Source: Cordylochernes scorpioides (Eukaryota > Arthropoda > Arachnida > Pseudoscorpiones > Chernetidae). From it: a stretch of DNA of 64,000 nt. The notes beneath the pieces were generated by a model. It did not search any database, was not told where the DNA came from, and saw only the letters and a list, made by a program, of their open reading frames with translations. Shown one piece after another: positions 1 through 64,000 of this stretch. The number at the start of each line of letters is the position of its first letter. Positions within the stretch are counted from its first letter, which is position 1. The DNA lies in the NCBI GenBank assembly GCA_030710605.1, contig CP092869.1:14453295-14517294 (forward strand). Reading direction: 5' to 3'. The position numbers were made by a program, and so were the translations under genes.

Positions 1-3000
1 CTCCATCATGACAACAATGTTTTAAATGAACTCCATCTTTACAACAATTATTTAAGTTAACTCCATCATGTCAACAATGGTTTAAACGAACTCCATCATG
101 ACAACAATGGTTTAAGTGAACTCTATCATGAAAACAATGGTTTGAATTAACTCCATCATGGCAACAATGGTTTAAACGAAATCCATCATGACAACAATGG
201 TTTGAATGAACTACATCATGACAACAATGGTTTAAACAAACTTCATCACATGACAACAATGGTTCAAATAAACTCAATAAAAACCAAAATGGTTTAAATG
301 AACTACATCATGACAACAATGGTTTAATCGAACTCAAAAATGACGACAATGGTTTAAATGAATTATATCATTACAACAATGATTTAATCGAACTCCATAA
401 AGACAACAATGGTTTAAACAAATTCCATCATGACAACAATGGTTTCATTGAAATCCATCATGACAACAATGGTTTAAATTAACTCCATCATGACAACAAT
501 GGTTCAAACGAATTTCATCATGACAATAATGGTTCAAGCGAAATCCATTTTGACAACAATGGTTTTAATGAACTACATCATGACAACAATTGTTTAAACA
601 AATTCCATCATGACAACAATGGTTTTAATTACTCCATCATGACAACAATGCCTTAGATGAACTCCATCATGATAACAATGGTTTAAATGAACTCCATCAT
701 GACAACAATGGTTCAAACGAACTTAATCATTACAACAATGGTTTAAATGAACTCCATTATGACAACAATGGTTTTAAATGAACTCCACATGACAACAATG
801 GTTTAAACAAATTCCATCATGACAACAATGGTTTAAATGAATTCCATCATGACAACAAAGATTTAAACAAACTCCATCATGACAACAATGGTGTAAGTGA
901 ATTCCATCGTGACAACAATGGTTTAAACAAACTCCATCATGACAACAATGGTTTAAACGAACTCCACCATGACAACAATGGTTTAAACCAACTCCATCAT
1001 GACAATAATGGCTTAAACAAACTCCATCAGGAAAACAATGGTTTAATCGAACTCCATCATGGCAACAATATGTTAAGCGAACTCCATCATGACAACAATG
1101 TGTTAGGCAAATCCTTTATGCACAATGGTTTAAATGAACTCCATCATGACAACAATTGTTTAAATGAACTCCATCATGACAACAATGGGCTAAACAAACT
1201 CTATCATGACAACAATTGTTTAAATCCCCTTCATCATGACAACAATGGTTTAAATGAACTCCATCTTTACAACAATGGTTTAAGTGAACTCCATCATGAC
1301 AACAATGGTTTAAACGTACTCCATCATGGCAACAATGGTTTAAGTGAACTCTATCATGACCACAATGGTTTGAATTAACTCCATCATGACAACAATGGTT
1401 TAAACGAAATCCATCATGACAACAATGGTTTGAATGAACTACATCATGACAACAATGGTTTAAACAAACTTCATCACACATTACAACAATGGTTCAAATA
1501 AACTCAATAAAAACCAAAATGATTTAAATGAACTACATCATGACAACAATGGTTTAATCGCACTCAAAAATGACGACAATGGTTTAAATGAACTATATCA
1601 TTACAACAATGATTTAATCGAACTCCATAAAGACAACAATGGTTTAAACAAACTCCATAATGACAACAATGATTTAAATTATCTCCATCATGACAACAAT
1701 GGTTTCATTGAAATCCATCATGACAAAAATGGTTTAAATTAACTCCATCATGACAACAATGGTTCAAACGAACTTAATCATGACAACAATGGTTTAAATG
1801 AACTCCATCATTACAACAATGGTTTAAGTTAACTCCATCATGACAACAATAGTTTAAACGAACTCCATCATGATAATAATGGTTTAAACGAACTCCATCA
1901 TGACAACAATGGTTTAAACGAACTCCATCATGACAACAATGGTTTAAGTGAACTCCACCATGACAACAATGGTTTAAATGAACTCCATCATGACAAAAAT
2001 GGTTTAAATTAACTCCATCATGACAACAATGGTTCAAACGAACTTAATCATGACAACAATAGTTTAAATGAACTCCATCATTACAACAATGGTTTAAGTT
2101 AACTCCATCATGACAACAATAGTTTAAACGAACTCCATCATGATAATAATGGTTTAAACAAACTACATCATGACAACAAAAGTTCAAGTGAACTCCATCA
2201 TGACAACAATGGTTTAAACAAAATCCATCTTGAAAACAATGGTTTAAACGAACTCCATCATGACCACAATGGTTTAAACAAACTCCATCAGGACAACAAT
2301 GGTTTAATCGAACTCCATCATGGCAACAATATGTTAAGCGAACTCCATCATGACAACAATGTGTTAGGCAAATCCTTTATGCACAATGGTTTAAATGAAC
2401 TCCATCATGACAACAATTGTTTAAATGAACTCCATCATGACAACAATGGGCTAAACAAACTCTATCATGACAACAATTGTTTAAAACCCCTTCATCATGA
2501 CAACAATGGTTTAAATGAACTCCATCTTTACAACAATGGTTTAAGTGAACTCCATCATGACAACAATGGTTTAAACGTACTCCATCATGGCAACAATGGT
2601 TTAAGTGAACTCTATCATGACCACAATGGTTTGAATTAACTCCATCATGACAACAATGGTTTAAACGAAATCCATCATGACAACAATGGTTTGAATGAAC
2701 TACATCATGACAACAATGGTTTAAACAAACTTCATCACACATTACAACAATGGTTCAAATAAACTCAATAAAAACCAAAATGGTTTAAATGAACTACATC
2801 ATGACAACAATGGTTTAATCGCACTCAAAAATGACGACAATGGTTTAAATGAACTATATCATTACAACAATGATTTAATCGAACTCCATAAAGACAACAA
2901 TGGTTTAAACAAACTCCATCATGACAACAATGATTTAAATGATCTCCATCATGACAACAATGGTTTCATTGAAATCCACCATGACAAAAATGGTTTAAAT

Positions 3001-4580
3001 TAACTCCATCATGACAACAATGGTTCAAACGAACTTAATCATGACAACAATGGTTTAAATGAACTCCATCATTACAACAATGGTTTAAGTTAACTCCATC
3101 ATGACAACAATAGTTTAAACGAACTCCATCATGATAATAATGTTTTAAACGAACTCCATCATGACAACAATGGTTTAAACGAACTCCATCATGACAACAA
3201 TGGTTTAAGTGAACTCCACCATGACAACAATGGTTTAAATGAACTCCAACATGACAATAATGGTTTAAATGAACTCCATCATGACAACAATGGTTTAAAT
3301 AAACTCCATCGTGACAACAATGGTTTAAACAAACTCCATCGTGACAACAATGGTTTAAACAAACTTCATCATGACAACAATGGTTTAAATAAACTCCACC
3401 ATGACAACAATTGTTTTAATGAACTCCATCAAGACAACAATGGTTTAAACGAATTCCATCATGACAACAATGTTTTAAATAAACTCCATCATGACAACAA
3501 TGGTTTAAATAAACTTCATCATGACAACAATGGTTTAAATGAACTCCATCATGACAACATTGGTTAGAATAAACTCCATCATGACAACAATGGTTTAAAC
3601 AAACTCCATCATGACAACATTGGTTTAAACAAACTCCATCATGACAACAATGGTTTAAACAAAATCCATCATGACTACAATGGTTTAATCAAACTCCATC
3701 ACGACAACAATGTGTTAAGCGAACTCCATCATGACAACAATGGATTAAATGTACTCCACCATGGCAACAATGTGTTGGGCGAACTCCATCATGACAACAA
3801 TGGTTTAAATGAACTCCATCATGACAACAATGGTTTAAATGAACTCCATCATGACAACAATGGGTTAAACAAACTCTATCATGACAACAATTGTTTAAAT
3901 AACCTTCATCATGACAACAATGGTTTAAATGAACTCCAACAGGACAACAATTTTTTAAGTTAACTCCATCATGACAACAATGGTTTAAATGAACTCCATT
4001 ATGACAACAATGGTTTAATTGAACTTCTTCTTGACAACAATGGTTTAAACAAACTCCATCATGACAACAATGGTTTAAGCAAACTCCATCATGACAACAA
4101 TGGTTTAAACAAACTCCATCATGACAACAATGGTTTAAATCAACTCCATCATGACAACAATGGTTTAAATAAATTCCATCATGACAACAATGGTTTGAAT
4201 GAACTTCATAATGACAACAATGGTTTAAATGAACTTCATCATGACAACAATGGTTTAAACGAACTCCCTCATGACAACAATGGTTTAAGTGAACTCCACC
4301 CCTTGACAACAATGGTTTAAACAAACTTCATCATGACAACAATGGTTTAAACAAATCCATCATGACAACAATGGTTTAAACAAACTCCATCATGACAACA
4401 ATGGTTTAAATCAACTCCATCATGACAACAATGGTTTAAACAAACTCCATCATGACAACAATGGTGTCAATAAATTCCATCATGACAACAATAGAAGATG
4501 GATGAACATAATCATGGCAACAATGGTTTTAAACAAATTCCATCGTGACAACCATGATACAGACAAACTCCATTTAAAAG
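1..4580. repeat. 30-bp minisatellite array, about 150 copies
   Basis: The consensus unit is about 30 bp, built on CTCCATCATGACAACAATGG followed by TTTAAAYRAA, and repeats with point changes throughout. Because the unit is a multiple of three, both strands stay open over long stretches: plus-strand frames read HHDNNGLNEL-like decapeptides and minus-strand frames read NHCCHDGVHL-like ones. I treat these as by-products, since they have no conserved start, no flanking exon signals and frequent stops. A block at 1021 to about 1990 recurs at 2282 to about 3250 with a constant 1,261-bp offset (42 units plus 1 bp), and a related copy lies near 30-480 at an offset of about 1,228-1,230. The array therefore has higher-order structure. 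The last degenerate units fade out near 4575. Confidence 0.97.
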
Positions 4581-5085
4581 TAAATTTATTTTTTTAAAAA
4601 ATCCCTTGCCTCAATGGATAGATAATGTGTACAATAAAACATTTTTATAACGCTATTGTAAGACGCTGACCAAAACAACCAAGAAATCAAGTTAGATAGT
4701 GTTATACCCGGTAAATGAGCGGTATTGATTAGAGCAATTTAGGAATGGAGGTAGATCATTATGGAATACCATTTAATCCTTTTCTGAACAAATTTTTCTA
4801 TCCTAGAATTTTACAGAATATCCAGTTAGATTATGAAATCAATACTTCCTTTATATACCTCTGCCTTCATTCTTAAAGCTGCATCCTTTCAGTATGGTCA
4901 ATAGATGTACTGCAAACCTTCTTTTAATTACTTCATTTAAGACCCTACAAATATCAGTATTTGACGCTGATTCTTTGGCAAAATACAAGATAATTCAACA
5001 AAAAATAAGAAAAGATTAAATATGTGAAATAAACTATGAGAGAAAACTGACAAAAACTATAACAAGACTTAGAACAAAACACTTT
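4581..5085. other. AT-rich spacer, nothing recognised
   Basis: This stretch lies between the minisatellite and a non-LTR tail. It is AT-rich with stops in all frames. I see no terminal repeats, tandem structure or RNA motif. Confidence 0.6.
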
Positions 5086-5091
5086 AAAGGA

Positions 5092-5295
5092 ATGACAATA
5101 CATCCAGATGGCACAAGAACTTATAGGACATGTAACAACTGTCCTGGTGTGGAACTAACACCTACCCATATATTCTCATGTCCATCAATGGCCGCAGCCT
5201 TGCAGAATATTTGCATGGACCCAGAGCAGCAGCTTTACACACCCAAGATAGTGGACATTGCAACTGCTGTGATAGAGATGTATGGAGATATCTGA
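5092..5295 (+). pseudogene. C-terminal fragment of non-LTR retrotransposon ORF2
   Basis: The 67-codon frame carries a CNNC...THIFSC arrangement (Cys/His cluster at residues 15-30) followed by a short helical tail ending IEMYGDI. This matches the C-terminal end of non-LTR retrotransposon ORF2 proteins, after the RNase H region, where a C-x2-C-x(n)-H-x4-C knuckle is usual. Everything upstream (endonuclease and reverse transcriptase) is missing, so it is a 5'-truncated copy, the normal outcome of target-primed reverse transcription. The same tail occurs on the minus strand at 37304-37507 and, more diverged, at 47285-47563. Its stop is followed by tandem copies of its own last codons. The family assignment is by motif pattern only; I cannot name the clade. 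Confidence 0.6.
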
Positions 5296-5575
5296 GGCTC
5301 CTCATTGGACACGACAACAACAACAGAAAATTGACATGGACCCAGAACAGCAGCTTTACACACCCAAGATAGAGGGCATTGTAACTGCTGTGATAGAGAT
5401 GTATGGAGATATCTGAGGCTCCTCATTGGACACAACAACAACAGAAAATTGACATGGACCCAGAACAGCAGCTTTACACACCCAAGATAGAGGACATTGT
5501 AACTGCTGTGATGGAGATGCACGGAGACATCTGAGGCTCCTCATTGGACACGACAACAACAACATTTAAGATGCT
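5218..5575 (+). repeat. Three tandem ~119-bp copies of a non-LTR 3' end
   Basis: Units starting GACCCAGAGCAGCAGC or GACCCAGAACAGCAGC occur at 5218, 5338 and 5457. Each repeats the last ~27 codons of the ORF fragment, its TGA, and a CAACAACAACA stretch. The same tandem arrangement is found at 36905-37390 and 46520-47230, so the iteration belongs to the element rather than to this locus. Confidence 0.85.
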
Positions 5576-5924
5576 AAAGTCTCCATAACATTTTCCCAAA
5601 CTCTTTGTCTATCACCCTATCTGAACATTTGAGATTGATACATTTTTCGATCACCATAGATGTCAGAGTGTATTTTACGCATCACCTCTTTGAATTTTTC
5701 CCATAGTTTCGCATCCTTACAGTAAAACTGACCAGAAATATTTAAGCAATAGCTGTATCATGGCGAGATTGAAAACGAAGTTTTACTCTATGTAAAATAT
5801 ACAAGGTTCTCCTAAAAGTTCGTAAACACTTGCAAAAAATTGAAATACCAATATTATTTGCCGCTATGTATAATGTCTTTGTATTATGTATAATGTAATT
5901 GTGATGTACTAGCGCGCCATCTTA

Positions 5925-6100
5925 TAGAACTGGCGAAACCGCTGGGAGGGTTCACCACTGATGAGCCAGGCCCTCCCATTAATTTTTCGATTGCAGTAAG
6001 GGCAGTAGAAATTGTTTAATTTCAAAAAGAATCTTACGCATCTAAAATAGTTTCGAATTTTCACAAAGTAATTGTATCATGTATTCGCCGTAATAATATT
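5925..6100. repeat. PAL-1 MITE, half copy
   Basis: It contains the family signature: a CTGGGAGGGTTCACCACTG-type segment, then CCCTCCCATTAATTTTTCG, then GCAGTAAGGGCAGTAGAAAT, then AAAGAATCTTACGC and ATAGTTTCGAA. Full palindromic or TIR-bounded members are at 25192-25378 and 33187-33361. There is no coding capacity. Confidence 0.7.
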
Positions 6101-6114
6101 ATTTTGACCCATTT

Positions 6115-6310
6115 GGCTAAACCACTTTGCCAGCTAAACATCTCTTTGGCAGATTGTGAAGATTCCATTAGATTCCGTGTGCCATTAGCCTGAAACCATG
6201 GTCTCTAGGTGGATGCTTCTCAGTTTGCCAAAGCTGGTGTTGTGGCTTTGTCACCGACCTGAGGCCGCTAGTTTGCGGCGACGGTCAATAGATGGCGATT
6301 AGTTTTGACG
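6115..6310 (+). repeat. HH-C repeat fragment with ribozyme core deleted
   Basis: The segment from GCCATTAGCCTGAAACCATGG to GACGGTCAATAGATGGCG matches the HH-C repeats at 31424-31813, 51235-51545 and 55910-56265. The CTGACGAG half of the hammerhead core is missing; only the stem II 3' side and GAAACCATGGTC (about 6209-6236) remain. This copy cannot cleave in cis. Confidence 0.75.
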
Positions 6311-6762
6311 TTTAATTTGACGAGAGAGGAGTCCTATGCTTTTTAAAGAAAAACAACGTTTTAAGAAAAACACGAACACTTGCGACAACCTTATAGAATT
6401 ATTCAAGGTTATTTTTTCTTTTAAAAATAAATAACCAATTTCTATACCATTAATGAACTGAAGATGGAAAATAATTGGAATGGCTTGATTCATCAGTGAT
6501 GAACCGTCTCAGCTGTTTCAAGCCACCAGATCGCTTCAAATATTGAATTTTTCATTCTACTTATATACACTGTATTACTGGTGATGGCTAGTTTAAAAAA
6601 CATATATACCTATATCTTCGTAAATGTAGAAATTTCATAAATATTTTTGATTCGAGCACAGCTATCCCATTTAGAGTACAAGAAAACACATAAAAATATA
6701 GTTTAGACAACATTAGTAAACAATACATACCGCACTCTATATACATATATACACTATGTGTA

Positions 6763-6938
6763 CAGTCGAACTTGGATTAATTCGAAGCCCAAAGGCCCAA
6801 AAACAAAAAAATCTAATTATCTAAAAATTCGAATTAAAAACGGAAATTCTGTTTATTGGGAATTCTACGGAACAAGATAAATATTTGAATTAAAGATGTT
6901 TGCGAATTAAAAACGTTCCAATTATCGAAGTTCTACTA
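6763..6938. mobile_element. pogo-like MITE with TA target duplication
   Basis: Imperfect terminal inverted repeats, CAGTCGAACTTGGATTAATT on the left and a TTATCGAAGTTCTACTA end on the right, are flanked by TA on both sides (6761-6762, 6939-6940). The CAGTMGAACYT...TTCGAA terminus and TA target are typical of pogo/Tigger-type elements. The interior is AT-rich and non-coding. A sister copy is at 31073-31298. Confidence 0.65.
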
Positions 6939-6999
6939 TATTAAGAATTTCTTTTAAAAAGAAATCTCTCTCTCTCTCACTGAATAATTCCATCATCTT

Positions 7000-7300
7000 C
7001 TTCTTTCTTTCTTATCTTCACACTGGGTGAAGTAGAATGCGTCTGCCTTTGTCATTAAGACTGGGAGCATTACTCAGTGGCAGGCCGACTTAGCTCCAAA
7101 AAAATGGCCGCCTCTGACATGAAGAATAGACGCCATGTGCAGCTGCTTCTAACATGGAGTACAAACACTGCTCATCCTGTATCCATGGATTAGGAGCCCT
7201 TACAGGGTACTATCAGCCAGGCCAGCAGAGTCCAGGTTTTTTAGTGAGCTTGTTACTGCTCCCCCTCCTCCTTTTTCATCCGGGCTTAGGACCGGCAAAG
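7000..7300 (-). mobile_element. Non-LTR retrotransposon 3'-UTR fragment (NLTR3)
   Basis: Read on the minus strand, it runs from CCTTTGCCGGTCCTAAGCCC through a GGAGGAGGGGGAGCAGTAAC box and an ACTCCATGTTAGAAGC segment to a GAAGAAGA-type simple tail at the left end. The same ~300-370-bp module recurs at 40358-40700, 48718-49085, 53520-53775, 54485-54855 and 55183-55487. The shared 3' simple-repeat tail and varied 5' ends fit truncated non-LTR copies. Confidence 0.65.
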
Positions 7301-8510
7301 GCCAAATAATTCCATCCTCAAAATGAAGAGTATACTCTGTATTTTGTTTACTGAATTTTTACTCTATAGGTGATTAAAAAAAAAAAGAGTTTCAAAGTTC
7401 CAAACAGACACCCTCCTAGGAATAAACATATTTACCCCTGTACAGAACCAAGTACAGTACATCAGATAAACTGTATGTCCACCATTAGACATGTCAACCC
7501 GGATAGTTGTTGTACGTGGTGGCTCCAGGAATCCTGGTTACCTCAAGAGTAAGGAAAGAGATTCAGGCCTAAATAAGGCCTACACCATCAAATGAATAGC
7601 CAAAAAGTACTATCTTAGAAGATCTTAGATTGATAGGGGGATAAGAACAGATCGCTATAGTAAAAAACAGGAATTCCAAGAACCACGGTGCGTATCTCGG
7701 AGTCCCAAATCCAGAAGTAGGACAGTTACAGAGGAAGCTCTACGAGGTTACTTCCTGGCAAACACAGTATGTAAGTAGGACTCAGTTACGTTCCTTGATT
7801 ACAGCTTCGATCTTCAGTACGTATGGATTCACTTGTAGCGTCTCTCTGATGCTACATCCGCCCTGGGCAAGATTTCTTGTCGCGTCACTATCTCATCCAT
7901 ACTTTCTCCCACCATTCTCTACCAAATCTTGTAACCAATATTTTAATATTGTGAAATGGATACTCCATTCCTTTCTCTAATGACAAGCTATCGAGAAGTT
8001 GTGTCCGCGAGCGGCTCGTTCCGTTCGCTCTTTTTAAAAGTTCTTCTAATAAATGATTTCGCGCTTTTATGAATTTGCTTCAGGCGATTATATAACCCAA
8101 AAAGGTGATATATATATGTTATGAATATCTTGTGTTGTTGTTAGATTAGGCTTGATAAGACAAAGGATCGATAAGATAAAGGGTTGAGGTGCAGTCGTGA
8201 TAAAAAAGATAATTATTTACCGTCAAGTAGCTTTTATTTTCAATTACTTGAGGAAAGATTACACATTTGTTAGTTTCACATTATATAGAATTTATATAAT
8301 TTAATCCTATATTAGTGATTTAAAAGGATTGATTGGTTAACTACGCATATTTACAACAAAATTATACAACTAAAACTGAAAGTCTTTCTAAAAACGATGA
8401 TAACAAAAATAAAAATTATCAATGAATAAAATAAAATATATATTTTTTAAAATATAGAAATTTTTGAGGTTTTAGATTATATAATATTTTTAGATTATAT
8501 AATATATATA
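7301..8510. other. No recognisable gene or repeat
   Basis: This is an AT-rich stretch with short ORFs only (for example 7370-7552 and 7795-7980) that lack any family signature. A TA-rich segment at 8450-8515 borders the following duplication. Confidence 0.5.
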
Positions 8511-8511
8511 T

Positions 8512-8990
8512 ATATGGTAATTTAAAACAACAACCTCATATGTTAGTGCAAGCCGCGTCGGTCGTATGTTATGTCGATCTCATCCAACATGTAGTTAGGA
8601 AGAACTCGTCTATCTCCATCCTTCGCTCCTAGCTCAGCTTTTATCTGTTAACGGAACTTTCTTAGTGCAACTGTGTCTTCGTTTTTTGTGTATGGATATC
8701 CCAAGCTTTTCCACTCTGCCTCGACCACGACTGCCTGTATTTTGTGAGAACTTTTAAAGGTCTTCCAAGGTGCAGAGAGGTACTGGAAAACTCTACATCC
8801 TGACTGTTCCTCTTGGTCAACACAGTACAACAAGAGCTACCAGGACTTCAACATTATTTCAGTAGTCGACATCAAACTCAACAAATCATTACAGTGAGTC
8901 GACAAGATCTCACATTACATGAGTCGACAGGATCTCTACAAAAGCTACTGGAATTCCTCATATCATCACATTTAAGTCGACAGGATGACC
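8512..8990 (+). repeat. Direct repeat copy 1 of a ~4.26-kb duplicated unit
   Basis: It begins GGTAATTTAAAACAACAACC (8516) and continues TTAGTGCAAGCCGCGTCGG (8543), then ~440 bp nearly identical to 13217-13640. Copy 2 carries an extra ~415 bp between these two blocks (about 12798-13213) that is absent here. AGTCGAC recurs several times (8865-8985). I cannot assign it to a family; it could be the leader region of an LTR element or a plain tandem duplication. Confidence 0.7.
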
Positions 8991-9440
8991 AAAACGAAGG
9001 ATGACACAACGAAGAGGTAAGAAGACTGTTCAGATAAGAAGCGAGAACGAGCAAAGATGGAGGAACAAGCCCGCCATACCAACGAAACAACCAAGCAATC
9101 TCTCCCCCCAACAAGAGACGATATTTACGGAAGAAACGCCGCCCCAACGGACTTCCGCATACCCGCTAACCGATCGCCAACGTCGGGAGCAAGCTGTCTG
9201 ACCACCCCAACGACACAGCCGAACTTCCCACACGACATGGAAACCGAGCAGCGATGTGGCCCAAACCCTGTGACAAGTTCCACACCTTCGACTTGACATC
9301 GTCGAGACAATGCTCAAGGCAACAAGCCACAATCAACTTCACAGAAGCTACAAGCTTCTACAAGCTTTACATGGAGCGACTTCCTCGTCAGCAGGACGAC
9401 CACCAAAGACCAAGTCTCCTGACTGAACTTTCATCCTAAT
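8991..9440 (+). other. Moderately GC-rich patch with overlapping short frames
   Basis: Two plus-strand frames are open over 60-80 codons (9001-9201 and 9057-9296). They are rich in Thr, Pro, Gln and charged residues, and neither has a recognisable motif. The patch lies between the direct repeat and the G-poor tract. A gag-like leader is conceivable, but nothing in the residues proves it. Confidence 0.3.
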
Positions 9441-12400
9441 TGTAAGTTTTTAAAAAACCTACCTTAACTTTATCCTCAAGTTCAAAACTTGATTCCCTAT
9501 AAATTTTGTATTTATATTTTCACTTTAAGCATTTTAAAATCAATTTTTACCTTTCTTATATCATTTTTTATTCAATTTTTAAAACTTTCACACTCTCATT
9601 TATCAAATTTACTTTAATTTTTAATCAAATTATAAATTTCAAGTTATTACTCTCAATTGTACTCATAAAAAAAAAAAAAAAATTCGCCCATCACGCATTT
9701 TTACCAATTTACTAATTTTACATGTCTATCCAAAATTTATCTAAAATGGTACTATCCAAATCTACAACTTGAAAAAAAAAAAAAAATCATCATTATTATT
9801 TTTTAAAAAATCTCATTCATCATAATTCTCAACTTATTTTTGTTTTACTTATTAGTTATCTTTATACCAAAAGACCAATATCTTTATCAATTCTTAAAAT
9901 TTTGGTAATGTTCACCAGTTTAAGTAAGCGCCCAATTCAAATTATTTGTAACTCTCACGACATTGCCCTTTTGCAAGAGTCGTTTTAACTGCCATGGTCA
10001 GCGATTTAGGAAATATATTCAAATTTTAAATGTAAATTAGCATAGGTGAAACGCATTTTTTTTAATTGCAAAAATCGGAAGATACAATATCTTCAAAAAC
10101 GCCAATAGGGAAAACAACTATCTTTCCCAAAACAAGTTAGGAATAAAGATTCACTCCACTTCACCGCCAGTAGCTAATTTAAGTCACAGCCTTCCAAAAC
10201 GATTACAATCGTTAATATTCGAGGATAAATACACTCCCTCGTCTTTCCCTTTTACATGCATATTCAATCATCATACATCTCTCTCGACAAACGTTACAAC
10301 ACTTTCACATCACTTTCTCCAATTGGAAACAATTTGTAGTGCGCGACTTAACACACAAATCCAAATTTCGAGTCACACAAGCGCCACTTAGCTCTATATC
10401 GTCGCCACAATAAAATAATTTCACATTAAGCATGCCACATCCACTAACAGTCAAATATTCTCTCGATGTGTTTCATACAACAACCACCCATGACTTTATT
10501 AAATTTGTTATTCATGGTGAAACAGGTTAGATTTTGTGCCAAACTAAGACTTCACGTGACACCTTTTTATTCACATTTCTCACTTCGTGTCACAGTGCCA
10601 CACCACAAAACTTTTTCACTTTTCAGGCCAAAGACGCCCTTCACGCCTGTGACACCACAATTCATCCCAAAACGTGTCCACGTCGAAAGTCATATCTTTC
10701 ACTCACTTCTAGCCTGAAATCATCGTATAACATTTTTACTAAGTCTTAACAACTACGAACACCGAGAAAATCATATCTTTCAATTATAGCAGAAAATTGC
10801 CAACTCAACAAAAGGAGAAAGTCAGTTTCAAGTAAATCTCAAACCTAGAAAACCATCCCACATGTGTGACCACCAAAAAAAAAAAAAAAAATAGAATTTC
10901 CGTGAAAAAAAAAAAGAGGGAAGTGGACGCCCTTTTTGACGCCACTCCCTTGGTCACTACTATCTTTTGAGAATATCTTTGGACATGCCCTCTCTTCCCC
11001 TTCAAGGCAGATCTTCTTGACCGCTAGCTTCATGACGCCATTTTGAACACATGTGTCACACTACTCATTTAGATTTCCTCGAGAATCTCACAAATCTCAC
11101 CAACGAGATATCACAACACAACATACTTTAAACATTTTACATGTTAATTGATAACACCAATTAAAACAATTTGGTTAAGTCTTATATAGACTTTTTAACG
11201 CGAAAGAGAAATCATTCTCTACATACCAGCATTGAGGACAAACGAAAAGATCATTTCACATATTCCCAGTTTCAGAGTCATAGAAACACCGATGTTACCA
11301 AAGGGATATAATCTAGTCACACACCACAACTGTAACTTTTCGTCAAAAGGGACAATTTTTGTTCAATTTTACACTACTTAAAATTTATCCAATCATTAAT
11401 AACCTTCAATTATATTATAAATTTTGTATAAAATCTTGAATAATTATTCTTATTCTTACCTTTCAATTATATAAACAAATTTTTTAATCCAACATTTAAA
11501 AAAAAAAAAAACCTTTAATCAAATTTACTTTTATTTTTCATGATATTATTTTTAGTATTGTAAGACATCTAATTGTTTCAAAAATTATTTTTATTTTATT
11601 ATTTATTATATATTTTATATATTACAGGTTTAATTTTGTCCACTTACACTTTTTGTACCCGCAATCATATTTCTATATTTCTATTCACTATATTTTATTT
11701 GTTTAAATACCTTTATTATCTGACAAAGTTTATCATCCACTATCGGGCATCTACAACAATCGTTTTCAACAATCATATTCTTTAACCAATTCCCTATATT
11801 TTTCATCACTATCTTTTCAGTCATTGCGTCACATCAATGTAGAAAAACGACAGCACTGCTTGACAATTTATTTTTTGATTTCGTAATTCAACAAACGCCT
11901 TGAACACAGTTCCCCAGACTTACAAATCCAAACTTCTGGTCTGAACAAGCTTCAAGAGTTTATTTCATTTCATCCGCAGAGCAAATCACCAACGCATACA
12001 CAAAGCGTTCACTTTTTTCAACTTTCAACTTTTTTTTTCAGCTCTAGCGGACCACATTCAACCTTTGATTTCGAGTCAAGTCAGATCACCTACTGTCGCT
12101 ACAATTCTACTTATCGCATGGCTCTATTTCACTCCTTTCTCAATCATATTAATAAGCAACTTTTCTTCAACAACTTTTAACCCAATAATCCTAAAATTGT
12201 GACAAAACACTGTAACCCTTATATAGGATCGCAAGTGAAACATTGCCAAGGAAGACAGCTCAAGTCTATATCCTCGCTTTGCACCTGGATCTGAGTATTT
12301 GGTTTACATGGGCACTTCTAACAATTACATATTCTTCAACAACTTTTCAACCCAATAACACTACAATTGTGACAAAGCACTGTTACCCTATACAGGATCA

Positions 12401-12760
12401 CAGGTGAAACATTGCCTAGGAAGACGCTCAAGTCCATATCCTCGCTTTGCACCTGGACCTAAGTATTTGATTGCATGTGTAAATCTCACAATTGCTTATT
12501 CTTTAACTACTAACCCTGTCCAACGCTCACCAATATTCTCTTAGAATGTGAATTTTTATGTCATCATTTTATTTTAATCATCTTTTTTGTTAATCAAACA
12601 AAATGTCATTTTTATTTCACTTTTATATATCCAACAAATATCATCTTGTTATAGCCTTTTTAACCCTCACAGTTTAAATTAATTAAAAGAAATTTTAATT
12701 ACTTACCTGTGTTAGAGAGGCTTTACCCGCCTAAACCCGGATAAACCCTTTCACTCCCGG
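9441..12760. other. Long G-poor, A/T/C-rich tract without genes
   Basis: For over 3 kb the plus strand is made of A, T and C with very few G, and contains several A-runs of 12 or more (9667, 9772, 10876, 11501). No ORF has a family signature. A short two-copy repeat lies inside at 12150-12475. The strand asymmetry begins just after 9440 and ends at the GC-richer segment near 12710. Confidence 0.75.
12150..12475. repeat. Two tandem ~165-bp copies
   Basis: Copy 1 (from about 12150) and copy 2 (from about 12330) share CAACAACTTTTMAACCCAAT, GTGACAAARCACTGT, GGTGAAACATTGCC-type and CCTCGCTTTGCACCTGGA segments. The copies are diverged by point changes and small indels. Confidence 0.8.
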
Positions 12761-12776
12761 GGCCCATCTATGGTAA

Positions 12777-13640
12777 TTTAAAACAACAACCTCATATGGT
12801 GTAGATAACTTATAACAAGATTGCCATGTTGTATATAGAAACACATCTATAAATAATTATGCGCATGATTAATCTGTGTCATTGCATCATCTATGTAATG
12901 TTATTTGTACAAAGTGGATAAATAAATAAAATCTGTAATAGATTTAAAAGTTGAGCTAAAGCAGAGATCGAGCATAGTATTGCCAAAACAACAAAGTCTA
13001 AAGAGGGAAGTCATAAATCAGGTAGATTCACAATTCCCACGACAGGCCACCCACACTGTCACATGTGGTGGAATGCAGAGACCCCTCTCACACCTGGACA
13101 GGTAAAGGCGCCCTTTCTCAAACGCCCCTGTCACATAAGGTCCCCGCCGTCTTTAACCTATAAATCATCACCTTACAGTCTCTTGACAGTACAGTTCAGT
13201 TTAGTTTAGTTCACCCTTAGTGCAAGCCGCGTCGGTCGTATGTTATGTCGATCTCATCCAACATGTAGTTAGGAAGAACTCGTCTATCTCCATCTTTCGC
13301 TCCTAGCTCAGCTTTTATCTGTTAACGGAACTTTCTTAGTGCAACTGTGTCTTCGTTTTTTGTGTATGGATATCCCCAAGCTTTTCCACTCTGCCTCGAC
13401 CACGACTGCCTGTATTTTGTGAGAACTTTTAAAGGTCTTCCAAGGTGCAGAGAGGTACTGGAAAACTCTACATCCTGACTGTTCCTCTTGGTCAACACAG
13501 TACAACAAGAGCTACCAGGACTTCAACATTATTTCAGTAGTCGACATCAAACTCAACAAATCATTACAGTGAGTCGACAAGATCTCACATTACATGAGTC
13601 GACAGGATCTCTACAAAAGCTACTGGAATTCATCATCTCA
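12777..13640 (+). repeat. Direct repeat copy 2, interrupted by mariner
   Basis: GGTAATTTAAAACAACAACC (12774) and the 13217-13640 block match copy 1 at 8516 and 8543-8960. After GGAATTC (13625) the match breaks in a TA microsatellite and a mariner terminus follows. This dates the mariner insertion after the duplication, or after its truncation. Confidence 0.75.
12798..13210 (+). mobile_element. LTR-like segment present only in copy 2
   Basis: It starts TGTAGATAAC and ends TTTAGTTTAGTTCA. It has a TATA-like CCTATAAATCATC (about 13157) followed by a CAGT-rich initiator-like region. No target duplication is visible at its edges, and copy 1 lacks the segment. It may be a retrovirus-like LTR or promoter region left in one copy and deleted from the other. 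The assignment is weak. Confidence 0.35.
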
Positions 13641-13661
13641 TTACATATATATATATATATA

Positions 13662-14440
13662 TTGGGGTGTAAAGAAAGTTCGTTCGGTTTTTTGTATCCC
13701 TTTGTTTCATAACGGTTTTTGTTGTTATACGGTAAAGTGTTTATATTCTTTAAATAGTACTTGTTCTGCTCTACAAACCTGTATTATTTTTGTATTGAAA
13801 AACGTATTTTTTTTGTTTTTTTTCCTTGCTTGAAAATGGAATATCCAGAAGGCAAAAATCAACATTTTCGACAACTGCTTTTCTTCAAGGTCAAAAAGCA
13901 GCCGAAGCAGCTCGGGACATATGCAATGTGTATGGAAAAGGTGTCATAGGGGAGCGAGCAGCACAAAAATGGTTTGGAAAGTTCAAAAACGGCGACTTGG
14001 ACCTTGAAGACACGACTCGAAGCGGACGACCATCAGAATTCGATGAGGAACATCTAAAGGGCCTGTTGAAGGAAGATGGTCGCCAAACAACCGTGAGTTG
14101 GCCGAAAAAATGAAAAGTAGCGCTGTGACCATCTTCAACCATATTCAATCAATAGGGTTTCTCAAAACCTCGGAGCTTAGGTGCCTCACTAGCTTAATGA
14201 AACCAACAAAGAAAATCGCCTTCAAATCGCTGCTCAACATCTCGCACGCCATTAATCAACACGGGGCCATAAACAACGATTTTTATACCGAATCGTTACG
14301 GGAGATGAAAAATGGTGTCTATACGTGAATATGAAGCAAAGACCTGTTCGTGAAGCTGTGGTTCAAGGATCCTATCCCTTTAACATGGCAAATTTTTCTT
14401 GTTGCTTTAGCAGCATTATTTGCACTGCTCTACAAATATC
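13662..14440 (+). pseudogene. mariner transposon, transposase broken by frameshifts and deletion
   Basis: The left terminus TTGGGGTGTAAAGAAAGTTC abuts a (TA)n target, as expected for a Tc1/mariner element. The transposase ATG is at 13836. The N-terminal helix-turn-helix region is readable (QKAAEAARDICNVYGKG, QKWFGKFKNGD, SGRPSEFDEEHLK), but only by switching frames near 13885 and again near 14095. A later GDEKWCLYVNMKQR-type segment (about 14306-14340) marks the start of the catalytic region. After that the sequence jumps to unrelated bases, so most of the DDE/D domain is gone. No right-hand inverted terminus is evident. In intact relatives this enzyme cuts and pastes the element at TA sites; this copy cannot. 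Confidence 0.85.
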
Positions 14441-15735
14441 GATTTAGAAAATGAAAAACCTGAATAATTCAAAGAACTAATCAATTATAATTGTCCCTTG
14501 TTAAGTTTATCAATGAAAATTCTAAGACAAAACCTGTCTTCGAATCTCACTACAGAATCAAATCGTATTTACAAAATTCACTGCCACTCCTTTGCCGCTA
14601 CCAATATAAGAAAGACAGAAGCGACATCCGTAGAACGTGGAATGCAACGTAAATCAACATTACAACACAATAGACCATTATCTATCCATCGTCAAACATG
14701 TCACTCTAACTGGAAATATACCAATGTATTTAGCATTTTTCAACCTTTTGTTTTTGATCGGATTTTTTTAATCCGATTTTTTTTTCAAAAAGCTTTTATC
14801 TAACCTGTACCATGTCTCCTTTTACGAAAAGTACCTTTATGCACCTTATCCCAGTATAATATCACATTTTTACTTTTTTTTTCACATTATTATTACAATT
14901 ATAAGAATAATTTTTTGACACCGACAGGTAAAAATGTCTAAAGATCGGTTAAAATTCTCCATAGACCGGTCTGATGGACTAGCAGTTCAGAATTCCTGCT
15001 CTAGTGTGTGTTTGATCGGCTAAGATGGAACGACCATACCAAGCCAATGTATAGGACTGTACAACGCAATTCCCCATTGCATGCAACGCTGTAATAGCAT
15101 TATTCATCCTCAGAGCGTCACACATGTAGGCCATTTCTCTTCACTGAATGGTCCGTACATCATCCTGAGTTCAATTGACCGTCCTTGTCAGATGGTATTT
15201 CAAGAAGATGTCGTAAGAAAGCTTTATGTCTTACGTCGCAGGAATGTACGTTTTAATTGTTGCACCATGATTAATGCGCATATGTTAAAAATTATTTATA
15301 ATGTTATTTTCCATATATATCAAATTTAAATTTTATTTATTTTTATAAAACACAATATTATTATGAAATATTATGTATTATAAAGTAATTTGTATTTTGA
15401 TACACTCACTGAATAAACCACCTGCTTTAAATTTGATGTGATAAATAAAGATATATTCTAAGTGCTACCTAACAATAGAGTTGTCTTATTATTGACTGGT
15501 TTAACTTTGTAGAATGGTTAAGATACGTTCTGGAAAGATGCAAGACGCGTCTGAGGAGAGAATCAAGATTGAAGAATCTGCAAAACCTCAGCCTGGTGCA
15601 ACAATATCACAGATCATTTCAGAGCAGAATAACATGTGTGATGTTGTGTGATACTGGAAATAGGGTGCTATTCGTATGGGACGCTTGTTTTCCCATATGT
15701 TCGCTCCGTACAGCAGGGTAGATAGAATCATTCTG
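14441..15735. other. AT-rich region, no supported gene
   Basis: A short HH-B-type tail segment (CACCTTATCCCAGTATAATA, about 14840) is present. The frames at 14498-14803 and 15081-15329 have no recognisable motif and look like chance ORFs. Confidence 0.5.
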
Positions 15736-16100
15736 TTATACTGTATTCACTGCAATGATACATTGCTAATCAGTGGTGAACCCTACAAACGGTTTCGCAA
15801 GTTTAATGTACCGTACCGGGGATCGGTGGAAGGATGGTCGAATCCAGGGATCGTCAAAATTTTGAGTCGGAAGAATCAAAAATTACAATTTACAAAATTT
15901 CAAAGTTTTTAAAGAGCCACAACATTTTTTCTTGCCAACAATAAATAGTACTCGCATAAATAATATTTGCGTATGGAACTATATATTTTTTTATTATCCC
16001 TAGTACACGTGATACAGACCATTATAATCATGGTGGGCAGAAGTTGGCGACTGCTTTTTACTGTAAATGTACCTGAAAAGCAGTTCTACTTTTGCCAAAA
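15735..16100 (+). repeat. Mosaic of PAL-1-like, hAT-MITE and SINE pieces
   Basis: In order: a diverged PAL-1 half (CATTGCTAATCAGTGGTGAA), the SINE head GGGGATCGGTGGAAGGATGG, a decayed hAT MITE (15858 to about 15990, starting CAGGGATCGTCAAAA), then an inverted SINE body piece (CCCTAGTACACGTGATACAG). The order parallels 27235-27840, where the same pieces are better preserved. Confidence 0.65.
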
Positions 16101-16583
16101 AATTGGCAAAAATATGCCAGATTAGATGAGAAACTAAAGCTAAATTTTCTTTTTATACAGCTCGTCAATCTGGGTAAAATTCAGCGGCACATTTTGAGGA
16201 TGTGGTTTAGGTGGGTTCCAAAATATTATTATTAATATATTTCCACGTGGAAAATTAGGGAAGACAAACTTCAGGAAATATCTTTATTAACGGGGCTGCT
16301 AACCAAAATAGATGATTTTTGAGCCCCAATGGTCGCATAAAGTGGAATATATACAAGCCACTATGACCAGGCTGGGGAGGCTAGGGACAGGATCTCCGTT
16401 AGGGAAGAGGCAGGTTAGGCTTGAGATCAAACTTCAGGATGACACAGCAATTTATTTAAGGCAAGAACAAACTATGAATGATAAACAAAAGATAAGCGAT
16501 GAGGGAAGTTTATAAAGTAGCAAAATATAAACATTATAAAATGATACACTGTTAATAAAATAATAATACTTTGCAACAATAAC
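16101..16583. other. No recognisable feature before the satellite
   Basis: This is AT-rich sequence with a short GC-rich patch (about 16360-16450) and no repeat or coding signature. Confidence 0.5.
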
Positions 16584-19500
16584 GGTAACCAAGGCTCCTA
16601 GAACGTATCCATAGATCGCCAACTACCCGGGCTGTCCTGTAGTTTAGGACTCTGTCTTGGCAGTTAGTAGTAACATAAAGGTAACCAAGGTTCCTAAAGA
16701 GTATCCATAGATCGCCAACTACCCGGGCTGACCTGTAGTTTAGGAGTCTGTCTTGGTAGCCTTAGTAGTAACATAAAGGTAACCCAGGCTCCTGGAGTGT
16801 ATCCATAGATCGCCAACTACCCGGGCTGACCTGTAGTTTAGGAGTCTGTCTTGGTAGCCTTAGTAGTAACATAAAGGTAACCAAGGTTCCTGGAGAGTAT
16901 CCATAGATCGCCAACTACCCGGGCTGACCTGTAGTTTAGGAGTCTGTCTTGGTAGCCTTAGTAGTAACATAAAGGTAACCCAGGCTCCTGGAGTGTATCC
17001 ATAGATCGCCAACTACCCGGGCTGTCGTGTAGTTTAGGAGTCTGTCTTGGTAGCCTTAGTAGTAACATAAAGGTAACCCAGGCTCCTGGAGTGTATCCAT
17101 AGATCGGCAACTACCCGGGCTGTCCTGTAGTTTAGGAGTCTGTCTTGGTAGCCTTAGTAGTAACATAAAGGTAACCCAGGCTCCTGGAGTGTATCCATAG
17201 ATCGCCAACTACCCGGGCTGTCGTGTAGTTTAGGAGTCTGTCTTGGTAGCCTTAGTAGTAACATAAAGGTAACCCAGGCTCCTGGAGTGTATCCATAGAT
17301 CGGCAACTACCCGGGCTGTCCTGTAGTTTAGGAGTCTGTCTTGGTAGCCTTAGTAGTAACATAAAGGTAACCCAGGCTCCTGGAGTGTATCCATAGATCG
17401 CCAACTACCCGGGCTGTCCTGTAGTTTAGGAGTCTGTCTTGGTAGCCTTAGTAGTAACATAAAGGTAACCCAGGCTCCTGGAGTGTATCCATAGATCGCC
17501 ACCTACCCGGGCTGTCCTGTAGTTTAGGAGTCTGTCTTGGCAGTTAGTAGTAACATAAAGGTAACCAAGGTTCCTAAAGAGTATCCATAGATCGCCAACT
17601 ACCCGGGCTGACCTGTAGTTTAGGAGTCTGTCTTGGTAGCCTTAGTAGTAACATAAAGGTAACCAAGGTTCCTGGAGAGTATCCATAGATCGCCAACTAC
17701 CCGGGCTGACCTGTAGTTTAGGAGTCTGTCTTGGTAGCCTTAGTAGTAACATAAAGGTAACCCAGGCTCCTGGAGTGTATCCATAGATCGCCAACTACCC
17801 GGGCTGTCGTGTAGTTTAGGAGTCTGTCTTGGTAGCCTTAGTAGTAACATAAAGGTAACCCAGGCTCCTGGAGTGTATCCATAGATCGGCAACTACCCGG
17901 GCTGTCCTGTAGTTTAGGAGTCTGTCTTGGTAGCCTTAGTAGTAACATAAAGGTAACCCAGGCTCCTGGAGTGTATCCATAGATCGCCAACTACCCGGGC
18001 TGTCCTGTAGTTTAGGAGTCTGTCTTGGTAGCCTTAGTAGTAACATAAAGGTAACCCAGGCTCCTGGAGTGTATCCATAGATCGCCACCTACCCGGGCTG
18101 TCCTGTAGTTTAGGAGTCTGTCTTGGTAGCCTTAGTAGTAACATAAAGGTAACCCAGGCTCCTGGAGTGTATCCATTGATCGCCAACTACCCGGGCTGAC
18201 CTGTAGTTTAGGAGTCTGTCTTGGTAGCCTTAGTAGTAACATAAAGGTAACCAAGGTTCCTGGAGAGTATCCATAGATCGCCAACTACCCGGGCTGTCCT
18301 GTAGTATAGGAGTCTGTCTTGGTAGCCTTAGTAGTAACATAAAGGTAACCAAGGTTCCTGGAGAGTATCCATAGATCGCCAACTACCCGGGCTGTCCTGT
18401 AGTTTAGGAGTCTGTCTTGGTAGCCTTAGTAGTAACATAAAGGTAACCAAGGTTCCTGGAGTGTATCCATTGATCGCCAACTACCCGGGCTGACCTGTAG
18501 TTTAGGAGTCTGTCTTGGTAGCCTTAGTAGTAACATAAAGGTAACCCAGGCTCCTGGAACGTATCCAAAGATCGCCAACTACCCGGGCTGACCTGTAGTT
18601 TAGGAGTCTGTCTTGGTAGCCTTAGTAGTAACATAAAGGTGACCCAGGCTCCAGGAGTGCATCCATAGCTCGCCAACTACCCGGGCTGACCTGTAGTTTA
18701 GGAGTCTGTCTTGGTAGCCTTAGTAGTAACATAAAGGTAACCAAGGTTCCTGGAGAGTATCCATAGATCGCCAACTACCCGGGCTGACCTGTAGTTTAGG
18801 AGTCTGTCTTGGTAGCCTTAGTAGTAACATAAAGGTAACCCAGGCTCCTGGAACGTATCCATAGATCGCCAACTACCCGGGTTGTCCTGTAGTTTAGGTC
18901 TTGGTAGCCTTAGTAGTAACATAAAGGTAACCCAGGCTCCAGGAGTGCATCCATAGCTCGCCAACTACCCGGGCTGACCTGTAGTTTAGGAGTCTGTCTT
19001 GGTAGCCTTAGTAATAACATAAAGGTAACCCAGGCTCCAGGAGTGCATCCATGGCTCGCCAACTACCCGGGCTGTCGTGTAGTTTAGGAGTCTGTCATGG
19101 TAGCCTTAGTAGTAACATAAAGGTAACCCAGGCTCCTGGAGTGTATCCATAGATCGGCAACTACCCGGGCTGTCCTGTAGTTTAGGAGTCTGTCTTGGTA
19201 GCCTTAGTAGTAACATAAAGGTAACCCAGGCTCCTGGAGTGTATCCATAGATCGCCAACTACCCGGGCTGTCCTGTAGTTTAGGAGTCTGTCTTGGTAGC
19301 CTTAGTAGTAACATAAAGGTAACCCAGGCTCCTGGAGTGTATCTATAGATCGCCACCTACCCGGGCTGTCCTGTAGTTTAGGAGTCTGTCTTGGTAGCCT
19401 TAGTAGTAACATAAAGGTAACCAAGGTTCCTGGAGAGTATCCATAGATCGCCAACTACCCGGGCTGTCCTGTAGTATAGGAGTCTGTCTTGGTAGCCTTA

Positions 19501-22500
19501 GTAGTAACATAAAGGTAACCAAGGTTCCTGGAGAGTATCCATAGATCGCCAACTACCCGGGCTGTCCTGTAGTTTAGGAGTCTGTCTTGGTAGCCTTAGT
19601 AGTAACATAAAGGTAACCAAGGTTCCTGGAGTGTATCCATTGATCGCCAACTACCCGGGCTGACCTGTAGTTTAGGAGTCTGTCTTGGTAGCCTTAGTAG
19701 TAACATAAAGGTAACCCAGGCTCCTGGAACGTATCCATAGATCGCCAACTACCCGGGCTGACCTGTAGTTTAGGAGTCTGTCTTGGTAGCCTTAGTAGTA
19801 ACATAAAGGTGACCCAGGCTCCAGGAGTGCATCCATAGCTCGCCAACTACCCGGGCTGACCTGTAGTTTAGGAGTCTGTCTTGGTAGCCTTAGTAGTAAC
19901 ATAAAGGTAACCAAGGTTCCTGGAGAGTTGTAGAAATTAAACTCTTTAAAACGATCATTAAAACAATAATAAACAATAAGAGGAGCTTCTTGTGTAGATT
20001 TCTTTATTACCGCAAGCTTTCGAACAGAACGTTCTTCATCGGGCGTGGATAGTAAAACGTGCTCGTTTTACTATCCACGCCCGATGAAGAACGTTCTGTT
20101 CGAAAGCTTGCGGTAATAAAGAAATCTACACAAGAAGCTCCTCTTATTGTTTATTATTGTTTTAATGTTCCTGGAGAGTATCCATAGATCGCCAACTACC
20201 CGGGCTGACCTGTAGTTTAGGAGTCTGTCTTGGTAGCCTTAGTAGTAACATAAAGGTAACCCAGGCTCCTGGAACGTATCCATAGATCGCCAACTACCCG
20301 GGCTGTCCTGTAGTTTAGGTCTTGGTAGCCTTAGTAGTAACATAAAGGTAACCCAGGCTCCAGGAGTGCATCCATAGCAGGCCAACTACCCGGGCTGACC
20401 TGTAGTTTAGGAGTCTGTCTTGGTAGCCTTAGTAATAACATAAAGGTAACCCAGGCTCCAGGAGTGCATCCATAGCTCGCCAACTACCCGGGCTGTCGTG
20501 TAGTTTAGGAGTCTGTCATGGTAGCCTTAGTAGTAACATAAAGGTAACCAAGGTTCCTGGAGTGTATCCATTGATCGCCAACTACCCGGGCTGTCCTGTA
20601 GTATAGGAGTCTGTCTTGGTAGCCTTAGTAGTAACATAAAGGTAACCAAGGTTCCTGGAGAGTATCCATAGATCGCCAACTACCCGGGCTGTCGTGTAGT
20701 ATAGGAGTCTGTCTTGGTAGCCTTAGTAGTAACATAATGGTAACCAAGGTTCCTGGAGTGTATCCATTGATCGCCAACTACCCGGGCTGTCCTGTAGTTT
20801 AGGAGTCTGTCTTGGTAGCCTTAGTAGTAACATAAAGGTAACCAAGGTTCCTGGAGAGTATCCATAGATCGCCAACTACCCGGGCTGTCCTGTAGTTTAG
20901 GAGTCTGTCTTGGTAGCCTTAGTAGTAACATAAAGGTAACCAAGGTTCCTGGAGAGTATCCATAGATCGCCAACTACCCGGGCTGTCCTGTAGTTTAGGA
21001 GTCTGTCTTGGTAGCCTTAGTAGTAACATAAAGGTAACCAAGGTTCCTGGAGTGTATCCATTGATCGCCAACTACCCGGGCTGTCGTGTAGTTTAGGAGT
21101 CTGTCTTGGTAGCCTTAGTAGTAACATAAAGGTAACCAAGGTTCCTGGAGTGTATCCATAGATCGCCAACTACCCGGGCTGTCCTGTAGTTTAGGAGTCT
21201 GTCTTGGTAGCCTTAGTAGTAACATAAAGGTAACCAAGGTTCCTGGAGTGTATCCATAGATCGCCAACTACCCGGGCTGTCCTGTAGTTTAGGAGTCTGT
21301 CTTGGTAGCCTTGGTAGTAACATAAAGGTAACCCAGGCTCCTGGAGTGTATCCATAGATCGCCAACTACCCGGGCTGTCGTGTAGTTTAGGAGTCTGTCT
21401 TGGTAGTCTTAGTAGTAACATAAAGGTAACCAAGGTTCCTGGATGGAATCCATTGATCGCCAACTACCCGGGCTGTCCTGTAGTATAGGAGTCTGTCTTG
21501 GTAGCCTTAGTAGCAACATTAAGGTAACCAAGGTTCCTGGAGTGTATCCATAGATCGCCAACTACCCGGGCTGTCCTGTAGTTTAGGAGTCTGTCTTGGT
21601 AGCCTTAGTAGTAACATAAAGGTAACCCAGGCTCCTGGAGTGTATCCATAGATCGCCACCTACCCGGGCTGTCCTGTAGTTTAGGAGTCTGTCTTGGTAG
21701 CCTTAGTAGTAACATAAAGGTAACCAAGGTTCCTGGAGTGTATCCATTGATCGCCAACTACCCGGGCTGTCCTGTAGTATAGGAGTCTGTCTTGGTAGCC
21801 TTAGTAGTAACATAAAGGTAACCAAGGTTCCTGGAGTGTATCCATAGATCGCCAACTACCCGGGCTGTCCTGTAGTTTAGGAGTCTGTCTTGGTAGCCTT
21901 AGTAGTAACATAAAGGTAACCCAGGCTCCTGGAGTGTATCCATAGATCGCCAACTACCCGGGCTGACCTGTAGTTTAGGAGTCTGTCTTGGTAGCCTTAG
22001 TAGTAACATAAAGGTAACCAAGGTTCCTGGAGAGTATCCATAGATCGCCAACTACCCGGGCTGTCCTGTAGTATAGGAGTCTGTCTTGGTAGCCTTAGTA
22101 GTAACATAAAGGTAACCAAGGTTCCTGGAGAGTATCCATAGATCGCCAACTACCCGGGCTGTCCTGTAGTTTAGGAGTCTGTCTTGGTAGCCTTAGTAGT
22201 AACATAAAGGTAACCAAGGTTCCTGGAGTGTATCCATTGATCGCCAACTACCCGGGCTGACCTGTAGTTTAGGAGTCTGTCTTGGTAGCCTTAGTAGTAA
22301 CATAAAGGTAACCCAGGCTCCTGGAACGTATCCATAGATCGCCAACTACCCGGGCTGACCTGTAGTTTAGGAGTCTGTCTTGGTAGCCTTAGTAGTAACA
22401 TAAAGGTGACCCAGGCTCCAGGAGTGCATCCATAGCTCGCCAACTACCCGGGCTGACCTGTAGTTTAGGAGTCTGTCTTGGTAGCCTTAGTAGTAACATA

Positions 22501-24945
22501 AAGGTAACCAAGGTTCCTGGAGAGTATCCATAGATCGCCAACTACCCGGGCTGACCTGTAGTTTAGGAGTCTGTCTTGGTAGCCTTAGTAGTAACATAAA
22601 GGTAACCCAGGCTCCTGGAACGTATCCATAGATCGCCAACTACCCGGGCTGTCCTGTAGTTTAGGTCTTGGTAGCCTTAGTAGTAACATAAAGGTAACCC
22701 AGGCTCCAGGAGTGCATCCATAGCAGGCCAACTACCCGGGCTGACCTGTAGTTTAGGAGTCTGTCTTGGTAGCCTTAGTAATAACATAAAGGTAACCCAG
22801 GCTCCAGGAGTGCATCCATAGCTCGCCAACTACCCGGGCTGTCGTGTAGTTTAGGAGTCTGTCATGGTAGCCTTAGTAGTAACATAAAGGTAACCAAGGT
22901 TCCTGGAGTGTATCCATTGATCGCCAACTACCCGGGCTGTCCTGTAGTATAGGAGTCTGTCTTGGTAGCCTTAGTAGTAACATAAAGGTAACCAAGGTTC
23001 CTGGAGAGTATCCATAGATCGCCAACTACCCGGGCTGTCGTGTAGTATAGGAGTCTGTCTTGGTAGCCTTAGTAGTAACATAATGGTAACCAAGGTTCCT
23101 GGAGTGTATCCATTGATCGCCAACTACCCGGGCTGTCCTGTAGTTTAGGAGTCTGTCTTGGTAGCCTTAGTAGTAACATAAAGGTAACCAAGGTTCCTGG
23201 AGAGTATCCATAGATCGCCAACTACCCGGGCTGTCCTGTAGTTTAGGAGTCTGTCTTGGTAGCCTTAGTAGTAACATAAAGGTAACCAAGGTTCCTGGAG
23301 AGTATCCATAGATCGCCAACTACCCGGGCTGTCCTGTAGTTTAGGAGTCTGTCTTGGTAGCCTTAGTAGTAACATAAAGGTAACCAAGGTTCCTGGAGTG
23401 TATCCATTGATCGCCAACTACCCGGGCTGTCGTGTAGTTTAGGAGTCTGTCTTGGTAGCCTTAGTAGTAACATAAAGGTAACCAAGGTTCCTGGAGTGTA
23501 TCCATAGATCGCCAACTACCCGGGCTGTCCTGTAGTTTAGGAGTCTGTCTTGGTAGCCTTAGTAGTAACATAAAGGTAACCAAGGTTCCTGGAGTGTATC
23601 CATAGATCGCCAACTACCCGGGCTGTCCTGTAGTTTAGGAGTCTGTCTTGGTAGCCTTGGTAGTAACATAAAGGTAACCCAGGCTCCTGGAGTGTATCCA
23701 TAGATCGCCAACTACCCGGGCTGTCGTGTAGTTTAGGAGTCTGTCTTGGTAGTCTTAGTAGTAACATAAAGGTAACCAAGGTTCCTGGATGGAATCCATT
23801 GATCGCCAACTACCCGGGCTGTCCTGTAGTATAGGAGTCTGTCTTGGTAGCCTTAGTAGCAACATAAAGGTAACCAAGGTTCCTGGAGAGTATCCATAGA
23901 TCGCCAACTACCCGGGCTGTCGTTTAGTTTAGGAGTCTGTCTTGGTAGCCTTAGTAGTAACATAAAGGTAACCAAGGTTCCTGGAGTGTATCCATTGATC
24001 GCCAACTACCCGGGCTGTCCTGTAGTATAGGAGTCTGTCTTGGTAGCCTTAGTAGTAACATAAAGGTAACCAAGGTTCCTGGAGTGTATCCATAGATCGC
24101 CAACTACCCGGGCTGTCCTGTAGTTTAGGAGTCTGTCTTGGTAGCCTTAGTAGTAACATAAAGGTAACCCAGGCTCCTGGAGTGTATCCATAGATCGCCA
24201 ACTACCCGGGCTGTCGTGTAGTTTAGGAGTCTGTCTTGGTAGCCTTAGTAGTAACATAAAGGTAACCCAGGCTCCTGGAGTGTATCCATTGATCGCCAAC
24301 TACCCGGGCTGTCCTGTAGTATAGGAGTCTGTCTTGGTAGCCTTAGTAGTAACATAAAGGTAACCAAGGTTCCTGGAGTGTATCCATAGATCGCCAATTA
24401 CCCGGACTGTCGTGTAGTTTAGGAGTCTGTCTTGGTAGCCTTAGTAGTAACATAAAGGTAACCAAGGTTCCTGGAGTGTATCCATAGATCGCCAACTACC
24501 CGGGCTGTCCTGTAGTTTAGGAGTCTGTCTTGGTAGCCTTAGTAGTAACATAAAGGTAACCCAGGCTCCTGGAGTGTATCCATAGATCGCCAACTACCCG
24601 GACTGTCCTGTAGTATAGGAGTCTGTCTTGGTAGCCTTAGTAGTAACATAAAGGTAACCAAGGTTCCTGGAGTGTATCCATAGATCGCCAACTACCCGGA
24701 CTGTCGTGTAGTTTAGGAGTCTGTCTTGGTAGCCTTAGTAGTAACATAAAGGTAACCAAGGTTCCTGGAGTGTATCCATAGATCGCCAACTACCCGGGCT
24801 GTCCTGTAGTTTAGGAGTCTGTCTTGGTAGCCTTAGTAGTAACATAAAGGTAACCAAGGTTCCTGGAGTGTATCCATAGATCGCCAACTACCCGGACTGT
24901 CCTGTAGTTTAGGAGTCTTGTCTTGATAGCCTTAGTGAACCAGTT
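16584..24945. repeat. 98-bp satellite array, about 83 monomers
   Basis: The monomer runs from GGTAACCAAGGTTCCTGGAG through ATCCATAGATCGCCAACTAC, CCGGGCTGTCCTGTAGTTTA and GGAGTCTGTCTTGGTAGCC to TTAGTAGTAACATAAA. Most units are 98 bp; a few lack GGAGTCTGT (about 18894, 20316, 22662). Variant positions (CCAAGGTT or CCCAGGCT, GTCC, GACC or GTCG, TTTAGG or TATAGG) recur in the same order at an offset of 2,346 bp (compare 20341 with 22687, and 21191-21463 with 23537-23809). This shows a higher-order duplication. The 90-codon minus-strand frames here are by-products. The array is interrupted once, at 19929-20166. Confidence 0.98.
19957..20166. mobile_element. Palindromic HH-D element inserted in the satellite
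   Basis: Two arms of about 100 bp are perfect inverted copies around GTGCTC (about 20059-20064). With a short non-palindromic leader (19930-19956) they interrupt a monomer. GTTCCTGGAGAGT occurs on both sides (19916-19929 and 20167-20179), a 13-bp target duplication. Each arm holds an HH-D motif: CCGATGAA, stem II GAAC...GTTC, then GAAAGCTT (plus 20075-20116, minus 20007-20048). The matching position in the duplicated block (near 22510) lacks the insertion. Confidence 0.85.
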
Positions 24946-25190
24946 CACTAAGTGTTTTTAGGCTGTAGGCTTTTTCTCTTTGTAGATTCAATAGACAAGT
25001 TTCATTGGTTACGAAATTTCTTGTTTGATCAAGAGATAAGTTGAGTGAACATCATCGTTTCTAAGAATATGATGATAGGCAGAGTACCCAAATATATTCT
25101 GTTACAACACTATTCTAATCATGTCTCCGATTGGCAGAAAATCAAAGTTTTTTTTAAATATACAAAACTTGATTTAAATTTTGACATACT
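24946..25190. other. Satellite edge and AT-rich spacer
   Basis: The last monomer breaks at about 24940. What follows is unique-looking AT-rich sequence without motifs. Confidence 0.5.
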
Positions 25191-25191
25191 A

Positions 25192-25378
25192 TTATTAAAT
25201 TATAAAACTATTTTAGAGGCGTAATATTCTTTTTAAAATAAAACAATTTCTACTGTCCTTACTGCGATGGAAAAATTAAAGGCCCTCCCTTTAATTTTTC
25301 CATCGCAGTAAGGACAGTAGAAATTGTTTTATTTTAAAAAGAATATTACGCCTCTAAAATAGTTTTATAATTTAATAA
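25192..25378. mobile_element. PAL-1 palindrome (fold-back MITE)
   Basis: Two 91-bp arms (25192-25282 and 25288-25378) are essentially perfect inverted copies around CCCTC. Each contains CTACTGTCCTTACTGCGATGG. The 14-bp string CATACTATTATTAA occurs at the left border (about 25186) and again just beyond the right arm (about 25404), which may be an old target duplication. Related half copies are listed elsewhere. Confidence 0.9.
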
Positions 25379-25448
25379 CAGATGGCGCTCTAGTACATCA
25401 TACTATTATTAATAAAGTGTTTTTCTTTTCAATATATATCTTTATTAA

Positions 25449-25523
25449 AAGGTTGTCTCAAAAGTTCGTAAACATATTATGATTTATATTTTGAAAGTGT
25501 TTACGAATTTTTGGAGCAACCTT
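25449..25523. mobile_element. Small MITE, mariner-like termini
   Basis: The inverted ends AAGGTTGTCTCAAAAGTTCG and CGAATTTTTGGAGCAACCTT enclose about 35 bp. A related left end is at 5808. The ends resemble those of Tc1/mariner MITEs. Confidence 0.5.
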
Positions 25524-25657
25524 GGTAATATCGGTAACCTTGGTAAAATTATAACATAATTCTTATAGAAGAATGATTTAATCTCTGATGTTCTATATCA
25601 AGGGTGGTCAATCAGTAGGTTGGCCAAGTTTCAGAATAAAAAAAATAATATTTAAAT

Positions 25658-25926
25658 ACAATATAATGCGCGGCTTTTGATTGTAAAACGACATTTGTAA
25701 ATTATCCCGCATGTGTTTCTTTTGAACGAAAAATCAAAATTTATTTTAAAGAGAAATAATTCCCATCCCTGGACACTTTTATTTTTCCGTTTATCATTAC
25801 TCTTCATAATTCATACTTCATCCTTAAGGTTTGAAATAATCGTTATTTCTCCTTAAAATAAATTTTGATTTTTCGTTCAAAAGAAACACATGCGGGATAA
25901 TTTTCAAATATCGTTTTACAATATTT
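25658..25926. mobile_element. PAL-2 inverted repeat with tRNA-derived centre
   Basis: The arms share AAACGACATTTG, TTATCCCGCATGTGTTTCTT and AAAATCAAAATTTATTTTAA. The centre keeps CCCATCCCTGGACACTTTTA, the 3' end of the tRNA-like module seen whole at 35410-35482. Other copies are at 30130-30470, 35260-35640 and 50108-50442. Confidence 0.75.
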
Positions 25927-26639
25927 AAATATATCCACAAAATATGCCTCTTGACTAGAAACACCATATGATGAAATGTAGAGATAGAGAAAAGAAAGAG
26001 CTACGTAGAGTAAAGTGATTACCACCATGTCTACCAGTATATGTAGATGTAAGATGTGGCAATCGCTTACAAGATTCCTTCCCTCCTAATTAACGGATGC
26101 GTCTTCATTAAATCTGCCATCACTGGGATATTTCCACCAATGGAACTTCCCCGGCTCCCTGCTGGTATGTCTACATCGCTAACTCAATTCTTCACAGCTT
26201 AGTTTAGCTATGATAATCACAGCTTAGTGTTTAATTATGATAAATTTAAACTATTTTTAACACATATCTGTCGCGTTCATCGGTGTAGTGCCCAGGCTCT
26301 ATTTTGCCCAGACGCCCTAAGTCTCTTTTTCAGGTCCCGGGAGGAGAACACCAACCTATCTCTATATAGGGGTAAAGCGACTCCAAGAAAAAAGAAACTG
26401 CGGGATTCCGTTGTTTTCTCTAGGGCAGTATCTGTCAATGATCGACCAAGCAACAACACGAGTCCAGCCAGTGAATTACAACAACTGATTTTATTTTTAG
26501 TCGCAAATACACATATATATACGTAAGTATTTAAATAAAACAACAACAAAAAGGATTAAATTTACATAGTTTCAAATATATATAGAAGATTAACATATTC
26601 CTTTCCCGACAAGGAATATATATTTTTAATTAAAACAAT

Positions 26640-26760
26640 TATATACTGTATTTACTGCAATGATACATTGCTAATCAGTGGTGAACCCTACAAACGGTTT
26701 CTCAAGTTTAATATACCGGGGATCGGTGGAAGGATGGTCTAATCCAGGTGTTAAGGTTCC
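26640..26760 (+). repeat. PAL-1-like half joined to a SINE head
   Basis: CATTGCTAATCAGTGGTGAA, then GGGGATCGGTGGAAGGATGG. The SINE body is absent. Confidence 0.5.
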
Positions 26761-27002
26761 TTTGTCCTTAACGATAAAGGCCGTACTTCAGAGGACTGTA
26801 TAGGGTTTTAAACTACCCAGACGACACCCCAATGGTGATTCTAATGCCTCAGCCAAAGAGAGAATAAAGCCCTACCAAATTACTATTCACACTCGCACTT
26901 TATTTAAAAAAACTCAATTATATACAAAGATAGTCAGCGGTCAATATTTACATAATCACAGAAAAAATAAAAAAATAAAATAATATCATAGAAAACTCAA
27001 CA

Positions 27003-27050
27003 CCAGGGGTCGGCAAACTTTTGAGTCGGAAGAGTCAAAAATTAGAATAA
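27003..27050 (+). repeat. Truncated hAT MITE left end
   Basis: CAGGGGTCGGCAAACTTTTG followed by GAGTCGGAAGAGTCAAAAAT matches the left end of the hAT MITE at 27360-27560. The rest is missing. Confidence 0.65.
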
Positions 27051-27080
27051 TTTCTAACGCTTTGACAAATGTTTTAATTT

Positions 27081-27133
27081 TTGTTCGCTCCTGACGAGGA
27101 CAAAAGATTTTTGTCGAAACGTCGAGACAATAA
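27081..27133 (+). ncRNA. Hammerhead ribozyme motif HH-A (PLE type)
   Basis: The core is CTGACGA (27091-27097) and GAAA (27116-27119), with a predicted cleavage site after C27123 in GUC. Helix I pairs CTC (27088-27090) with GAG (27124-27126), then TTGTT with AATAA across a 2x2 internal loop. Stem II is GACAAAA/TTTTGTC, with one extra G before it. Helix III is only AC/GU with no loop, so it can close only between two molecules (ACGU is self-complementary). It is followed by AATAAAAAG. The copy at 54234-54286 preserves all these elements. HHRs of this compact form are known from Penelope-like elements. Confidence 0.75.
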
Positions 27134-27234
27134 AAAGATTTACTGGCCGAAGTATTTTTAATTTGAAGAAAATCTTAGTGTTTAGTTATGATAAATTTAA
27201 ACTATTTTTAAGATGCGTATCATTCTTTTTGAAT

Positions 27235-27840
27235 CAAAACAATTTTATACTGTATTTACTGCAATCATACATTGAGATCCTTGCTAATCAGAATGGTGAA
27301 CCCTACAAACTGTTTTGCAAGTTTAATATACCGGGGATCGGTGGAAGGATGGTCTAAACTAGGGGTCGGCAAACTTTTGAGTAGGAAGAGTCAAAAATTA
27401 CAATTTACAAAATATCAAAGTTTTTAAAGAGCCACAAAATATTTTTCTTGCCAACAATAAACAGTACTCACATAAATAATATTTACATATGGAACTATAT
27501 AAAGAACTTCACATCCAAAGAGCCGCATGTGGCTCTCGAACCGCAGTTTACCGACCCCTAGTCTAAACCGTTGGTTTTCGACCGCCTATGATCCGGGATT
27601 GAATCCTGCATTGGACACCTTTTCGAATTAAAAAATAAAAAGTGCTCCAATGTTCCCCCTATTCTTGCAAAAGTCCAACCCCACCAGCGAGTACAAGTAA
27701 CCAAACGGGGCACTGGCATATTTTTGCCAATTTTTTGGCAAAAGTCGAACTGCTTTTCGGGTGCATTTACAGTAAAAAGCAGTCGCCAACTTCTGCCCAC
27801 CATGATTATCATGGTCTGTATCACGTGTACTAGGGATAAT
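27235..27840 (+). mobile_element. tRNA-derived SINE split by a hAT MITE
   Basis: The head starts GGGGATCGGTGGAAGGATGG (27333). It resumes after the inserted MITE with CGTTGGTTTTCGACCG and a B-box-like GGGATTGAATCC (27595-27606), and the body ends near ACGTGTACTAGGGATAATAA (27840). The same SINE lies on the minus strand at 43079-43379 and 63007-63317. The 5' flank (27240-27330) is a diverged PAL-1 half. Transcription by RNA polymerase III from the tRNA-like head is the usual mode for SINEs. Confidence 0.75.
27360..27560. mobile_element. hAT-type MITE with 8-bp target duplication
   Basis: Termini TAGGGGTCGGCAAAC and GTTTACCGACCCCTA are inverted, and GTCTAAAC flanks both sides (27352-27359, 27561-27568). 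The 201-bp interior has the AAAGAGCCGCATGTGGCTCT segment common to this MITE type. The 8-bp duplication is characteristic of hAT transposases, which must be supplied in trans. Confidence 0.92.
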
Positions 27841-28099
27841 AAAAATATATATATACCATACCGCTGGAATAATTATTGTTTTTGAATGTTTTATTTTATA
27901 TCTATACTGACCTCTTGGAAAAAGGTCTTTTAAATGAACTATGGATATAAGTTTTGAGAGAGAGAGAGAGAAATTGAGATTGAAATTGATTTATTACAAT
28001 GTCCATATAAGATTATATAAGGGTAAATACGGAATAAATATAAATATGAATAAATATGATTATATAATGATAAATATAGGAAAAATAGATATAAACAGA

Positions 28100-28570
28100 T
28101 ACAACAACAACAACAAAAAACCTTTATTTAGGGTCACTGACCCTATACAGGATTCACCAGAGGTATGCATAAGAACAAAGCAGTGAGACAAAGGAAATAA
28201 CGATATAGACAGAAGAAAAATAAAAAAAAAAAACAAGAAAGAGAAAGAGGGAAGCAAGAAAAACAACACAAAAAGAGTAGCAGTAAGAAAGTGAGGAGTG
28301 AGCGTCACTTGGCCTTCTTCTGAGATATGGACTTGTGGAAACCATAAAACGCCGTAGCAATATACTTATTCTGGGTCATATTGTCAATTATTGATGGAAG
28401 TGAAGCACAGAGTTGCCCAGTTTCGAGCATAAGGGTTCTTCTTTCAGAGCAGAGCAATCAAAAATATAGTGAGTGATTTCATCTTTTAGTTTTGAATTAC
28501 AGAAGGTACAAATCGGGTCCTCACCGCAGAGAATCTTGGTGTGGTTTTCTCTAAAAAAAAATAGATATAA
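28100..28570 (-). pseudogene. Non-LTR retrotransposon ORF2 C-terminus, 3' end
   Basis: On the minus strand from about 28545 a frame reads a CGEDPICTFCNSK...ITHYIFDC pattern, the C-x2-C...H-x4-C knuckle at the end of many non-LTR reverse-transcriptase proteins. A TAA interrupts it at about 28390. Sequence resembling further tail continues in another frame (28154-28360), and a simple repeat (CAACAACAAC on plus, 28102) lies at the 3' side. The family differs from the 5092 and 37304 copies. Confidence 0.6.
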
Positions 28571-29690
28571 ACAGATAAAAATAATTGATAAAAATATACA
28601 TATATATGTATAAAAATATATACAAGGTCTTTATTGATGGCGCCCACCGGGGGAAAGACTCCGCCACCGGTGGACTGCGAGAGTTCACAGAGTGAGCAGG
28701 TCAAGGTGAGAAGAGAGAAGAAGAACCTGCAGGTTGATAATATGCTTAGTATCCACTTCAGTGTTAAGTGAGCAACACTAAGTTGGTTTCTGCTCATTTT
28801 TAAAGTTTAATTTGAATGTTTGCAGTGATGGCTTCATTAGGTTGTGCTAACCTAAAGCTAAATTAACTAAACAATAAAGTAAAACTAAGGATTAAATTGT
28901 ACAACTGCCAACAATTAGCAACGTAGGGAGATAGGTTTTACCACCAAAGCTTTAGCCTTAGTGAAGACATTTTCAAATCATTTCAAATTTGATTTTAGAA
29001 AGGTGGAAGACACTTGTATGCTCTGTTTAAAAACTTGCATAATTGGATTCAACAATTCTCCTTTACAAAATTCATATGAAATATTGTAGGTAAGCCATGT
29101 TCCAGATATGGAAAACTCCAGTCCAAGATGGAAGTGGAGGACTATGACACTGGAAGATTGCTGTCAGGCTGATATGAATGTTCTGGAACGTAGCCGTAGG
29201 GCGACATCTGCGTCGTGCCCCGAGAAGCAGTTTCGACGCAGGTCGGCCCAGGGGATGGAGCGGGGCACATCCACGGTGAGGGTCCACCGGGCAGACAGCT
29301 CTGCAGTTGGATGGGCCTGGAGCCGTGCCGAGTCCAAGAGAGAAAGAGAGAACAATAAAAATATATATAACTATAAATGTATATGCTTCGTGTATTTCAC
29401 CCCCACTCTTTCTCAAAACAGCAAATAATGTCATTTATTAGAACAATATTTACATGATGCATTAGCACTCCATCTGTTAGTTTAGTTATGTTAACGCCAA
29501 GTTAAAAATGACAACACAAATATCAATAATTCACATGTTGACTGCTGGAAAAATATATATTTAGGAGGAGAGCAAATCAAGATAAGGCTGTTATTACAGT
29601 TATATGAATCATACTATTGTGTAGAATATATATATAGGTATTTAATTATTTTAATTAAAAAGACATATATTGGATCAAAATATCATTTAT
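28571..29690. other. Mixed unique sequence, GC-rich patch at 29100-29340
   Basis: The patch at 29110-29340 is clearly more GC-rich than its surroundings and is open for about 100 codons on each strand (29108-29428 plus, 29072-29434 minus). A GTGAGG donor-like site sits at about 29275. No protein family is recognisable. It could be a decayed exon or an unknown repeat. Confidence 0.3.
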
Positions 29691-29760
29691 TTTACCAATA
29701 TATCAGTTGGCTGAACGCCAACATTTATCAAGGTGTTATAACATATTAATGTGTGTCAAC
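29655..29760. repeat. Short repeat shared with 41096-41200 and 32360-32420
   Basis: TATTGGATCAAAATATMATT, TTATTTTACCAATAT and CAGTTGGCTGAACGCCAAC are shared with 41096-41180 in the same orientation, and a diverged inverted match lies near 32360-32420. The nature is unknown. Confidence 0.6.
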
Positions 29761-30129
29761 AACAAACTCAGCGCCACATAACGTCAACAGAATTAAGTTT
29801 TTAAAATATTGTCGCAAAGTATTTATTATTTATTTTAACAGAGTATCATTTTTTATGTTTATATTTTGTTACTCTGTAAACTTCCCTCATTGTTTATCCT
29901 TTGTTTATCATTCATAGTTTGTTCTTGCCTTAAATAAACTGCTGTGTCATCCTGAAATTTGTCTTTTTTAATTTTCCACGTGGCAATATTTTGTTATATT
30001 CAATGAGGAGAAAAAAATGATATATATATTTATATTATGGACAAAATAAATTTTGTAAAATATGGGTGTGAATATTTTGAAAATTAACAATAAAGCCTAT
30101 TTTATATTTATAATCACATACACTATATA

Positions 30130-30470
30130 TAGGTATAATACAATATAATGCGTCTTATGATTGTAGAACGACATTTGAAATTATCCCGCATGTGTTTCTT
30201 TTGAATGAAAAATCGAAATTTTATTTTAAGGACAAATAACGATTATTTCTAACCTTAGGGATGATGTATGAAAGGATGAATTGTGAAGAGTAATGATAAA
30301 CGGAAAATTAAAAGTATCCAGGGATGGGAATTTTCCGTTCATCATTACTCTTCACAATTCATCCTTTCATACTTCATCCCTAAGGTTAGAAATAGTCGTT
30401 GTTTCTCTTTAAAATAAATTACGATTTTTTCATTCAAAAGAAACACATGCGGGATAATTTCATATGTTGG
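30130..30470. mobile_element. PAL-2 inverted repeat
   Basis: Near-perfect arms (GCATGTGTTTCTTTTGAATG on the left and its inverse on the right) surround AAAGTATCCAGGGATGGGAA, a remnant of the tRNA-like core. It is non-coding. Confidence 0.85.
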
Positions 30471-30534
30471 TCTACATATAGAGGTATATGAAAAAATAGT
30501 ACAAATGTGATATTGTACTGGGATAAGGTGCATA

Positions 30535-30939
30535 ATTATGAAAAAAGGCATCTCCTTATCGTGCAACTAAAAGTTGCTGATGGCTTGCGCCATCTATCGG
30601 AATAAACATAAACTATTCTCGTTGATTTCTAATTATTCCAGAATTGGCCAAATACCCATTCTTGATTAATCAAGAAAAGCAAACCACGGACGCGTGTCGG
30701 ACTGTTGGCCCTCATCGTCCAGTTATTTGGTCGTTGAGGTACAGCTTGCACAACGCTGACGAGGGCCAACAGCCCGAAACGCGTACATGGTTAGCTTTTC
30801 TTGATTAATCAAGAATGGGTATTTGGCCAATTCTGGAATAATTAAAAATCAACGAGAATAGTTGATATTTATTCCGATAGATGGCGCAAGCCATCAGCAA
30901 CTTTCAGTTGCACGATAAGGAGATGCCTTTTTTCATAAT
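30535..30939. mobile_element. HH-B palindromic element
   Basis: The arms run inward from AAAAAAGGCATCTCCTTATC through GCGCCATCTATCGGAATAAA and TTGATTAATCAAGAAAAGC. The central part of each arm carries hammerhead sequence: recognisable on the plus strand (30750-30792), decayed on the minus strand (left arm, GGACGCGTGTCGGACTGTTG). Confidence 0.85.
30750..30792 (+). ncRNA. Hammerhead motif HH-B, partly decayed
   Basis: CTGACGA (30756-30762), a perfect 4-bp stem II GGGC...GCCC, GAAAC and GCGUA. The residue at the cleavage position is A (GUA, still an allowed NUH). Helix I (ACAACG with CATGGT) has two mismatches relative to ACCACG/CGTGGT in the copy at 42806. Helix III is the self-complementary ACGCGU. 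Confidence 0.65.
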
Positions 30940-31072
30940 ATATAGGTATGTTTGAGTATGAGTAGAAAAGTAAGGGAAAATAGTGGCAAATTGAATATAC
31001 ATCCCCCTCTGTTATAAGTATGATACGAAGCTTTGTGAGAAATTAAGTTTCTAAGAGAGTATTTTGCTTATA

Positions 31073-31298
31073 CAGTCAAACGTGAATAATTCTAAGCCCA
31101 AGAGACCAAAAAATTAGAATTATCCAAAAATTAGAATTGAAAACGTTTTGAATAAAAGCGATCAAGATAAATAGTCGAATTAAAAACGTTTTGAATAAAA
31201 GCGACCAAGATAAATATTCGAATTAAAAACGTTTTGAATAAAAGCGATCAAGATAAATAGTCGAATTAAAGAAGTTTTTAATTATCCAAGTTCTACTG
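31073..31298. mobile_element. pogo-like MITE with internal ~48-bp triplication
   Basis: Ends CAGTCAAACGTGAATAATTC and TTATCCAAGTTCTACTG are inverted and flanked by TA (31071-31072, 31299-31300). Inside, a unit beginning AAAACGTTTTGAATAAAAGC repeats three times between about 31140 and 31270. It is related to 6763-6938. Confidence 0.75.
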
Positions 31299-31558
31299 TA
31301 TAACTTTTGAAACAGAATTACAAAAACAGAGACATAAGACGCCAAAATTCTATTTTATTAATTTGATTAAAATAGCTGTTGAAAGCCAGTGTAAATATTT
31401 GTATTTATTTAATTTGTTTATGTATCAAAAGAGACAAAGGTCGCCTCTCCTGTCAAAATAGACGTCAAAACTAGACGCCATCTATTGACCGTCGCCGCAA
31501 ACTAGCGGCCTCGGGTCGGTGACAAAGCCACAACACCAGCTTTGGCAAACTGAAAAGC

Positions 31559-31613
31559 GTCCATCTAGAGACCATGGTTTCGGGCTAATGGCCCTCGTCA
31601 GTCTAGGGCGGAC
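31559..31613 (-). ncRNA. Hammerhead ribozyme HH-C, core intact (minus strand)
   Basis: On the minus strand: helix I CTAGA with TCTAG plus GTCC with GGAC, CTGACGA, stem II GGGC/GCCC, GAAA, helix III ACCATGGT, cleavage site GUC. All invariant residues are present. It is the inverted partner of 31627-31679. Confidence 0.85.
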
Positions 31614-31626
31614 TTTATTCCATGAG

Positions 31627-31679
31627 ATCCATGAGACTGACGAGGGCCATCAGCCCGAAACCATGGTGTCTAGGTGGAC
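31627..31679 (+). ncRNA. Hammerhead motif HH-C with cleavage-site change
   Basis: CTGACGA (31637-31643), stem II GGGC/GCCC and GAAACCATGGT are intact. The nucleotide at the cleavage position is G (31668) where the other copies have C, and helix I is weakened by ATGAGA in place of CCTAGA. NUG is not a permitted site, so this copy should be inactive. Confidence 0.75.
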
Positions 31680-31829
31680 GCTTTTCAGTTTGCCAAAGTT
31701 GGTGTTGTGGCTTTGTCACCGACCCGAGGCCGCTAGTTTGCGGCGACGGTCAATAGATGGCGTCTAGTTTTGACGTCTATTTTGACGGGAGAGGCGACCT
31801 TTGTCTCTTTTGATCAACATCCTCCCGGC

Positions 31830-32300
31830 AAAATTTCCATCGATTGTTTATGTATGTTATTTTTTAAATGTTTGATTTTTTTTGTATATGCAAATTAAAT
31901 CTTTGATTTATATTTGTTGGCGGATGTAAACTCAGAAGAATTTTTGATGATTTTCATTTGTTTAGATAGATTCCTTTTTTTTTAGTTTTCTTTTTTTAAT
32001 CGGTGTAGATAGTGTCAGTATAGAATTAAAAGTCATTGAGTTCAGTAGCTGTGTGTTTGTTGCTAAGTTTTGATATAGGCTTCCTTCTTGGGCAACACGT
32101 GAACCCAACCCCTGGAAAGTTGCGTGCGTATTGCATTGGATCTACGCGGTCGGGTCGCAACAGTAGCTTTCGGACACTCCCTTCTTCAACAAACTAAAAA
32201 CGTATAAAAAAGGTAATGGAGAGAGATTATATAGAATTTTAAAGAAGAATCTATGCAAATAGGAGTTGTGGTGAACAGAATAGATACATATAGAAAGCAA
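31830..32300. other. AT-rich spacer, nothing recognised
   Basis: There are T-runs and unique-looking sequence. A slightly GC-richer piece at 32090-32180 shows no motif. Confidence 0.5.
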
Positions 32301-32307
32301 TAACGCG

Positions 32308-32308
<1 letters not shown>

Positions 32309-32347
<39 letters not shown>
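32309..32347. repeat. (TA)n microsatellite
   Basis: About 39 bp of uninterrupted TA. A common site for mariner and pogo insertions. Confidence 0.95.
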
Positions 32348-32350
<3 letters not shown>

Positions 32351-32454
32351 ATATAATTTTTAAAAAATAATTTATTGGCAAAATAAATATTTTAGTAAAT
32401 CCAATATATGCCTTTTATTATCTAATATATATATATGGAAAATGAAAACATTAA

Positions 32455-32605
32455 AACGCGAATGTTTCTTTCAAACATAAATCAAACTTCTACTGTCCTT
32501 ACTGCGATGAAAAAATATTGGGAGGGCTTGGCTCATTAGTGGTGAACTCTCCCAGCGGTTTCACCAATTTAATCTAACAGACCGCTTCTTTAGAGCTCTA
32601 ATACT
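32455..32605. repeat. PAL-1 MITE, half copy
   Basis: CTACTGTCCTTACTGCGATG, GGGAGGGCTTGGCTCATTAG, GGTTTCACCAATTTAATCT. The right terminal arm is not preserved. Confidence 0.75.
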
Positions 32606-32609
32606 GTAT

Positions 32610-33185
32610 TGGATCATTCTGCTTTTATATATTGTTTTATCCTTGAAGGTTGGGAGGTAGCCAAGAGTGAGGTGTCGCTTCACTGAGGCAAACGGACTCC
32701 AGTAATCTCGTTTATTGACATAAATTGACTGACTGCTGGTAGCTAAAAACTGTCGCTATTTATATACAAAATTCTATGAAAACTATTATGCAAAAGAGGA
32801 TATTTGCATATCCATAATAAAATATGCAAATACACCACATATATCGTACACTGAAAAGAGTGGAATCTTAGAAATTTTATTTAAGCAAACTATGAACATA
32901 AGCTTTAGGACATCAGAATTGCATATAAATATTTGCATCGAGCAATGCTCTTCCGCAAACAATAAAGACATATCAGTTAGGTATAAATTAAAATTCGGTT
33001 CCAAAACACTTTATTAGGTACCACTCAACAAGAACAATCTAGTTTATGATAATCGCAACAATGAATAATATGTAAAGGTTATTCACATATTAAACAAAAT
33101 GTTAACGCGGGATTCAATCCCGGTTCATGACTATCGGGAATCGAGGGTGTTACCTACTCGTCCACCATAAATTAATTTAAAGCTA
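32610..33185. other. No recognisable feature
   Basis: The frame at 32786-33004 on the minus strand lacks any motif. The remainder is AT-rich. Confidence 0.5.
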
Positions 33186-33186
33186 A

Positions 33187-33361
33187 TGAAGACATTAAAA
33201 AGTGAAAGTTTCTTTCAAACATGAATCAATTTTTTTTGTCCTTACTGCGATGAAAAAATATTGGGAGGGCTTAGTTCATTAGTGGTGAACCCTTCCAATA
33301 AGGACATTAGAAATTTGATATAGGTGTGAAAGAAACATTCACGTTTTAATGTTCTCATTTG
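33187..33361. mobile_element. PAL-1 MITE with both termini
   Basis: The left end GACATTAAAAAGTGAAAGTT and the right end ACATTCACGTTTTAATGTTC are inverted over about 60 bp, and the PAL-1 core (CTTACTGCGATGAAAAAAT, GGAGGGCTTAGTTCATTAGT) lies between. This is the clearest TIR-bounded member. Confidence 0.8.
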
Positions 33362-33427
33362 CTATAGAATCTAAACAGGTAATTGTTTCCATTGCTAGGT
33401 TGTGATACCATTTTTGTAGCGTAATAT

Positions 33428-33663
33428 TGTCAGGAGGACAGAGTTACTCCTTCTTATCTGGACTGGACCGACCGGTCAGGGTAAACAGTGGCGCCACATA
33501 GAAGGTAGAAAAACTCAGTTCTCCCCTCTTGTTCTAACTGCTGGGTTGATTTGGCTCATGTACATAGTAACTTTTATTTTATATTTAAAATCTCTCCTAT
33601 AATTAATTAAATAAATATTTAAAGTAATTCGGAAGCCTAGTTAATTATTTTTTCCTCGCGACA
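33428..33663 (+). mobile_element. Solo LTR (first of a tandem pair)
   Basis: It starts TGTCAGGAGGACAG and ends CCTCGCGACA. It is flanked by ATAT at 33424-33427 and 33664-33667. Its termini (TGTCA...GCGACA) match those of the adjacent LTR, but the interiors have diverged. Confidence 0.75.
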
Positions 33664-33667
33664 ATAT

Positions 33668-33909
33668 TGTCAAGTAGCTCCATCCAGATGGGACACCTGT
33701 CAATCATCCCTGGACCCCGGGGGGGACCACAGGTGTGAGGGCTTCTCGGAAGCTGATCTGTAAATAAGGAAAACGGGGACGGTGTCTGAAGCCGTTCATT
33801 AGGATTATCTTTTAACTTGAGGTAAGTTGTACTCGCTCTCCCTATAAATACCCCTTATAATAAATTATTTATTCCCAAATTTGCCCTTGCTTTATTTATC
33901 TCTGCGACA
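33668..33909 (+). mobile_element. Solo LTR (second of a tandem pair)
   Basis: A 242-bp LTR, TGTCAAGTAGCTCC to CTCTGCGACA, flanked by ATAT on both sides (33664-33667, shared with the first LTR, and 33910-33913). TATA box CCCTATAAATACC at about 33840. A sister solo LTR is at 56577-56872. TG...CA ends and 4-bp duplications fit Ty3/Gypsy-type integration. No internal region remains. Confidence 0.85.
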
Positions 33910-33923
33910 ATATAGTAATGGCT

Positions 33924-34151
33924 TAGATTAATCAAATCTTCGAGAATAAGCTTCTTTATTACACTTTTTAACGAGTTTACAAGCTTCCGGGTTTTAAACG
34001 AATCTTCTATAGGTAAAAATGTTTAGAAAAAGGGGCTTTTTCTAAAAGAATTTTACCTGTAGAATGGTCGTTTAAAACCCGAAAGCTTCTAAACTCGTTA
34101 AAAGTGTAATAAAGAAACGTAACTTCGAAGATTTATATTTGATTAATCTAA
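33924..34151. mobile_element. HH-D palindromic element
   Basis: The arms share TTAGATTAATCAAAT, CTTTATTACACTTTTTAACG and GGGTTTTAAACGA, inverted around AAAAAGGGGCTTTTT. Each arm holds an HH-D motif (plus 34057-34090; minus 33979-34012). Confidence 0.8.
34057..34090 (+). ncRNA. Hammerhead-like motif HH-D
   Basis: CTGTAGA, stem II GGTC...AACC-type, GAAAGCTTC. Compared with a true hammerhead (CUGANGA) the A6 position is U, and an extra A precedes stem II. The helix III strand AGCU is self-complementary. Cleavage ability is doubtful. Confidence 0.4.
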
Positions 34152-34169
34152 TTAATACAGAGGATTATA

Positions 34170-34540
34170 ATTCTAATGGTGAACACTTGCAAAGAGATAT
34201 CATGGAAAGAGAAATGATGAACAGAACTTTGTTAAATCTGCGATTCTGCTAAAGGAATGAGCTGGAAGCAGTACCGGTAACCCTGAAGTCAGATAGCGTT
34301 CCGCGTAGATCGGAAATCTCCCCGACTAATGCCATGTCGAGGAATAGCTTCAGACCTCTGCTCAGGTGACAGGTACTCGAGGATGTCCTCCCTGTTAGAA
34401 GGGGAGACAATCTCTCCCTATAACAGTTTTTTATAGAGAGATTCTAGGATGGTGTTGGCATTCAAGCTCTCGAAACAGCTCCTATACCTATTGTAAAGTG
34501 GTCTGTAGAGGCTGTTAAAGAGCTTGAAAAGGGGCTTTTT
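34170..34540 (+). pseudogene. Decayed copy of the unknown 34.6-kb reading frame
   Basis: CTTGCAAAGAGATATC followed by GAAAGAGAAATGATGAACA at about 34188 repeats the sequence at 34627-34675, and downstream pieces (CAGTACCGGTAAC, CTAATGCCATG) align with the second copy. The frame is broken by several stops. It is a degenerate tandem duplicate of the 34638-35068 region, and each copy follows an HH-D motif. Confidence 0.55.
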
Positions 34541-34554
34541 CTAAAATAGTTTAC

Positions 34555-34590
34555 CCTGTGGAAGGGTCGTTCAAAACCCGAAAGCTTGTA
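34555..34590 (+). ncRNA. Hammerhead-like motif HH-D
   Basis: CTGTGGAAGGGTCG...CCCGAAAGCTTG, followed by GTAATAAAGAAA. It is the same motif and 3' context as 34057-34090, directly upstream of the second copy of the unknown reading frame. Confidence 0.35.
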
Positions 34591-34637
34591 AGCTCGTTAA
34601 AAGTGTAATAAAGAAAATTATCCTCGGAGATTTATAC

Positions 34638-35068
34638 TTGCAAAGAGATATCGTAGAAAGAGAAATGATGAACAACACTCTGGTAGATTCTGGAATGAGG
34701 CTGGATACAGTACCGGTAACTTACAGTACTCCTGTAACTAACGTCATGGATCAATTTCTCGATGAAAGTTCGTTCGGGCCTTCTAAATTAATTAAAACAT
34801 TTTCCAGAAGGCGCAATTAAAGTTAGCGAGGAAAACTTCGCTAAACTTCGATATTTTAATATCTTCGTGGCGTGTTTGGAAGATGAAGGTTGGATGAAGG
34901 ACGTGGAAGCTGCTACATGAGGCAATTATACTGCACCTACACTCGGGAATGGAGAAAACTGCGTTCTACTCATTCTTTTGAAAGTGCAAGTCTACCATGG
35001 ATACAAGGAATCTGACACTAAAAGAGAAGTATCTCTCTTTAAAAATGCTTTAAAACAAGCATTTTGAT
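34638..35068 (+). pseudogene. Unknown protein-coding remnant
   Basis: An open frame from 34638 to 34820 (start VEREMMNNTLVDSG, with Arg/Lys-rich end KTFSRRRN) is followed, one frame over, by a further 80 codons from about 34816 to 35068. These have coding-like composition (EENFAKLRYFNIFVACLED; later YKESDTKREVSLFKNALK) with a single TGA near 34918. I do not recognise the family. Part of the first frame recurs at 34188-34400. The consistent amino-acid character across a frameshift suggests a once functional gene of a mobile element or virus-like element associated with the HH-D repeats. Confidence 0.45.
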
Positions 35069-35259
35069 TATCATCTCAATATAAAACATAAAGGTGGTAA
35101 TTTCTTTTCACTTATCCTTTTATTAGTCTAAATTAGACAAGATCTTGGAGGTCGTGCTCATAAAGAAGTTAAAGAAGTTAAAGAACTCTTCTTGAGTTCT
35201 CTGTACAGGGATCCTTTGTCCTTTCCAATACAATTTAGTATATTTATAATACAATATAA

Positions 35260-35640
35260 TGCGGCTTGTGATTGTAAAACGACATGTGTTTCTTTTCAAC
35301 GAAAAATCAAAATTTATTTTAAGGAGAAATAACGATTATTTCTAACTTTATGGATGAGGTATGAAAGGATGAATTGTGAAGAGTAAAGGGTAGCCCCAGG
35401 GTAGGTAGGTCCAGGGTAGCCAGGTGGACATGGCATCTGCCCGATAAGCGGAACACTGTGGGTTCGATTCCCATCCCTGGACACTTTTATTTTTCCGTTT
35501 ATCATTACTCTTCACAATTCATCCTTTCATACCTCATCCATAAGGTTAGAAATAATCGTTATTTCTCCTTAAAATAAATTTTGATTTTTCGTTGAAAAGA
35601 AACACATGCGGGGTAATTTTCAAATGTCGTTTTACAATCT
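35260..35640. mobile_element. PAL-2 inverted repeat carrying a whole tRNA-like core
   Basis: The arms (AAACGACATGTG / ACATGCGGGGTAATTTT and AAAATTTATTTTAAGGAGAA / TTCTCCTTAAAATAAATTTT) flank an unpaired centre that contains the tRNA-like sequence. The flanking TTCATCCTTTCATACYTCATCC blocks match the other PAL-2 copies. Confidence 0.85.
35410..35482 (+). tRNA. tRNA-like cloverleaf, anticodon position GAT
   Basis: All four stems pair: acceptor TCCAGGG/CCCTGGA (7 bp), D stem GCCA/TGGC, anticodon stem TCTGC/GCGGA with loop CCGATAA, and T stem GTGGG/CCCAT with loop TTCGATT; a 5-nt variable region gives 73 nt. The loop has C instead of U at position 33, and GAT (Ile) tRNA genes are uncommon in animal nuclear genomes. 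Its position at the centre of a palindromic repeat fits a SINE head rather than a cellular tRNA gene. No oligo-T terminator stronger than CTTTTA follows. Confidence 0.5.
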
Positions 35641-35646
35641 AGTATA

Positions 35647-35958
35647 TGTTGGGGAGTGGCCTCTTCGGTTTTGCACCTAGTGCACATGGGGAAGCTTTTG
35701 GCTCCCTATTTATAGACTAGAGGGCGTAGGTGACCAGATTTCCATCTGGCCAACTGTGTCGACTTCCTTCTGTTTAGTGTATTAGCATGTTTTGAATATT
35801 TGTAAAAATGAAAATATTCTCTTTGCACATACTCAATTCTTGTCTTAGAAATTGTACATAAATAGCGGCACCATTTTTGGTAGTCAGTCAGTAAGATGTA
35901 TCAATTATGATATTAAATAAACTATATTCCCTAAGTCCATTGCTTGATCTAAGCAACA
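35647..35958 (+). mobile_element. LTR-like sequence (TGTTG...CAACA)
   Basis: The 312-bp segment has inverted TGTTG/CAACA ends, a TATA-like CTATTTATAGAC (35707), an initiator-like AGTCAGTCAGTAAG (about 35882) and an ATTAAATAAAC polyadenylation-like site (about 35912). There is no target duplication and no second copy, so it may be a lone 5' or 3' LTR of a deleted element. Confidence 0.45.
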
Positions 35959-36054
35959 CCTCATCCTGGCTACTCTCTACCTGGCGAGAAAACATAAGGA
36001 ATAAGCCACATCACCAGTTTTGCAAAATTCATAGAAAATTTCAACCTGTATACC

Positions 36055-36315
36055 ATGGGTTTCAAAATGAATCCAAAGAAATTTCAAGCTGAAATTCTAC
36101 ATTGGCATTTTGCAACTGCTAGGAATATATCGTTAGAAAATGGATGTGATCAATGTAGAGATCCCATGTGTGAGAATGCTAATTTAATGATAATCATCAT
36201 GGGAATTCTGTTTCTTCTCATCAACTTCGTGATGATGCTGACATGGTGCTGTCTTGTGAATCTGGGCCGGAAGGATGTCACTGAAGTTGTCGCAAAAAAA
36301 CAGAAAATATTATAA
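36055..36315 (+). CDS. Small predicted membrane protein, unknown
   Basis: An 86-codon ATG frame. Residues 30-41 contain three cysteines (GCDQCRDPMC), and residues about 44-67 form one strongly hydrophobic segment rich in Met, Ile and Leu, followed by a basic tail. This could be a single-pass membrane protein, for example the end of an envelope-like protein near the LTR-like sequence just upstream. It could also be a chance ORF; there are no homology signals I recognise. Confidence 0.25.
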   Translation: MGFKMNPKKFQAEILHWHFATARNISLENGCDQCRDPMCENANLMIIIMGILFLLINFVMMLTWCCLVNLGRKDVTEVVAKKQKIL

Positions 36316-36319
36316 ATAT

Positions 36320-36900
36320 ATATATTGTGGCGAAGAAATAATTTATTATTTAATTTAATATTATTCAATGAAAATAATCACCATATTATAAAAATATATA
36401 TTACTCTGTATTGGTAAAATCTTCTTTAAAATATTTCTTTGTTTGCTTGTTCAAGATTCCCTAGCTGTAGATAGTTTGGTTAATTTGTTTATATTTGCCG
36501 ACTGGTCGTGATGACGTTATCAATAAATACTTTCACATCTCCAGATATACAAAGACTTGATTACTACGCTATAATATTATATCGTTATGTATACCATAGT
36601 TTTGGGCAATAGCACTCATCAGTAGAGAGGAAGCTTCGATTTTATAACATCCTACGATTGAGTTATAAAATTGGTCAAATTCGACGAAAGGTGTTTAAGC
36701 TGGTGAATTGGTTCGACCGATTTCATTATATAAAAGGTTTATCATATAGAAATTTCATTTGAGATGTTGTTACGTTGTGAAAAGTTGATTACGTGATGCC
36801 ACGTATAGGAAGGATAAATGCTTCCAACGTGTTTCTGAGTTGATAAAGATAGAACTGTTGTCTATCGGGATTGGCTAAACGTGCCGTAGTATCGCTGCTC
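36320..36900. other. AT-rich spacer, nothing recognised
   Basis: No repeats or motifs could be identified between the small ORF and the next non-LTR tail. Confidence 0.5.
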
Positions 36901-36904
36901 ACGT

Positions 36905-37510
36905 CGGTTCCATTAATGTTGTTGTCGTCGTGTCCAATGAAGAGCCTCAGATGTCTCCATACATCTCTATCACAGCAGTCGCAATGTCCTCTATCTTGGG
37001 TGTGTAAAGCTGCTGTTCTGGGTCCATGTCAATTTTCTGTTGTTGTTGTGTCCAATGAAGAGCCTCAGATGTCTCCATACATCTCTATCACAGCAGTCAC
37101 AATGTCCTCTATCTTGGGTGTGTAAAGCTGCTGTTCTGGGTCCATGTCAATTTTCTGTTGTTGTCGTGTCCAATGAAGAGCCTCAGATGTCTCCATACAT
37201 CTCTATCACAGCAGTCACAATGTCCTCTATCTTGGGTGTGTTAAGCTGCTGTTCTGGGTCCATGTCAATTTTCTGTTGTTGTTGTCGTGTCCATTGAAGA
37301 GCCTCAGATGTCTCCATACATCTCTATCACAGCAGTCGCAATGTCCTCTATCTTGGGTGTGTAAAGCTGCTGCTCTGGGTCCATTTCATTTTTCTGCAAG
37401 GCTGCGACCATTGCTGGGCTTAAGAATATGTGGGTAGGTGTTAGTTCCACACCAGGACAGTTGTTGTATGTCCTATAGGTTCTTGTGCCATCTTGATGTA
37501 TTGCCATTCC
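36905..37510 (-). pseudogene. Non-LTR ORF2 C-terminal fragment with tandem 3' ends
   Basis: On the minus strand, 37304-37507 encodes the same CNNC...THIF knuckle region as 5092-5295, but here the expected final Cys reads as Ser (FLSPAM). Downstream on the minus strand, the ~119-bp terminal unit repeats four times (GGGTCCATGTCAATTTTCTG on plus at 37020, 37139, 37256; variant at 37377). It is a 5'-truncated copy. Confidence 0.65.
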
Positions 37511-37639
37511 TTTATAATGTTTCGTTCTGAGTCTTGTTTTTTTTAAATCATTTTTGTAATAGAAGATAATAGATTCAGAATATGGATCTATGAGTTCAGG
37601 ACGGTCATACAGAACGATATACTGAATCTCAGCGGCCTT

Positions 37640-38830
37640 CTATTACTAACAGCCTAGAAGACCAACATGTTATCCGCATGGTCTTAATGGATCGGAAAGC
37701 TACCTCAACAGCCCTGAGTCAAGAAATTTAGTCATTAGTAGTCGAAAAGTGTCTACACAAACAATTCGACGACGTTTGCAGCAGCATGGACTGTTAGCTC
37801 GGAGACGACGACTTGGTCTACCTTTGACGTTACATCAAAGACATGAGAACCTTCAATGATATTTTCAACGATCTACCGCCAGGAATGGCGTGAATTCGAG
37901 TTCTCGTACGAATCCAGGTTCTGTTTGTAGCACTATGGTCGCTGCATCTGTGTTTGGCATCACCATAGTGAAGGTACATTGCCAGCTTGCATTCGACATA
38001 TTCATACTGGCTCATCACCTGAAGTGTTGGTATGGCTTGCAGAAGCGTGAATTGTTAGCTCGGAGACCACGACTTGGTCTACCCTTGACGTTACATCACA
38101 GACATGAGAAACTTTAATGGTATTATCAACGATCTACCACCAGGAAAGGCGTGAATTCGAGTTCTCGGACGAATCCAGGTTTTGTTTGTAGCACTATGGT
38201 CGCTGCATCTGTGTTTGGCACCGTAGTGAAGGAACATTGCAAGTTTGCATTTGACATCATCATACTGGCTCATCACCTGAAGTATTGGTATGGCTTGCAA
38301 CAGCATGGACTGTTACCTCGGAGACCACGACTTGGTCTACCTTTGACGTTACATCACAGGCATGAGAAACTTTATTGGTGTTATCAACGATCTACCGCCA
38401 GGAATGGCGTGATGTCGAGTTTCAAGACGAATCCAGGTTCTGTTTTCAGTATTATGAAGGCCGCATCCGTGTTTGACGCCATTGTGGAGAGAGAACATTG
38501 CCGTTGTGCATTCGACATATTCATACTGGCTCATCATCTGAAGTGTTGGTTTGGCTTGCAGAAGCTTGAACTGTTAGCTCGGAGACCACGACTTGGTCTA
38601 CCTTTGAAGCTACATCACAGACATGAGAAACCTTAATGGTATTATCAACGATCCACCTAACAAAAAACAAGATGGAGTGATGTATAGTTCTCTGACGAAT
38701 CTAGGTTCTGTTTGCAGTATAATGAAGACCGCATCCGTGTTTGACGCCATCATGGTGAAGGCACATTGCCAGCGTGTATTCAACATCGTCATACTGGGCA
38801 ATCACCTGGAGTGATGGTATAGAATGCCAT
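37640..38830 (+). pseudogene. Tc1-like transposase fragment, tandemly amplified four times
   Basis: The N-terminal part (DQHVIRMVLMDRKA, then a TIRRRLQQHG-type segment) is followed by RRPRLGLPLTLHHRHEK, a hallmark of Tc1-type DNA-binding domains, and by a degraded start of the catalytic domain (SRTNPGSV for the usual SDES.F stretch). The segment from the LQQHGL codons onward recurs at about 37777, 38036, 38295 and 38556, a period of 259-262 bp, each copy with its own frameshifts. No terminal inverted repeats are seen. Such internal tandem growth of a transposase piece is unusual. Confidence 0.8.
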
Positions 38831-38934
38831 TAGATACACATCTCTGTCACCATTTGTTCGAATTCTCGGCATTTTGAACAGTCCCTGTTATATTTCTGAT
38901 ATGTAAGTTTTTCAAAACGCTTATGTATATTATG

Positions 38935-39335
38935 AAAAAAGGCATCTCCTTATCGTGCAACTGAAAGTTACTGATGACTTACGCCATCTATCGGAATAAA
39001 TATCAACTATTCTCGTTGATTTTTAATTATTCCAGAATTGGCCAAATACCCATTCTTGATTAATCAAGAAAAACTAACGGGCTGTTGGCTCTCATCAGCG
39101 TGGTGTAAGCTGTACCTCAACGACCAAAAACCTAGTCATCCTGAAAAATCATGAATGGGTGATGAGGGCTAACAGCCCGAAACGCGTCCGTGGTTAGCTT
39201 TTCTTGATTAATCAAGAATGGGTATTTGGCCAATTCTTGGAATAATTAAAAGTCAACGAGAATAGTTGATATTTCTTCCGATAGATGGCGCAAGCCATCA
39301 GCAACTTTCTGTTACACGATAAGGAGGTGCCTTTT
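38935..39335. mobile_element. HH-B palindromic element
   Basis: The outer arms AAAAAAGGCATCTCCTTATC ... ATAAGGAGGTGCCTTTTTC and the inner TTGATTAATCAAGAA blocks are inverted. The left arm keeps GGGCTGTTGGCTCTCATCAG (a minus-strand core lacking its GAAAC half); the right arm has the motif at 39158-39195. Confidence 0.85.
39158..39195 (+). ncRNA. Hammerhead motif HH-B with altered 5' side
   Basis: GTGATGA stands in place of CTGATGA (C3 changed to G). Stem II GGGC/GCCC, GAAAC, self-complementary ACGCGT and site GTC are intact. The 5' strand of helix I is lost, so it is unlikely to be active. Confidence 0.55.
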
Positions 39336-39508
39336 TCTTAATTTATGCACCTTATCCCAGTACAATATAATATTTGTACTATTTTTTTGCTTATGTATAT
39401 ATTGAAATATTATTTTTTCAAAATAACATACCCCGTGCGCCTAACGCTTTTCATATTAATGATCAAGCTGATTGAAGTCAAGAGTCGAGTGTTATAACAT
39501 TGACCAAG

Positions 39509-39661
39509 ATGGTGTCCAACATCGAGTCAGATGTCACCCAGACGATTGGTCTGACCTCCGACATGTCAAATATTATTGAGGAAGCCGTAACAATCCATTT
39601 AGACGACAGCACGGTACATTTCCACTACAACAACTGCCCGACGTGGAATTGGCTGGATTAA
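39509..39661 (+). CDS. Short 50-codon ORF with coding-like composition
   Basis: ATG in an AAGATGG context, TAA stop. The GC-rich third positions and acidic, His/Asn/Trp-containing end (VHFHYNNCPTWNWLD) contrast with the AT-rich surroundings. No family is recognised. It may be a terminal exon or a transposon remnant. Confidence 0.3.
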   Translation: MVSNIESDVTQTIGLTSDMSNIIEEAVTIHLDDSTVHFHYNNCPTWNWLD

Positions 39662-39827
39662 GACGTCCGTTCATTTCGTAATTCTGTCTGGTAAACATTC
39701 CAAGTGCTACAAACCTTTCTCAACGTCTTAACTTATATCTACAGTGGGTTATCTTCAATTATTTCCCTCCTCAGAATATATAAATAATATAAATCGTTAA
39801 TGATAGGGCACAATTTGGATTATAGAT

Positions 39828-39943
39828 TATAAACACAAGGTAATAAGACCAAATCCAAACAAATAAATAGTGTGTGACGTTTCGATAACAACGTCACACA
39901 CTATTTATTTGTTTGGATTTGGTCTTATTACCTTGTGTTTATA
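39828..39943. repeat. Perfect 116-bp palindrome with HHR-like centre
   Basis: TATAAACACAAGGTAATAAG and its inverse close the ends; the centre is GTGTGTGACGTTTCGATAAC. On the minus strand the centre reads GAAACGTCACACAC, the 3' half of an HH-A-like hammerhead with a GTGTGT/ACACAC helix I, but no CUGANGA. Confidence 0.8.
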
Positions 39944-40094
39944 AATCGTTCAATATATATTTTTTCAAAATTGTTCATAACACACAAAGAATGTAATATA
40001 TATTTTCTCCCCTTTCAATATCATTAATATTTAAATATGTAAATAATATAATTTGTGTGTAGAATAGTATACAACATCTATATTTTATCGTGAT

Positions 40095-40140
40095 AATCCT
40101 GTTGAAGGACTGACAAGTCCGAAAGCTTAAAAATTTGAAC
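40095..40140 (+). ncRNA. Hammerhead-like motif HH-D
   Basis: CTGTTGAAGGACTGACAAGT then CCGAAAGCTT. Stem II GGAC/GTCC pairs fully, and the helix III strand is AGCU. The A6 position is U. It lies in a context like the PLE-type ends (AGAAACTTAGCCCTAGAAGC downstream). Confidence 0.4.
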
Positions 40141-40357
40141 AAGAAACTTAGCCCTAGAAGCTTTATTTATTTTATAAAAATATATATTGTTGCATCTCAG
40201 ACAGATTCTCATCTAGATTGATTTACGACAGGAATAAGTGGCAGAACATCATAAGTTTGTTTCCAATCTGGTAAAAGACGGAATCTGGGTTGATTTTCCA
40301 TCGTGTCTAATGACCCAATGCATTAAGTCAGGTTACAATATGTGTAACTCCGCCTTT

Positions 40358-40700
40358 GCCGGTCCCAATCCCGGATGAAAAAGGAGGAGGGGAGCAGTAA
40401 CAAGCCGAAAAAAACCTGGGCTCATCTGGCCCGGCTGATAGTACCCTGTAAGGGCTCCTAATTCAGGGATACAGGATGAGCAGCGTTTGTACTCCATGTT
40501 AGGAGCGGCTGCACATGGTGTCTGTTCCTCATGTCAGAGCGGCCATTTATTTTGGAGCTAAGTCGGCCTGCTACTGCAGTGCTTCCAGTCTTAATGACAA
40601 AGGCAGACGCATTCTACTTCACCCAGTCATGATGGTTTTCAGACACTATCAAGGGTCACAACTTGATATCCTAATATGATTGAGTGGAGATAAGGAAGAA
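40358..40700 (+). mobile_element. NLTR3 3'-UTR fragment
   Basis: It runs from CCTTTGCCGGTCCCAATCCC to AAGAAGAAGAAGA (40697). It forms the left part of a longer segment (to 41082) that is present in inverted form at 53132-53775. Confidence 0.7.
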
Positions 40701-40922
40701 GAAGAAGACAATATGTGTTTATATCCAATATCTGGTTGCTTGTTGCTGCTGTAATAGATCTTGGAATATCACATCCTCACCCTGTCTAGTTAACATTCAG
40801 GTAAATGTTTTTCTTTACGTTCCCTTCTTACATCACCGAGTCTATTTTCTTTATAAAATTGTCTGTCCACGGCATTCACTTTCTTTTAATGTAAAATAAA
40901 TCAAATTTCTTATCTCTATATA

Positions 40923-41082
40923 CAGTTAAAACTGTATATAACGCCCCCTCTAAATAGCGCCTTCCTCTCTATAGCACCCGATTTTAAATACGTAGTACGA
41001 TGCGATTTACATTAATATAGCACCCCCTCAGGACCCTATTTTGATGAGTCCCAAGAGGGGGCGCTATAGACAGGTTTAGCCG
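40923..41082. mobile_element. TA-flanked MITE with CAGTTAAA ends
   Basis: The left end CAGTTAAAACTGTATATAAC and the right end GCGCTATAGACAGGTTTAGC are inverted, with TA on both sides (40921-40922, 41083-41084). The interior includes AGCACCCGATTTTAAATACG. The inverted sister is 53132-53308. Confidence 0.75.
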
Positions 41083-41199
41083 TATTATATTTTATTTAAT
41101 TAAAAAAGCATGTATTGGATCAAAATATAATTTATTTTACCAATATTTCAGTTGGCTGAACGCCAACCTTTTAAAAGTAATTATAACATGACGCACATT

Positions 41200-42345
41200 A
41201 ATATTTTGACTTTTTTCATGCTCAATTTTTTATTCTCCAATATTAAGCTAAAAGCGTTAACTCAATAGAAAAAGAAAGATAGCATGAACCAATTTGAGAT
41301 GTTAACAATTCATTAATAACTGTGGAAAACGAAAGGACACAATAGATGGGAAGGGAAAAATGTTGAATTTTGACTTTTTGATCTTCAATTTCTTATTCTC
41401 CATAATATTAAATTAAAATAATTAACTCAACAGACAAAGAGAGATAATATTAAACAATTTGAGATGTTAACAATTCATTAATGACTGTGGAAAACGATAG
41501 GAGCCAATGGATAGAAAGGGAAAAATGTTGAATTTTTACTTTTTTTCTTGTTCAATTTATTATTCTCCGATATTAAGCAAAAAACGTTGACGCAAAAGAA
41601 AAAAAAAAGAAAGATAACATAAACCAATTTGAGATGTTAACAATTCTTTGGTAACTGTGGAAAACGATAAGAGACAATAGATGGAAAGAGAAAAATGTTG
41701 AATTTTGTATTTTTTCATGTTCCATTTCTTATTCTCCAATATTAAGCAAAAAACGTTAACTCAATAGAGACAAAGAGATATCATATTAAACAATTTGAGG
41801 TGTTAACTGTGGAAAACGAAAGGACACAATATATGGAAAGAGGAAAATGTTGAATTTTGACTTTTTTCATGTTCAATTTCTTATTATCCAATATATATTA
41901 AGCAAAAAACGTTAACTCAATAGACAAAGAGAGATAATATTAGACAAATAGAGAGGTTAACAATTGATTAGTAACTGTGGAAAACGATAGGAGACAATAT
42001 ATTGAAAGGGGAAAATGTTGAATCTTGTCTTTTTTCTTGTTCAATTTCTTATTCTCCAATATTAAGCAAAAAACGTTAACTCAATAGACAAAGAGATATA
42101 ATATTAAACAATTTGAAGTGTTAACTGTGGAATAGCTGTGGAAAACGAAAGGACACAATGTATGGAAAGAGGAAAATGTTGAATTTTGTCTTTTTTCTCG
42201 TTCAATTTCTTATTCTCCAATTAAACTAAAATAGTTAACTCAATAGACAAAGAGATATGATATTAAACAATTTGAAATGTTAGCAATTCATTAATAGCTA
42301 TGAAAACATAGGAGACAATAGACGGAAAGGTTAAACCAGAAATAA
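41200..42345. repeat. Tandem array, ~163-bp unit, 7 copies
   Basis: Units share GTTGAATTTTGACTTTTTTC, CAATTTCTTATTCTCCAATA, TTAAGCAAAAAACGTTAACT, CAATTTGAGATGTTAACAAT and CTGTGGAAAACGA. They start near 41204, 41364, 41531, 41697, 41853, 42016 and 42177, with indels between copies. Non-coding. Confidence 0.92.
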
Positions 42346-42539
42346 ACCAAAGAATCATTAGCCAAATGGCCGTAATAACAATCAGTCACTGTCTATCCTC
42401 CACTCTGGTAAATTGACTGGTTGACCTTCTTCCGAACCTGCTGTCTGTGAATCTAACTTCTACTGACATCAAGCGTTAGTTCAAATTTGTCAAATTCAGT
42501 ATATATCATAGCAAAGAACAAAACTGTTATGGAATAAAA

Positions 42540-42995
42540 GATAATTCTGGAATAATTAAAAATCAACGAGAATAGTTGATATTTATTCCGATAGATAGCG
42601 TAAGCCATCAGCAACTTTCAGTTACACGATAAGGAGATGCCTTTATTATGATTTATGCACCTTATCCCAGTACAATATCACATTTGTACTATTTTTTTTC
42701 ACATTGTGTCGCGGTCTCACGCAATTCTGGCCTTAACTACCCGTTTCATGATTTTTTAGGATGTCTGAATGAGCAGTTTTTTTTGGTTGTTGAGGTACAG
42801 CTTGCACCACGCTGATGAGTGCCAACAGCCTGAAACGCGTCCGTGGTTAGCTTTTCTTGATTAATCAAGAATGGGTATTTGGCTAATTCTGGAATAATTA
42901 AAAATCAACAGGAATAGTTTATATTTATTCCGATAGATGGCGCAAGCTATCAGCAATTTTCAGTTGCACGATAAGGAGGTGCCTTTTTTATAATG
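42540..42995 (+). mobile_element. HH-B repeat, tandem arrangement
   Basis: An HH-B right-arm sequence (GGAATAATTAAAAATCAACG to GATAAGGAGATGCC) at 42545-42640 is followed by the leader CACGCAATTCTGGCCTTAAC (42718) and a second HH-B unit with hammerhead (42806) and right arm ending at 42985. The two units are in direct orientation, so a dimeric transcript is conceivable. Confidence 0.8.
42806..42847 (+). ncRNA. Hammerhead ribozyme motif HH-B
   Basis: Helix I ACCACG with CGTGGT (6 bp, perfect), CTGATGA (42812-42818), GAAA (42832-42835), helix III ACGCGT (self-complementary), cleavage after C42841 in GUC. Stem II is weakened (GTGCC...GCCT instead of GGGCC...GCCC). All invariant core bases are present. 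Confidence 0.75.
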
Positions 42996-43039
42996 TTATG
43001 GGATAGTTACAAAATTACTAACTCGAAACCCGGTACAAT

Positions 43040-43560
43040 TATTGGAACAATTTTTAAACTGATGAGAGCTAACAGCCTTTTTTACTTATCCCTACACGTG
43101 GTACATGATAATCATGGTGGGTAGAAGTTGGCAACTGCTTTACTGTAAGTGCACCACATATCTACACATATGAAAAGTAGTTCGACTTTGCCCTTACAAA
43201 TTGCAAGAGCTCCGTTTGGTTACTTACATTCGCTGGTGGGGTTGGACATTTGCAAGAATTGGGGGCCATTGGAGCAAATTATTATTTTTTTAAACAGAAA
43301 AAAAGTGTCCAATGCGGGATTTGATCCCGGGTCGTAGCGATCGAAAACCAACGGTTTAGACCATCTTTCCACCTTTCAGGCTAACAGCCTGAAAGCGTAT
43401 GTGGTTAGTTTTTCTTGATTAATCAAGAATGGCTATTTTTGGCAAATTCTCTGGAATAATTAAAATCAACGAGAATAGTTGATATTTATTCCAACAGATG
43501 GCGCAAGCCATCAGCAACTTTCAGGAGATAAGGAAACACCTTTTTCTTAAATTTTAACTA
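43040..43560 (+). mobile_element. HH-B repeat split by a SINE
   Basis: The 5' part (CTGATGAGA, 43059-43067) and the 3' part (GAAAGCGTATGTGGTTAG, 43391) of a hammerhead flank an inserted SINE. The HH-B right arm continues from TTGATTAATCAAGAATGGC to about 43540. Confidence 0.8.
43079..43379 (-). mobile_element. tRNA-derived SINE with 11-bp target duplication
   Basis: GCTAACAGCCT flanks both ends (43068-43078, 43380-43390). On the minus strand it starts GGTGGAAAGATGGTCTAAAC and has a B-box-like GGGATCAAATCCC (about 43313-43325). The body includes CCAACCCCACCAGCG, and it ends TAGGGATAAGTAAAAA, an A-rich tail adjoining the duplication. This is a clean retroposed copy. Confidence 0.9.
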
Positions 43561-43856
43561 ATTTTGTTTATGAAAAATAGCACAAACGTGAATTTTTTTT
43601 CGTTTTTTTTTTTCAAGAAAACCATATCAAAAATTTCAGTGAAAGGGATACAATAGGCTATTTGTGAAAATAAAATTTGAAATTGAAATATCTCATTACA
43701 TCTTTGAGGGCCAGTATATTAGTGAAGAAAGAGAGATATTCTTCTCAAAAGTAAACGACAGCCAACTTAACTCAGTACAAAGTATTTTAACCAGCGCCAT
43801 ATCAAGTCGAATGGTTGCTCTGTCCCTATATAACTTTTACAAAGAAGGAAAAGGAA

Positions 43857-44790
43857 CTTAGATTTATAGTTTTCTCCTCCACTACATGATGGTGATTGAT
43901 CATCGTGAGGATATCGTTGTAAGCCGGCAATGAGAGAGGAGAATCTGTATAAGACTGTTGTTTTAATAAAGGCACTTTGTGTGTGCATAATTTGATAAAG
44001 TAAGTAGGAAAAAGAACTTAGATTTATAGTTTTCTCCTCCACTACATGATGGTGATTGATCATCGTGAGGATATCGTTGTAAGCCGGCAATGAGAGAGGA
44101 GAATCTGTATAAGACTGTTGTTTTAATAAAGGCACTTTGTGTGTGCATAATTTGATAAAGTAAGTAGGAAAAAGAACTTAGATTTATAGTTTTCTCCTCC
44201 ACTACATGATGGTGATTAATCATCGTGAGGATATCGTTGCAAGCCAGTAATGAAAGAGGAGAATCTGTATAAGACTGTTGTTTTAATAAAGGCACTTTGT
44301 GTGTGCATAATTTGATAAAGTAAGTAGGAAAAAGAACTTAGATTTATAGTTTTCTCCTCCACTACATGATGGTGATTAATCATCGTGAGGATATCGTTGC
44401 AAGCCAGTAATGAAAGAGGAGAATCTGTATAAGACTGTTGTTTTAATAAAGGCACTTTGTGTGTGCATAATTTGATAAAGTAAGTAGGAAAAAGAATTTA
44501 GATTTATAGTTTTCTCCTCCACTACATGATGGTGATTAATCATCGTGAGGATATCGTTGCAAGCCAGTAATGAAAGAGGAGAATCTGTATAAGACTGTTG
44601 TTTTAATAAAGGCACTTTGTGTGTGCATAATTTGATAAAGTAAGTAGGAAAAGGAACTTAGATTTATCGTTTTCTCCTCCACTTCATGATGGTGATTGAT
44701 CATCGTGAGGATATTGTTGCAAGCCAGTAATGAAAGAGGAGAATCTGTATAAGACTGTTGTTTTAATAAAGGCACTTTGTGTATGTGTTT
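43857..44790. repeat. Tandem array, 160-bp unit, 6 copies
   Basis: Unit: ACTTAGATTTATAGTTTTCT, CCTCCACTACATGATGGTGA, GGATATCGTTGTAAGCC, TGAGAGAGGAGAATCTGTAT, TTTTAATAAAGGCACTTTGT, GATAAAGTAAGTAGGAAAA. The copies are nearly identical with an exact 160-bp period. Minus-strand 79-codon frames are by-products. An AATAAA is present in every unit. Confidence 0.97.
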
Positions 44791-45017
44791 GGTATTAAAT
44801 TGCGAAAGTCAAACTTCATAACACACGTGACAATAATACAAATATTAAAAATAAAGTAAAGAACACCATAGCAAAAAATAATTGACACATTTCTAACATT
44901 AATAAACTCAAATATGTCTGAGAGTTCATCATAGCCTTTCAAACTTCTTCAATATTTGAGAAAATACGGAAGTTTTCAAAAACGTAATCCATGTGGAATT
45001 GCGGATACTTCTGTAAA

Positions 45018-45158
45018 TTACGGATGTCCCGCTTCAATCAGATCTATATCCTGTTTGAGCCATGTTCTACCATGACGAATCTTTCTATGGCGTAATTCCA
45101 GGATCTTAGGAATCAGATGATTTCCATTATCGCGAACAAATCTAACGTTTGGAAACAT
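45018..45158 (-). CDS. 46-codon ORF fragment with coding-like composition
   Basis: The frame is open from 45174 to a TAA at 45018. Basic and hydrophobic residues alternate (NVRFVRDNGNHLIPKILELR, then HGRTWLKQDIDLIE). There is no motif I can name. It is probably a remnant of a transposable element or a decayed exon. Confidence 0.25.
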   Translation of the reverse strand: MFPNVRFVRDNGNHLIPKILELRHRKIRHGRTWLKQDIDLIEAGHP

Positions 45159-45251
45159 ATTATTACGACGCTTCTCAGTCGTCGATGTTTGCGTTCAAGG
45201 TTTCTAAGAAAACAATGTGGATTCTTTGTGGATACAGCTTAGTACGGTATA

Positions 45252-45975
45252 TCTACTTATATATTTGCCTTATTCTGTCTGTTTGTCTGTTTGTCTGAAG
45301 CTCACGGATAGAATGCGCGCTCATTGGCTGACAGGGAACACGTGTCCTCCCTGCCCCCCTCTAGACAACCCTGTTATTCAAAAACCATACATCCAATCGC
45401 CATGAAATTCTGGGATATTATTAGGTATATCCCCGGAAAGGTTTTCGAAAATAATTTCTTGAATATCTTGAATATCCTTAGAGTTATTTGCAGAATTTTA
45501 GATATAACTCGCAAGCAGCGCCGCCAGACGGTGATAGGCTTAAGCTTGATGCTCCACCCCTGTTGACCTTGGGTCATCGTGTGAGTCACAGCATGATGCA
45601 ACAAAAAACACTCTCTCTGGGGATTGCGGCGTCAACAACCTATAAGTTTGCCCCTCTCATAAACCTGTCTATACAGACCACCCTGACTATAGCGACCACT
45701 CTAGACAACCCTGTTATCAGCTGCCTGTCTATACAGACCACCCTGTCTATAGCGGTCACCTTAGGCAACCCTGTTATCAGCAGTGTGATACATCCACCTG
45801 TCTATACAGACCACCCTGTCTATAGCGACCACTCTAGACAACCCTGTTATCAGCTGTGTGATACATCCACCTGTCTATACAGACCACCCTGTTAATAGCG
45901 ACCACCCAAGTCAACGTTTTTAAAATATATTCGCACTCGGGTAAACCCCGGGCGTTGCCCGGGCCATTCGTCTAG
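45252..45975 (+). mobile_element. Non-autonomous Helitron
   Basis: The 5' end TCTACTTATATATTTGCC leads into TCTGTCTGTTTGTCTG. The 3' end has a perfect 7-bp hairpin CCCGGGC-GTT-GCCCGGG (45947-45963), eight bases, and terminal CTAG (45972-45975). It is flanked by A on the left and T on the right, the normal Helitron AT target. It contains four partial tandem repeats (CCTGTCTATACAGACCACCC) at about 45665-45900. No Rep/helicase is encoded. Confidence 0.85.
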
Positions 45976-46019
45976 TTTATTATAAGAGCTTCAAAGAGTA
46001 GATCAGTTACTATATACAG

Positions 46020-46165
46020 TAGATGTCTTCATTGTCCGCTACCAGAGGGATCCTCCTCGTCACTGTCTTCCCGGGCAGTCCATACGGCCACACGCCCGGA
46101 GCCCACTTCCCGTAGCCAACCTGCCACGTCTTCTTTCACCGCAGATCTGTATAAAACTGTCCTGC

Positions 46166-46196
<31 letters not shown>

Positions 46197-46290
46197 ACGG
46201 TGGCGCCACACACATGTGGGCCATCCTCCCGTATCCATCTTTCTACAACTTCACTCTGGAATCCCTGCCTCTCGGATATCTTGTCATACA
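46020..46290 (-). other. GC-rich coding-like patch split by a C30 run
   Basis: On the minus strand, two stretches with similar character, SEVVERWIREDGPHVCG (right of the run) and KEDVAGWLREVGSGRVAVW (left of it), lie in different frames on either side of 30 consecutive C (46167-46196), the second ending in an acidic SDEEDPSGSGQ tail. The resemblance (E-x-V-x2-W-I/L-R-E) suggests repeated short domains of an unknown protein. The long homopolymer is also a likely sequencing problem. Confidence 0.35.
46167..46196. repeat. C30 homopolymer
   Basis: Thirty consecutive C. The length is probably uncertain in any assembly. Confidence 0.95.
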
Positions 46291-46519
46291 GTGAGGAGGG
46301 AATTATTTATATTACAATATTTAAGCATCTGACATATACTCCGTTTGTGTTCTCGCTATAGACAGGATGGTCCAAAGATGACGCTTGAATTCACACAGAG
46401 ATGCAGATACAGTTAGAATTTATTAAAATAGTCTTAAATTGTATAAGTACAATAAGTGGGACTTGCTTTCGTCCCTCTGCAGTCAGAAGGATTTTTGGTG
46501 TCGTCCTTCAGGCTAGTCC

Positions 46520-47230
46520 ATTCGGTTGTTGTTGTCGTGTCCAATGAAGAGCCTCAGATGTCTCTATGCATCTCTATCACAGCAGCCGCAATGTTCTCTA
46601 TCTTGGGTGTGCATAGCTGATGTTCTGGGTCTATGTCAATTTTCTGTTGTTGTGTCCAATAAAAAACCTCAGATGTCTCCATACATCTCTATCACATCAG
46701 CCGCAATGTTCTCTATCTTGGGTGTGCATAGCTGATGTTCTGGGTCCATGTCAATTTTCTGTTGTTGTGTCCAATAAAAAACCTCAGATGTCTCCATACA
46801 TCTCTATCACAGCAGCCGCAATGTTCTCTATCTTGGGTGTGCATAGCTGATGTTCTGGGTCCATGTCAATTTTCTGTTGTTGTGTCCAATAAAAAACCTC
46901 AGATGTCTCCATACATCTCTATCACAGCAGTCGCAATGTCCTCTATCTTGGGTGTAAAAGCTGCTGTTCTGGGTTTATGTCATTTTTCTGTTGTCGTGTC
47001 CAATGAAGAGCCTCAGATGTCTCCATACATCTCTATCACAGCAGTCGCAATGTTCTCTATCTTGGGTGTGTAAAGCTGCTGCTCTGGGTCCATGTCAATT
47101 TTCTGTTGCTTTTGTGTCCAATGAAGAACCTCAGATATTTCCAAGCATCTCTATAACAGCAGTCGCAATGTTTACTAATCTTGGATGTGTAAGGCTGATT
47201 TTATGAGTCCATGCCAATTTTCTGCAAGAC
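46520..47230 (-). repeat. Tandem non-LTR 3' ends, about six copies
   Basis: The unit (on plus GAGCCTCAGATGTCTCCATA ... GGGTCCATGTCAATTTTCTG) recurs about every 114-119 bp at 46628, 46741, 46857, 46972, 47088 and 47205. It is the same unit as at 5218 and 36905. Confidence 0.85.
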
Positions 47231-47284
47231 TGCGGCCATTGCTGGACATGAGAATATGAGCTGGTATCTTGTCCATGGAGCAGA

Positions 47285-47563
47285 TCAGATAGATCCATGC
47301 ACCCTGATCACAATACCGGCCAACTGAGGTGCCTTGTCCGTATGGATGCCCTCTTCTGGATTGATGTCTGCCATATAGAGGGCTGCAAGGATAGCCGCGC
47401 AACTGTATATATGGTCCGGAGTGTGTAACACTGTGTAACAGTTATTGCAGTTCATGAGAATATATGGAACTTGGAATAAACCCTTCAATTTCTTCCAGTT
47501 ACCGCGGATGTCCAGTCCACACCTATCCTGCACGATACCGACCTGTAGGCCCTCACTGTCCAC
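47285..47563 (-). pseudogene. Diverged non-LTR ORF2 C-terminal fragment
   Basis: The frame contains CNNCYTVLHTPDHIYSC followed by a ~50-residue tail, parallel to the C-x2-C...H-x4-C region at 5092. The minus-strand frame at 47175-47402 gives a further partial, more decayed copy. Two related tails are therefore joined end to end here. Confidence 0.55.
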
Positions 47564-47844
47564 CGAAATAGAGCTCCCGTGTAATCCGCTCCGTGCAGTT
47601 CAGCCCCTTTTTAACCTCTTGTACAGATGGCGTCTTTATACCCCAATAGGTTTATTCAAATTGTGCTAGATTGGCTTATAGTAAAACCATAGATTTTACC
47701 TTATCAATGTTTATAAATAGTTTTTCTATGCAGGGAACAAATTCCTGCTTCTTTAAAGAATCTTGGAAAGTAACTAACATGGTTCTATCTTTTATTTTAA
47801 TCTTCTCTCTTATAATACAAATGAAAACACCAAGACGTGAATCT

Positions 47845-47970
47845 TTCTTTTCACAAATGAATCAAACCTCTACTGTCTTTACTGCGATGAAAAAATTATA
47901 TTGGAAGGGCTTGGCTCATCAGTAGTAAACCCTCATGGCGGTTTCGCCAATTTAATCTACTAGACCTTTT
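47845..47970. repeat. PAL-1 MITE, half copy
   Basis: CTACTGTCTTTACTGCGATG, GGAAGGGCTTGGCTCATCAG, GGTTTCGCCAATTTAATCTA. The left flank keeps AACACCAAGACGTGAATCTT, a TIR-like end. Confidence 0.7.
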
Positions 47971-48435
47971 CTCTTATAATTGTTTACTTTAATTACAATA
48001 TATAACGCGTAACTGCCATGCTTTTGGTGTGTGTGCTGGCGTTTGTTTTATTAACCATTATTTTCTAAATCTTATTATGTAAAATACTTATCTATTTTAA
48101 TAAATATTTAAAATAATTCTATTCATTCACATTTATTTTCATCAGATTTATGGAAAAATTGAAAATAGAACAACTATAAAGTATTTGGTGCGGTAAATAA
48201 ACAAATTTAGTGCCCGAGTGTCCTTGGTTTATAACGTGCATGGAATAGAATTTGAAAAATAATATTTTTTCTATTTTTATGTAAGTGGTCTTATGCTAAT
48301 ATTATTCAAAATTCCATTTTTCAAAATGACGCGTTATCGTAAATCCGTCTAACGAAATCACAGAAAGCTATGAAACCCATCTTCATTACCAGAAAGTGAA
48401 AGATAAATCCGTATATCTTTGTACTTGGCATTCCT
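47971..48435. other. AT-rich spacer
   Basis: No repeat or motif is recognised. It precedes the candidate exon. Confidence 0.5.
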
Positions 48436-48455
48436 GATTGTTGACAATCACAATA

Positions 48456-48685
48456 ATGAGCGTCAGTGTGTCTACAGCCAATATTGACTATGGACCTGGT
48501 GAACATGGATCTACGCTATATCCCGCTGGACTCCCCACAACCTCGGACCTGGATTGTCGGACAAGTTATGGAGACTCCACGCCCCATGTTGGATTTCTTG
48601 ATACCGAGAACGTAGTGGACGGATCAAAATCTGAGTTTATCTCAGCTAGCTGTCTAGATCTCCGTGTTTACGTGGACTTCAGTCC
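48456..48685 (+). CDS. Candidate first coding exon of a host gene
   Basis: An ATG in the context CAATAATGA opens a 76-codon frame (MSVSVSTANIDYGPGEHG at its start; acidic, Ser/Thr/Gly-rich, ending LDLRVYVDFS). It runs into TCC|GTGAGTAA, a near-consensus 5' splice donor at 48686. The composition is clearly more GC-rich and balanced than its surroundings, and no transposon motif is seen. I do not recognise the product, and the downstream exon is not identified in this window. It may equally be a repeat fragment. Confidence 0.4.
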
Positions 48686-48717
48686 GTGAGTAACAACGTT
48701 ATGTTCGCTCAAACAAA

Positions 48718-49085
48718 CTATTCTCTTCTTCTTTCTTATCTCCACTCAATCATATTAGGGTATCAAATTTGTAAAGCTTGATGATGTCTGTTTGACAACC
48801 ATCATGACTGGGTGAAGTAGAATGCGTCCGCCTTTGTCATTAAGACTGGGAGCACTACTCAGTGGCAGGCCGACTTAGCTACAAAAAAATATCCACCTCT
48901 GACATGAGGAACAGATGCCATTTGCAGCTGCTCCTAACATGGAGTACAAACGCTGCTCATCCTGTATACCCATTACAGGGTACTATCAGCCAAGCCAGCT
49001 GAGCCCAGGTTTTTAGTGAGCTTGTTACTGCTCCCCCTCCTTCTTTTTCATCTGGGCTTGGGACCGGCAAAGGGGGAGTTACACA
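48718..49085 (-). mobile_element. NLTR3 3'-UTR fragment
   Basis: The TTCTTCTTTCTTATCTCCAC tail lies at the left and GACCGGCAAAGGGGGAGTT at the right, on the plus strand. It starts about 30 bp after the candidate exon donor. Confidence 0.7.
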
Positions 49086-49349
49086 AACTATAATCTACCT
49101 CAATCAATCTACTTCATGCTCCGCCCTACAACTTCTATCTCCGGGCATTCAGCGTTTCTTAGCAGTGATGGCCATGTTCTAGCTAAGTAGCTTTGAATAG
49201 GCTAACCTAATCTAACCATCCTGCTATAGATTAGTCATCTCTTCCGCTAATTTAGCTGTCCTTTCCTCCTTTTATTAAATCTTTCTAACTGATGTTAGAG
49301 GAATGCTAGCAACTTATTTAAAGATTAAAAAAACGATATGTTTATTTGC

Positions 49350-49515
49350 TCAAGAATGGTAGATTAAGATGGCCAAACCGCTGAGAGTGTTCACCACACA
49401 CACTAATGAACCCTTCCATCAATTTTACATTTCATTAAGGACGGTAGAAAAATGTTTTATTTTAAAAATAATAATACACGTCTATAATAGTTTCAATTTT
49501 TTATAACAGATGGCG
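49350..49515. repeat. PAL-1 MITE, half copy
   Basis: GCCAAACCGCTGAGAGTGTT, CATTAAGGACGGTAGAAAAA and a CAGATGGCGCGCTAATG end. Confidence 0.65.
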
Positions 49516-49589
49516 CGCTAATGTATCATATATTTGTATCATCACACCGAGATATAAAGACTTTATAATGATGTTTTTTATACGTATTA

Positions 49590-49974
49590 CTAGACGGGTT
49601 ACCCAGGCTTCGCCCCGGGATTGACCCGTGTGCATATCTACCCGAGTGATATATATTTAGATAAGATTTTTTTAATAATTGTTTGTTATTAGCATTATCT
49701 ATTTGTTTGCATCAGCATAATTTAATCTAATCTTTGATAGAGGGCGCTGTTCGTGAGCTAAGTAGAATAATTTGAATATATAGTTTTAATAATTGATTTA
49801 TATATTTTTTAAAATAGCCTATCGTCTTCCCCGTATTTTTTTACCTATGTATGGAAAATTTGGTTTGAATTAGTGAACTACTGCAAATTTGTGTACCGGA
49901 CATACAAACAAACACACATACAAACAAACAAACATACAAACATTGATTTATATATATATATATATATATATAGA
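49590..49974 (-). mobile_element. Non-autonomous Helitron, 385 bp
   Basis: On the minus strand it starts TCTATATATATATA and runs through TTTGTATGTTTGTTTGTTTG. It ends with a GC hairpin (CCGGGGC-GAA-GCCTGGG), eight bases and CTAG at 49590. It is flanked by A (5') and T (3'). The interior is AT-rich. Confidence 0.8.
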
Positions 49975-50107
49975 TGTACAAGTTTTTTGGTTGATGAGTC
50001 TTCTTCTTCTTCTTTCTTATCTCCACTCAATCACACTAAGGTATCAAACTTGTAAAGGGTTGATGAGTAATTTATATTAGAGATTTATTCTTCAAACATA
50101 TATTTAT

Positions 50108-50442
50108 TTATAAAACACTTAAAGTTGCACCGCATAAGTTTCTTTTCTGTGAAAAATCAATATTTATTTCAAAGAGAAATATTTACTATTTCTAACCTTT
50201 TTGGATGAAGTATGAAAGGGTGAAAATATGAAGAGTAATGGCGAACGGAAAAATAAAAGTGTCCAGGGGCGGGAACACCACCCCTGGACACTTTTATTTT
50301 TCCGTTCGCCATTACTCTTCATATTTTCACCCTTTCATACTTCATCCAAAAAGGTTAGAAATAGTAAATATTTCTCTTTGAAATAAATATTGATTTTTCA
50401 CAGAAAAGAAACTTATGCGGTGCAACTTTAAGTGTTTTATAA
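50108..50442. mobile_element. PAL-2 palindrome, complete
   Basis: Almost perfect 160-bp arms run from ATAAAACACTTAAAGTTGCA inward to AAAGTGTCCAGGGGCGGG, with a tiny loop (GGGAACACC region). The centre is the tRNA-like acceptor end (CCAGGGG/CCCCTGG), so this is a head-to-head dimer of a tRNA-derived unit. Confidence 0.92.
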
Positions 50443-50622
50443 TCATACGCCGCAGTCCTTTATAATGTATTATAATATATTTATTTAATCATTATGAATA
50501 AAATAGACATACACATTATGATGCATCAGTGCGCCATCTGTTATGAATATTCGAAACTATTATAGACGCGTATGATTCTTTTGAAAATTATACAATTTAT
50601 ACTGCTCTTGCTTATATATCAA

Positions 50623-50670
50623 CTAGCCGAATGACCCGGGAAACGCCCGTGTTTTACCCGATTGAATGTT
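50623..50670 (-). mobile_element. Helitron 3' end
   Basis: On the minus strand: CGGG-CGTTT-CCCG hairpin, GGTCATTCGG, CTAG, followed by T. The 5' end could not be placed. Confidence 0.6.
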
Positions 50671-50708
50671 TTGATTCAAATACTATTTGTTACAATTATA
50701 AATTGGCG

Positions 50709-50856
50709 CCTTAAATAAATGCATATATTAGTTAATAACTATAGCCTATGTGCTTTATCTGTCTATGTACTGTTGGCTTCCGTAGGCGTCTCTTACTGGG
50801 TAAAAGAAAGAGAGGATTCCATTTAGTTATTAACTAATATATGCATTTATTTAAGG
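50709..50856. repeat. Inverted repeat with 33-bp arms
   Basis: CCTTAAATAAATGCATATAT at the left and ATATATGCATTTATTTAAGG at the right enclose about 80 bp. The origin is unknown. Confidence 0.75.
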
Positions 50857-50901
50857 AGCGACCCGCTCCAACACAATAGTTACAAAAACAACAAAGCTAG
50901 T

Positions 50902-50916
50902 GGGGGGGGGGGGGGG
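50902..50916. repeat. G15 homopolymer
   Basis: Fifteen consecutive G in an otherwise AT-rich region. Confidence 0.9.
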
Positions 50917-51234
50917 CAAAGGTGGCGTGATCGTAGCCAACCAATAGAAGAGCGCCATTCCAAAAAAAAAGCAAACGGTGACAGAGATGAAAAAGAATTG
51001 ATGACGCTCGTAACTGTATATATGAAAAAAACGATAGAAAAAATAAATAAAATATAAGTGGGTCAGGTGTTGATATTAAAAATAAAGAAGACATTTCCTG
51101 ACCACAAGCATATGTGCTTTTTAGATGACAGAGCGCCATATAGTGGAGCAAAAATAAACTAAACGTTTATTTAACTTGCTCCGTGATATTTGGCCAACCC
51201 AATTTCTTGATAAATCTAGAAAAGCCATCTAAAG

Positions 51235-51550
51235 AGATAAGGGTCGCCTCTCCCGTCAAAATAGACGTCAAAAACCAGACGCCATCTATTGACCGTCGCC
51301 GCAAACTAGCGCCTCAGGTCGGTGACAAAGCCACAACACCAGCTTTGGCAAACTGAGAAGCGTCCACCTAGAGACCATGGTTTCGGGCTAATGGCCCTCG
51401 TCAGTCCTAGGGCGGACTTTATTCCATGAGATCCACACTGGATCTAATGGAATCTTGACAATCTGCCAAAGAGGTGTTTAGCAGGCAAAGTGGCTGGGCC
51501 ATATCTATGGCTAAAATATAGATGGAAATTCCTCCCGGCAAAATTTCCAT
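51235..51550 (-). mobile_element. HH-C element, single arm plus internal region
   Basis: On plus it starts GTCGCCTCTCCCGTCAAAAT, runs through the hammerhead at 51362-51417 and then the internal part shared with 55990-56090 (AATCTTGACAATCTGCCAAA, GGTGTTTAGCAGGC). This shows the non-palindromic form of the family. Confidence 0.8.
51362..51417 (-). ncRNA. Hammerhead ribozyme HH-C, core intact
   Basis: Minus strand: CTGACGA, stem II GGGC/GCCC, GAAA, ACCATGGT, GUC, helix I CCTAG-G-A with TCTAGG (one bulged G). Core residues are all present. Confidence 0.8.
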
Positions 51551-51722
51551 CTATATATTATCTATACAAATTCATTGTTTTTTTTTTTTAAATTTCCATA
51601 CGAGCGAAAAGAAAACAGAGTGTTTATTTCTGATATCTATTTTTATTTTCTATAGTTCGTTATACATTTGCTTAGCTTAATCTCAATGTAATATAATTTA
51701 ATTTACTTTATTTTTAATTTTC

Positions 51723-51753
51723 CTGTAGAAGGGCGTTGCCCGAAAGCTCGAAA
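51723..51753 (+). ncRNA. Hammerhead-like motif HH-D
   Basis: CTGTAGA, an extra A, stem II GGGC-GTT-GCCC, GAAA, GCUC. Helix III would be AG/CU. The A6 position is U, so it departs from the catalytic consensus, yet the stems are perfect. It is followed by AATAAATTTATTT. Confidence 0.4.
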
Positions 51754-51789
51754 TAAATTTATTTGCAAAAGAAACTCATCCCTCAAGCT

Positions 51790-52450
51790 TATTGATTTGA
51801 ACATTCTATTAAGGGATTAGCCTATTAATTAGTTAAAGTATATATTATTTAAAATTATAGGAGAAATGTGTTATATATCAAGTGTGATATTTAGCGAAAT
51901 AAAGCTTTCATATTAAAAAGAGCTTAAATAACCAAAGAATTGATAATCCTATAATAGATTTATTCTGGAAACTTTAATTAAAACAAAGTTTGTTAAAATA
52001 ACAATGGTTGATAATTCATTCCTATTTAGGAAATATATTTTTTATTTATTTCAAAGCTACTTATTATATTTGAATATTCTATTTTCTGTCTCTAAATATA
52101 TTTTGCTGAATATGTATATTCCAAAAGAGAAAATTAATGAATTGCAAATCTCTCCACACCAATCATATAAGTTTACGAAGAAAAAAGTGAAATTTCATAA
52201 AAAAAAAGCTATTTTTGAAGATAAAGAAGAGAAAAAAATAAGAAAATTTACAGTTTATATAAATATATATATCTCCATATATCAAGTTGAATAATTCTTT
52301 GAAAAGGCACATTTGAATAAATTTGATCAGAGAAGAGACGAAAAAGAAAATATAAATTTTATAAATATGAGAAATATGCTTCAGGATTCAATGTTCCTGA
52401 ATGAAGAAAGGCTCTCAAGAAATTGCCCGAAGTTTACTACTTGATTTCCA
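51790..52450. other. AT-rich region without supported gene
   Basis: A 96-codon Lys/Ile/Tyr-rich frame (52004-52294) is probably chance in AT-rich DNA. No repeats are noted. Confidence 0.45.
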
Positions 52451-52454
52451 AACT

Positions 52455-52600
52455 AGATTAAACTGGGGGAATCGCTGGGAGGGTTCACCATTGATGAGCC
52501 AGGCCCTCCCATTAATTTTTATATTGCAGTAAGGGCAGTAGAAATTGTTTAATTTTAAAAAGAATCATACGCGTCTCTATAATAGTTTCGAATATTCATA
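52455..52600. repeat. PAL-1 MITE, half copy
   Basis: CGCTGGGAGGGTTCACCATT, GCAGTAAGGGCAGTAGAAAT, AAGAATCATACGCGTC and ATAGTTTCGAA. Confidence 0.7.
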
Positions 52601-52649
52601 TTAAAAAGGAAAATACTGGTATTCATTTTGGATAATATCGCGGAAAAAC

Positions 52650-53010
52650 AAAATGATTCAAAGAGCTAATTTTGAAATGAGAGTAAATATCAAAGATGAA
52701 GAAGAAATCAGGTAGGAATTTCTTTCTATTCACTACATTTATTTTCATTAAAACATTTCAAACCAATCAAAGAAATCCAACTCTTCAATCAACCTCAGAT
52801 AGAATCGTCTCTTTGCTGCGGTTGCTATCATGACTCTCTCGCCAACATCGCTGCTGCTACTCTTCTGGTAAGACTCTCGTGTCCCCCCACCAGTGGTAAT
52901 GCCGAGAGATACTGCCAGAGGAAGGGAGTTCCACTTGAGCGGTGGTTCTCAGACGTCTTTGGGTGCTCTGCAGGGTAGAGCTTCAGAGGGAGAGCAACGG
53001 GAGCCCAGGT
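52650..53010 (+). other. Possible decayed exons with donor-like sites
   Basis: Three donor-like sequences occur: ATCAG|GTAGGA (52711), CTG|GTAAGAC (about 52867) and CCCAG|GTAGGT (about 53008), the last in a locally GC-rich tract (52800-53060). A short ATG frame (MIQRANFEMRVNIKDEEE) runs into the first. No protein family is recognised; low confidence. Confidence 0.25.
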
Positions 53011-53131
53011 AGGTGATCCACGACGGAGGAAGCGGCGTAGTCGCGAAGAACTGGAGAGGGAACGCGCGACACTATCGATATGGATCACAATCCACCATTT
53101 CTGAAGGGAACTGGAAAAAGATTTCGAAATA

Positions 53132-53308
53132 CAGTTAAACCTGTCTATAGCGCCCTCTCTTGGGACTCACCAAAATATGGTGTTATAGATAGGGGGTGCT
53201 ATAGACAGGTCACTTTTAATGTAAATTGCATCGTACTACGTATTTAAAATCGGACGCTATAGAGAGGAAGGCGCTATTTAGAGGGGGCGCTATAGACAGG
53301 TTTAACTG
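53132..53308. mobile_element. MITE with CAGTTAAACCTG ends
   Basis: The termini CAGTTAAACCTGTCTATAGC and GCTATAGACAGGTTTAACTG are a perfect 20-bp inverted pair. The interior matches 40923-41082 inverted. Confidence 0.8.
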
Positions 53309-53519
53309 TTGGATATAAGAAAATTGATTTATTTTACATTAAAAGAAAGTGAATCCCATGGATAGACAATTCTATAATGAAAATGGACTCGATGATGTAA
53401 GAAGGGAACGTAAAGAGAAACATTTAACTGAATGTTAACTAGACAGGGTGAGGATGTGATATTCCAAGTTCTATTACAGCAGCAGCAATCAACCGGATAT
53501 TGGATATAAACACATATTG

Positions 53520-53775
53520 TCTTCTTCTTCTTTCTTATCTTCACTCAATCATATTAGGGTATCAAGTTGTGACCCTTGATGGTGTCTGTTTGATAACCAT
53601 CATGACTGGGTGAAGTAGAATGCGTCTGCCTTTGTCATTAAGACTGGGAGCACTACTCAGTGGCAGGCCAACTTAGCCCCAAAAGAAATGGCCACCTCTG
53701 ACATGAGGAACAGACGCCATGTGCAGCTTCTACTAACATGGAGTACAAGTGCTTCTCATCCTGTATCCCTGGATC
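53520..53775 (-). mobile_element. NLTR3 3'-UTR fragment
   Basis: TCTTCTTCTTTCTTATCTTC to TCTCATCCTGTATCCCTGGA on plus. It is contiguous with 53309-53519, which matches 40700-40920 inverted. Confidence 0.7.
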
Positions 53776-53829
53776 CAACGTTCAGTGATCCATTTTGTGA
53801 TCAGTAGGTGTAGCAGGTACCGAGATTCT

Positions 53830-54215
53830 TCAGAACAGTGTGTTGATTCAACGGGTTTCTACGAATGGATTGAAAATTACTAAAATGGTCGTACGAGTGT
53901 TACACAAGACAAAGGCGCCGGATCACCATTTACCGCCATAAATGAGGAAAACATTGAACGTGTACGTGACTTGGCTATATTATACAGACAAGTAACTATT
54001 GATAAAATGGCAGATTGTCTACAAATTAGTCATGGTTCTGCCTACAAAATTATCCATAATAGACTTGGGTTTCATAACTTTTCAATGCGAAGTACTGTAA
54101 CATTATCAGGAAAGGATCACTACAATAAACAGTGAGTGTTACAGAGAGATGCTTACTGACAAGCTAAAGCCTGCAATTCGAGGCAAACACCGAGGACTGT
54201 TGTGTTGTTGTACGA
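53830..54215 (+). pseudogene. mariner-type transposase fragment
   Basis: The frame reads FYEWIENY, a stop, NGRTSVTQDKGAGSP, then NEENIERVRDL and DKMADCLQISHGSAYKIIHN, i.e. the DNA-binding domain of a mariner-family transposase. After GFHNF it jumps to QRDAY.QAKACNSRQ and a YDNAC residue of the catalytic region, so the middle third is deleted. It differs from the copy at 13662. The end abuts an HH-A hammerhead. Confidence 0.8.
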
Positions 54216-54233
54216 CAATGCATGTTTTAATTT

Positions 54234-54286
54234 TTGTTTACTCCTGACGAGGACAAAATAATTTTGTTGAAACATCGAGGTAATAA
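54234..54286 (+). ncRNA. Hammerhead ribozyme motif HH-A (PLE type)
   Basis: CTGACGA (54244-54250), stem II GACAAAA/TTTTGTT, GAAA (54269-54272), site AUC with cleavage after 54276. Helix I CTC/GAG plus TTGTT/AATAA. Compared with 27081 the internal loop and the site differ but the pairing is kept. The helix III strand ACAU is no longer perfectly self-complementary. Confidence 0.7.
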
Positions 54287-54484
54287 AAAGGTTTACTGGC
54301 CGAAGTATCTTTAATTTTAAGAACTTGTATACACAGTTGACTTTTATATATAGACAGATTAGTTTAAAAAGTGTAATTAATAACTTGATGGATTAAGGTT
54401 TTTTTCGTGAGGCCTAAAAATAATAGAGATTTTTTATTTACTCCTCACTGAGTTTTATAAATAAAATTATTGAGAGTTATCATG

Positions 54485-54855
54485 CCATAGGAGGAGGTGG
54501 AGCAGTAACAAGCTCACTAAAAAACCTGGGTTCAGCTGGCCCGGCTGATAGTACCCTGTAAGGGCTCCAGGCATACAGGATGAGCAGCGTTTGCACTCCA
54601 TGTTAGAAGCAGCTGTACATGGCGTCTGTTCCTCATGTCAGAGGCGGCCATTTCTTTTGGAGCTAAGTCGGCCTGCCACTGAGTAATGCTCCCAGTCGTA
54701 ATGACAAAGTAGATGTTAGCTACTTCACACAGTAATGATGGTTTTCAATTTTATCCATGGATGAGCTCTACTTTTAAGACACTATCAAAAGTCTCAAGCT
54801 TTACAAGTTTGATACTCTAATATAATTGAGTGGAGATAAGAAAGAAGAAGAATAT
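54485..54855 (+). mobile_element. NLTR3 3'-UTR fragment
   Basis: AGGAGGAGGTGGAGCAGTAA to AAGAAAGAAGAAGAA. Sense orientation on plus. Confidence 0.7.
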
Positions 54856-55182
54856 CTCTTGATTCACTATGGTTATGTATATGTTAATGAAATGCCTATA
54901 TGTAAATAGGTTTTCAATTACTGGTTTATTTGGGAATAAATCTCCAGTACTGTAAAAGCGCAGCTGGATATTTGAGTCAGACAGACTTTGTGGTCCAATT
55001 AAGTCTTGTTTAATGAAGGTAATCTATTTAAGAAGGAGAAAATTAAATTCTTACGACCTAATTTGCATATCGCACGCACTCCGACCATTACTCTAATGAT
55101 GGCTTTATTCTAGGGTTGGGTTCACTTTTTATCAAGATAACAGTTTCCTCTCTTGGTTTTGTGAGAACCAGATATAGTTAAG

Positions 55183-55487
55183 TCTTCTTCTTCTTTCTTA
55201 TCTCCACACTGTGTGAAGTAGAATGCGTTTGCCATTGTCATTAAGACTGAGAGAACTATTCAGTGGCAGGCCGACTTAGCTCCAAAAGAAATGGCCACCT
55301 CTGACATGAGGAACAGACGCCATGTGAAGCCGCTCCTAACATGGAGTACAAACGCTGCTCATCCTGTATCCCTGGAGCCCTTACAGGGTACTATCAGCCG
55401 GGCCAGCTGAGCCCAGGTTTTTAGTGAGCTTGTTACTGCTCCCCCTCCTCCTTTTTCATCCGGGCTTGGGACCGGCAAGGGCGGAGT
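55183..55487 (-). mobile_element. NLTR3 3'-UTR fragment
   Basis: Same family as 48718, with the TCTTCTTCTTTCTTATCTCC tail at the left. Confidence 0.7.
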
Positions 55488-55909
55488 TGGTATAGTTAAG
55501 TTAGTTTATCGAACGTAAAATGGAATATTACTGTAGATTATTGTAAAGAAAGTATCGTAGGGAACAATATGTATAAGAAAAGTAGCGCCATACAAAAACT
55601 TTAACTGTATGGTAGATTAAGTTGGTGAAACTACGAGAAGCTAGGGCCTTCCAATATATATATGTCATAATTTGCATAATACCCAAGATGTATAATTTCT
55701 TTTCGCCAAAATAAGAATGTAAATATGTTAAGCTTGTGTTAAATTGTAAATATGGAAATTTACCAATCTATAAAAACTGTACAAAAATAAACGTGGCAGA
55801 CCTCGCGCGCGAATGCTACGGCACGTCGCTGCTCACTTGGCTGGAACTAATTATTGATGATTGCATGCATAACGGTTACACCTTTCCATTCGATCACGAG
55901 AGGATATTC

Positions 55910-56265
55910 ATCTATAAAGGTCGCCTCTCCCGTCAAAATAGACGTCAAAACTCGACGATTGACCGTCGCCGCAAAGTAACAATCTCGGGTCGGCGACAAA
56001 GCCACAAGGCCTTGCCACTTTGCCAGCAAAACACCTCTTTGACAGATTGTGAAGATTCAATTAGATCCCTTGTGGATCTCATGGAATAAAGTCCGCCCTA
56101 GACTGACGAGGGCCATTAGCCCGAAACCATGGTCTCTAGGTGGACGCTTCTCAGTTTGCCAAAGCTGGTGTTGTGGCTTTGTCACCGACCTGAGACCGCT
56201 AGTTTGCGTCGACGGTCAATAGATGGCGTCTAGCTTTGATGTCTATTTTGACGGGAGAGGTGTAT
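55910..56265 (+). mobile_element. HH-C element, full non-palindromic copy
   Basis: Ends GTCGCCTCTCCCGTCAAAAT and its inverse (ATTTTGACGGGAGAGG) are terminal inverted repeats. Between them lie an internal region (TTTGCCAGCAAAACACC, GATCTCATGGAATAAAGTCC) and the hammerhead 56091-56145. This is the best template of the family. Confidence 0.85.
56091..56145 (+). ncRNA. Intact hammerhead ribozyme (HH-C)
   Basis: Helix I: CCTAGA (56097-56102) with TCTAGG (56135-56140) and GTCC (56091-56094) with GGAC (56142-56145), separated by a GC/T internal loop. CUGACGA at 56103-56109, stem II GGGC/GCCC with a CATTA loop, GAAA at 56123-56126, helix III ACC-AT-GGT, cleavage expected after C56134 (GUC). Every invariant residue is present. 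The helix III strand ACCAUGGU is self-complementary, allowing a dimeric form. Confidence 0.9.
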
Positions 56266-56329
56266 ATATAGCAGCATATCCCTCGCAAATTAAAAAAACT
56301 GTCATTTTAGATAATAAAGTAAACTTCTA

Positions 56330-56530
56330 AAATTGAATATCTTTTATTAAGCGCTTTTCGAGCTTTCAAGATAACGCCCTTATAGGTTAAAAACACAGCT
56401 GATATTATGTAAATTCTATAATGTACATATAACTTGCTATAACATAGTTGAGTTTCATTTTGTATCAATTTTACTGTAGAAGGCCGTTATTCCGAAAGCT
56501 CGAAGAACGTTTAATAAAAGATACTCATCC
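56330..56530. repeat. Inverted pair of HH-D motifs
   Basis: Minus-strand CTATAAGGGCGTTATCTTGA then AAGCTCG (about 56340-56395), and plus-strand CTGTAGAAGGCC...CCGAAAGCTCG (56474-56503), flanked by inverted TCTTTTATTAAGCG / CGTTTAATAAAAGA. Head-to-head arrangement, 80 bp apart. Confidence 0.7.
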
Positions 56531-56576
56531 TTAGAGGTTTAATTTGTTATTTAAAATTTCTATCAAATGATAATAT

Positions 56577-56872
56577 TGTCAAGTAGCTTCCCACACCCGG
56601 CCATAGAAAGTTCCATGGGACACCTGTCAATCATTACTGGACTCCGGGGGGACCACAGGTGTGAGGGGTTCTCGGAATCTTATCGGCAAATAAGGAATAC
56701 GCCTCGGTGGCTGACCACTCTCATTATTATTATCTTCACCTTGGGATAAGTTGTTCTCCCTATAAATACCTCTTGTATATAATTTTATTGGAGAACTAAA
56801 AGGTAAATACCCTTCTTTATGATAAATTAATTATTCCCAAATTTCCCCTTGCTTTATTTTATCTCCGCGATA
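56577..56872 (+). mobile_element. Solo LTR inside PLE-derived sequence
   Basis: TGTCAAGTAGCTTC to CTCCGCGATA, flanked by ATAT (56573-56576, 56873-56876). TATA box CCCTATAAATACC (about 56758). It matches 33668-33909 apart from a ~35-bp insertion near 56780-56815. It separates the HH-D pair from the PLE reverse-transcriptase remnant. Confidence 0.88.
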
Positions 56873-56911
56873 ATATTCTAAAAAACTACCATACAAATAT
56901 TGAAGAATTGA

Positions 56912-57065
56912 AAAGACTTTGTTATCCCTAACTCCGATAAAGACTCACAGACAATCATCATGGACATCTCATTATACAGATCTAAAATGATGGATATTCT
57001 CTCTGATAACTCTACCTTTGTTCCCATAGCGAAAGAAGACAAACTTCAAACTTACCATAACCTTT
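56912..57065 (+). pseudogene. Penelope-like element reverse transcriptase fragment
   Basis: About 51 codons read FVIPNSDKDSQTIIMD, then YRSKMMDILSDNSTF, ending TAA. The pattern I-x-P/N-x-DK-x(3-4)-I/V-I/V-M-D followed by LLSD-x-S/T-Y/F is the start of the PLE reverse-transcriptase domain. Upstream (56878-56915) another frame gives NIEELKRL, so a frameshift lies near 56915. The catalytic YxDD region and GIY-YIG nuclease are absent. It sits between HH-D and HH-B repeats, which supports a PLE origin for the hammerhead repeats. Confidence 0.65.
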
Positions 57066-57109
57066 AAAAAAATCTCCCTTAGACAGAAAAGAAACCAGAA
57101 CATTACATC

Positions 57110-57303
57110 TAAGCATGGTTTCACGCCATTCTGGCCTTAACTACCCGTTTCATGATTTTTCGGGATGCCTGAATGACCAAATATTTTGGTCGTTGAGGTA
57201 CAGCTTGCACCACGGTTGCACGTGGTTAGCTTTTCTTGATTAATTACGAATGGATATTTGGCCAATCTTGGAATAATTAAAAATCAACGAAAATAGTTAA
57301 TAT
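57110..57303 (+). mobile_element. HH-B repeat, left part, core deleted, split by Gypsy
   Basis: TTCTGGCCTTAACTACCCGT, GTTGAGGTACAGCTTGCACC, then ACGGTTGCACGTGGTTAGC where the hammerhead core has been replaced by a short sequence. It continues GGAATAATTAAAAATCAACG and is cut at ATAT (57300-57303). The right part resumes at 62695. Confidence 0.85.
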
Positions 57304-57545
57304 TGTAGTGTTGAAAATAATTAGCCAGTCGGTTGACCAACTCAACAAACAAAAATATAGTTTTTATTATTCTATATAAAGAGAAAGAAGGAAATATCTA
57401 AAAGATTAAAATAGTAAACAACGAGCGAAGAAGAAGGAATCAGTCTCGTGGCCACGCGGCCTTGCAAGGGTTACTTCCACAGGCAGTGACGTCAGCTCCA
57501 AGGTTGCCGAGCCAGCAATTTCACTATGAAGTCGGCTTTGGTACA
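57304..57545 (-). repeat. 3' LTR (242 bp)
   Basis: Reads the same as the 5' LTR by eye. On the minus strand it begins TGTACCAAAGCCGACTTC and ends AACACTACA. It contains TTTATATAG followed by AATAAAAAC, plausible TATA and polyadenylation signals. Confidence 0.95.
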
Positions 57546-57548
57546 ATA

Positions 57549-57559
57549 CTCCCTCTCCC
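57549..57559 (-). other. Polypurine tract
   Basis: GGGAGAGGGAG on the minus strand, three bases upstream of the 3' LTR. The expected primer for plus-strand DNA synthesis. Confidence 0.85.
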
Positions 57560-57580
57560 ATGAGAAGCTGTTCCACAGCT

Positions 57581-60500
57581 TTATCTCAGTTCCTCCTCTT
57601 CTCCAGACGTAGAGCTATCCACACTTGACGAATCTTCCTGTCTTGATGGGCCATAGTACGGCTTCATCCTGAGGATATGGACGGTGTCACGTCCTTTTTG
57701 TCTTTTGTCACTCTTGCCGAATGCTTCCACTTCGTATGTCACATCCGATATCTTTTTAATGACCTTGTAGGGACCAAAGTACCTTCTTAGAAGTTTCTCA
57801 GACAGTCCCACTCGTCGGATAGGTGTAAAAATCCACACTAGATCTCCTGGTTGGTAGACTTTTCCTTTATGCCGAGCGTCGTAATTCAATTTGTTGGTTT
57901 CTTGAGCCTTGAATATGTGATGTCGGGCTATTTGTCGCGCCTCTTCAGCTCTGCTCGCCACCAATTGAATAAATTCTTCCCCCTCGGACGCGCTACTGTA
58001 GGGAAAGATAGTGTCGAGGGTCGTCTCCGCTTCCCTCCCATGGACCAGAAAGAATGGCGTGAAGCCAGTTGATTCTTGCCTCGCTGTATTGTAGGCAAAT
58101 GTGATGAATGGTAGCATCTCATCCCAGTTTTTCTGATCGAGGTCCATGTACATTGATAACATGTCGGCAATTGTCCTGTTCAATCTTTCTGTCAGGCCGT
58201 TAGTCTGAGGATGATACGCCGTCGTTGTCTTCTTTTTGATGTGACAGTTTTTGGTTAGCTCCTGAATGAGTCTCGACTGGAAGTTTCGACCCCGATCCAT
58301 CACTATTTCTCGAGGAGCCCCATGCTTCAAAATAACTTCCTCCAAAAGAAATTTTGCAATTTCTTGGGCTTCCCCCGAACCTAGACTTTGGGTAACGGCG
58401 TATTTGGTTAGATAGTCGGTGCAAACAACTATCCACTTCTTCTTCCCTTGCGATATGGGGAAGCGTCCCAGCAAATCTATACCGACTTTTTGGAATGGTC
58501 GGTCCGGTGGTGGTATGGGTCTCAGATAGCCAGGAGGAAGTTGTGGCACACTCTTGCGACGCTGGCAGTCCTGACAATGGCCAACATACTTTCTCACGCT
58601 TCTGTACATTCCTGGCCAAAAGAACCTTCTCCTAATTCTGTCGTAGGTTTTTGCAAAACCCAGATGTCCAGCAGTAGGTGCGTCGTGCAAGTCCCCCAAG
58701 ATCTCCATTCGAAGGTGTCTTGGGATTACTAACAGTAAAGGTAGGCCAGTCGGGTCATAATTCTTTCTATAGAGGATCCCATTGACAACCTCGAACTTGT
58801 TGTCTTTCTTGGCGGGTGACGGCTGAGATATCTCCTTGATTATTCCTGTAATGTAAGGGTCTTTCTCTTGTTCTTTACTGATGTCGCTCAAAAGGAATAA
58901 TGTGGGGATGTCGTCATTGAAAACCTTTTCCGTATTTTCAATGGGATTTCTTGACAGACAGTCGGCGTCCTTGTGCATTCGCCCTGTCTTGTAGACAATG
59001 GAAACGTCGTACTCCTGAAGTCTCAACGCCCACCTCGCCAATCTACCTGCCGGATCTTTAAGATTGGTCAACCAGCACAGAGAATGATGGTCAGTTATAA
59101 CTTTGAAGGGGCGTCCAAACAAATAGGGCCTAAATTTTCCAATTGCCCATACTATGGCGAGACATTCTCTCTCCGTGGTAGAATAGTTTTTCTCGGATTT
59201 TAAAAGGGTACGCGAAGCATAGGCGATGACCTTTTCACCGTTTCCTTGCTTTTGTGCAAGCACGGCACCTATTCCATATCCGCTGGCATCTGTGTGTAGT
59301 TCAGTTGGAGCGTCATCATCGAAATGTCCCAATACTGGTTTTGACGTCAAGGCATTCTTCAGTTTTTGAAATGCTCTCTCTTGGTCTGTGTTCCATTGAA
59401 ACTTTGTTCCTTTAGATAGTAGCGAATTGAGGGGCCGCGCAATATCTGCGTAGTTCTTAATAAACCGCCTATAATAAGATGACAAGCCAAGGAAGCTTCT
59501 TAGCTGCTGTAAGTTCTTAGGGATCGGGAATTGACTGACCGCCTTAATCTTATCATCATCCGGTCGGATTCCATCCTTATTCACTTGGTGTCCAAGGATC
59601 TTGATGTTGCTGGCTCCAAAAGAACACTTTCCGGGATTGAGCTTCAGCCCAGCTCTCTTGAAACAATTCAGGACCACCTCTAGTCGTCTCAAATGATCTG
59701 GAAAATTATCCGCAAATATAACGACGTCGTCCAAGTAACACAAACATATCGTCCATCGCAGGCCCTTCAGGAGATTATCCATCATCCTTTCGAAAGTTGC
59801 GGGCGCGTTACACAGCCCAAAGGGCATGACCTTAAACTCAAAAAGACCGTCCGGTGTAATAAAGGCAGTCTTTTCCCGATCAGCTTCATCAATGCCAATT
59901 TGCCAGTAGCCCGCTTTGAGATCAATTGTGGAGTAGATATTCGCCCCCTTCAAGCAATCAAGAGCGTCATCAACCCTCGGCAATGGATAGACATCTTTTT
60001 TCGTCATCTTATTCAAACCTCTGTAGTCCACACAAAAGCGAACAGACCCGTCTTTCTTTCTTACCAGAACGACCGGTGAGGCCCAAGGACTCTCAGAGGG
60101 CTGAACGACTCCCATTTCCATCATTCTGTCAACTTCTTCTTGAATTACCTTCCTTTCAGAGGGTGAGACCCGATACGGCATCTTTTTTGATGGTTTGGCG
60201 TCGCCCGTATTTATCCTGTGCTTAGTAATTATCCTAGAAGTAGTTTTATCGATCGGACCGAACACTTCCGAAAAGTTTTCAAGAAGCTCCAGAAGTTTGG
60301 TCTTGTGAAGCAGAGGAAGCTCAGGAGAAATGCAGGCCGAGATTTGTTCCATTCTCATAAGCTGCTCGGAGCTCCCGACACTTTCTTCGCGACACTCGAA
60401 ATTGGTTATCCTGATGGGTGACTTGGCACTTTTGGACTCATTATTCGAATGATTTTCCATGATTGGGCAAACTTCTTGCGGCTGGACTCTGAATAAATGG

Positions 60501-61087
60501 GCTAGGCACATGCCCGAAGGGATTGTTTTCGGATGCTTGCTAAAATTGGTCACCCATAGATACGCTTGGCCATGCCATATGGTAAGGTAGGACGATGGTA
60601 CAAATAATTCTTTCTCTAAGAAAAGTTGCCTCACACCTTCAACTGCGCAATTTTTAATCCCAGTTACGCTAGGCGTCCGGGTCAATACCCTCTTGGTACA
60701 CTTTGTAGGAATGATGTCGTCCGATGCTAAGTGAAGTTGTGCCGCGGATTGGTCCTCATTTAACGTCTCTGAAAACGAAATTTCAGAATGACCACAGTCA
60801 ATAACTGCTTTTGAAGACTCGAGAAAATCCCATCCCAAGATGGCGTCGTGGCTGCAATTTGGGAGAACGAGAAATTCGAAGATCCGCTGAAGGCCATTTA
60901 TTTCTACTCTTAGGCGACATTTTCCTAGTGGAGCAACAAAACGATTGTTTGCGACCCTTAAAGTTATGTTCGGGCTCTCAAACATTATAGCTTTCATCTT
61001 CTTTCTAAAATTGCTGGAAACGACCGAATATGACGCCCCTGTGTCAATGAGAGCTTCGACATGACGGCCATTGATACTCACCCACAT
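57581..61087 (-). CDS. pol: Pol polyprotein (protease-RT-RNase H-integrase)
   Basis: A single clean frame of 1,168 codons from the first ATG; it stays open upstream to 61186, so translation probably enters by frameshifting from gag. Protease with LIDTGAS (DTG at residues 16-18). Reverse transcriptase about 310-490 with VDYRGLN, MPFGLCNAPATF and YLDD at 451-454. RNase H about 580-705 (TDASGYGIGAVL, D600; ITDHHSL). Integrase with an HHCC zinc-binding region (H801, H808, C838, C841) and catalytic D871, D931, E967, a 35-residue DD35E spacing. A GPY motif at 1105-1107, typical of Ty3/Gypsy integrases. All key catalytic residues are present, so this enzyme could work if supplied with gag. Expression would be from the 5' LTR at 62453-62694. 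Confidence 0.96.
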   Translation of the reverse strand: MWVSINGRHVEALIDTGASYSVVSSNFRKKMKAIMFESPNITLRVANNRFVAPLGKCRLRVEINGLQRIFEFLVLPNCSHDAILGWDFLESSKAVIDCGHSEISFSETLNEDQSAAQLHLASDDIIPTKCTKRVLTRTPSVTGIKNCAVEGVRQLFLEKELFVPSSYLTIWHGQAYLWVTNFSKHPKTIPSGMCLAHLFRVQPQEVCPIMENHSNNESKSAKSPIRITNFECREESVGSSEQLMRMEQISACISPELPLLHKTKLLELLENFSEVFGPIDKTTSRIITKHRINTGDAKPSKKMPYRVSPSERKVIQEEVDRMMEMGVVQPSESPWASPVVLVRKKDGSVRFCVDYRGLNKMTKKDVYPLPRVDDALDCLKGANIYSTIDLKAGYWQIGIDEADREKTAFITPDGLFEFKVMPFGLCNAPATFERMMDNLLKGLRWTICLCYLDDVVIFADNFPDHLRRLEVVLNCFKRAGLKLNPGKCSFGASNIKILGHQVNKDGIRPDDDKIKAVSQFPIPKNLQQLRSFLGLSSYYRRFIKNYADIARPLNSLLSKGTKFQWNTDQERAFQKLKNALTSKPVLGHFDDDAPTELHTDASGYGIGAVLAQKQGNGEKVIAYASRTLLKSEKNYSTTERECLAIVWAIGKFRPYLFGRPFKVITDHHSLCWLTNLKDPAGRLARWALRLQEYDVSIVYKTGRMHKDADCLSRNPIENTEKVFNDDIPTLFLLSDISKEQEKDPYITGIIKEISQPSPAKKDNKFEVVNGILYRKNYDPTGLPLLLVIPRHLRMEILGDLHDAPTAGHLGFAKTYDRIRRRFFWPGMYRSVRKYVGHCQDCQRRKSVPQLPPGYLRPIPPPDRPFQKVGIDLLGRFPISQGKKKWIVVCTDYLTKYAVTQSLGSGEAQEIAKFLLEEVILKHGAPREIVMDRGRNFQSRLIQELTKNCHIKKKTTTAYHPQTNGLTERLNRTIADMLSMYMDLDQKNWDEMLPFITFAYNTARQESTGFTPFFLVHGREAETTLDTIFPYSSASEGEEFIQLVASRAEEARQIARHHIFKAQETNKLNYDARHKGKVYQPGDLVWIFTPIRRVGLSEKLLRRYFGPYKVIKKISDVTYEVEAFGKSDKRQKGRDTVHILRMKPYYGPSRQEDSSSVDSSTSGEEEELR

Positions 61088-61167
61088 GTAGTTATCGTCT
61101 AGGTCGGCTCGCGTCTGTGGAGGCTTTAAACAATGTCCGACCTTACCTCCCTTACAGGCCGTGCTTC

Positions 61168-61460
61168 CTAGTTTTCCTGCACGTCTCTATGAGGAGATCG
61201 GCTAGGAGTCCGGCCTGGCGATCTAGAGTAGCGACGTCCTGTCATCGGTCTCCCGCGTCCAGGATAGGGAGAAGAACTTCTTGGTAAATTGCGTCGAGGA
61301 GAGTTGTTCCGATCAGATTGTTCCATATGCGGCGTCATAAAGTCGGCCATATAGATGGATCCGGGTCTTCTACGGCCATAATAAAATCGGTTTTTGGGTC
61401 CTACTTGGTTCGTTCTCATCACGGTCGCGGCGTCGATCCCAACAATGCTTTGCGACATGT
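61168..61460 (-). CDS. gag: Gag C-terminal basic tail (shifted frame)
   Basis: This frame joins the zinc-knuckle region of gag across a frame break at the A5 run (61391-61395). It is Arg/Ser/Pro-rich (RRRPG, SPYPGRGRPM, RSPGRTPSRSP), as expected for a nucleocapsid tail, and ends with TAG at 61168. The last codons before that stop form GGAAAAC (61171-61177), overlapping the start of the pol frame in the -1 register. Confidence 0.7.
61171..61177 (-). promoter_or_regulatory. Candidate -1 frameshift site between gag and pol
   Basis: Minus strand GGAAAAC read as G GAA AAC in the gag-tail frame, directly before TAG. The pol frame is -1 relative to it and is open from 61186. The position is right for programmed -1 frameshifting, though the heptamer is not a canonical X-XXY-YYZ. 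Confidence 0.55.
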
Positions 61461-62350
61461 CCCGGTCTATTGCAATAAAAGCATATGGGAATGTTTTCTC
61501 TGGTGCGGAATTCGTCCGTTTTCCTTCTCACCGCTTCCCCTGCATTTTGTTGTCCACTTCGGAAATTCTTGACCGCCCTTCCGGAGTGGAACACTGGTGC
61601 TTTGTCAATGGGTGCTAGATTTTGTTCGACTCTCTGCCAAACTCTATCTTCTAATCCCTGCGGAGGAGGAAGATTATCTAGTTCATTCGGAGCAGATCGA
61701 AGCTCCTCCCTGATGATCTCTCTGATCATTTCCTTTAAAGGGTGGTACTCATTTTCATTAATCGCCGAAACGGTGGGGATTCTCTCAAATCTAACACTGC
61801 TGATTCTATTTTTATTTAGCTTTTCAATACGCCGGCAGTGTTGAGTGAATTCCCCGGTCGTTGTCACTTCAATTGCAAGAAGGGCCCGGTAAATGTTTTC
61901 AGCCACTCCTTTCATGAGGTGGCCCACCCTGTCCTCCTCCGACATGTTCGGGTTCAGTTGTCGACAGAGGTTCAGCACGTCCTGGATGTAGAGTTCGACC
62001 GACTCGTCTGGCTTTTGCGCTCTTACCTTGAGGGACGATTCAATCCTTCTGGCGTAGTCTTCTTTATCACCGAACGTTCTGGTGAATTCTTCTTTAAACG
62101 TATTCCATGTCGTGATGCTTTCCTCTACGTTGTCGAACCAGCATCTCGCTGCTCCTTCCAGAAAGAAGACTACATTGGCCAAGCACATTGATTCGTCCCA
62201 TCCATTGTAGGCAGCAACGCGGCTGTAATCTTTCAACCAGAGATGGGCGAGTTCAGAACCTTTTCCGGAGAAATTCGGGGGGTTTCTTGGTTGTTGCAGA
62301 TATGTGAAAGCTGCCGGCTGCACATGCGGCTTTTCTTCTTCGTTCACCAT
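61370..62350 (-). CDS. gag: Gag polyprotein, capsid and zinc knuckle
   Basis: The first ATG is at 62350 (an in-frame TTG lies upstream at 62398). The capsid-like region has FSGKGSELAHLWLKDY and CWFDNVEESITTWNTFKEEF, the usual retrotransposon gag core, and a CCHC zinc knuckle CFYCNRPGHVAKHC (residues about 290-303 from this ATG). The frame runs into TAG at 61370 a few codons past an A5 run (61391-61395). The expected basic tail continues in another frame, so this copy has a +1-type break (one base extra, or two missing, in the run). It could also be a sequencing error in a homopolymer. Confidence 0.88.
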   Translation of the reverse strand: MVNEEEKPHVQPAAFTYLQQPRNPPNFSGKGSELAHLWLKDYSRVAAYNGWDESMCLANVVFFLEGAARCWFDNVEESITTWNTFKEEFTRTFGDKEDYARRIESSLKVRAQKPDESVELYIQDVLNLCRQLNPNMSEEDRVGHLMKGVAENIYRALLAIEVTTTGEFTQHCRRIEKLNKNRISSVRFERIPTVSAINENEYHPLKEMIREIIREELRSAPNELDNLPPPQGLEDRVWQRVEQNLAPIDKAPVFHSGRAVKNFRSGQQNAGEAVRRKTDEFRTRENIPICFYCNRPGHVAKHCWDRRRDRDENEPSRTQKPILLWP

Positions 62351-62434
62351 TTCGACCAAGAGTGGTGGCAAACTTTGTAAACGTCGGCTTCTTCTCAACT
62401 TGCCGTCCAGGTTAAAATACTAGAAGGGAATCTA

Positions 62435-62450
62435 CCCGGCGTCTCCACCA
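62435..62450 (-). other. Candidate primer-binding site
   Basis: Minus-strand TGGTGGAGACGCCGGG begins two bases after the 5' LTR. The TGG start matches a tRNA CCA end. I cannot name the tRNA with confidence. Confidence 0.6.
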
Positions 62451-62452
62451 GA

Positions 62453-62694
62453 TGTAGTGTTGAAAATAATTAGCCAGTCGGTTGACCAACTCAACAAACA
62501 AAAATATAGTTTTTATTATTCTATATAAAGAGAAAGAAGGAAATATCTAAAAGATTAAAATAGTAAACAACGAGCGAAGAAGAAGGAATCAGTCTCGTGG
62601 CCACGCGGCCTTGCAAGGGTTACTTCCACAGGCAGTGACGTCAGCTCCAAGGTTGCCGAGCCAGCAATTTCACTATGAAGTCGGCTTTGGTACA
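62453..62694 (-). repeat. 5' LTR (242 bp)
   Basis: Upstream LTR for the minus-strand element; it reads as identical to 57304-57545. Presumed promoter of gag-pol. Confidence 0.95.
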
Positions 62695-62770
62695 ATATTT
62701 ATTCAGATAGATGGCGTAAGCCATCAGCAACTTTCAGTTGCACGATAAGGAGATGCCTTTTTCATAATTA
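62695..62770 (+). mobile_element. HH-B repeat, right part after the Gypsy insertion
   Basis: Starts with the duplicated ATAT and continues TTATTCAGATAGATGGCGTA, CCATCAGCAACTTTCAGTTG, GATAAGGAGATGCC. Together with 57110-57303 it forms one pre-insertion HH-B repeat. Confidence 0.9.
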
Positions 62771-63006
62771 CATCTGAGGTTACAAGCTGTTTATACCAAG
62801 CCTTACAACGGATACATACATATATGGATTGTCCAAAGTTCAGTTCAATATCCCATTACGTCCTATTGTAGCCTATCACAGATCAACAGCAGCCCTGTTA
62901 GCCTTCTTCTCTCCATTGCTGAAACAATATAAACATCAATATCCGGTACACAGCACCCAATATTTTATTGAAAAATTGTGGGAGCTATCATCTGATCCCA
63001 TCAATG

Positions 63007-63317
63007 TTTTTTTTTTTGCTTATCCCTAGTACACGTGGTACAGACCATGTTAATCATGGTGGGTAGAAATAGGCGACTGCTTTTACTGTAAGTGCACCAC
63101 ATGTCTACACATGTGAAAAACAGTTCGACTTTGAACTTACAAATGTGTCTGAGCCCCGTTTGGTTACTTGCACTCGCTGGTGGGGTTGGACATTTGCAAG
63201 AATCGGGGGCGATTGGAGCATTTTTTTAAACATAAAAAGTACCCAATGCGGGAATCGAACCAGGGTCGTAGCGGTCGAAAACCAACGGTGTAGACCATTC
63301 TTCCACACCGATCTCCT
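63007..63317 (-). mobile_element. tRNA-derived SINE
   Basis: Near-identical flanks CCCATCAATG (62997-63006) and CCCAACAATG (63318-63327). An A-rich tail (T-run on plus, 63007-63017), body with CCAACCCCACCAGCG, and a tRNA-like head with B-box-like TGGTTCGATTCCC (about 63249-63261). Same family as 43079-43379. Confidence 0.8.
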
Positions 63318-63349
63318 CCCAACAATGAAATGTGTTCGTATGACGTCGT

Positions 63350-63600
63350 TTCGTTGTTCTTAAGCCATTATCAAACCAAATACCCATTCGTGATTAATCA
63401 AGAAAAGCTAACCACGTGCACCCGTGGTACAAGCTGTACCTCAACGACCAAAAAACTGGTCATTCTGGCATCCCGAAAAATCATGAAACGGGTGGTTAAG
63501 GCCAGAATTACGTGAGACCATGCTCAAATGCAATGTTCTTGTTTCTTTTTCTGTCTAAGCGAGATTTTTAAAAATTATGGTAAGTTTGAAGTTTTTCTTC
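63350..63600 (-). mobile_element. HH-B leader copy in inverted orientation
   Basis: Minus-strand reading matches 57045-57260: AAACTTACCATAA..., GACAGAAAAAGAAACAAGAA, GGCCTTAACCACCCGTTTCA, GTTGAGGTACAGCTTG, CACGTGGTTAGC, with the hammerhead core deleted in the same way. It forms an inverted flank to the 57-kb copy about 6 kb away. Confidence 0.8.
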
Positions 63601-63719
63601 AAGCCGTTAATCAAAGACAGGGCAAATGCCTTCATCTCTGATGTACAGATTAATCGCACAAACAATAGAAAATCTTTAAATAATTTTTAAAAAGTTTCCG
63701 GAGATGAGTTTCCTTTTTT

Positions 63720-63790
63720 ATTTTAAAACCGTTTCAAGCTTTCGGGCATCTCTCTGACCTACTACAGGAGAACTTATACAATGAATTTTT
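63720..63790 (-). ncRNA. Hammerhead-like motif HH-D, decayed
   Basis: Minus strand: TCCTGTAGTAGGTCAGAGAG, ATGCCCGAAAGCTTGAAAC. CTGTAGT replaces CTGTAGA. Stem II is partly paired. Confidence 0.35.
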
Positions 63791-63844
63791 TAAATTACAA
63801 ATATATTCTCACAATGAGTATCTTTATATTTAAAAAACGCAATC

Positions 63845-63978
63845 CTTCAAGCGTTAATCGCTCTTCAACGGGCTTACTATAATATCGGCTTTATAGCGTT
63901 TGTTTTTGTAAATATATCTGGTGGGATAAAGTCGATCTTATAGTAAGCCCGTTGAAGAGCGATTAACACTTGAAAGCT
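63845..63978. repeat. Inverted repeat at window end
   Basis: AAGCGTTAATCGCTCTTCAA ... TTGAAGAGCGATTAACACTT with arms of about 35 bp enclosing about 55 bp. Another fold-back structure of unknown family. Confidence 0.8.
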
Positions 63979-64000
63979 AGCGTTTTTTTTTTTTTAAATA

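Follow-up and report, generated by a model that had tools for sequence, protein, structure and literature searches.

Palindromic helix III segments and cleavage as dimers have already been published for hammerhead ribozymes of newt satellites, in a figure legend of 2011 and for Penelope-like elements, as the excerpted sources have it. The newt satellite hammerhead is said to go back to Forster in 1988, and the minimal type I hammerheads of Penelope-like elements have reportedly been treated by Cervera and de la Pena in 2014 and by Lunse, Weinberg and Breaker in 2017. According to excerpts of reviews, these minimal hammerheads may cut as dimers. In the axolotl, Amex1 combines a single base pair with a palindromic tetraloop, and Amex2 has two pairs and a tetraloop, a layout called similar to invertebrate hammerheads; Amex2 cuts poorly as a monomer and more strongly as a dimer, and invertebrate hammerheads cut well as monomers (excerpts of PMC7229834).

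The 64,000-nucleotide stretch of Cordylochernes scorpioides DNA analysed here (the window) holds four repeat families, A to D, which together with their relatives in the same genome resemble these systems. Hammerheads in terminal repeats, a minimal helix III and tandem copies are shared with the Penelope-like elements, as far as excerpts portray them, and so, putatively, is a reverse transcriptase with a GIY-YIG-like stretch. The layout of Amex1 resembles ACGCGU of family B and that of Amex2 resembles ACCAUGGU of family C, in the arrangement of pairs and loop. Tandem units, of 330–350 bp in newt and axolotl, occur here too, and dimers cut better in those satellites (PMC7229834, in excerpt); sequences and host differ, and the inverted head-to-head arrays belong to the pseudoscorpion. 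The non-LTR retrozymes of coral, mussel and axolotl are, like the repeats here, short non-coding tandem units with a type I hammerhead and large target duplications, and the excerpted PMC7229834 makes no mention of minus-then-plus inverted arrays for them. For repeat-type hammerheads of Aedes and Nematostella, the Figure S8 legend of PMC3088659, the part of that source used here, describes stem III and loop III as palindromic and proposes a dimer, as we do; the stem in the dimer is 10 bp in the Aedes example and would be 4, 6 or 8 bp here.

Hammerhead motifs in the window

An earlier note on this DNA had described self-complementary helix III segments in all four families, and the observation is confirmed: ACGU in A, ACGCGU in B, ACCAUGGU in C and AGCU in D are found in the DNA as ACGT, ACGCGT, ACCATGGT and AGCT (Table 1), with the cores of the window D copies broken. 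The palindrome is kept in 12 of 18 window copies, seven of which also have CTGANGA and GAA undamaged (G17 in one case). Family A has two copies (one ACGT, one ACAT) and family B eight (four with ACGCGT, one decayed in helix III, three lacking the region); all five C copies carry ACCATGGT. The three D copies are relics, two of them with AGCT and a CCGATGA core (U4 to C), and intact relatives are present elsewhere in the same 2.62-Gb genome. The core CUGANGA ... GAA with A15.1–U16.1 and an NUH triplet is found in intact A, B and C copies, and the type I core also in D copies elsewhere in the genome, but not in those of the window. A site near 63740 on the minus strand, previously placed in D, contains GAAAGCTT and lacks the CUGANGA core; we rejected it as a hammerhead.

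Table 1. Hammerhead copies and associated features in the window
Feature	Position	Strand	Observation
Inverted D insertion	19928..20166		239 bp, head-to-head, in 98-bp satellite
Target duplication	19916–19927 and 20167–20178		12 bp, GTTCCTGGAGAG, flanking D insertion
HH-D arm	20081..20109	+	AGCT; core CCGATGA (U4 to C)
HH-D opposite arm	20014..20042	-	sequence identical to plus arm
HH-A	27091..27123	+	core to cleavage base; ACGT; additional G before helix II
HH-A, second copy	54244..54276	+	ACAT, non-palindromic
HH-B	30756..30785	+	ACGCGT, A17; plus arm of inverted pair 30535–30939
HH-B, minus arm	30689..30717	-	ACGCGT retained; damaged core (CGATGA, GAC)
HH-B	42812..42841	+	ACGCGT; altered helix II
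B copy, 5'-truncated	42543–42698		ahead of 42812 copy (partial tandem)
HH-B	39159..39189	+	ACGCGT, C3 to G; plus arm of inverted pair 38926–39345
HH-B	43390	+	decayed at helix III
B copy	39100	-	without hammerhead region
HH-B element copy	57190..57240	+	no ribozyme between helix I strands (CCACG-GTTGCA-CGTGG)
HH-B element copy, second	63395..63430	-	no ribozyme, equivalent site (CCACG-GGTGCA-CGTGG)
HH-C	31570..31601	-	ACCATGGT; minus arm of inverted pair 31424–31814
HH-C	31637..31668	+	ACCATGGT, G at position 17; plus arm, truncated at core, helix I broken
HH-C	51373..51404	-	ACCATGGT
HH-C	56103..56134	+	ACCATGGT; best-paired copy (helix I 6 bp)
HH-C remnant	6180..6203	+	5' core part absent; ACCATGGT retained

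A strict descriptor (intact core, helix II of at least 3, helix I of at least 2, helix III lengths of 4–12, even only) identifies five motifs in the window, four of them palindromic. In 100 dinucleotide shuffles of the window it gives a mean of 0.08 motifs (maximum 2) and 0.01 palindromic motifs (maximum 1). Family B is missed by this descriptor because its window copies are altered in helix I or II. An Rfam 15 search of the window returned no hammerhead match at the gathering threshold or at E ≤ 10, probably because helix III is so short. The microRNA and bicoid rows from the same search (E ≤ 10) are read as chance matches to long inverted repeats. The exact pattern CTGATGAN{4,30}CGAAA has zero matches in the window.

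Helix III across the genome

Genome-wide, hammerhead patterns with an ACGU helix III give 64,303 matches against 156 for the reversed-pattern control, ACNNGU gives 49,700 against 190 and ACNNNNGU gives 24,241 against 408, all of which are lower bounds for large families. Random, non-palindromic helix III segments, the outcome that the earlier note had set against its own claim, did not appear. Among the matches listed, 91 of 100 ACNNGU and 85 of 100 ACNNNNGU segments are palindromic, where each list of 100 is the first along contig C1, and hence non-random, and copies within one family are not independent of each other. In the class with a 4-nt helix III, the list holds 69 motifs whose helix II has at least 4 bp; 53 of them are palindromic, and 13 of the 16 exceptions lie one CpG transition away from ACGU. 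The 4-nt list contains more ACAU (16) than AUGU (7), though only AUGU could still pair through G–U, which indicates that pairing is not kept up in old copies. As a sample free of pattern selection we took 20 stretches of 10 kb and the window, 264 kb together, in which a loose scan gave 17 rows, 12 of them palindromic; no row has a compact cis hairpin reaching 3 bp. Two of these 17 (TTGANGA) look like chance, and at L020 and L025 the scan picked a far-off alternative.

Pairing, folding and the length of helix III

The core-adjacent C–G pair of the other families had been described as G–C in D, and this swap is real: AGCU accounts for 15 of 100 matches listed for the unselected ANNU pattern and for 13 of the 69 listed with a helix II of at least 4 bp. 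Compensatory changes are observed in helices I and II of the 4-nt class, in a hand-picked set of 13 rows whose 10 D rows were chosen for AGCU. Helix II is paired in 51 of 52 cells with several pair types. Pairs 1–3 of helix I likewise show several pair types, failing in two of the 13 rows (L067 and L072), and in 10 of the 13 helix I consists of three pairs followed by a mismatch. Helix II of family B varies between GGGC/GCCC, GCGC/GCGC and GTGC/GCAC.

An extra nucleotide precedes helix II in all 69 of the listed 4-nt motifs with a helix II of at least 4 bp, and is absent from the class with a helix III of 6 or 8 nt. An extra core nucleotide, after A9 in the plus strand of CChMVd, was reportedly described in a viroid hammerhead by de la Pena and Flores in 2001; there it concerns one ribozyme, whereas here it runs throughout the 4-nt class examined. 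Deleting the additional nucleotide of a viroid hammerhead raised cleavage (PMC11014351, in excerpt). The excerpted literature on dimeric and Penelope-like hammerheads does not bring up the extra nucleotide of the 4-nt class. We put forward, tentatively and as a doubtful case, that the 4-nt class could be an obligately dimeric subclass with a 2-bp self-complementary helix III (ACGU/AGCU), a short helix I and, between A9 and helix II, an unpaired nucleotide that is indispensable, this nucleotide perhaps being the geometric price of a 4-bp common helix III that would bring two cores close. If this holds, hammerheads of the 4-nt class would be unable to cut singly.

In cis, ACGU and AGCU form no hairpin, ACGCGU forms at most 1 bp with a tetraloop and ACCAUGGU forms 2 bp with a tetraloop. 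The 0–2 nt loop given earlier was therefore inexact, but the instability in cis stands. Isolated helix III duplexes are predicted at −1.7 to −11.2 kcal/mol, and the cis alternative is either no hairpin or one at +6.0 or +2.9 kcal/mol. Helix III is self-complementary yet too short for stability in cis, a combination expected of double hammerheads. When three window copies are folded as single strands, core bases in A and C lie opposite helix III bases (GAC with GUC), and helix II of the B copy at 42812 is not formed.

The palindrome could also be a by-product of shortness, in ribozymes acting as monomers with helix III minimal, absent or a hairpin of 1–2 bp, where fixed core-adjacent pairs and inheritance from two ancestors would account for it. 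ACGU and AGCU are indeed palindromic once two loop-less pairs are required, so that A and D, palindromic almost by definition, add little on their own, and ACCAUGGU could form 2 bp and a tetraloop in cis, the layout of monomer-active hammerheads (excerpts of PMC7229834). We consider this explanation unlikely, since no cis pairing is possible in ACGU or AGCU and since the inner bases of ACGCGU and ACCAUGGU are self-complementary too, which a free loop would not need. An odd length of 7 is also rare, with 1,427 genome-wide matches to ACNNNGU (reversed control 388) against 24,241–64,303 for the even lengths.

Inheritance from two ancestors finds some support in the relationships between families. 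B and C have a near-identical helix II, and all 11 window occurrences of the motif ATAGATGGCG fall in B or C copies, so these two look related. A, E and D have a second architecture in common. Two lineages would suffice, and we reject four independent convergences; the convergence in four families that the earlier note had rated its strongest pattern is weakened accordingly.

Carrier elements

The carriers are retroelements, probably Penelope-like and retrozyme-like. At locus L066, two AGCU hammerheads lie 2,709 bp apart, one in each terminal repeat, and the repeats are identical in 390 of 390 bases compared. Between family and protein there is one coding link, this single D locus, with A, B, C and E having no assigned protein: L066 matches the reverse transcriptase RVT_1 at 9.9e-8 and, weakly, GIY-YIG at 11.6 bits (0.37; cut-off 22.6). 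It contains the motifs GLPKIHK and YVGETGR, which we take to be Penelope-like. Terminal pseudo-LTRs with a hammerhead, in tandem or inverted copies, are seen in L066 and in the inverted D pairs (window, L022, L071 and L072).

Families B and C fit the retrozyme pattern of short non-coding tandems (about 150–450 bp) with a type I hammerhead, their tandem units measuring 338–352 bp and 319 bp respectively. Most listed B and C copies are single under the exact pattern, and for B at least 27 of the 100 copies listed have another on the same strand no more than 800 bp away. Arrays of the same B sequence, judged from 12 hand-picked strings, comprise five copies at 338 bp and, on the arms of one locus, two and five copies at 350 bp. 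Dimers in tandem transcripts had been proposed; same-strand DNA neighbours that might form them exist in B and in L066.

Damaged cores or helices in most window copies, and the two B copies without a ribozyme, might suggest dead relics, whose ribozymes are no longer used and whose palindromy is inherited from formerly active elements. We regard this as extremely improbable, since the regular same-sequence B arrays and the identical terminal repeats of L066 look recent.

Neighbours in opposite orientation are head-to-head in 33 cases and tail-to-tail in none among the matches listed. A palindrome that works at the level of DNA or cDNA, for example as a self-priming site generating head-to-head copies, would agree with this bias, and palindromic Penelope junctions have been linked to self-priming (PMC3846280, in excerpt). 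Such a role is very improbable for helix III, since in seven distinct inverted pairs (eight rows) the turn lies upstream of the core or at its 5' edge and never at helix III. We read the head-to-head copies as snap-back products of cDNA and not as the working form; as a dimer-forming arrangement they were rejected, the second arm being antisense.

Dimeric hammerheads as the probable working form

These repeats probably contain short type I hammerheads that act as double hammerheads with a common helix III, carried by Penelope-like and retrozyme-like retroelements. Each element would contribute a type I hammerhead whose helix III measures only 4, 6 or 8 nt. Pairing of two copies through this segment, most probably within a single tandem transcript, would give a double hammerhead in which helix III runs uninterrupted for 4, 6 or 8 bp. 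Both cores could then cut behind position 17 and release a unit-length RNA, perhaps circular, as a template for a Penelope-type reverse transcriptase. We infer cleavage, dimer formation, circles and template use from the motif, its genome-wide palindromy, the covariation within helices I and II of 4-nt motifs, the same-strand neighbours and the one Penelope-like coding element, which are observed. The suggestion that all four families are built to act as dimers needs qualification, because A and D cannot pair in cis but C could form 2 bp and a tetraloop; C, sharing this layout with hammerheads that cut as monomers, need not be dimer-only. The two B copies without a ribozyme at an equivalent site suggest that it may be dispensable for spread, and for one Penelope-like element hammerhead cleavage was unnecessary for insertion in vitro (PMC11167929, in excerpt).

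The central idea is not new, and the set mainly provides large, clean new examples, of which a few details may be new. Tens of thousands of natural hammerheads, in two architectures, are available from a single genome; acting as dimers, they would have a helix III of 4, 6 or 8 bp. This natural series makes it testable how short helix III can become before a hammerhead must work paired. It also links the ribozyme with the peculiar build of Penelope-like elements, which have a hammerhead per terminal repeat and minus-then-plus arrays.

Three scans of viral contigs for related patterns gave 1, 25 and 0 stretches.

Self-complementarity of helix III

The earlier note had read four hammerhead families in the window, HH-A to HH-D, as all having a self-complementary helix III (the bases between GAAA and the cleaved base). 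We therefore searched the 2,619,359,433 bases (24 contigs) of the assembly with the pattern CTGANGAN{6,20}YGAAA-helix III-H, using the same pattern reversed as a control; counts for large families are lower bounds. Helix III ACGU gave 64,303 matches versus 156 in the control, ACNNGU 49,700 versus 190, ACNNNNGU 24,241 versus 408 and the odd-length ACNNNGU 1,427 versus 388. With both inner bases free (ANNU) there were 141,166 versus 9,074, and a 31-mer of HH-C with up to 3 mismatches gave 25,892 versus 0. Among the first 100 places listed, 91 of the ACNNGU helices were palindromic (90 ACGCGU, 1 ACAUGU), as were 85 of the first 100 for ACNNNNGU, all of these being ACCAUGGU. The 100 ANNU matches listed comprised ACGU (50), ACAU (16), AGCU (15), AUGU (7), AUUU (3), AGAU (2), AUAU (2) and five others once each, while the 69 listed with a helix II of at least 4 bp comprised ACGU (40), AGCU (13), ACAU (8), AUGU (5) and AGGU, ACCU and AAGU once each. 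Helix III is thus far from random across the genome, which upholds the proposed self-complementarity. ACAU and AUGU each lie one CpG transition from ACGU; the ANNU matches listed include more ACAU, in which the dimer pair is broken, than AUGU, where a G-U pair is possible, and this speaks against upkeep of pairing in single old copies.

At the places in the window named by the earlier note, A, B and C each have at least one copy with an intact CTGANGA/GAA core, and helix III is ACGU, ACGCGU and ACCAUGGU respectively. The palindrome is kept in 12 of 18 window copies, with an intact core in 7 of these 12, and a strict descriptor found 5 motifs, 4 of them palindromic; 100 shuffles averaged 0.08 motifs and 0.01 palindromic ones. 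The window D cores are altered or absent: both arms of the D insertion, which is bordered by a 12-bp target duplication, read CCGATGA ... GAA AGCT T and are probably inactive because U4 is C in each. A D-like stretch near 63740 was rejected as a hammerhead, GAAAGCTT being present and the core absent.

Two architectures

In the 4-nt class, every one of the 69 listed motifs whose helix II has at least 4 bp needs a single nucleotide left unpaired after CUGANGA and before helix II. In 13 rows of this class chosen by hand and aligned (10 AGCU, 3 ACGU), 51 of 52 helix II cells pair with one nucleotide skipped, versus 20 of 52 in the plain register. In these rows every helix II position, and likewise each of helix I pairs 1–3, shows several pair types; helix I pair 4 is mismatched in 12 of the 13, and two (loci L067 and L072) have helix I paired at the first position only. 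No description of the extra nucleotide was found in the literature searched, two key papers on such hammerheads lying outside its scope. B is without this nucleotide: of 12 strings picked by hand, 9 form 3 or more pairs in the plain register. Its helix II variants are GGGC/GCCC, GCGC/GCGC and GTGC/GCAC; C, with GGGC/GCCC, has the same register. One C-type copy (L020) has the compensated variant ACUAUAGU and a poor helix I. Beside A stands a second ACGU family, E (GGTAACA...TGTTACC).

Arrangement and carrier elements

Tandem spacing is 338–352 bp in B (with one further spacing of 114 bp), 319 bp in C, 92 bp in E and 739 bp in one D subfamily. Neighbours up to 800 bp apart, in three lists of 100 places on a single contig (HH-C 31-mer, ACGU, ACNNGU), are head-to-head in 33 cases, same-strand in 25 and tail-to-tail in 0. 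The 12 arrays among the places listed for ACNNGU all run from minus copies to plus (e.g. --+++++) or have a single sign, and the window's four inverted pairs are all head-to-head. All 7 distinct inverted pairs examined (8 rows) have their turn upstream of the core or at the core's 5′ edge. At locus L033, we infer, a cDNA 3′ end CTG pairing with CAG, followed by extension, could give the observed join. In a passage of PMC3846280, Penelope copies are inverted head-to-head, their junctions are palindromic and the target duplications measure 8–10 bp; self-priming was inferred there.

Locus L066 has two AGCU hammerheads on the same strand, 2,709 bp apart, within repeats identical at 390 of 390 compared bases. 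Between them lie a 309-codon frame, without a match in a Pfam family search, and a 535-codon frame that matches RVT_1 (9.9e-8) and, weakly and below cut-off, GIY-YIG (0.37). With such hammerhead-bearing repeats and such a frame, D is most likely a Penelope-like element; among A, E, B, C and D, it is for D only that a protein link is drawn. Two B copies lack the ribozyme between the helix I strands and share the same loss, CCACG-GNTGCA-CGTGG, as if from a lineage devoid of the ribozyme, or from reverse transcriptase having jumped across helix I.

Proposed working form

The following energies are for isolated helices with no core. Neither ACGU nor AGCU can form a hairpin in cis, and the largest cis hairpins of ACGCGU and ACCAUGGU come to +6.0 and +2.9 kcal/mol. 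For intermolecular duplexes the values are −1.7 (ACGU), −2.5 (AGCU), −7.5 (ACGCGU) and −11.2 kcal/mol (ACCAUGGU). Two copies would join as a double hammerhead with helix III in common, tandem units supplying both copies in B and C and the two terminal repeats doing so in D. In the excerpted literature newt and viroid RNAs are reported to take this form, as Penelope-like elements are proposed or reported to do. Against the dimer reading count the predicted single-strand folds of three window copies, which differ from the active fold: in A and C helices I and II form but core GAC pairs with GUC, and in B at 42812 helix II is not formed. Also against it, according to a passage of PMC11167929, insertion in vitro by one Penelope-like element did not need hammerhead cleavage.

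Text from PMC6466107 gives a palindromic stem III sequence and tandem copies as required for dimer formation, and text from PMC7229834 describes newt-like hammerheads that have a single pair with a palindromic tetraloop and cleave better as dimers. Given this literature, the palindromic pattern that the earlier note rated strongest is known in kind. Judging by its title, Lunse et al. 2017 reports that small Penelope-associated variants cleave as dimers.

Other repeats in the window

Coordinates of repeats and insertions in the window
Feature	Position	Strand	Detail
Satellite array	1-4556		30-bp unit, 151.6 copies
Satellite array	16579-24936		98-bp unit, 84.9 copies
Satellite array	43842-44782		160-bp unit, 5.9 copies
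D insertion	19928-20166		239 bp, two inverted arms, inside 98-bp satellite array
B copy lacking ribozyme	57190-57240	+	
B copy lacking ribozyme	63395-63430	-	
Twister-P1 match	7266-7307	-	26.2 bits
Twister-P1 match	40341-40395	+	46.3 bits
Twister-P1 match	49031-49085	-	28.7 bits
Twister-P1 match	55439-55493	-	40.5 bits
Ty3-type LTR retrotransposon	57304-62697		gag and pol frames, two identical 245-bp LTRs
Possible SINE family	27561-27845, 43079-43372, 63012-63306		
Inverted repeats, no recognised ribozyme	30162-30476, 33923-34151, 56304-56557, 63832-63988		
Inverted repeat, no recognised ribozyme	50108-50442		arm identity 97.9%

The Twister-P1 matches lie in one dispersed repeat family and all fall below the gathering score of 67.2 bits; the plus-strand match aligns with a conserved core and shortened inner stems. 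According to a passage of PMC7761336, RTE retrotransposons carry truncated twisters at their 5′ end. The Ty3-type element is probably young, because its LTRs are identical, and is inserted in a B-family copy, the shared B motif picking up after the LTR (62707). The possible SINE family has, by eye, a tRNA-like B-box stretch and is perhaps tRNA-derived.
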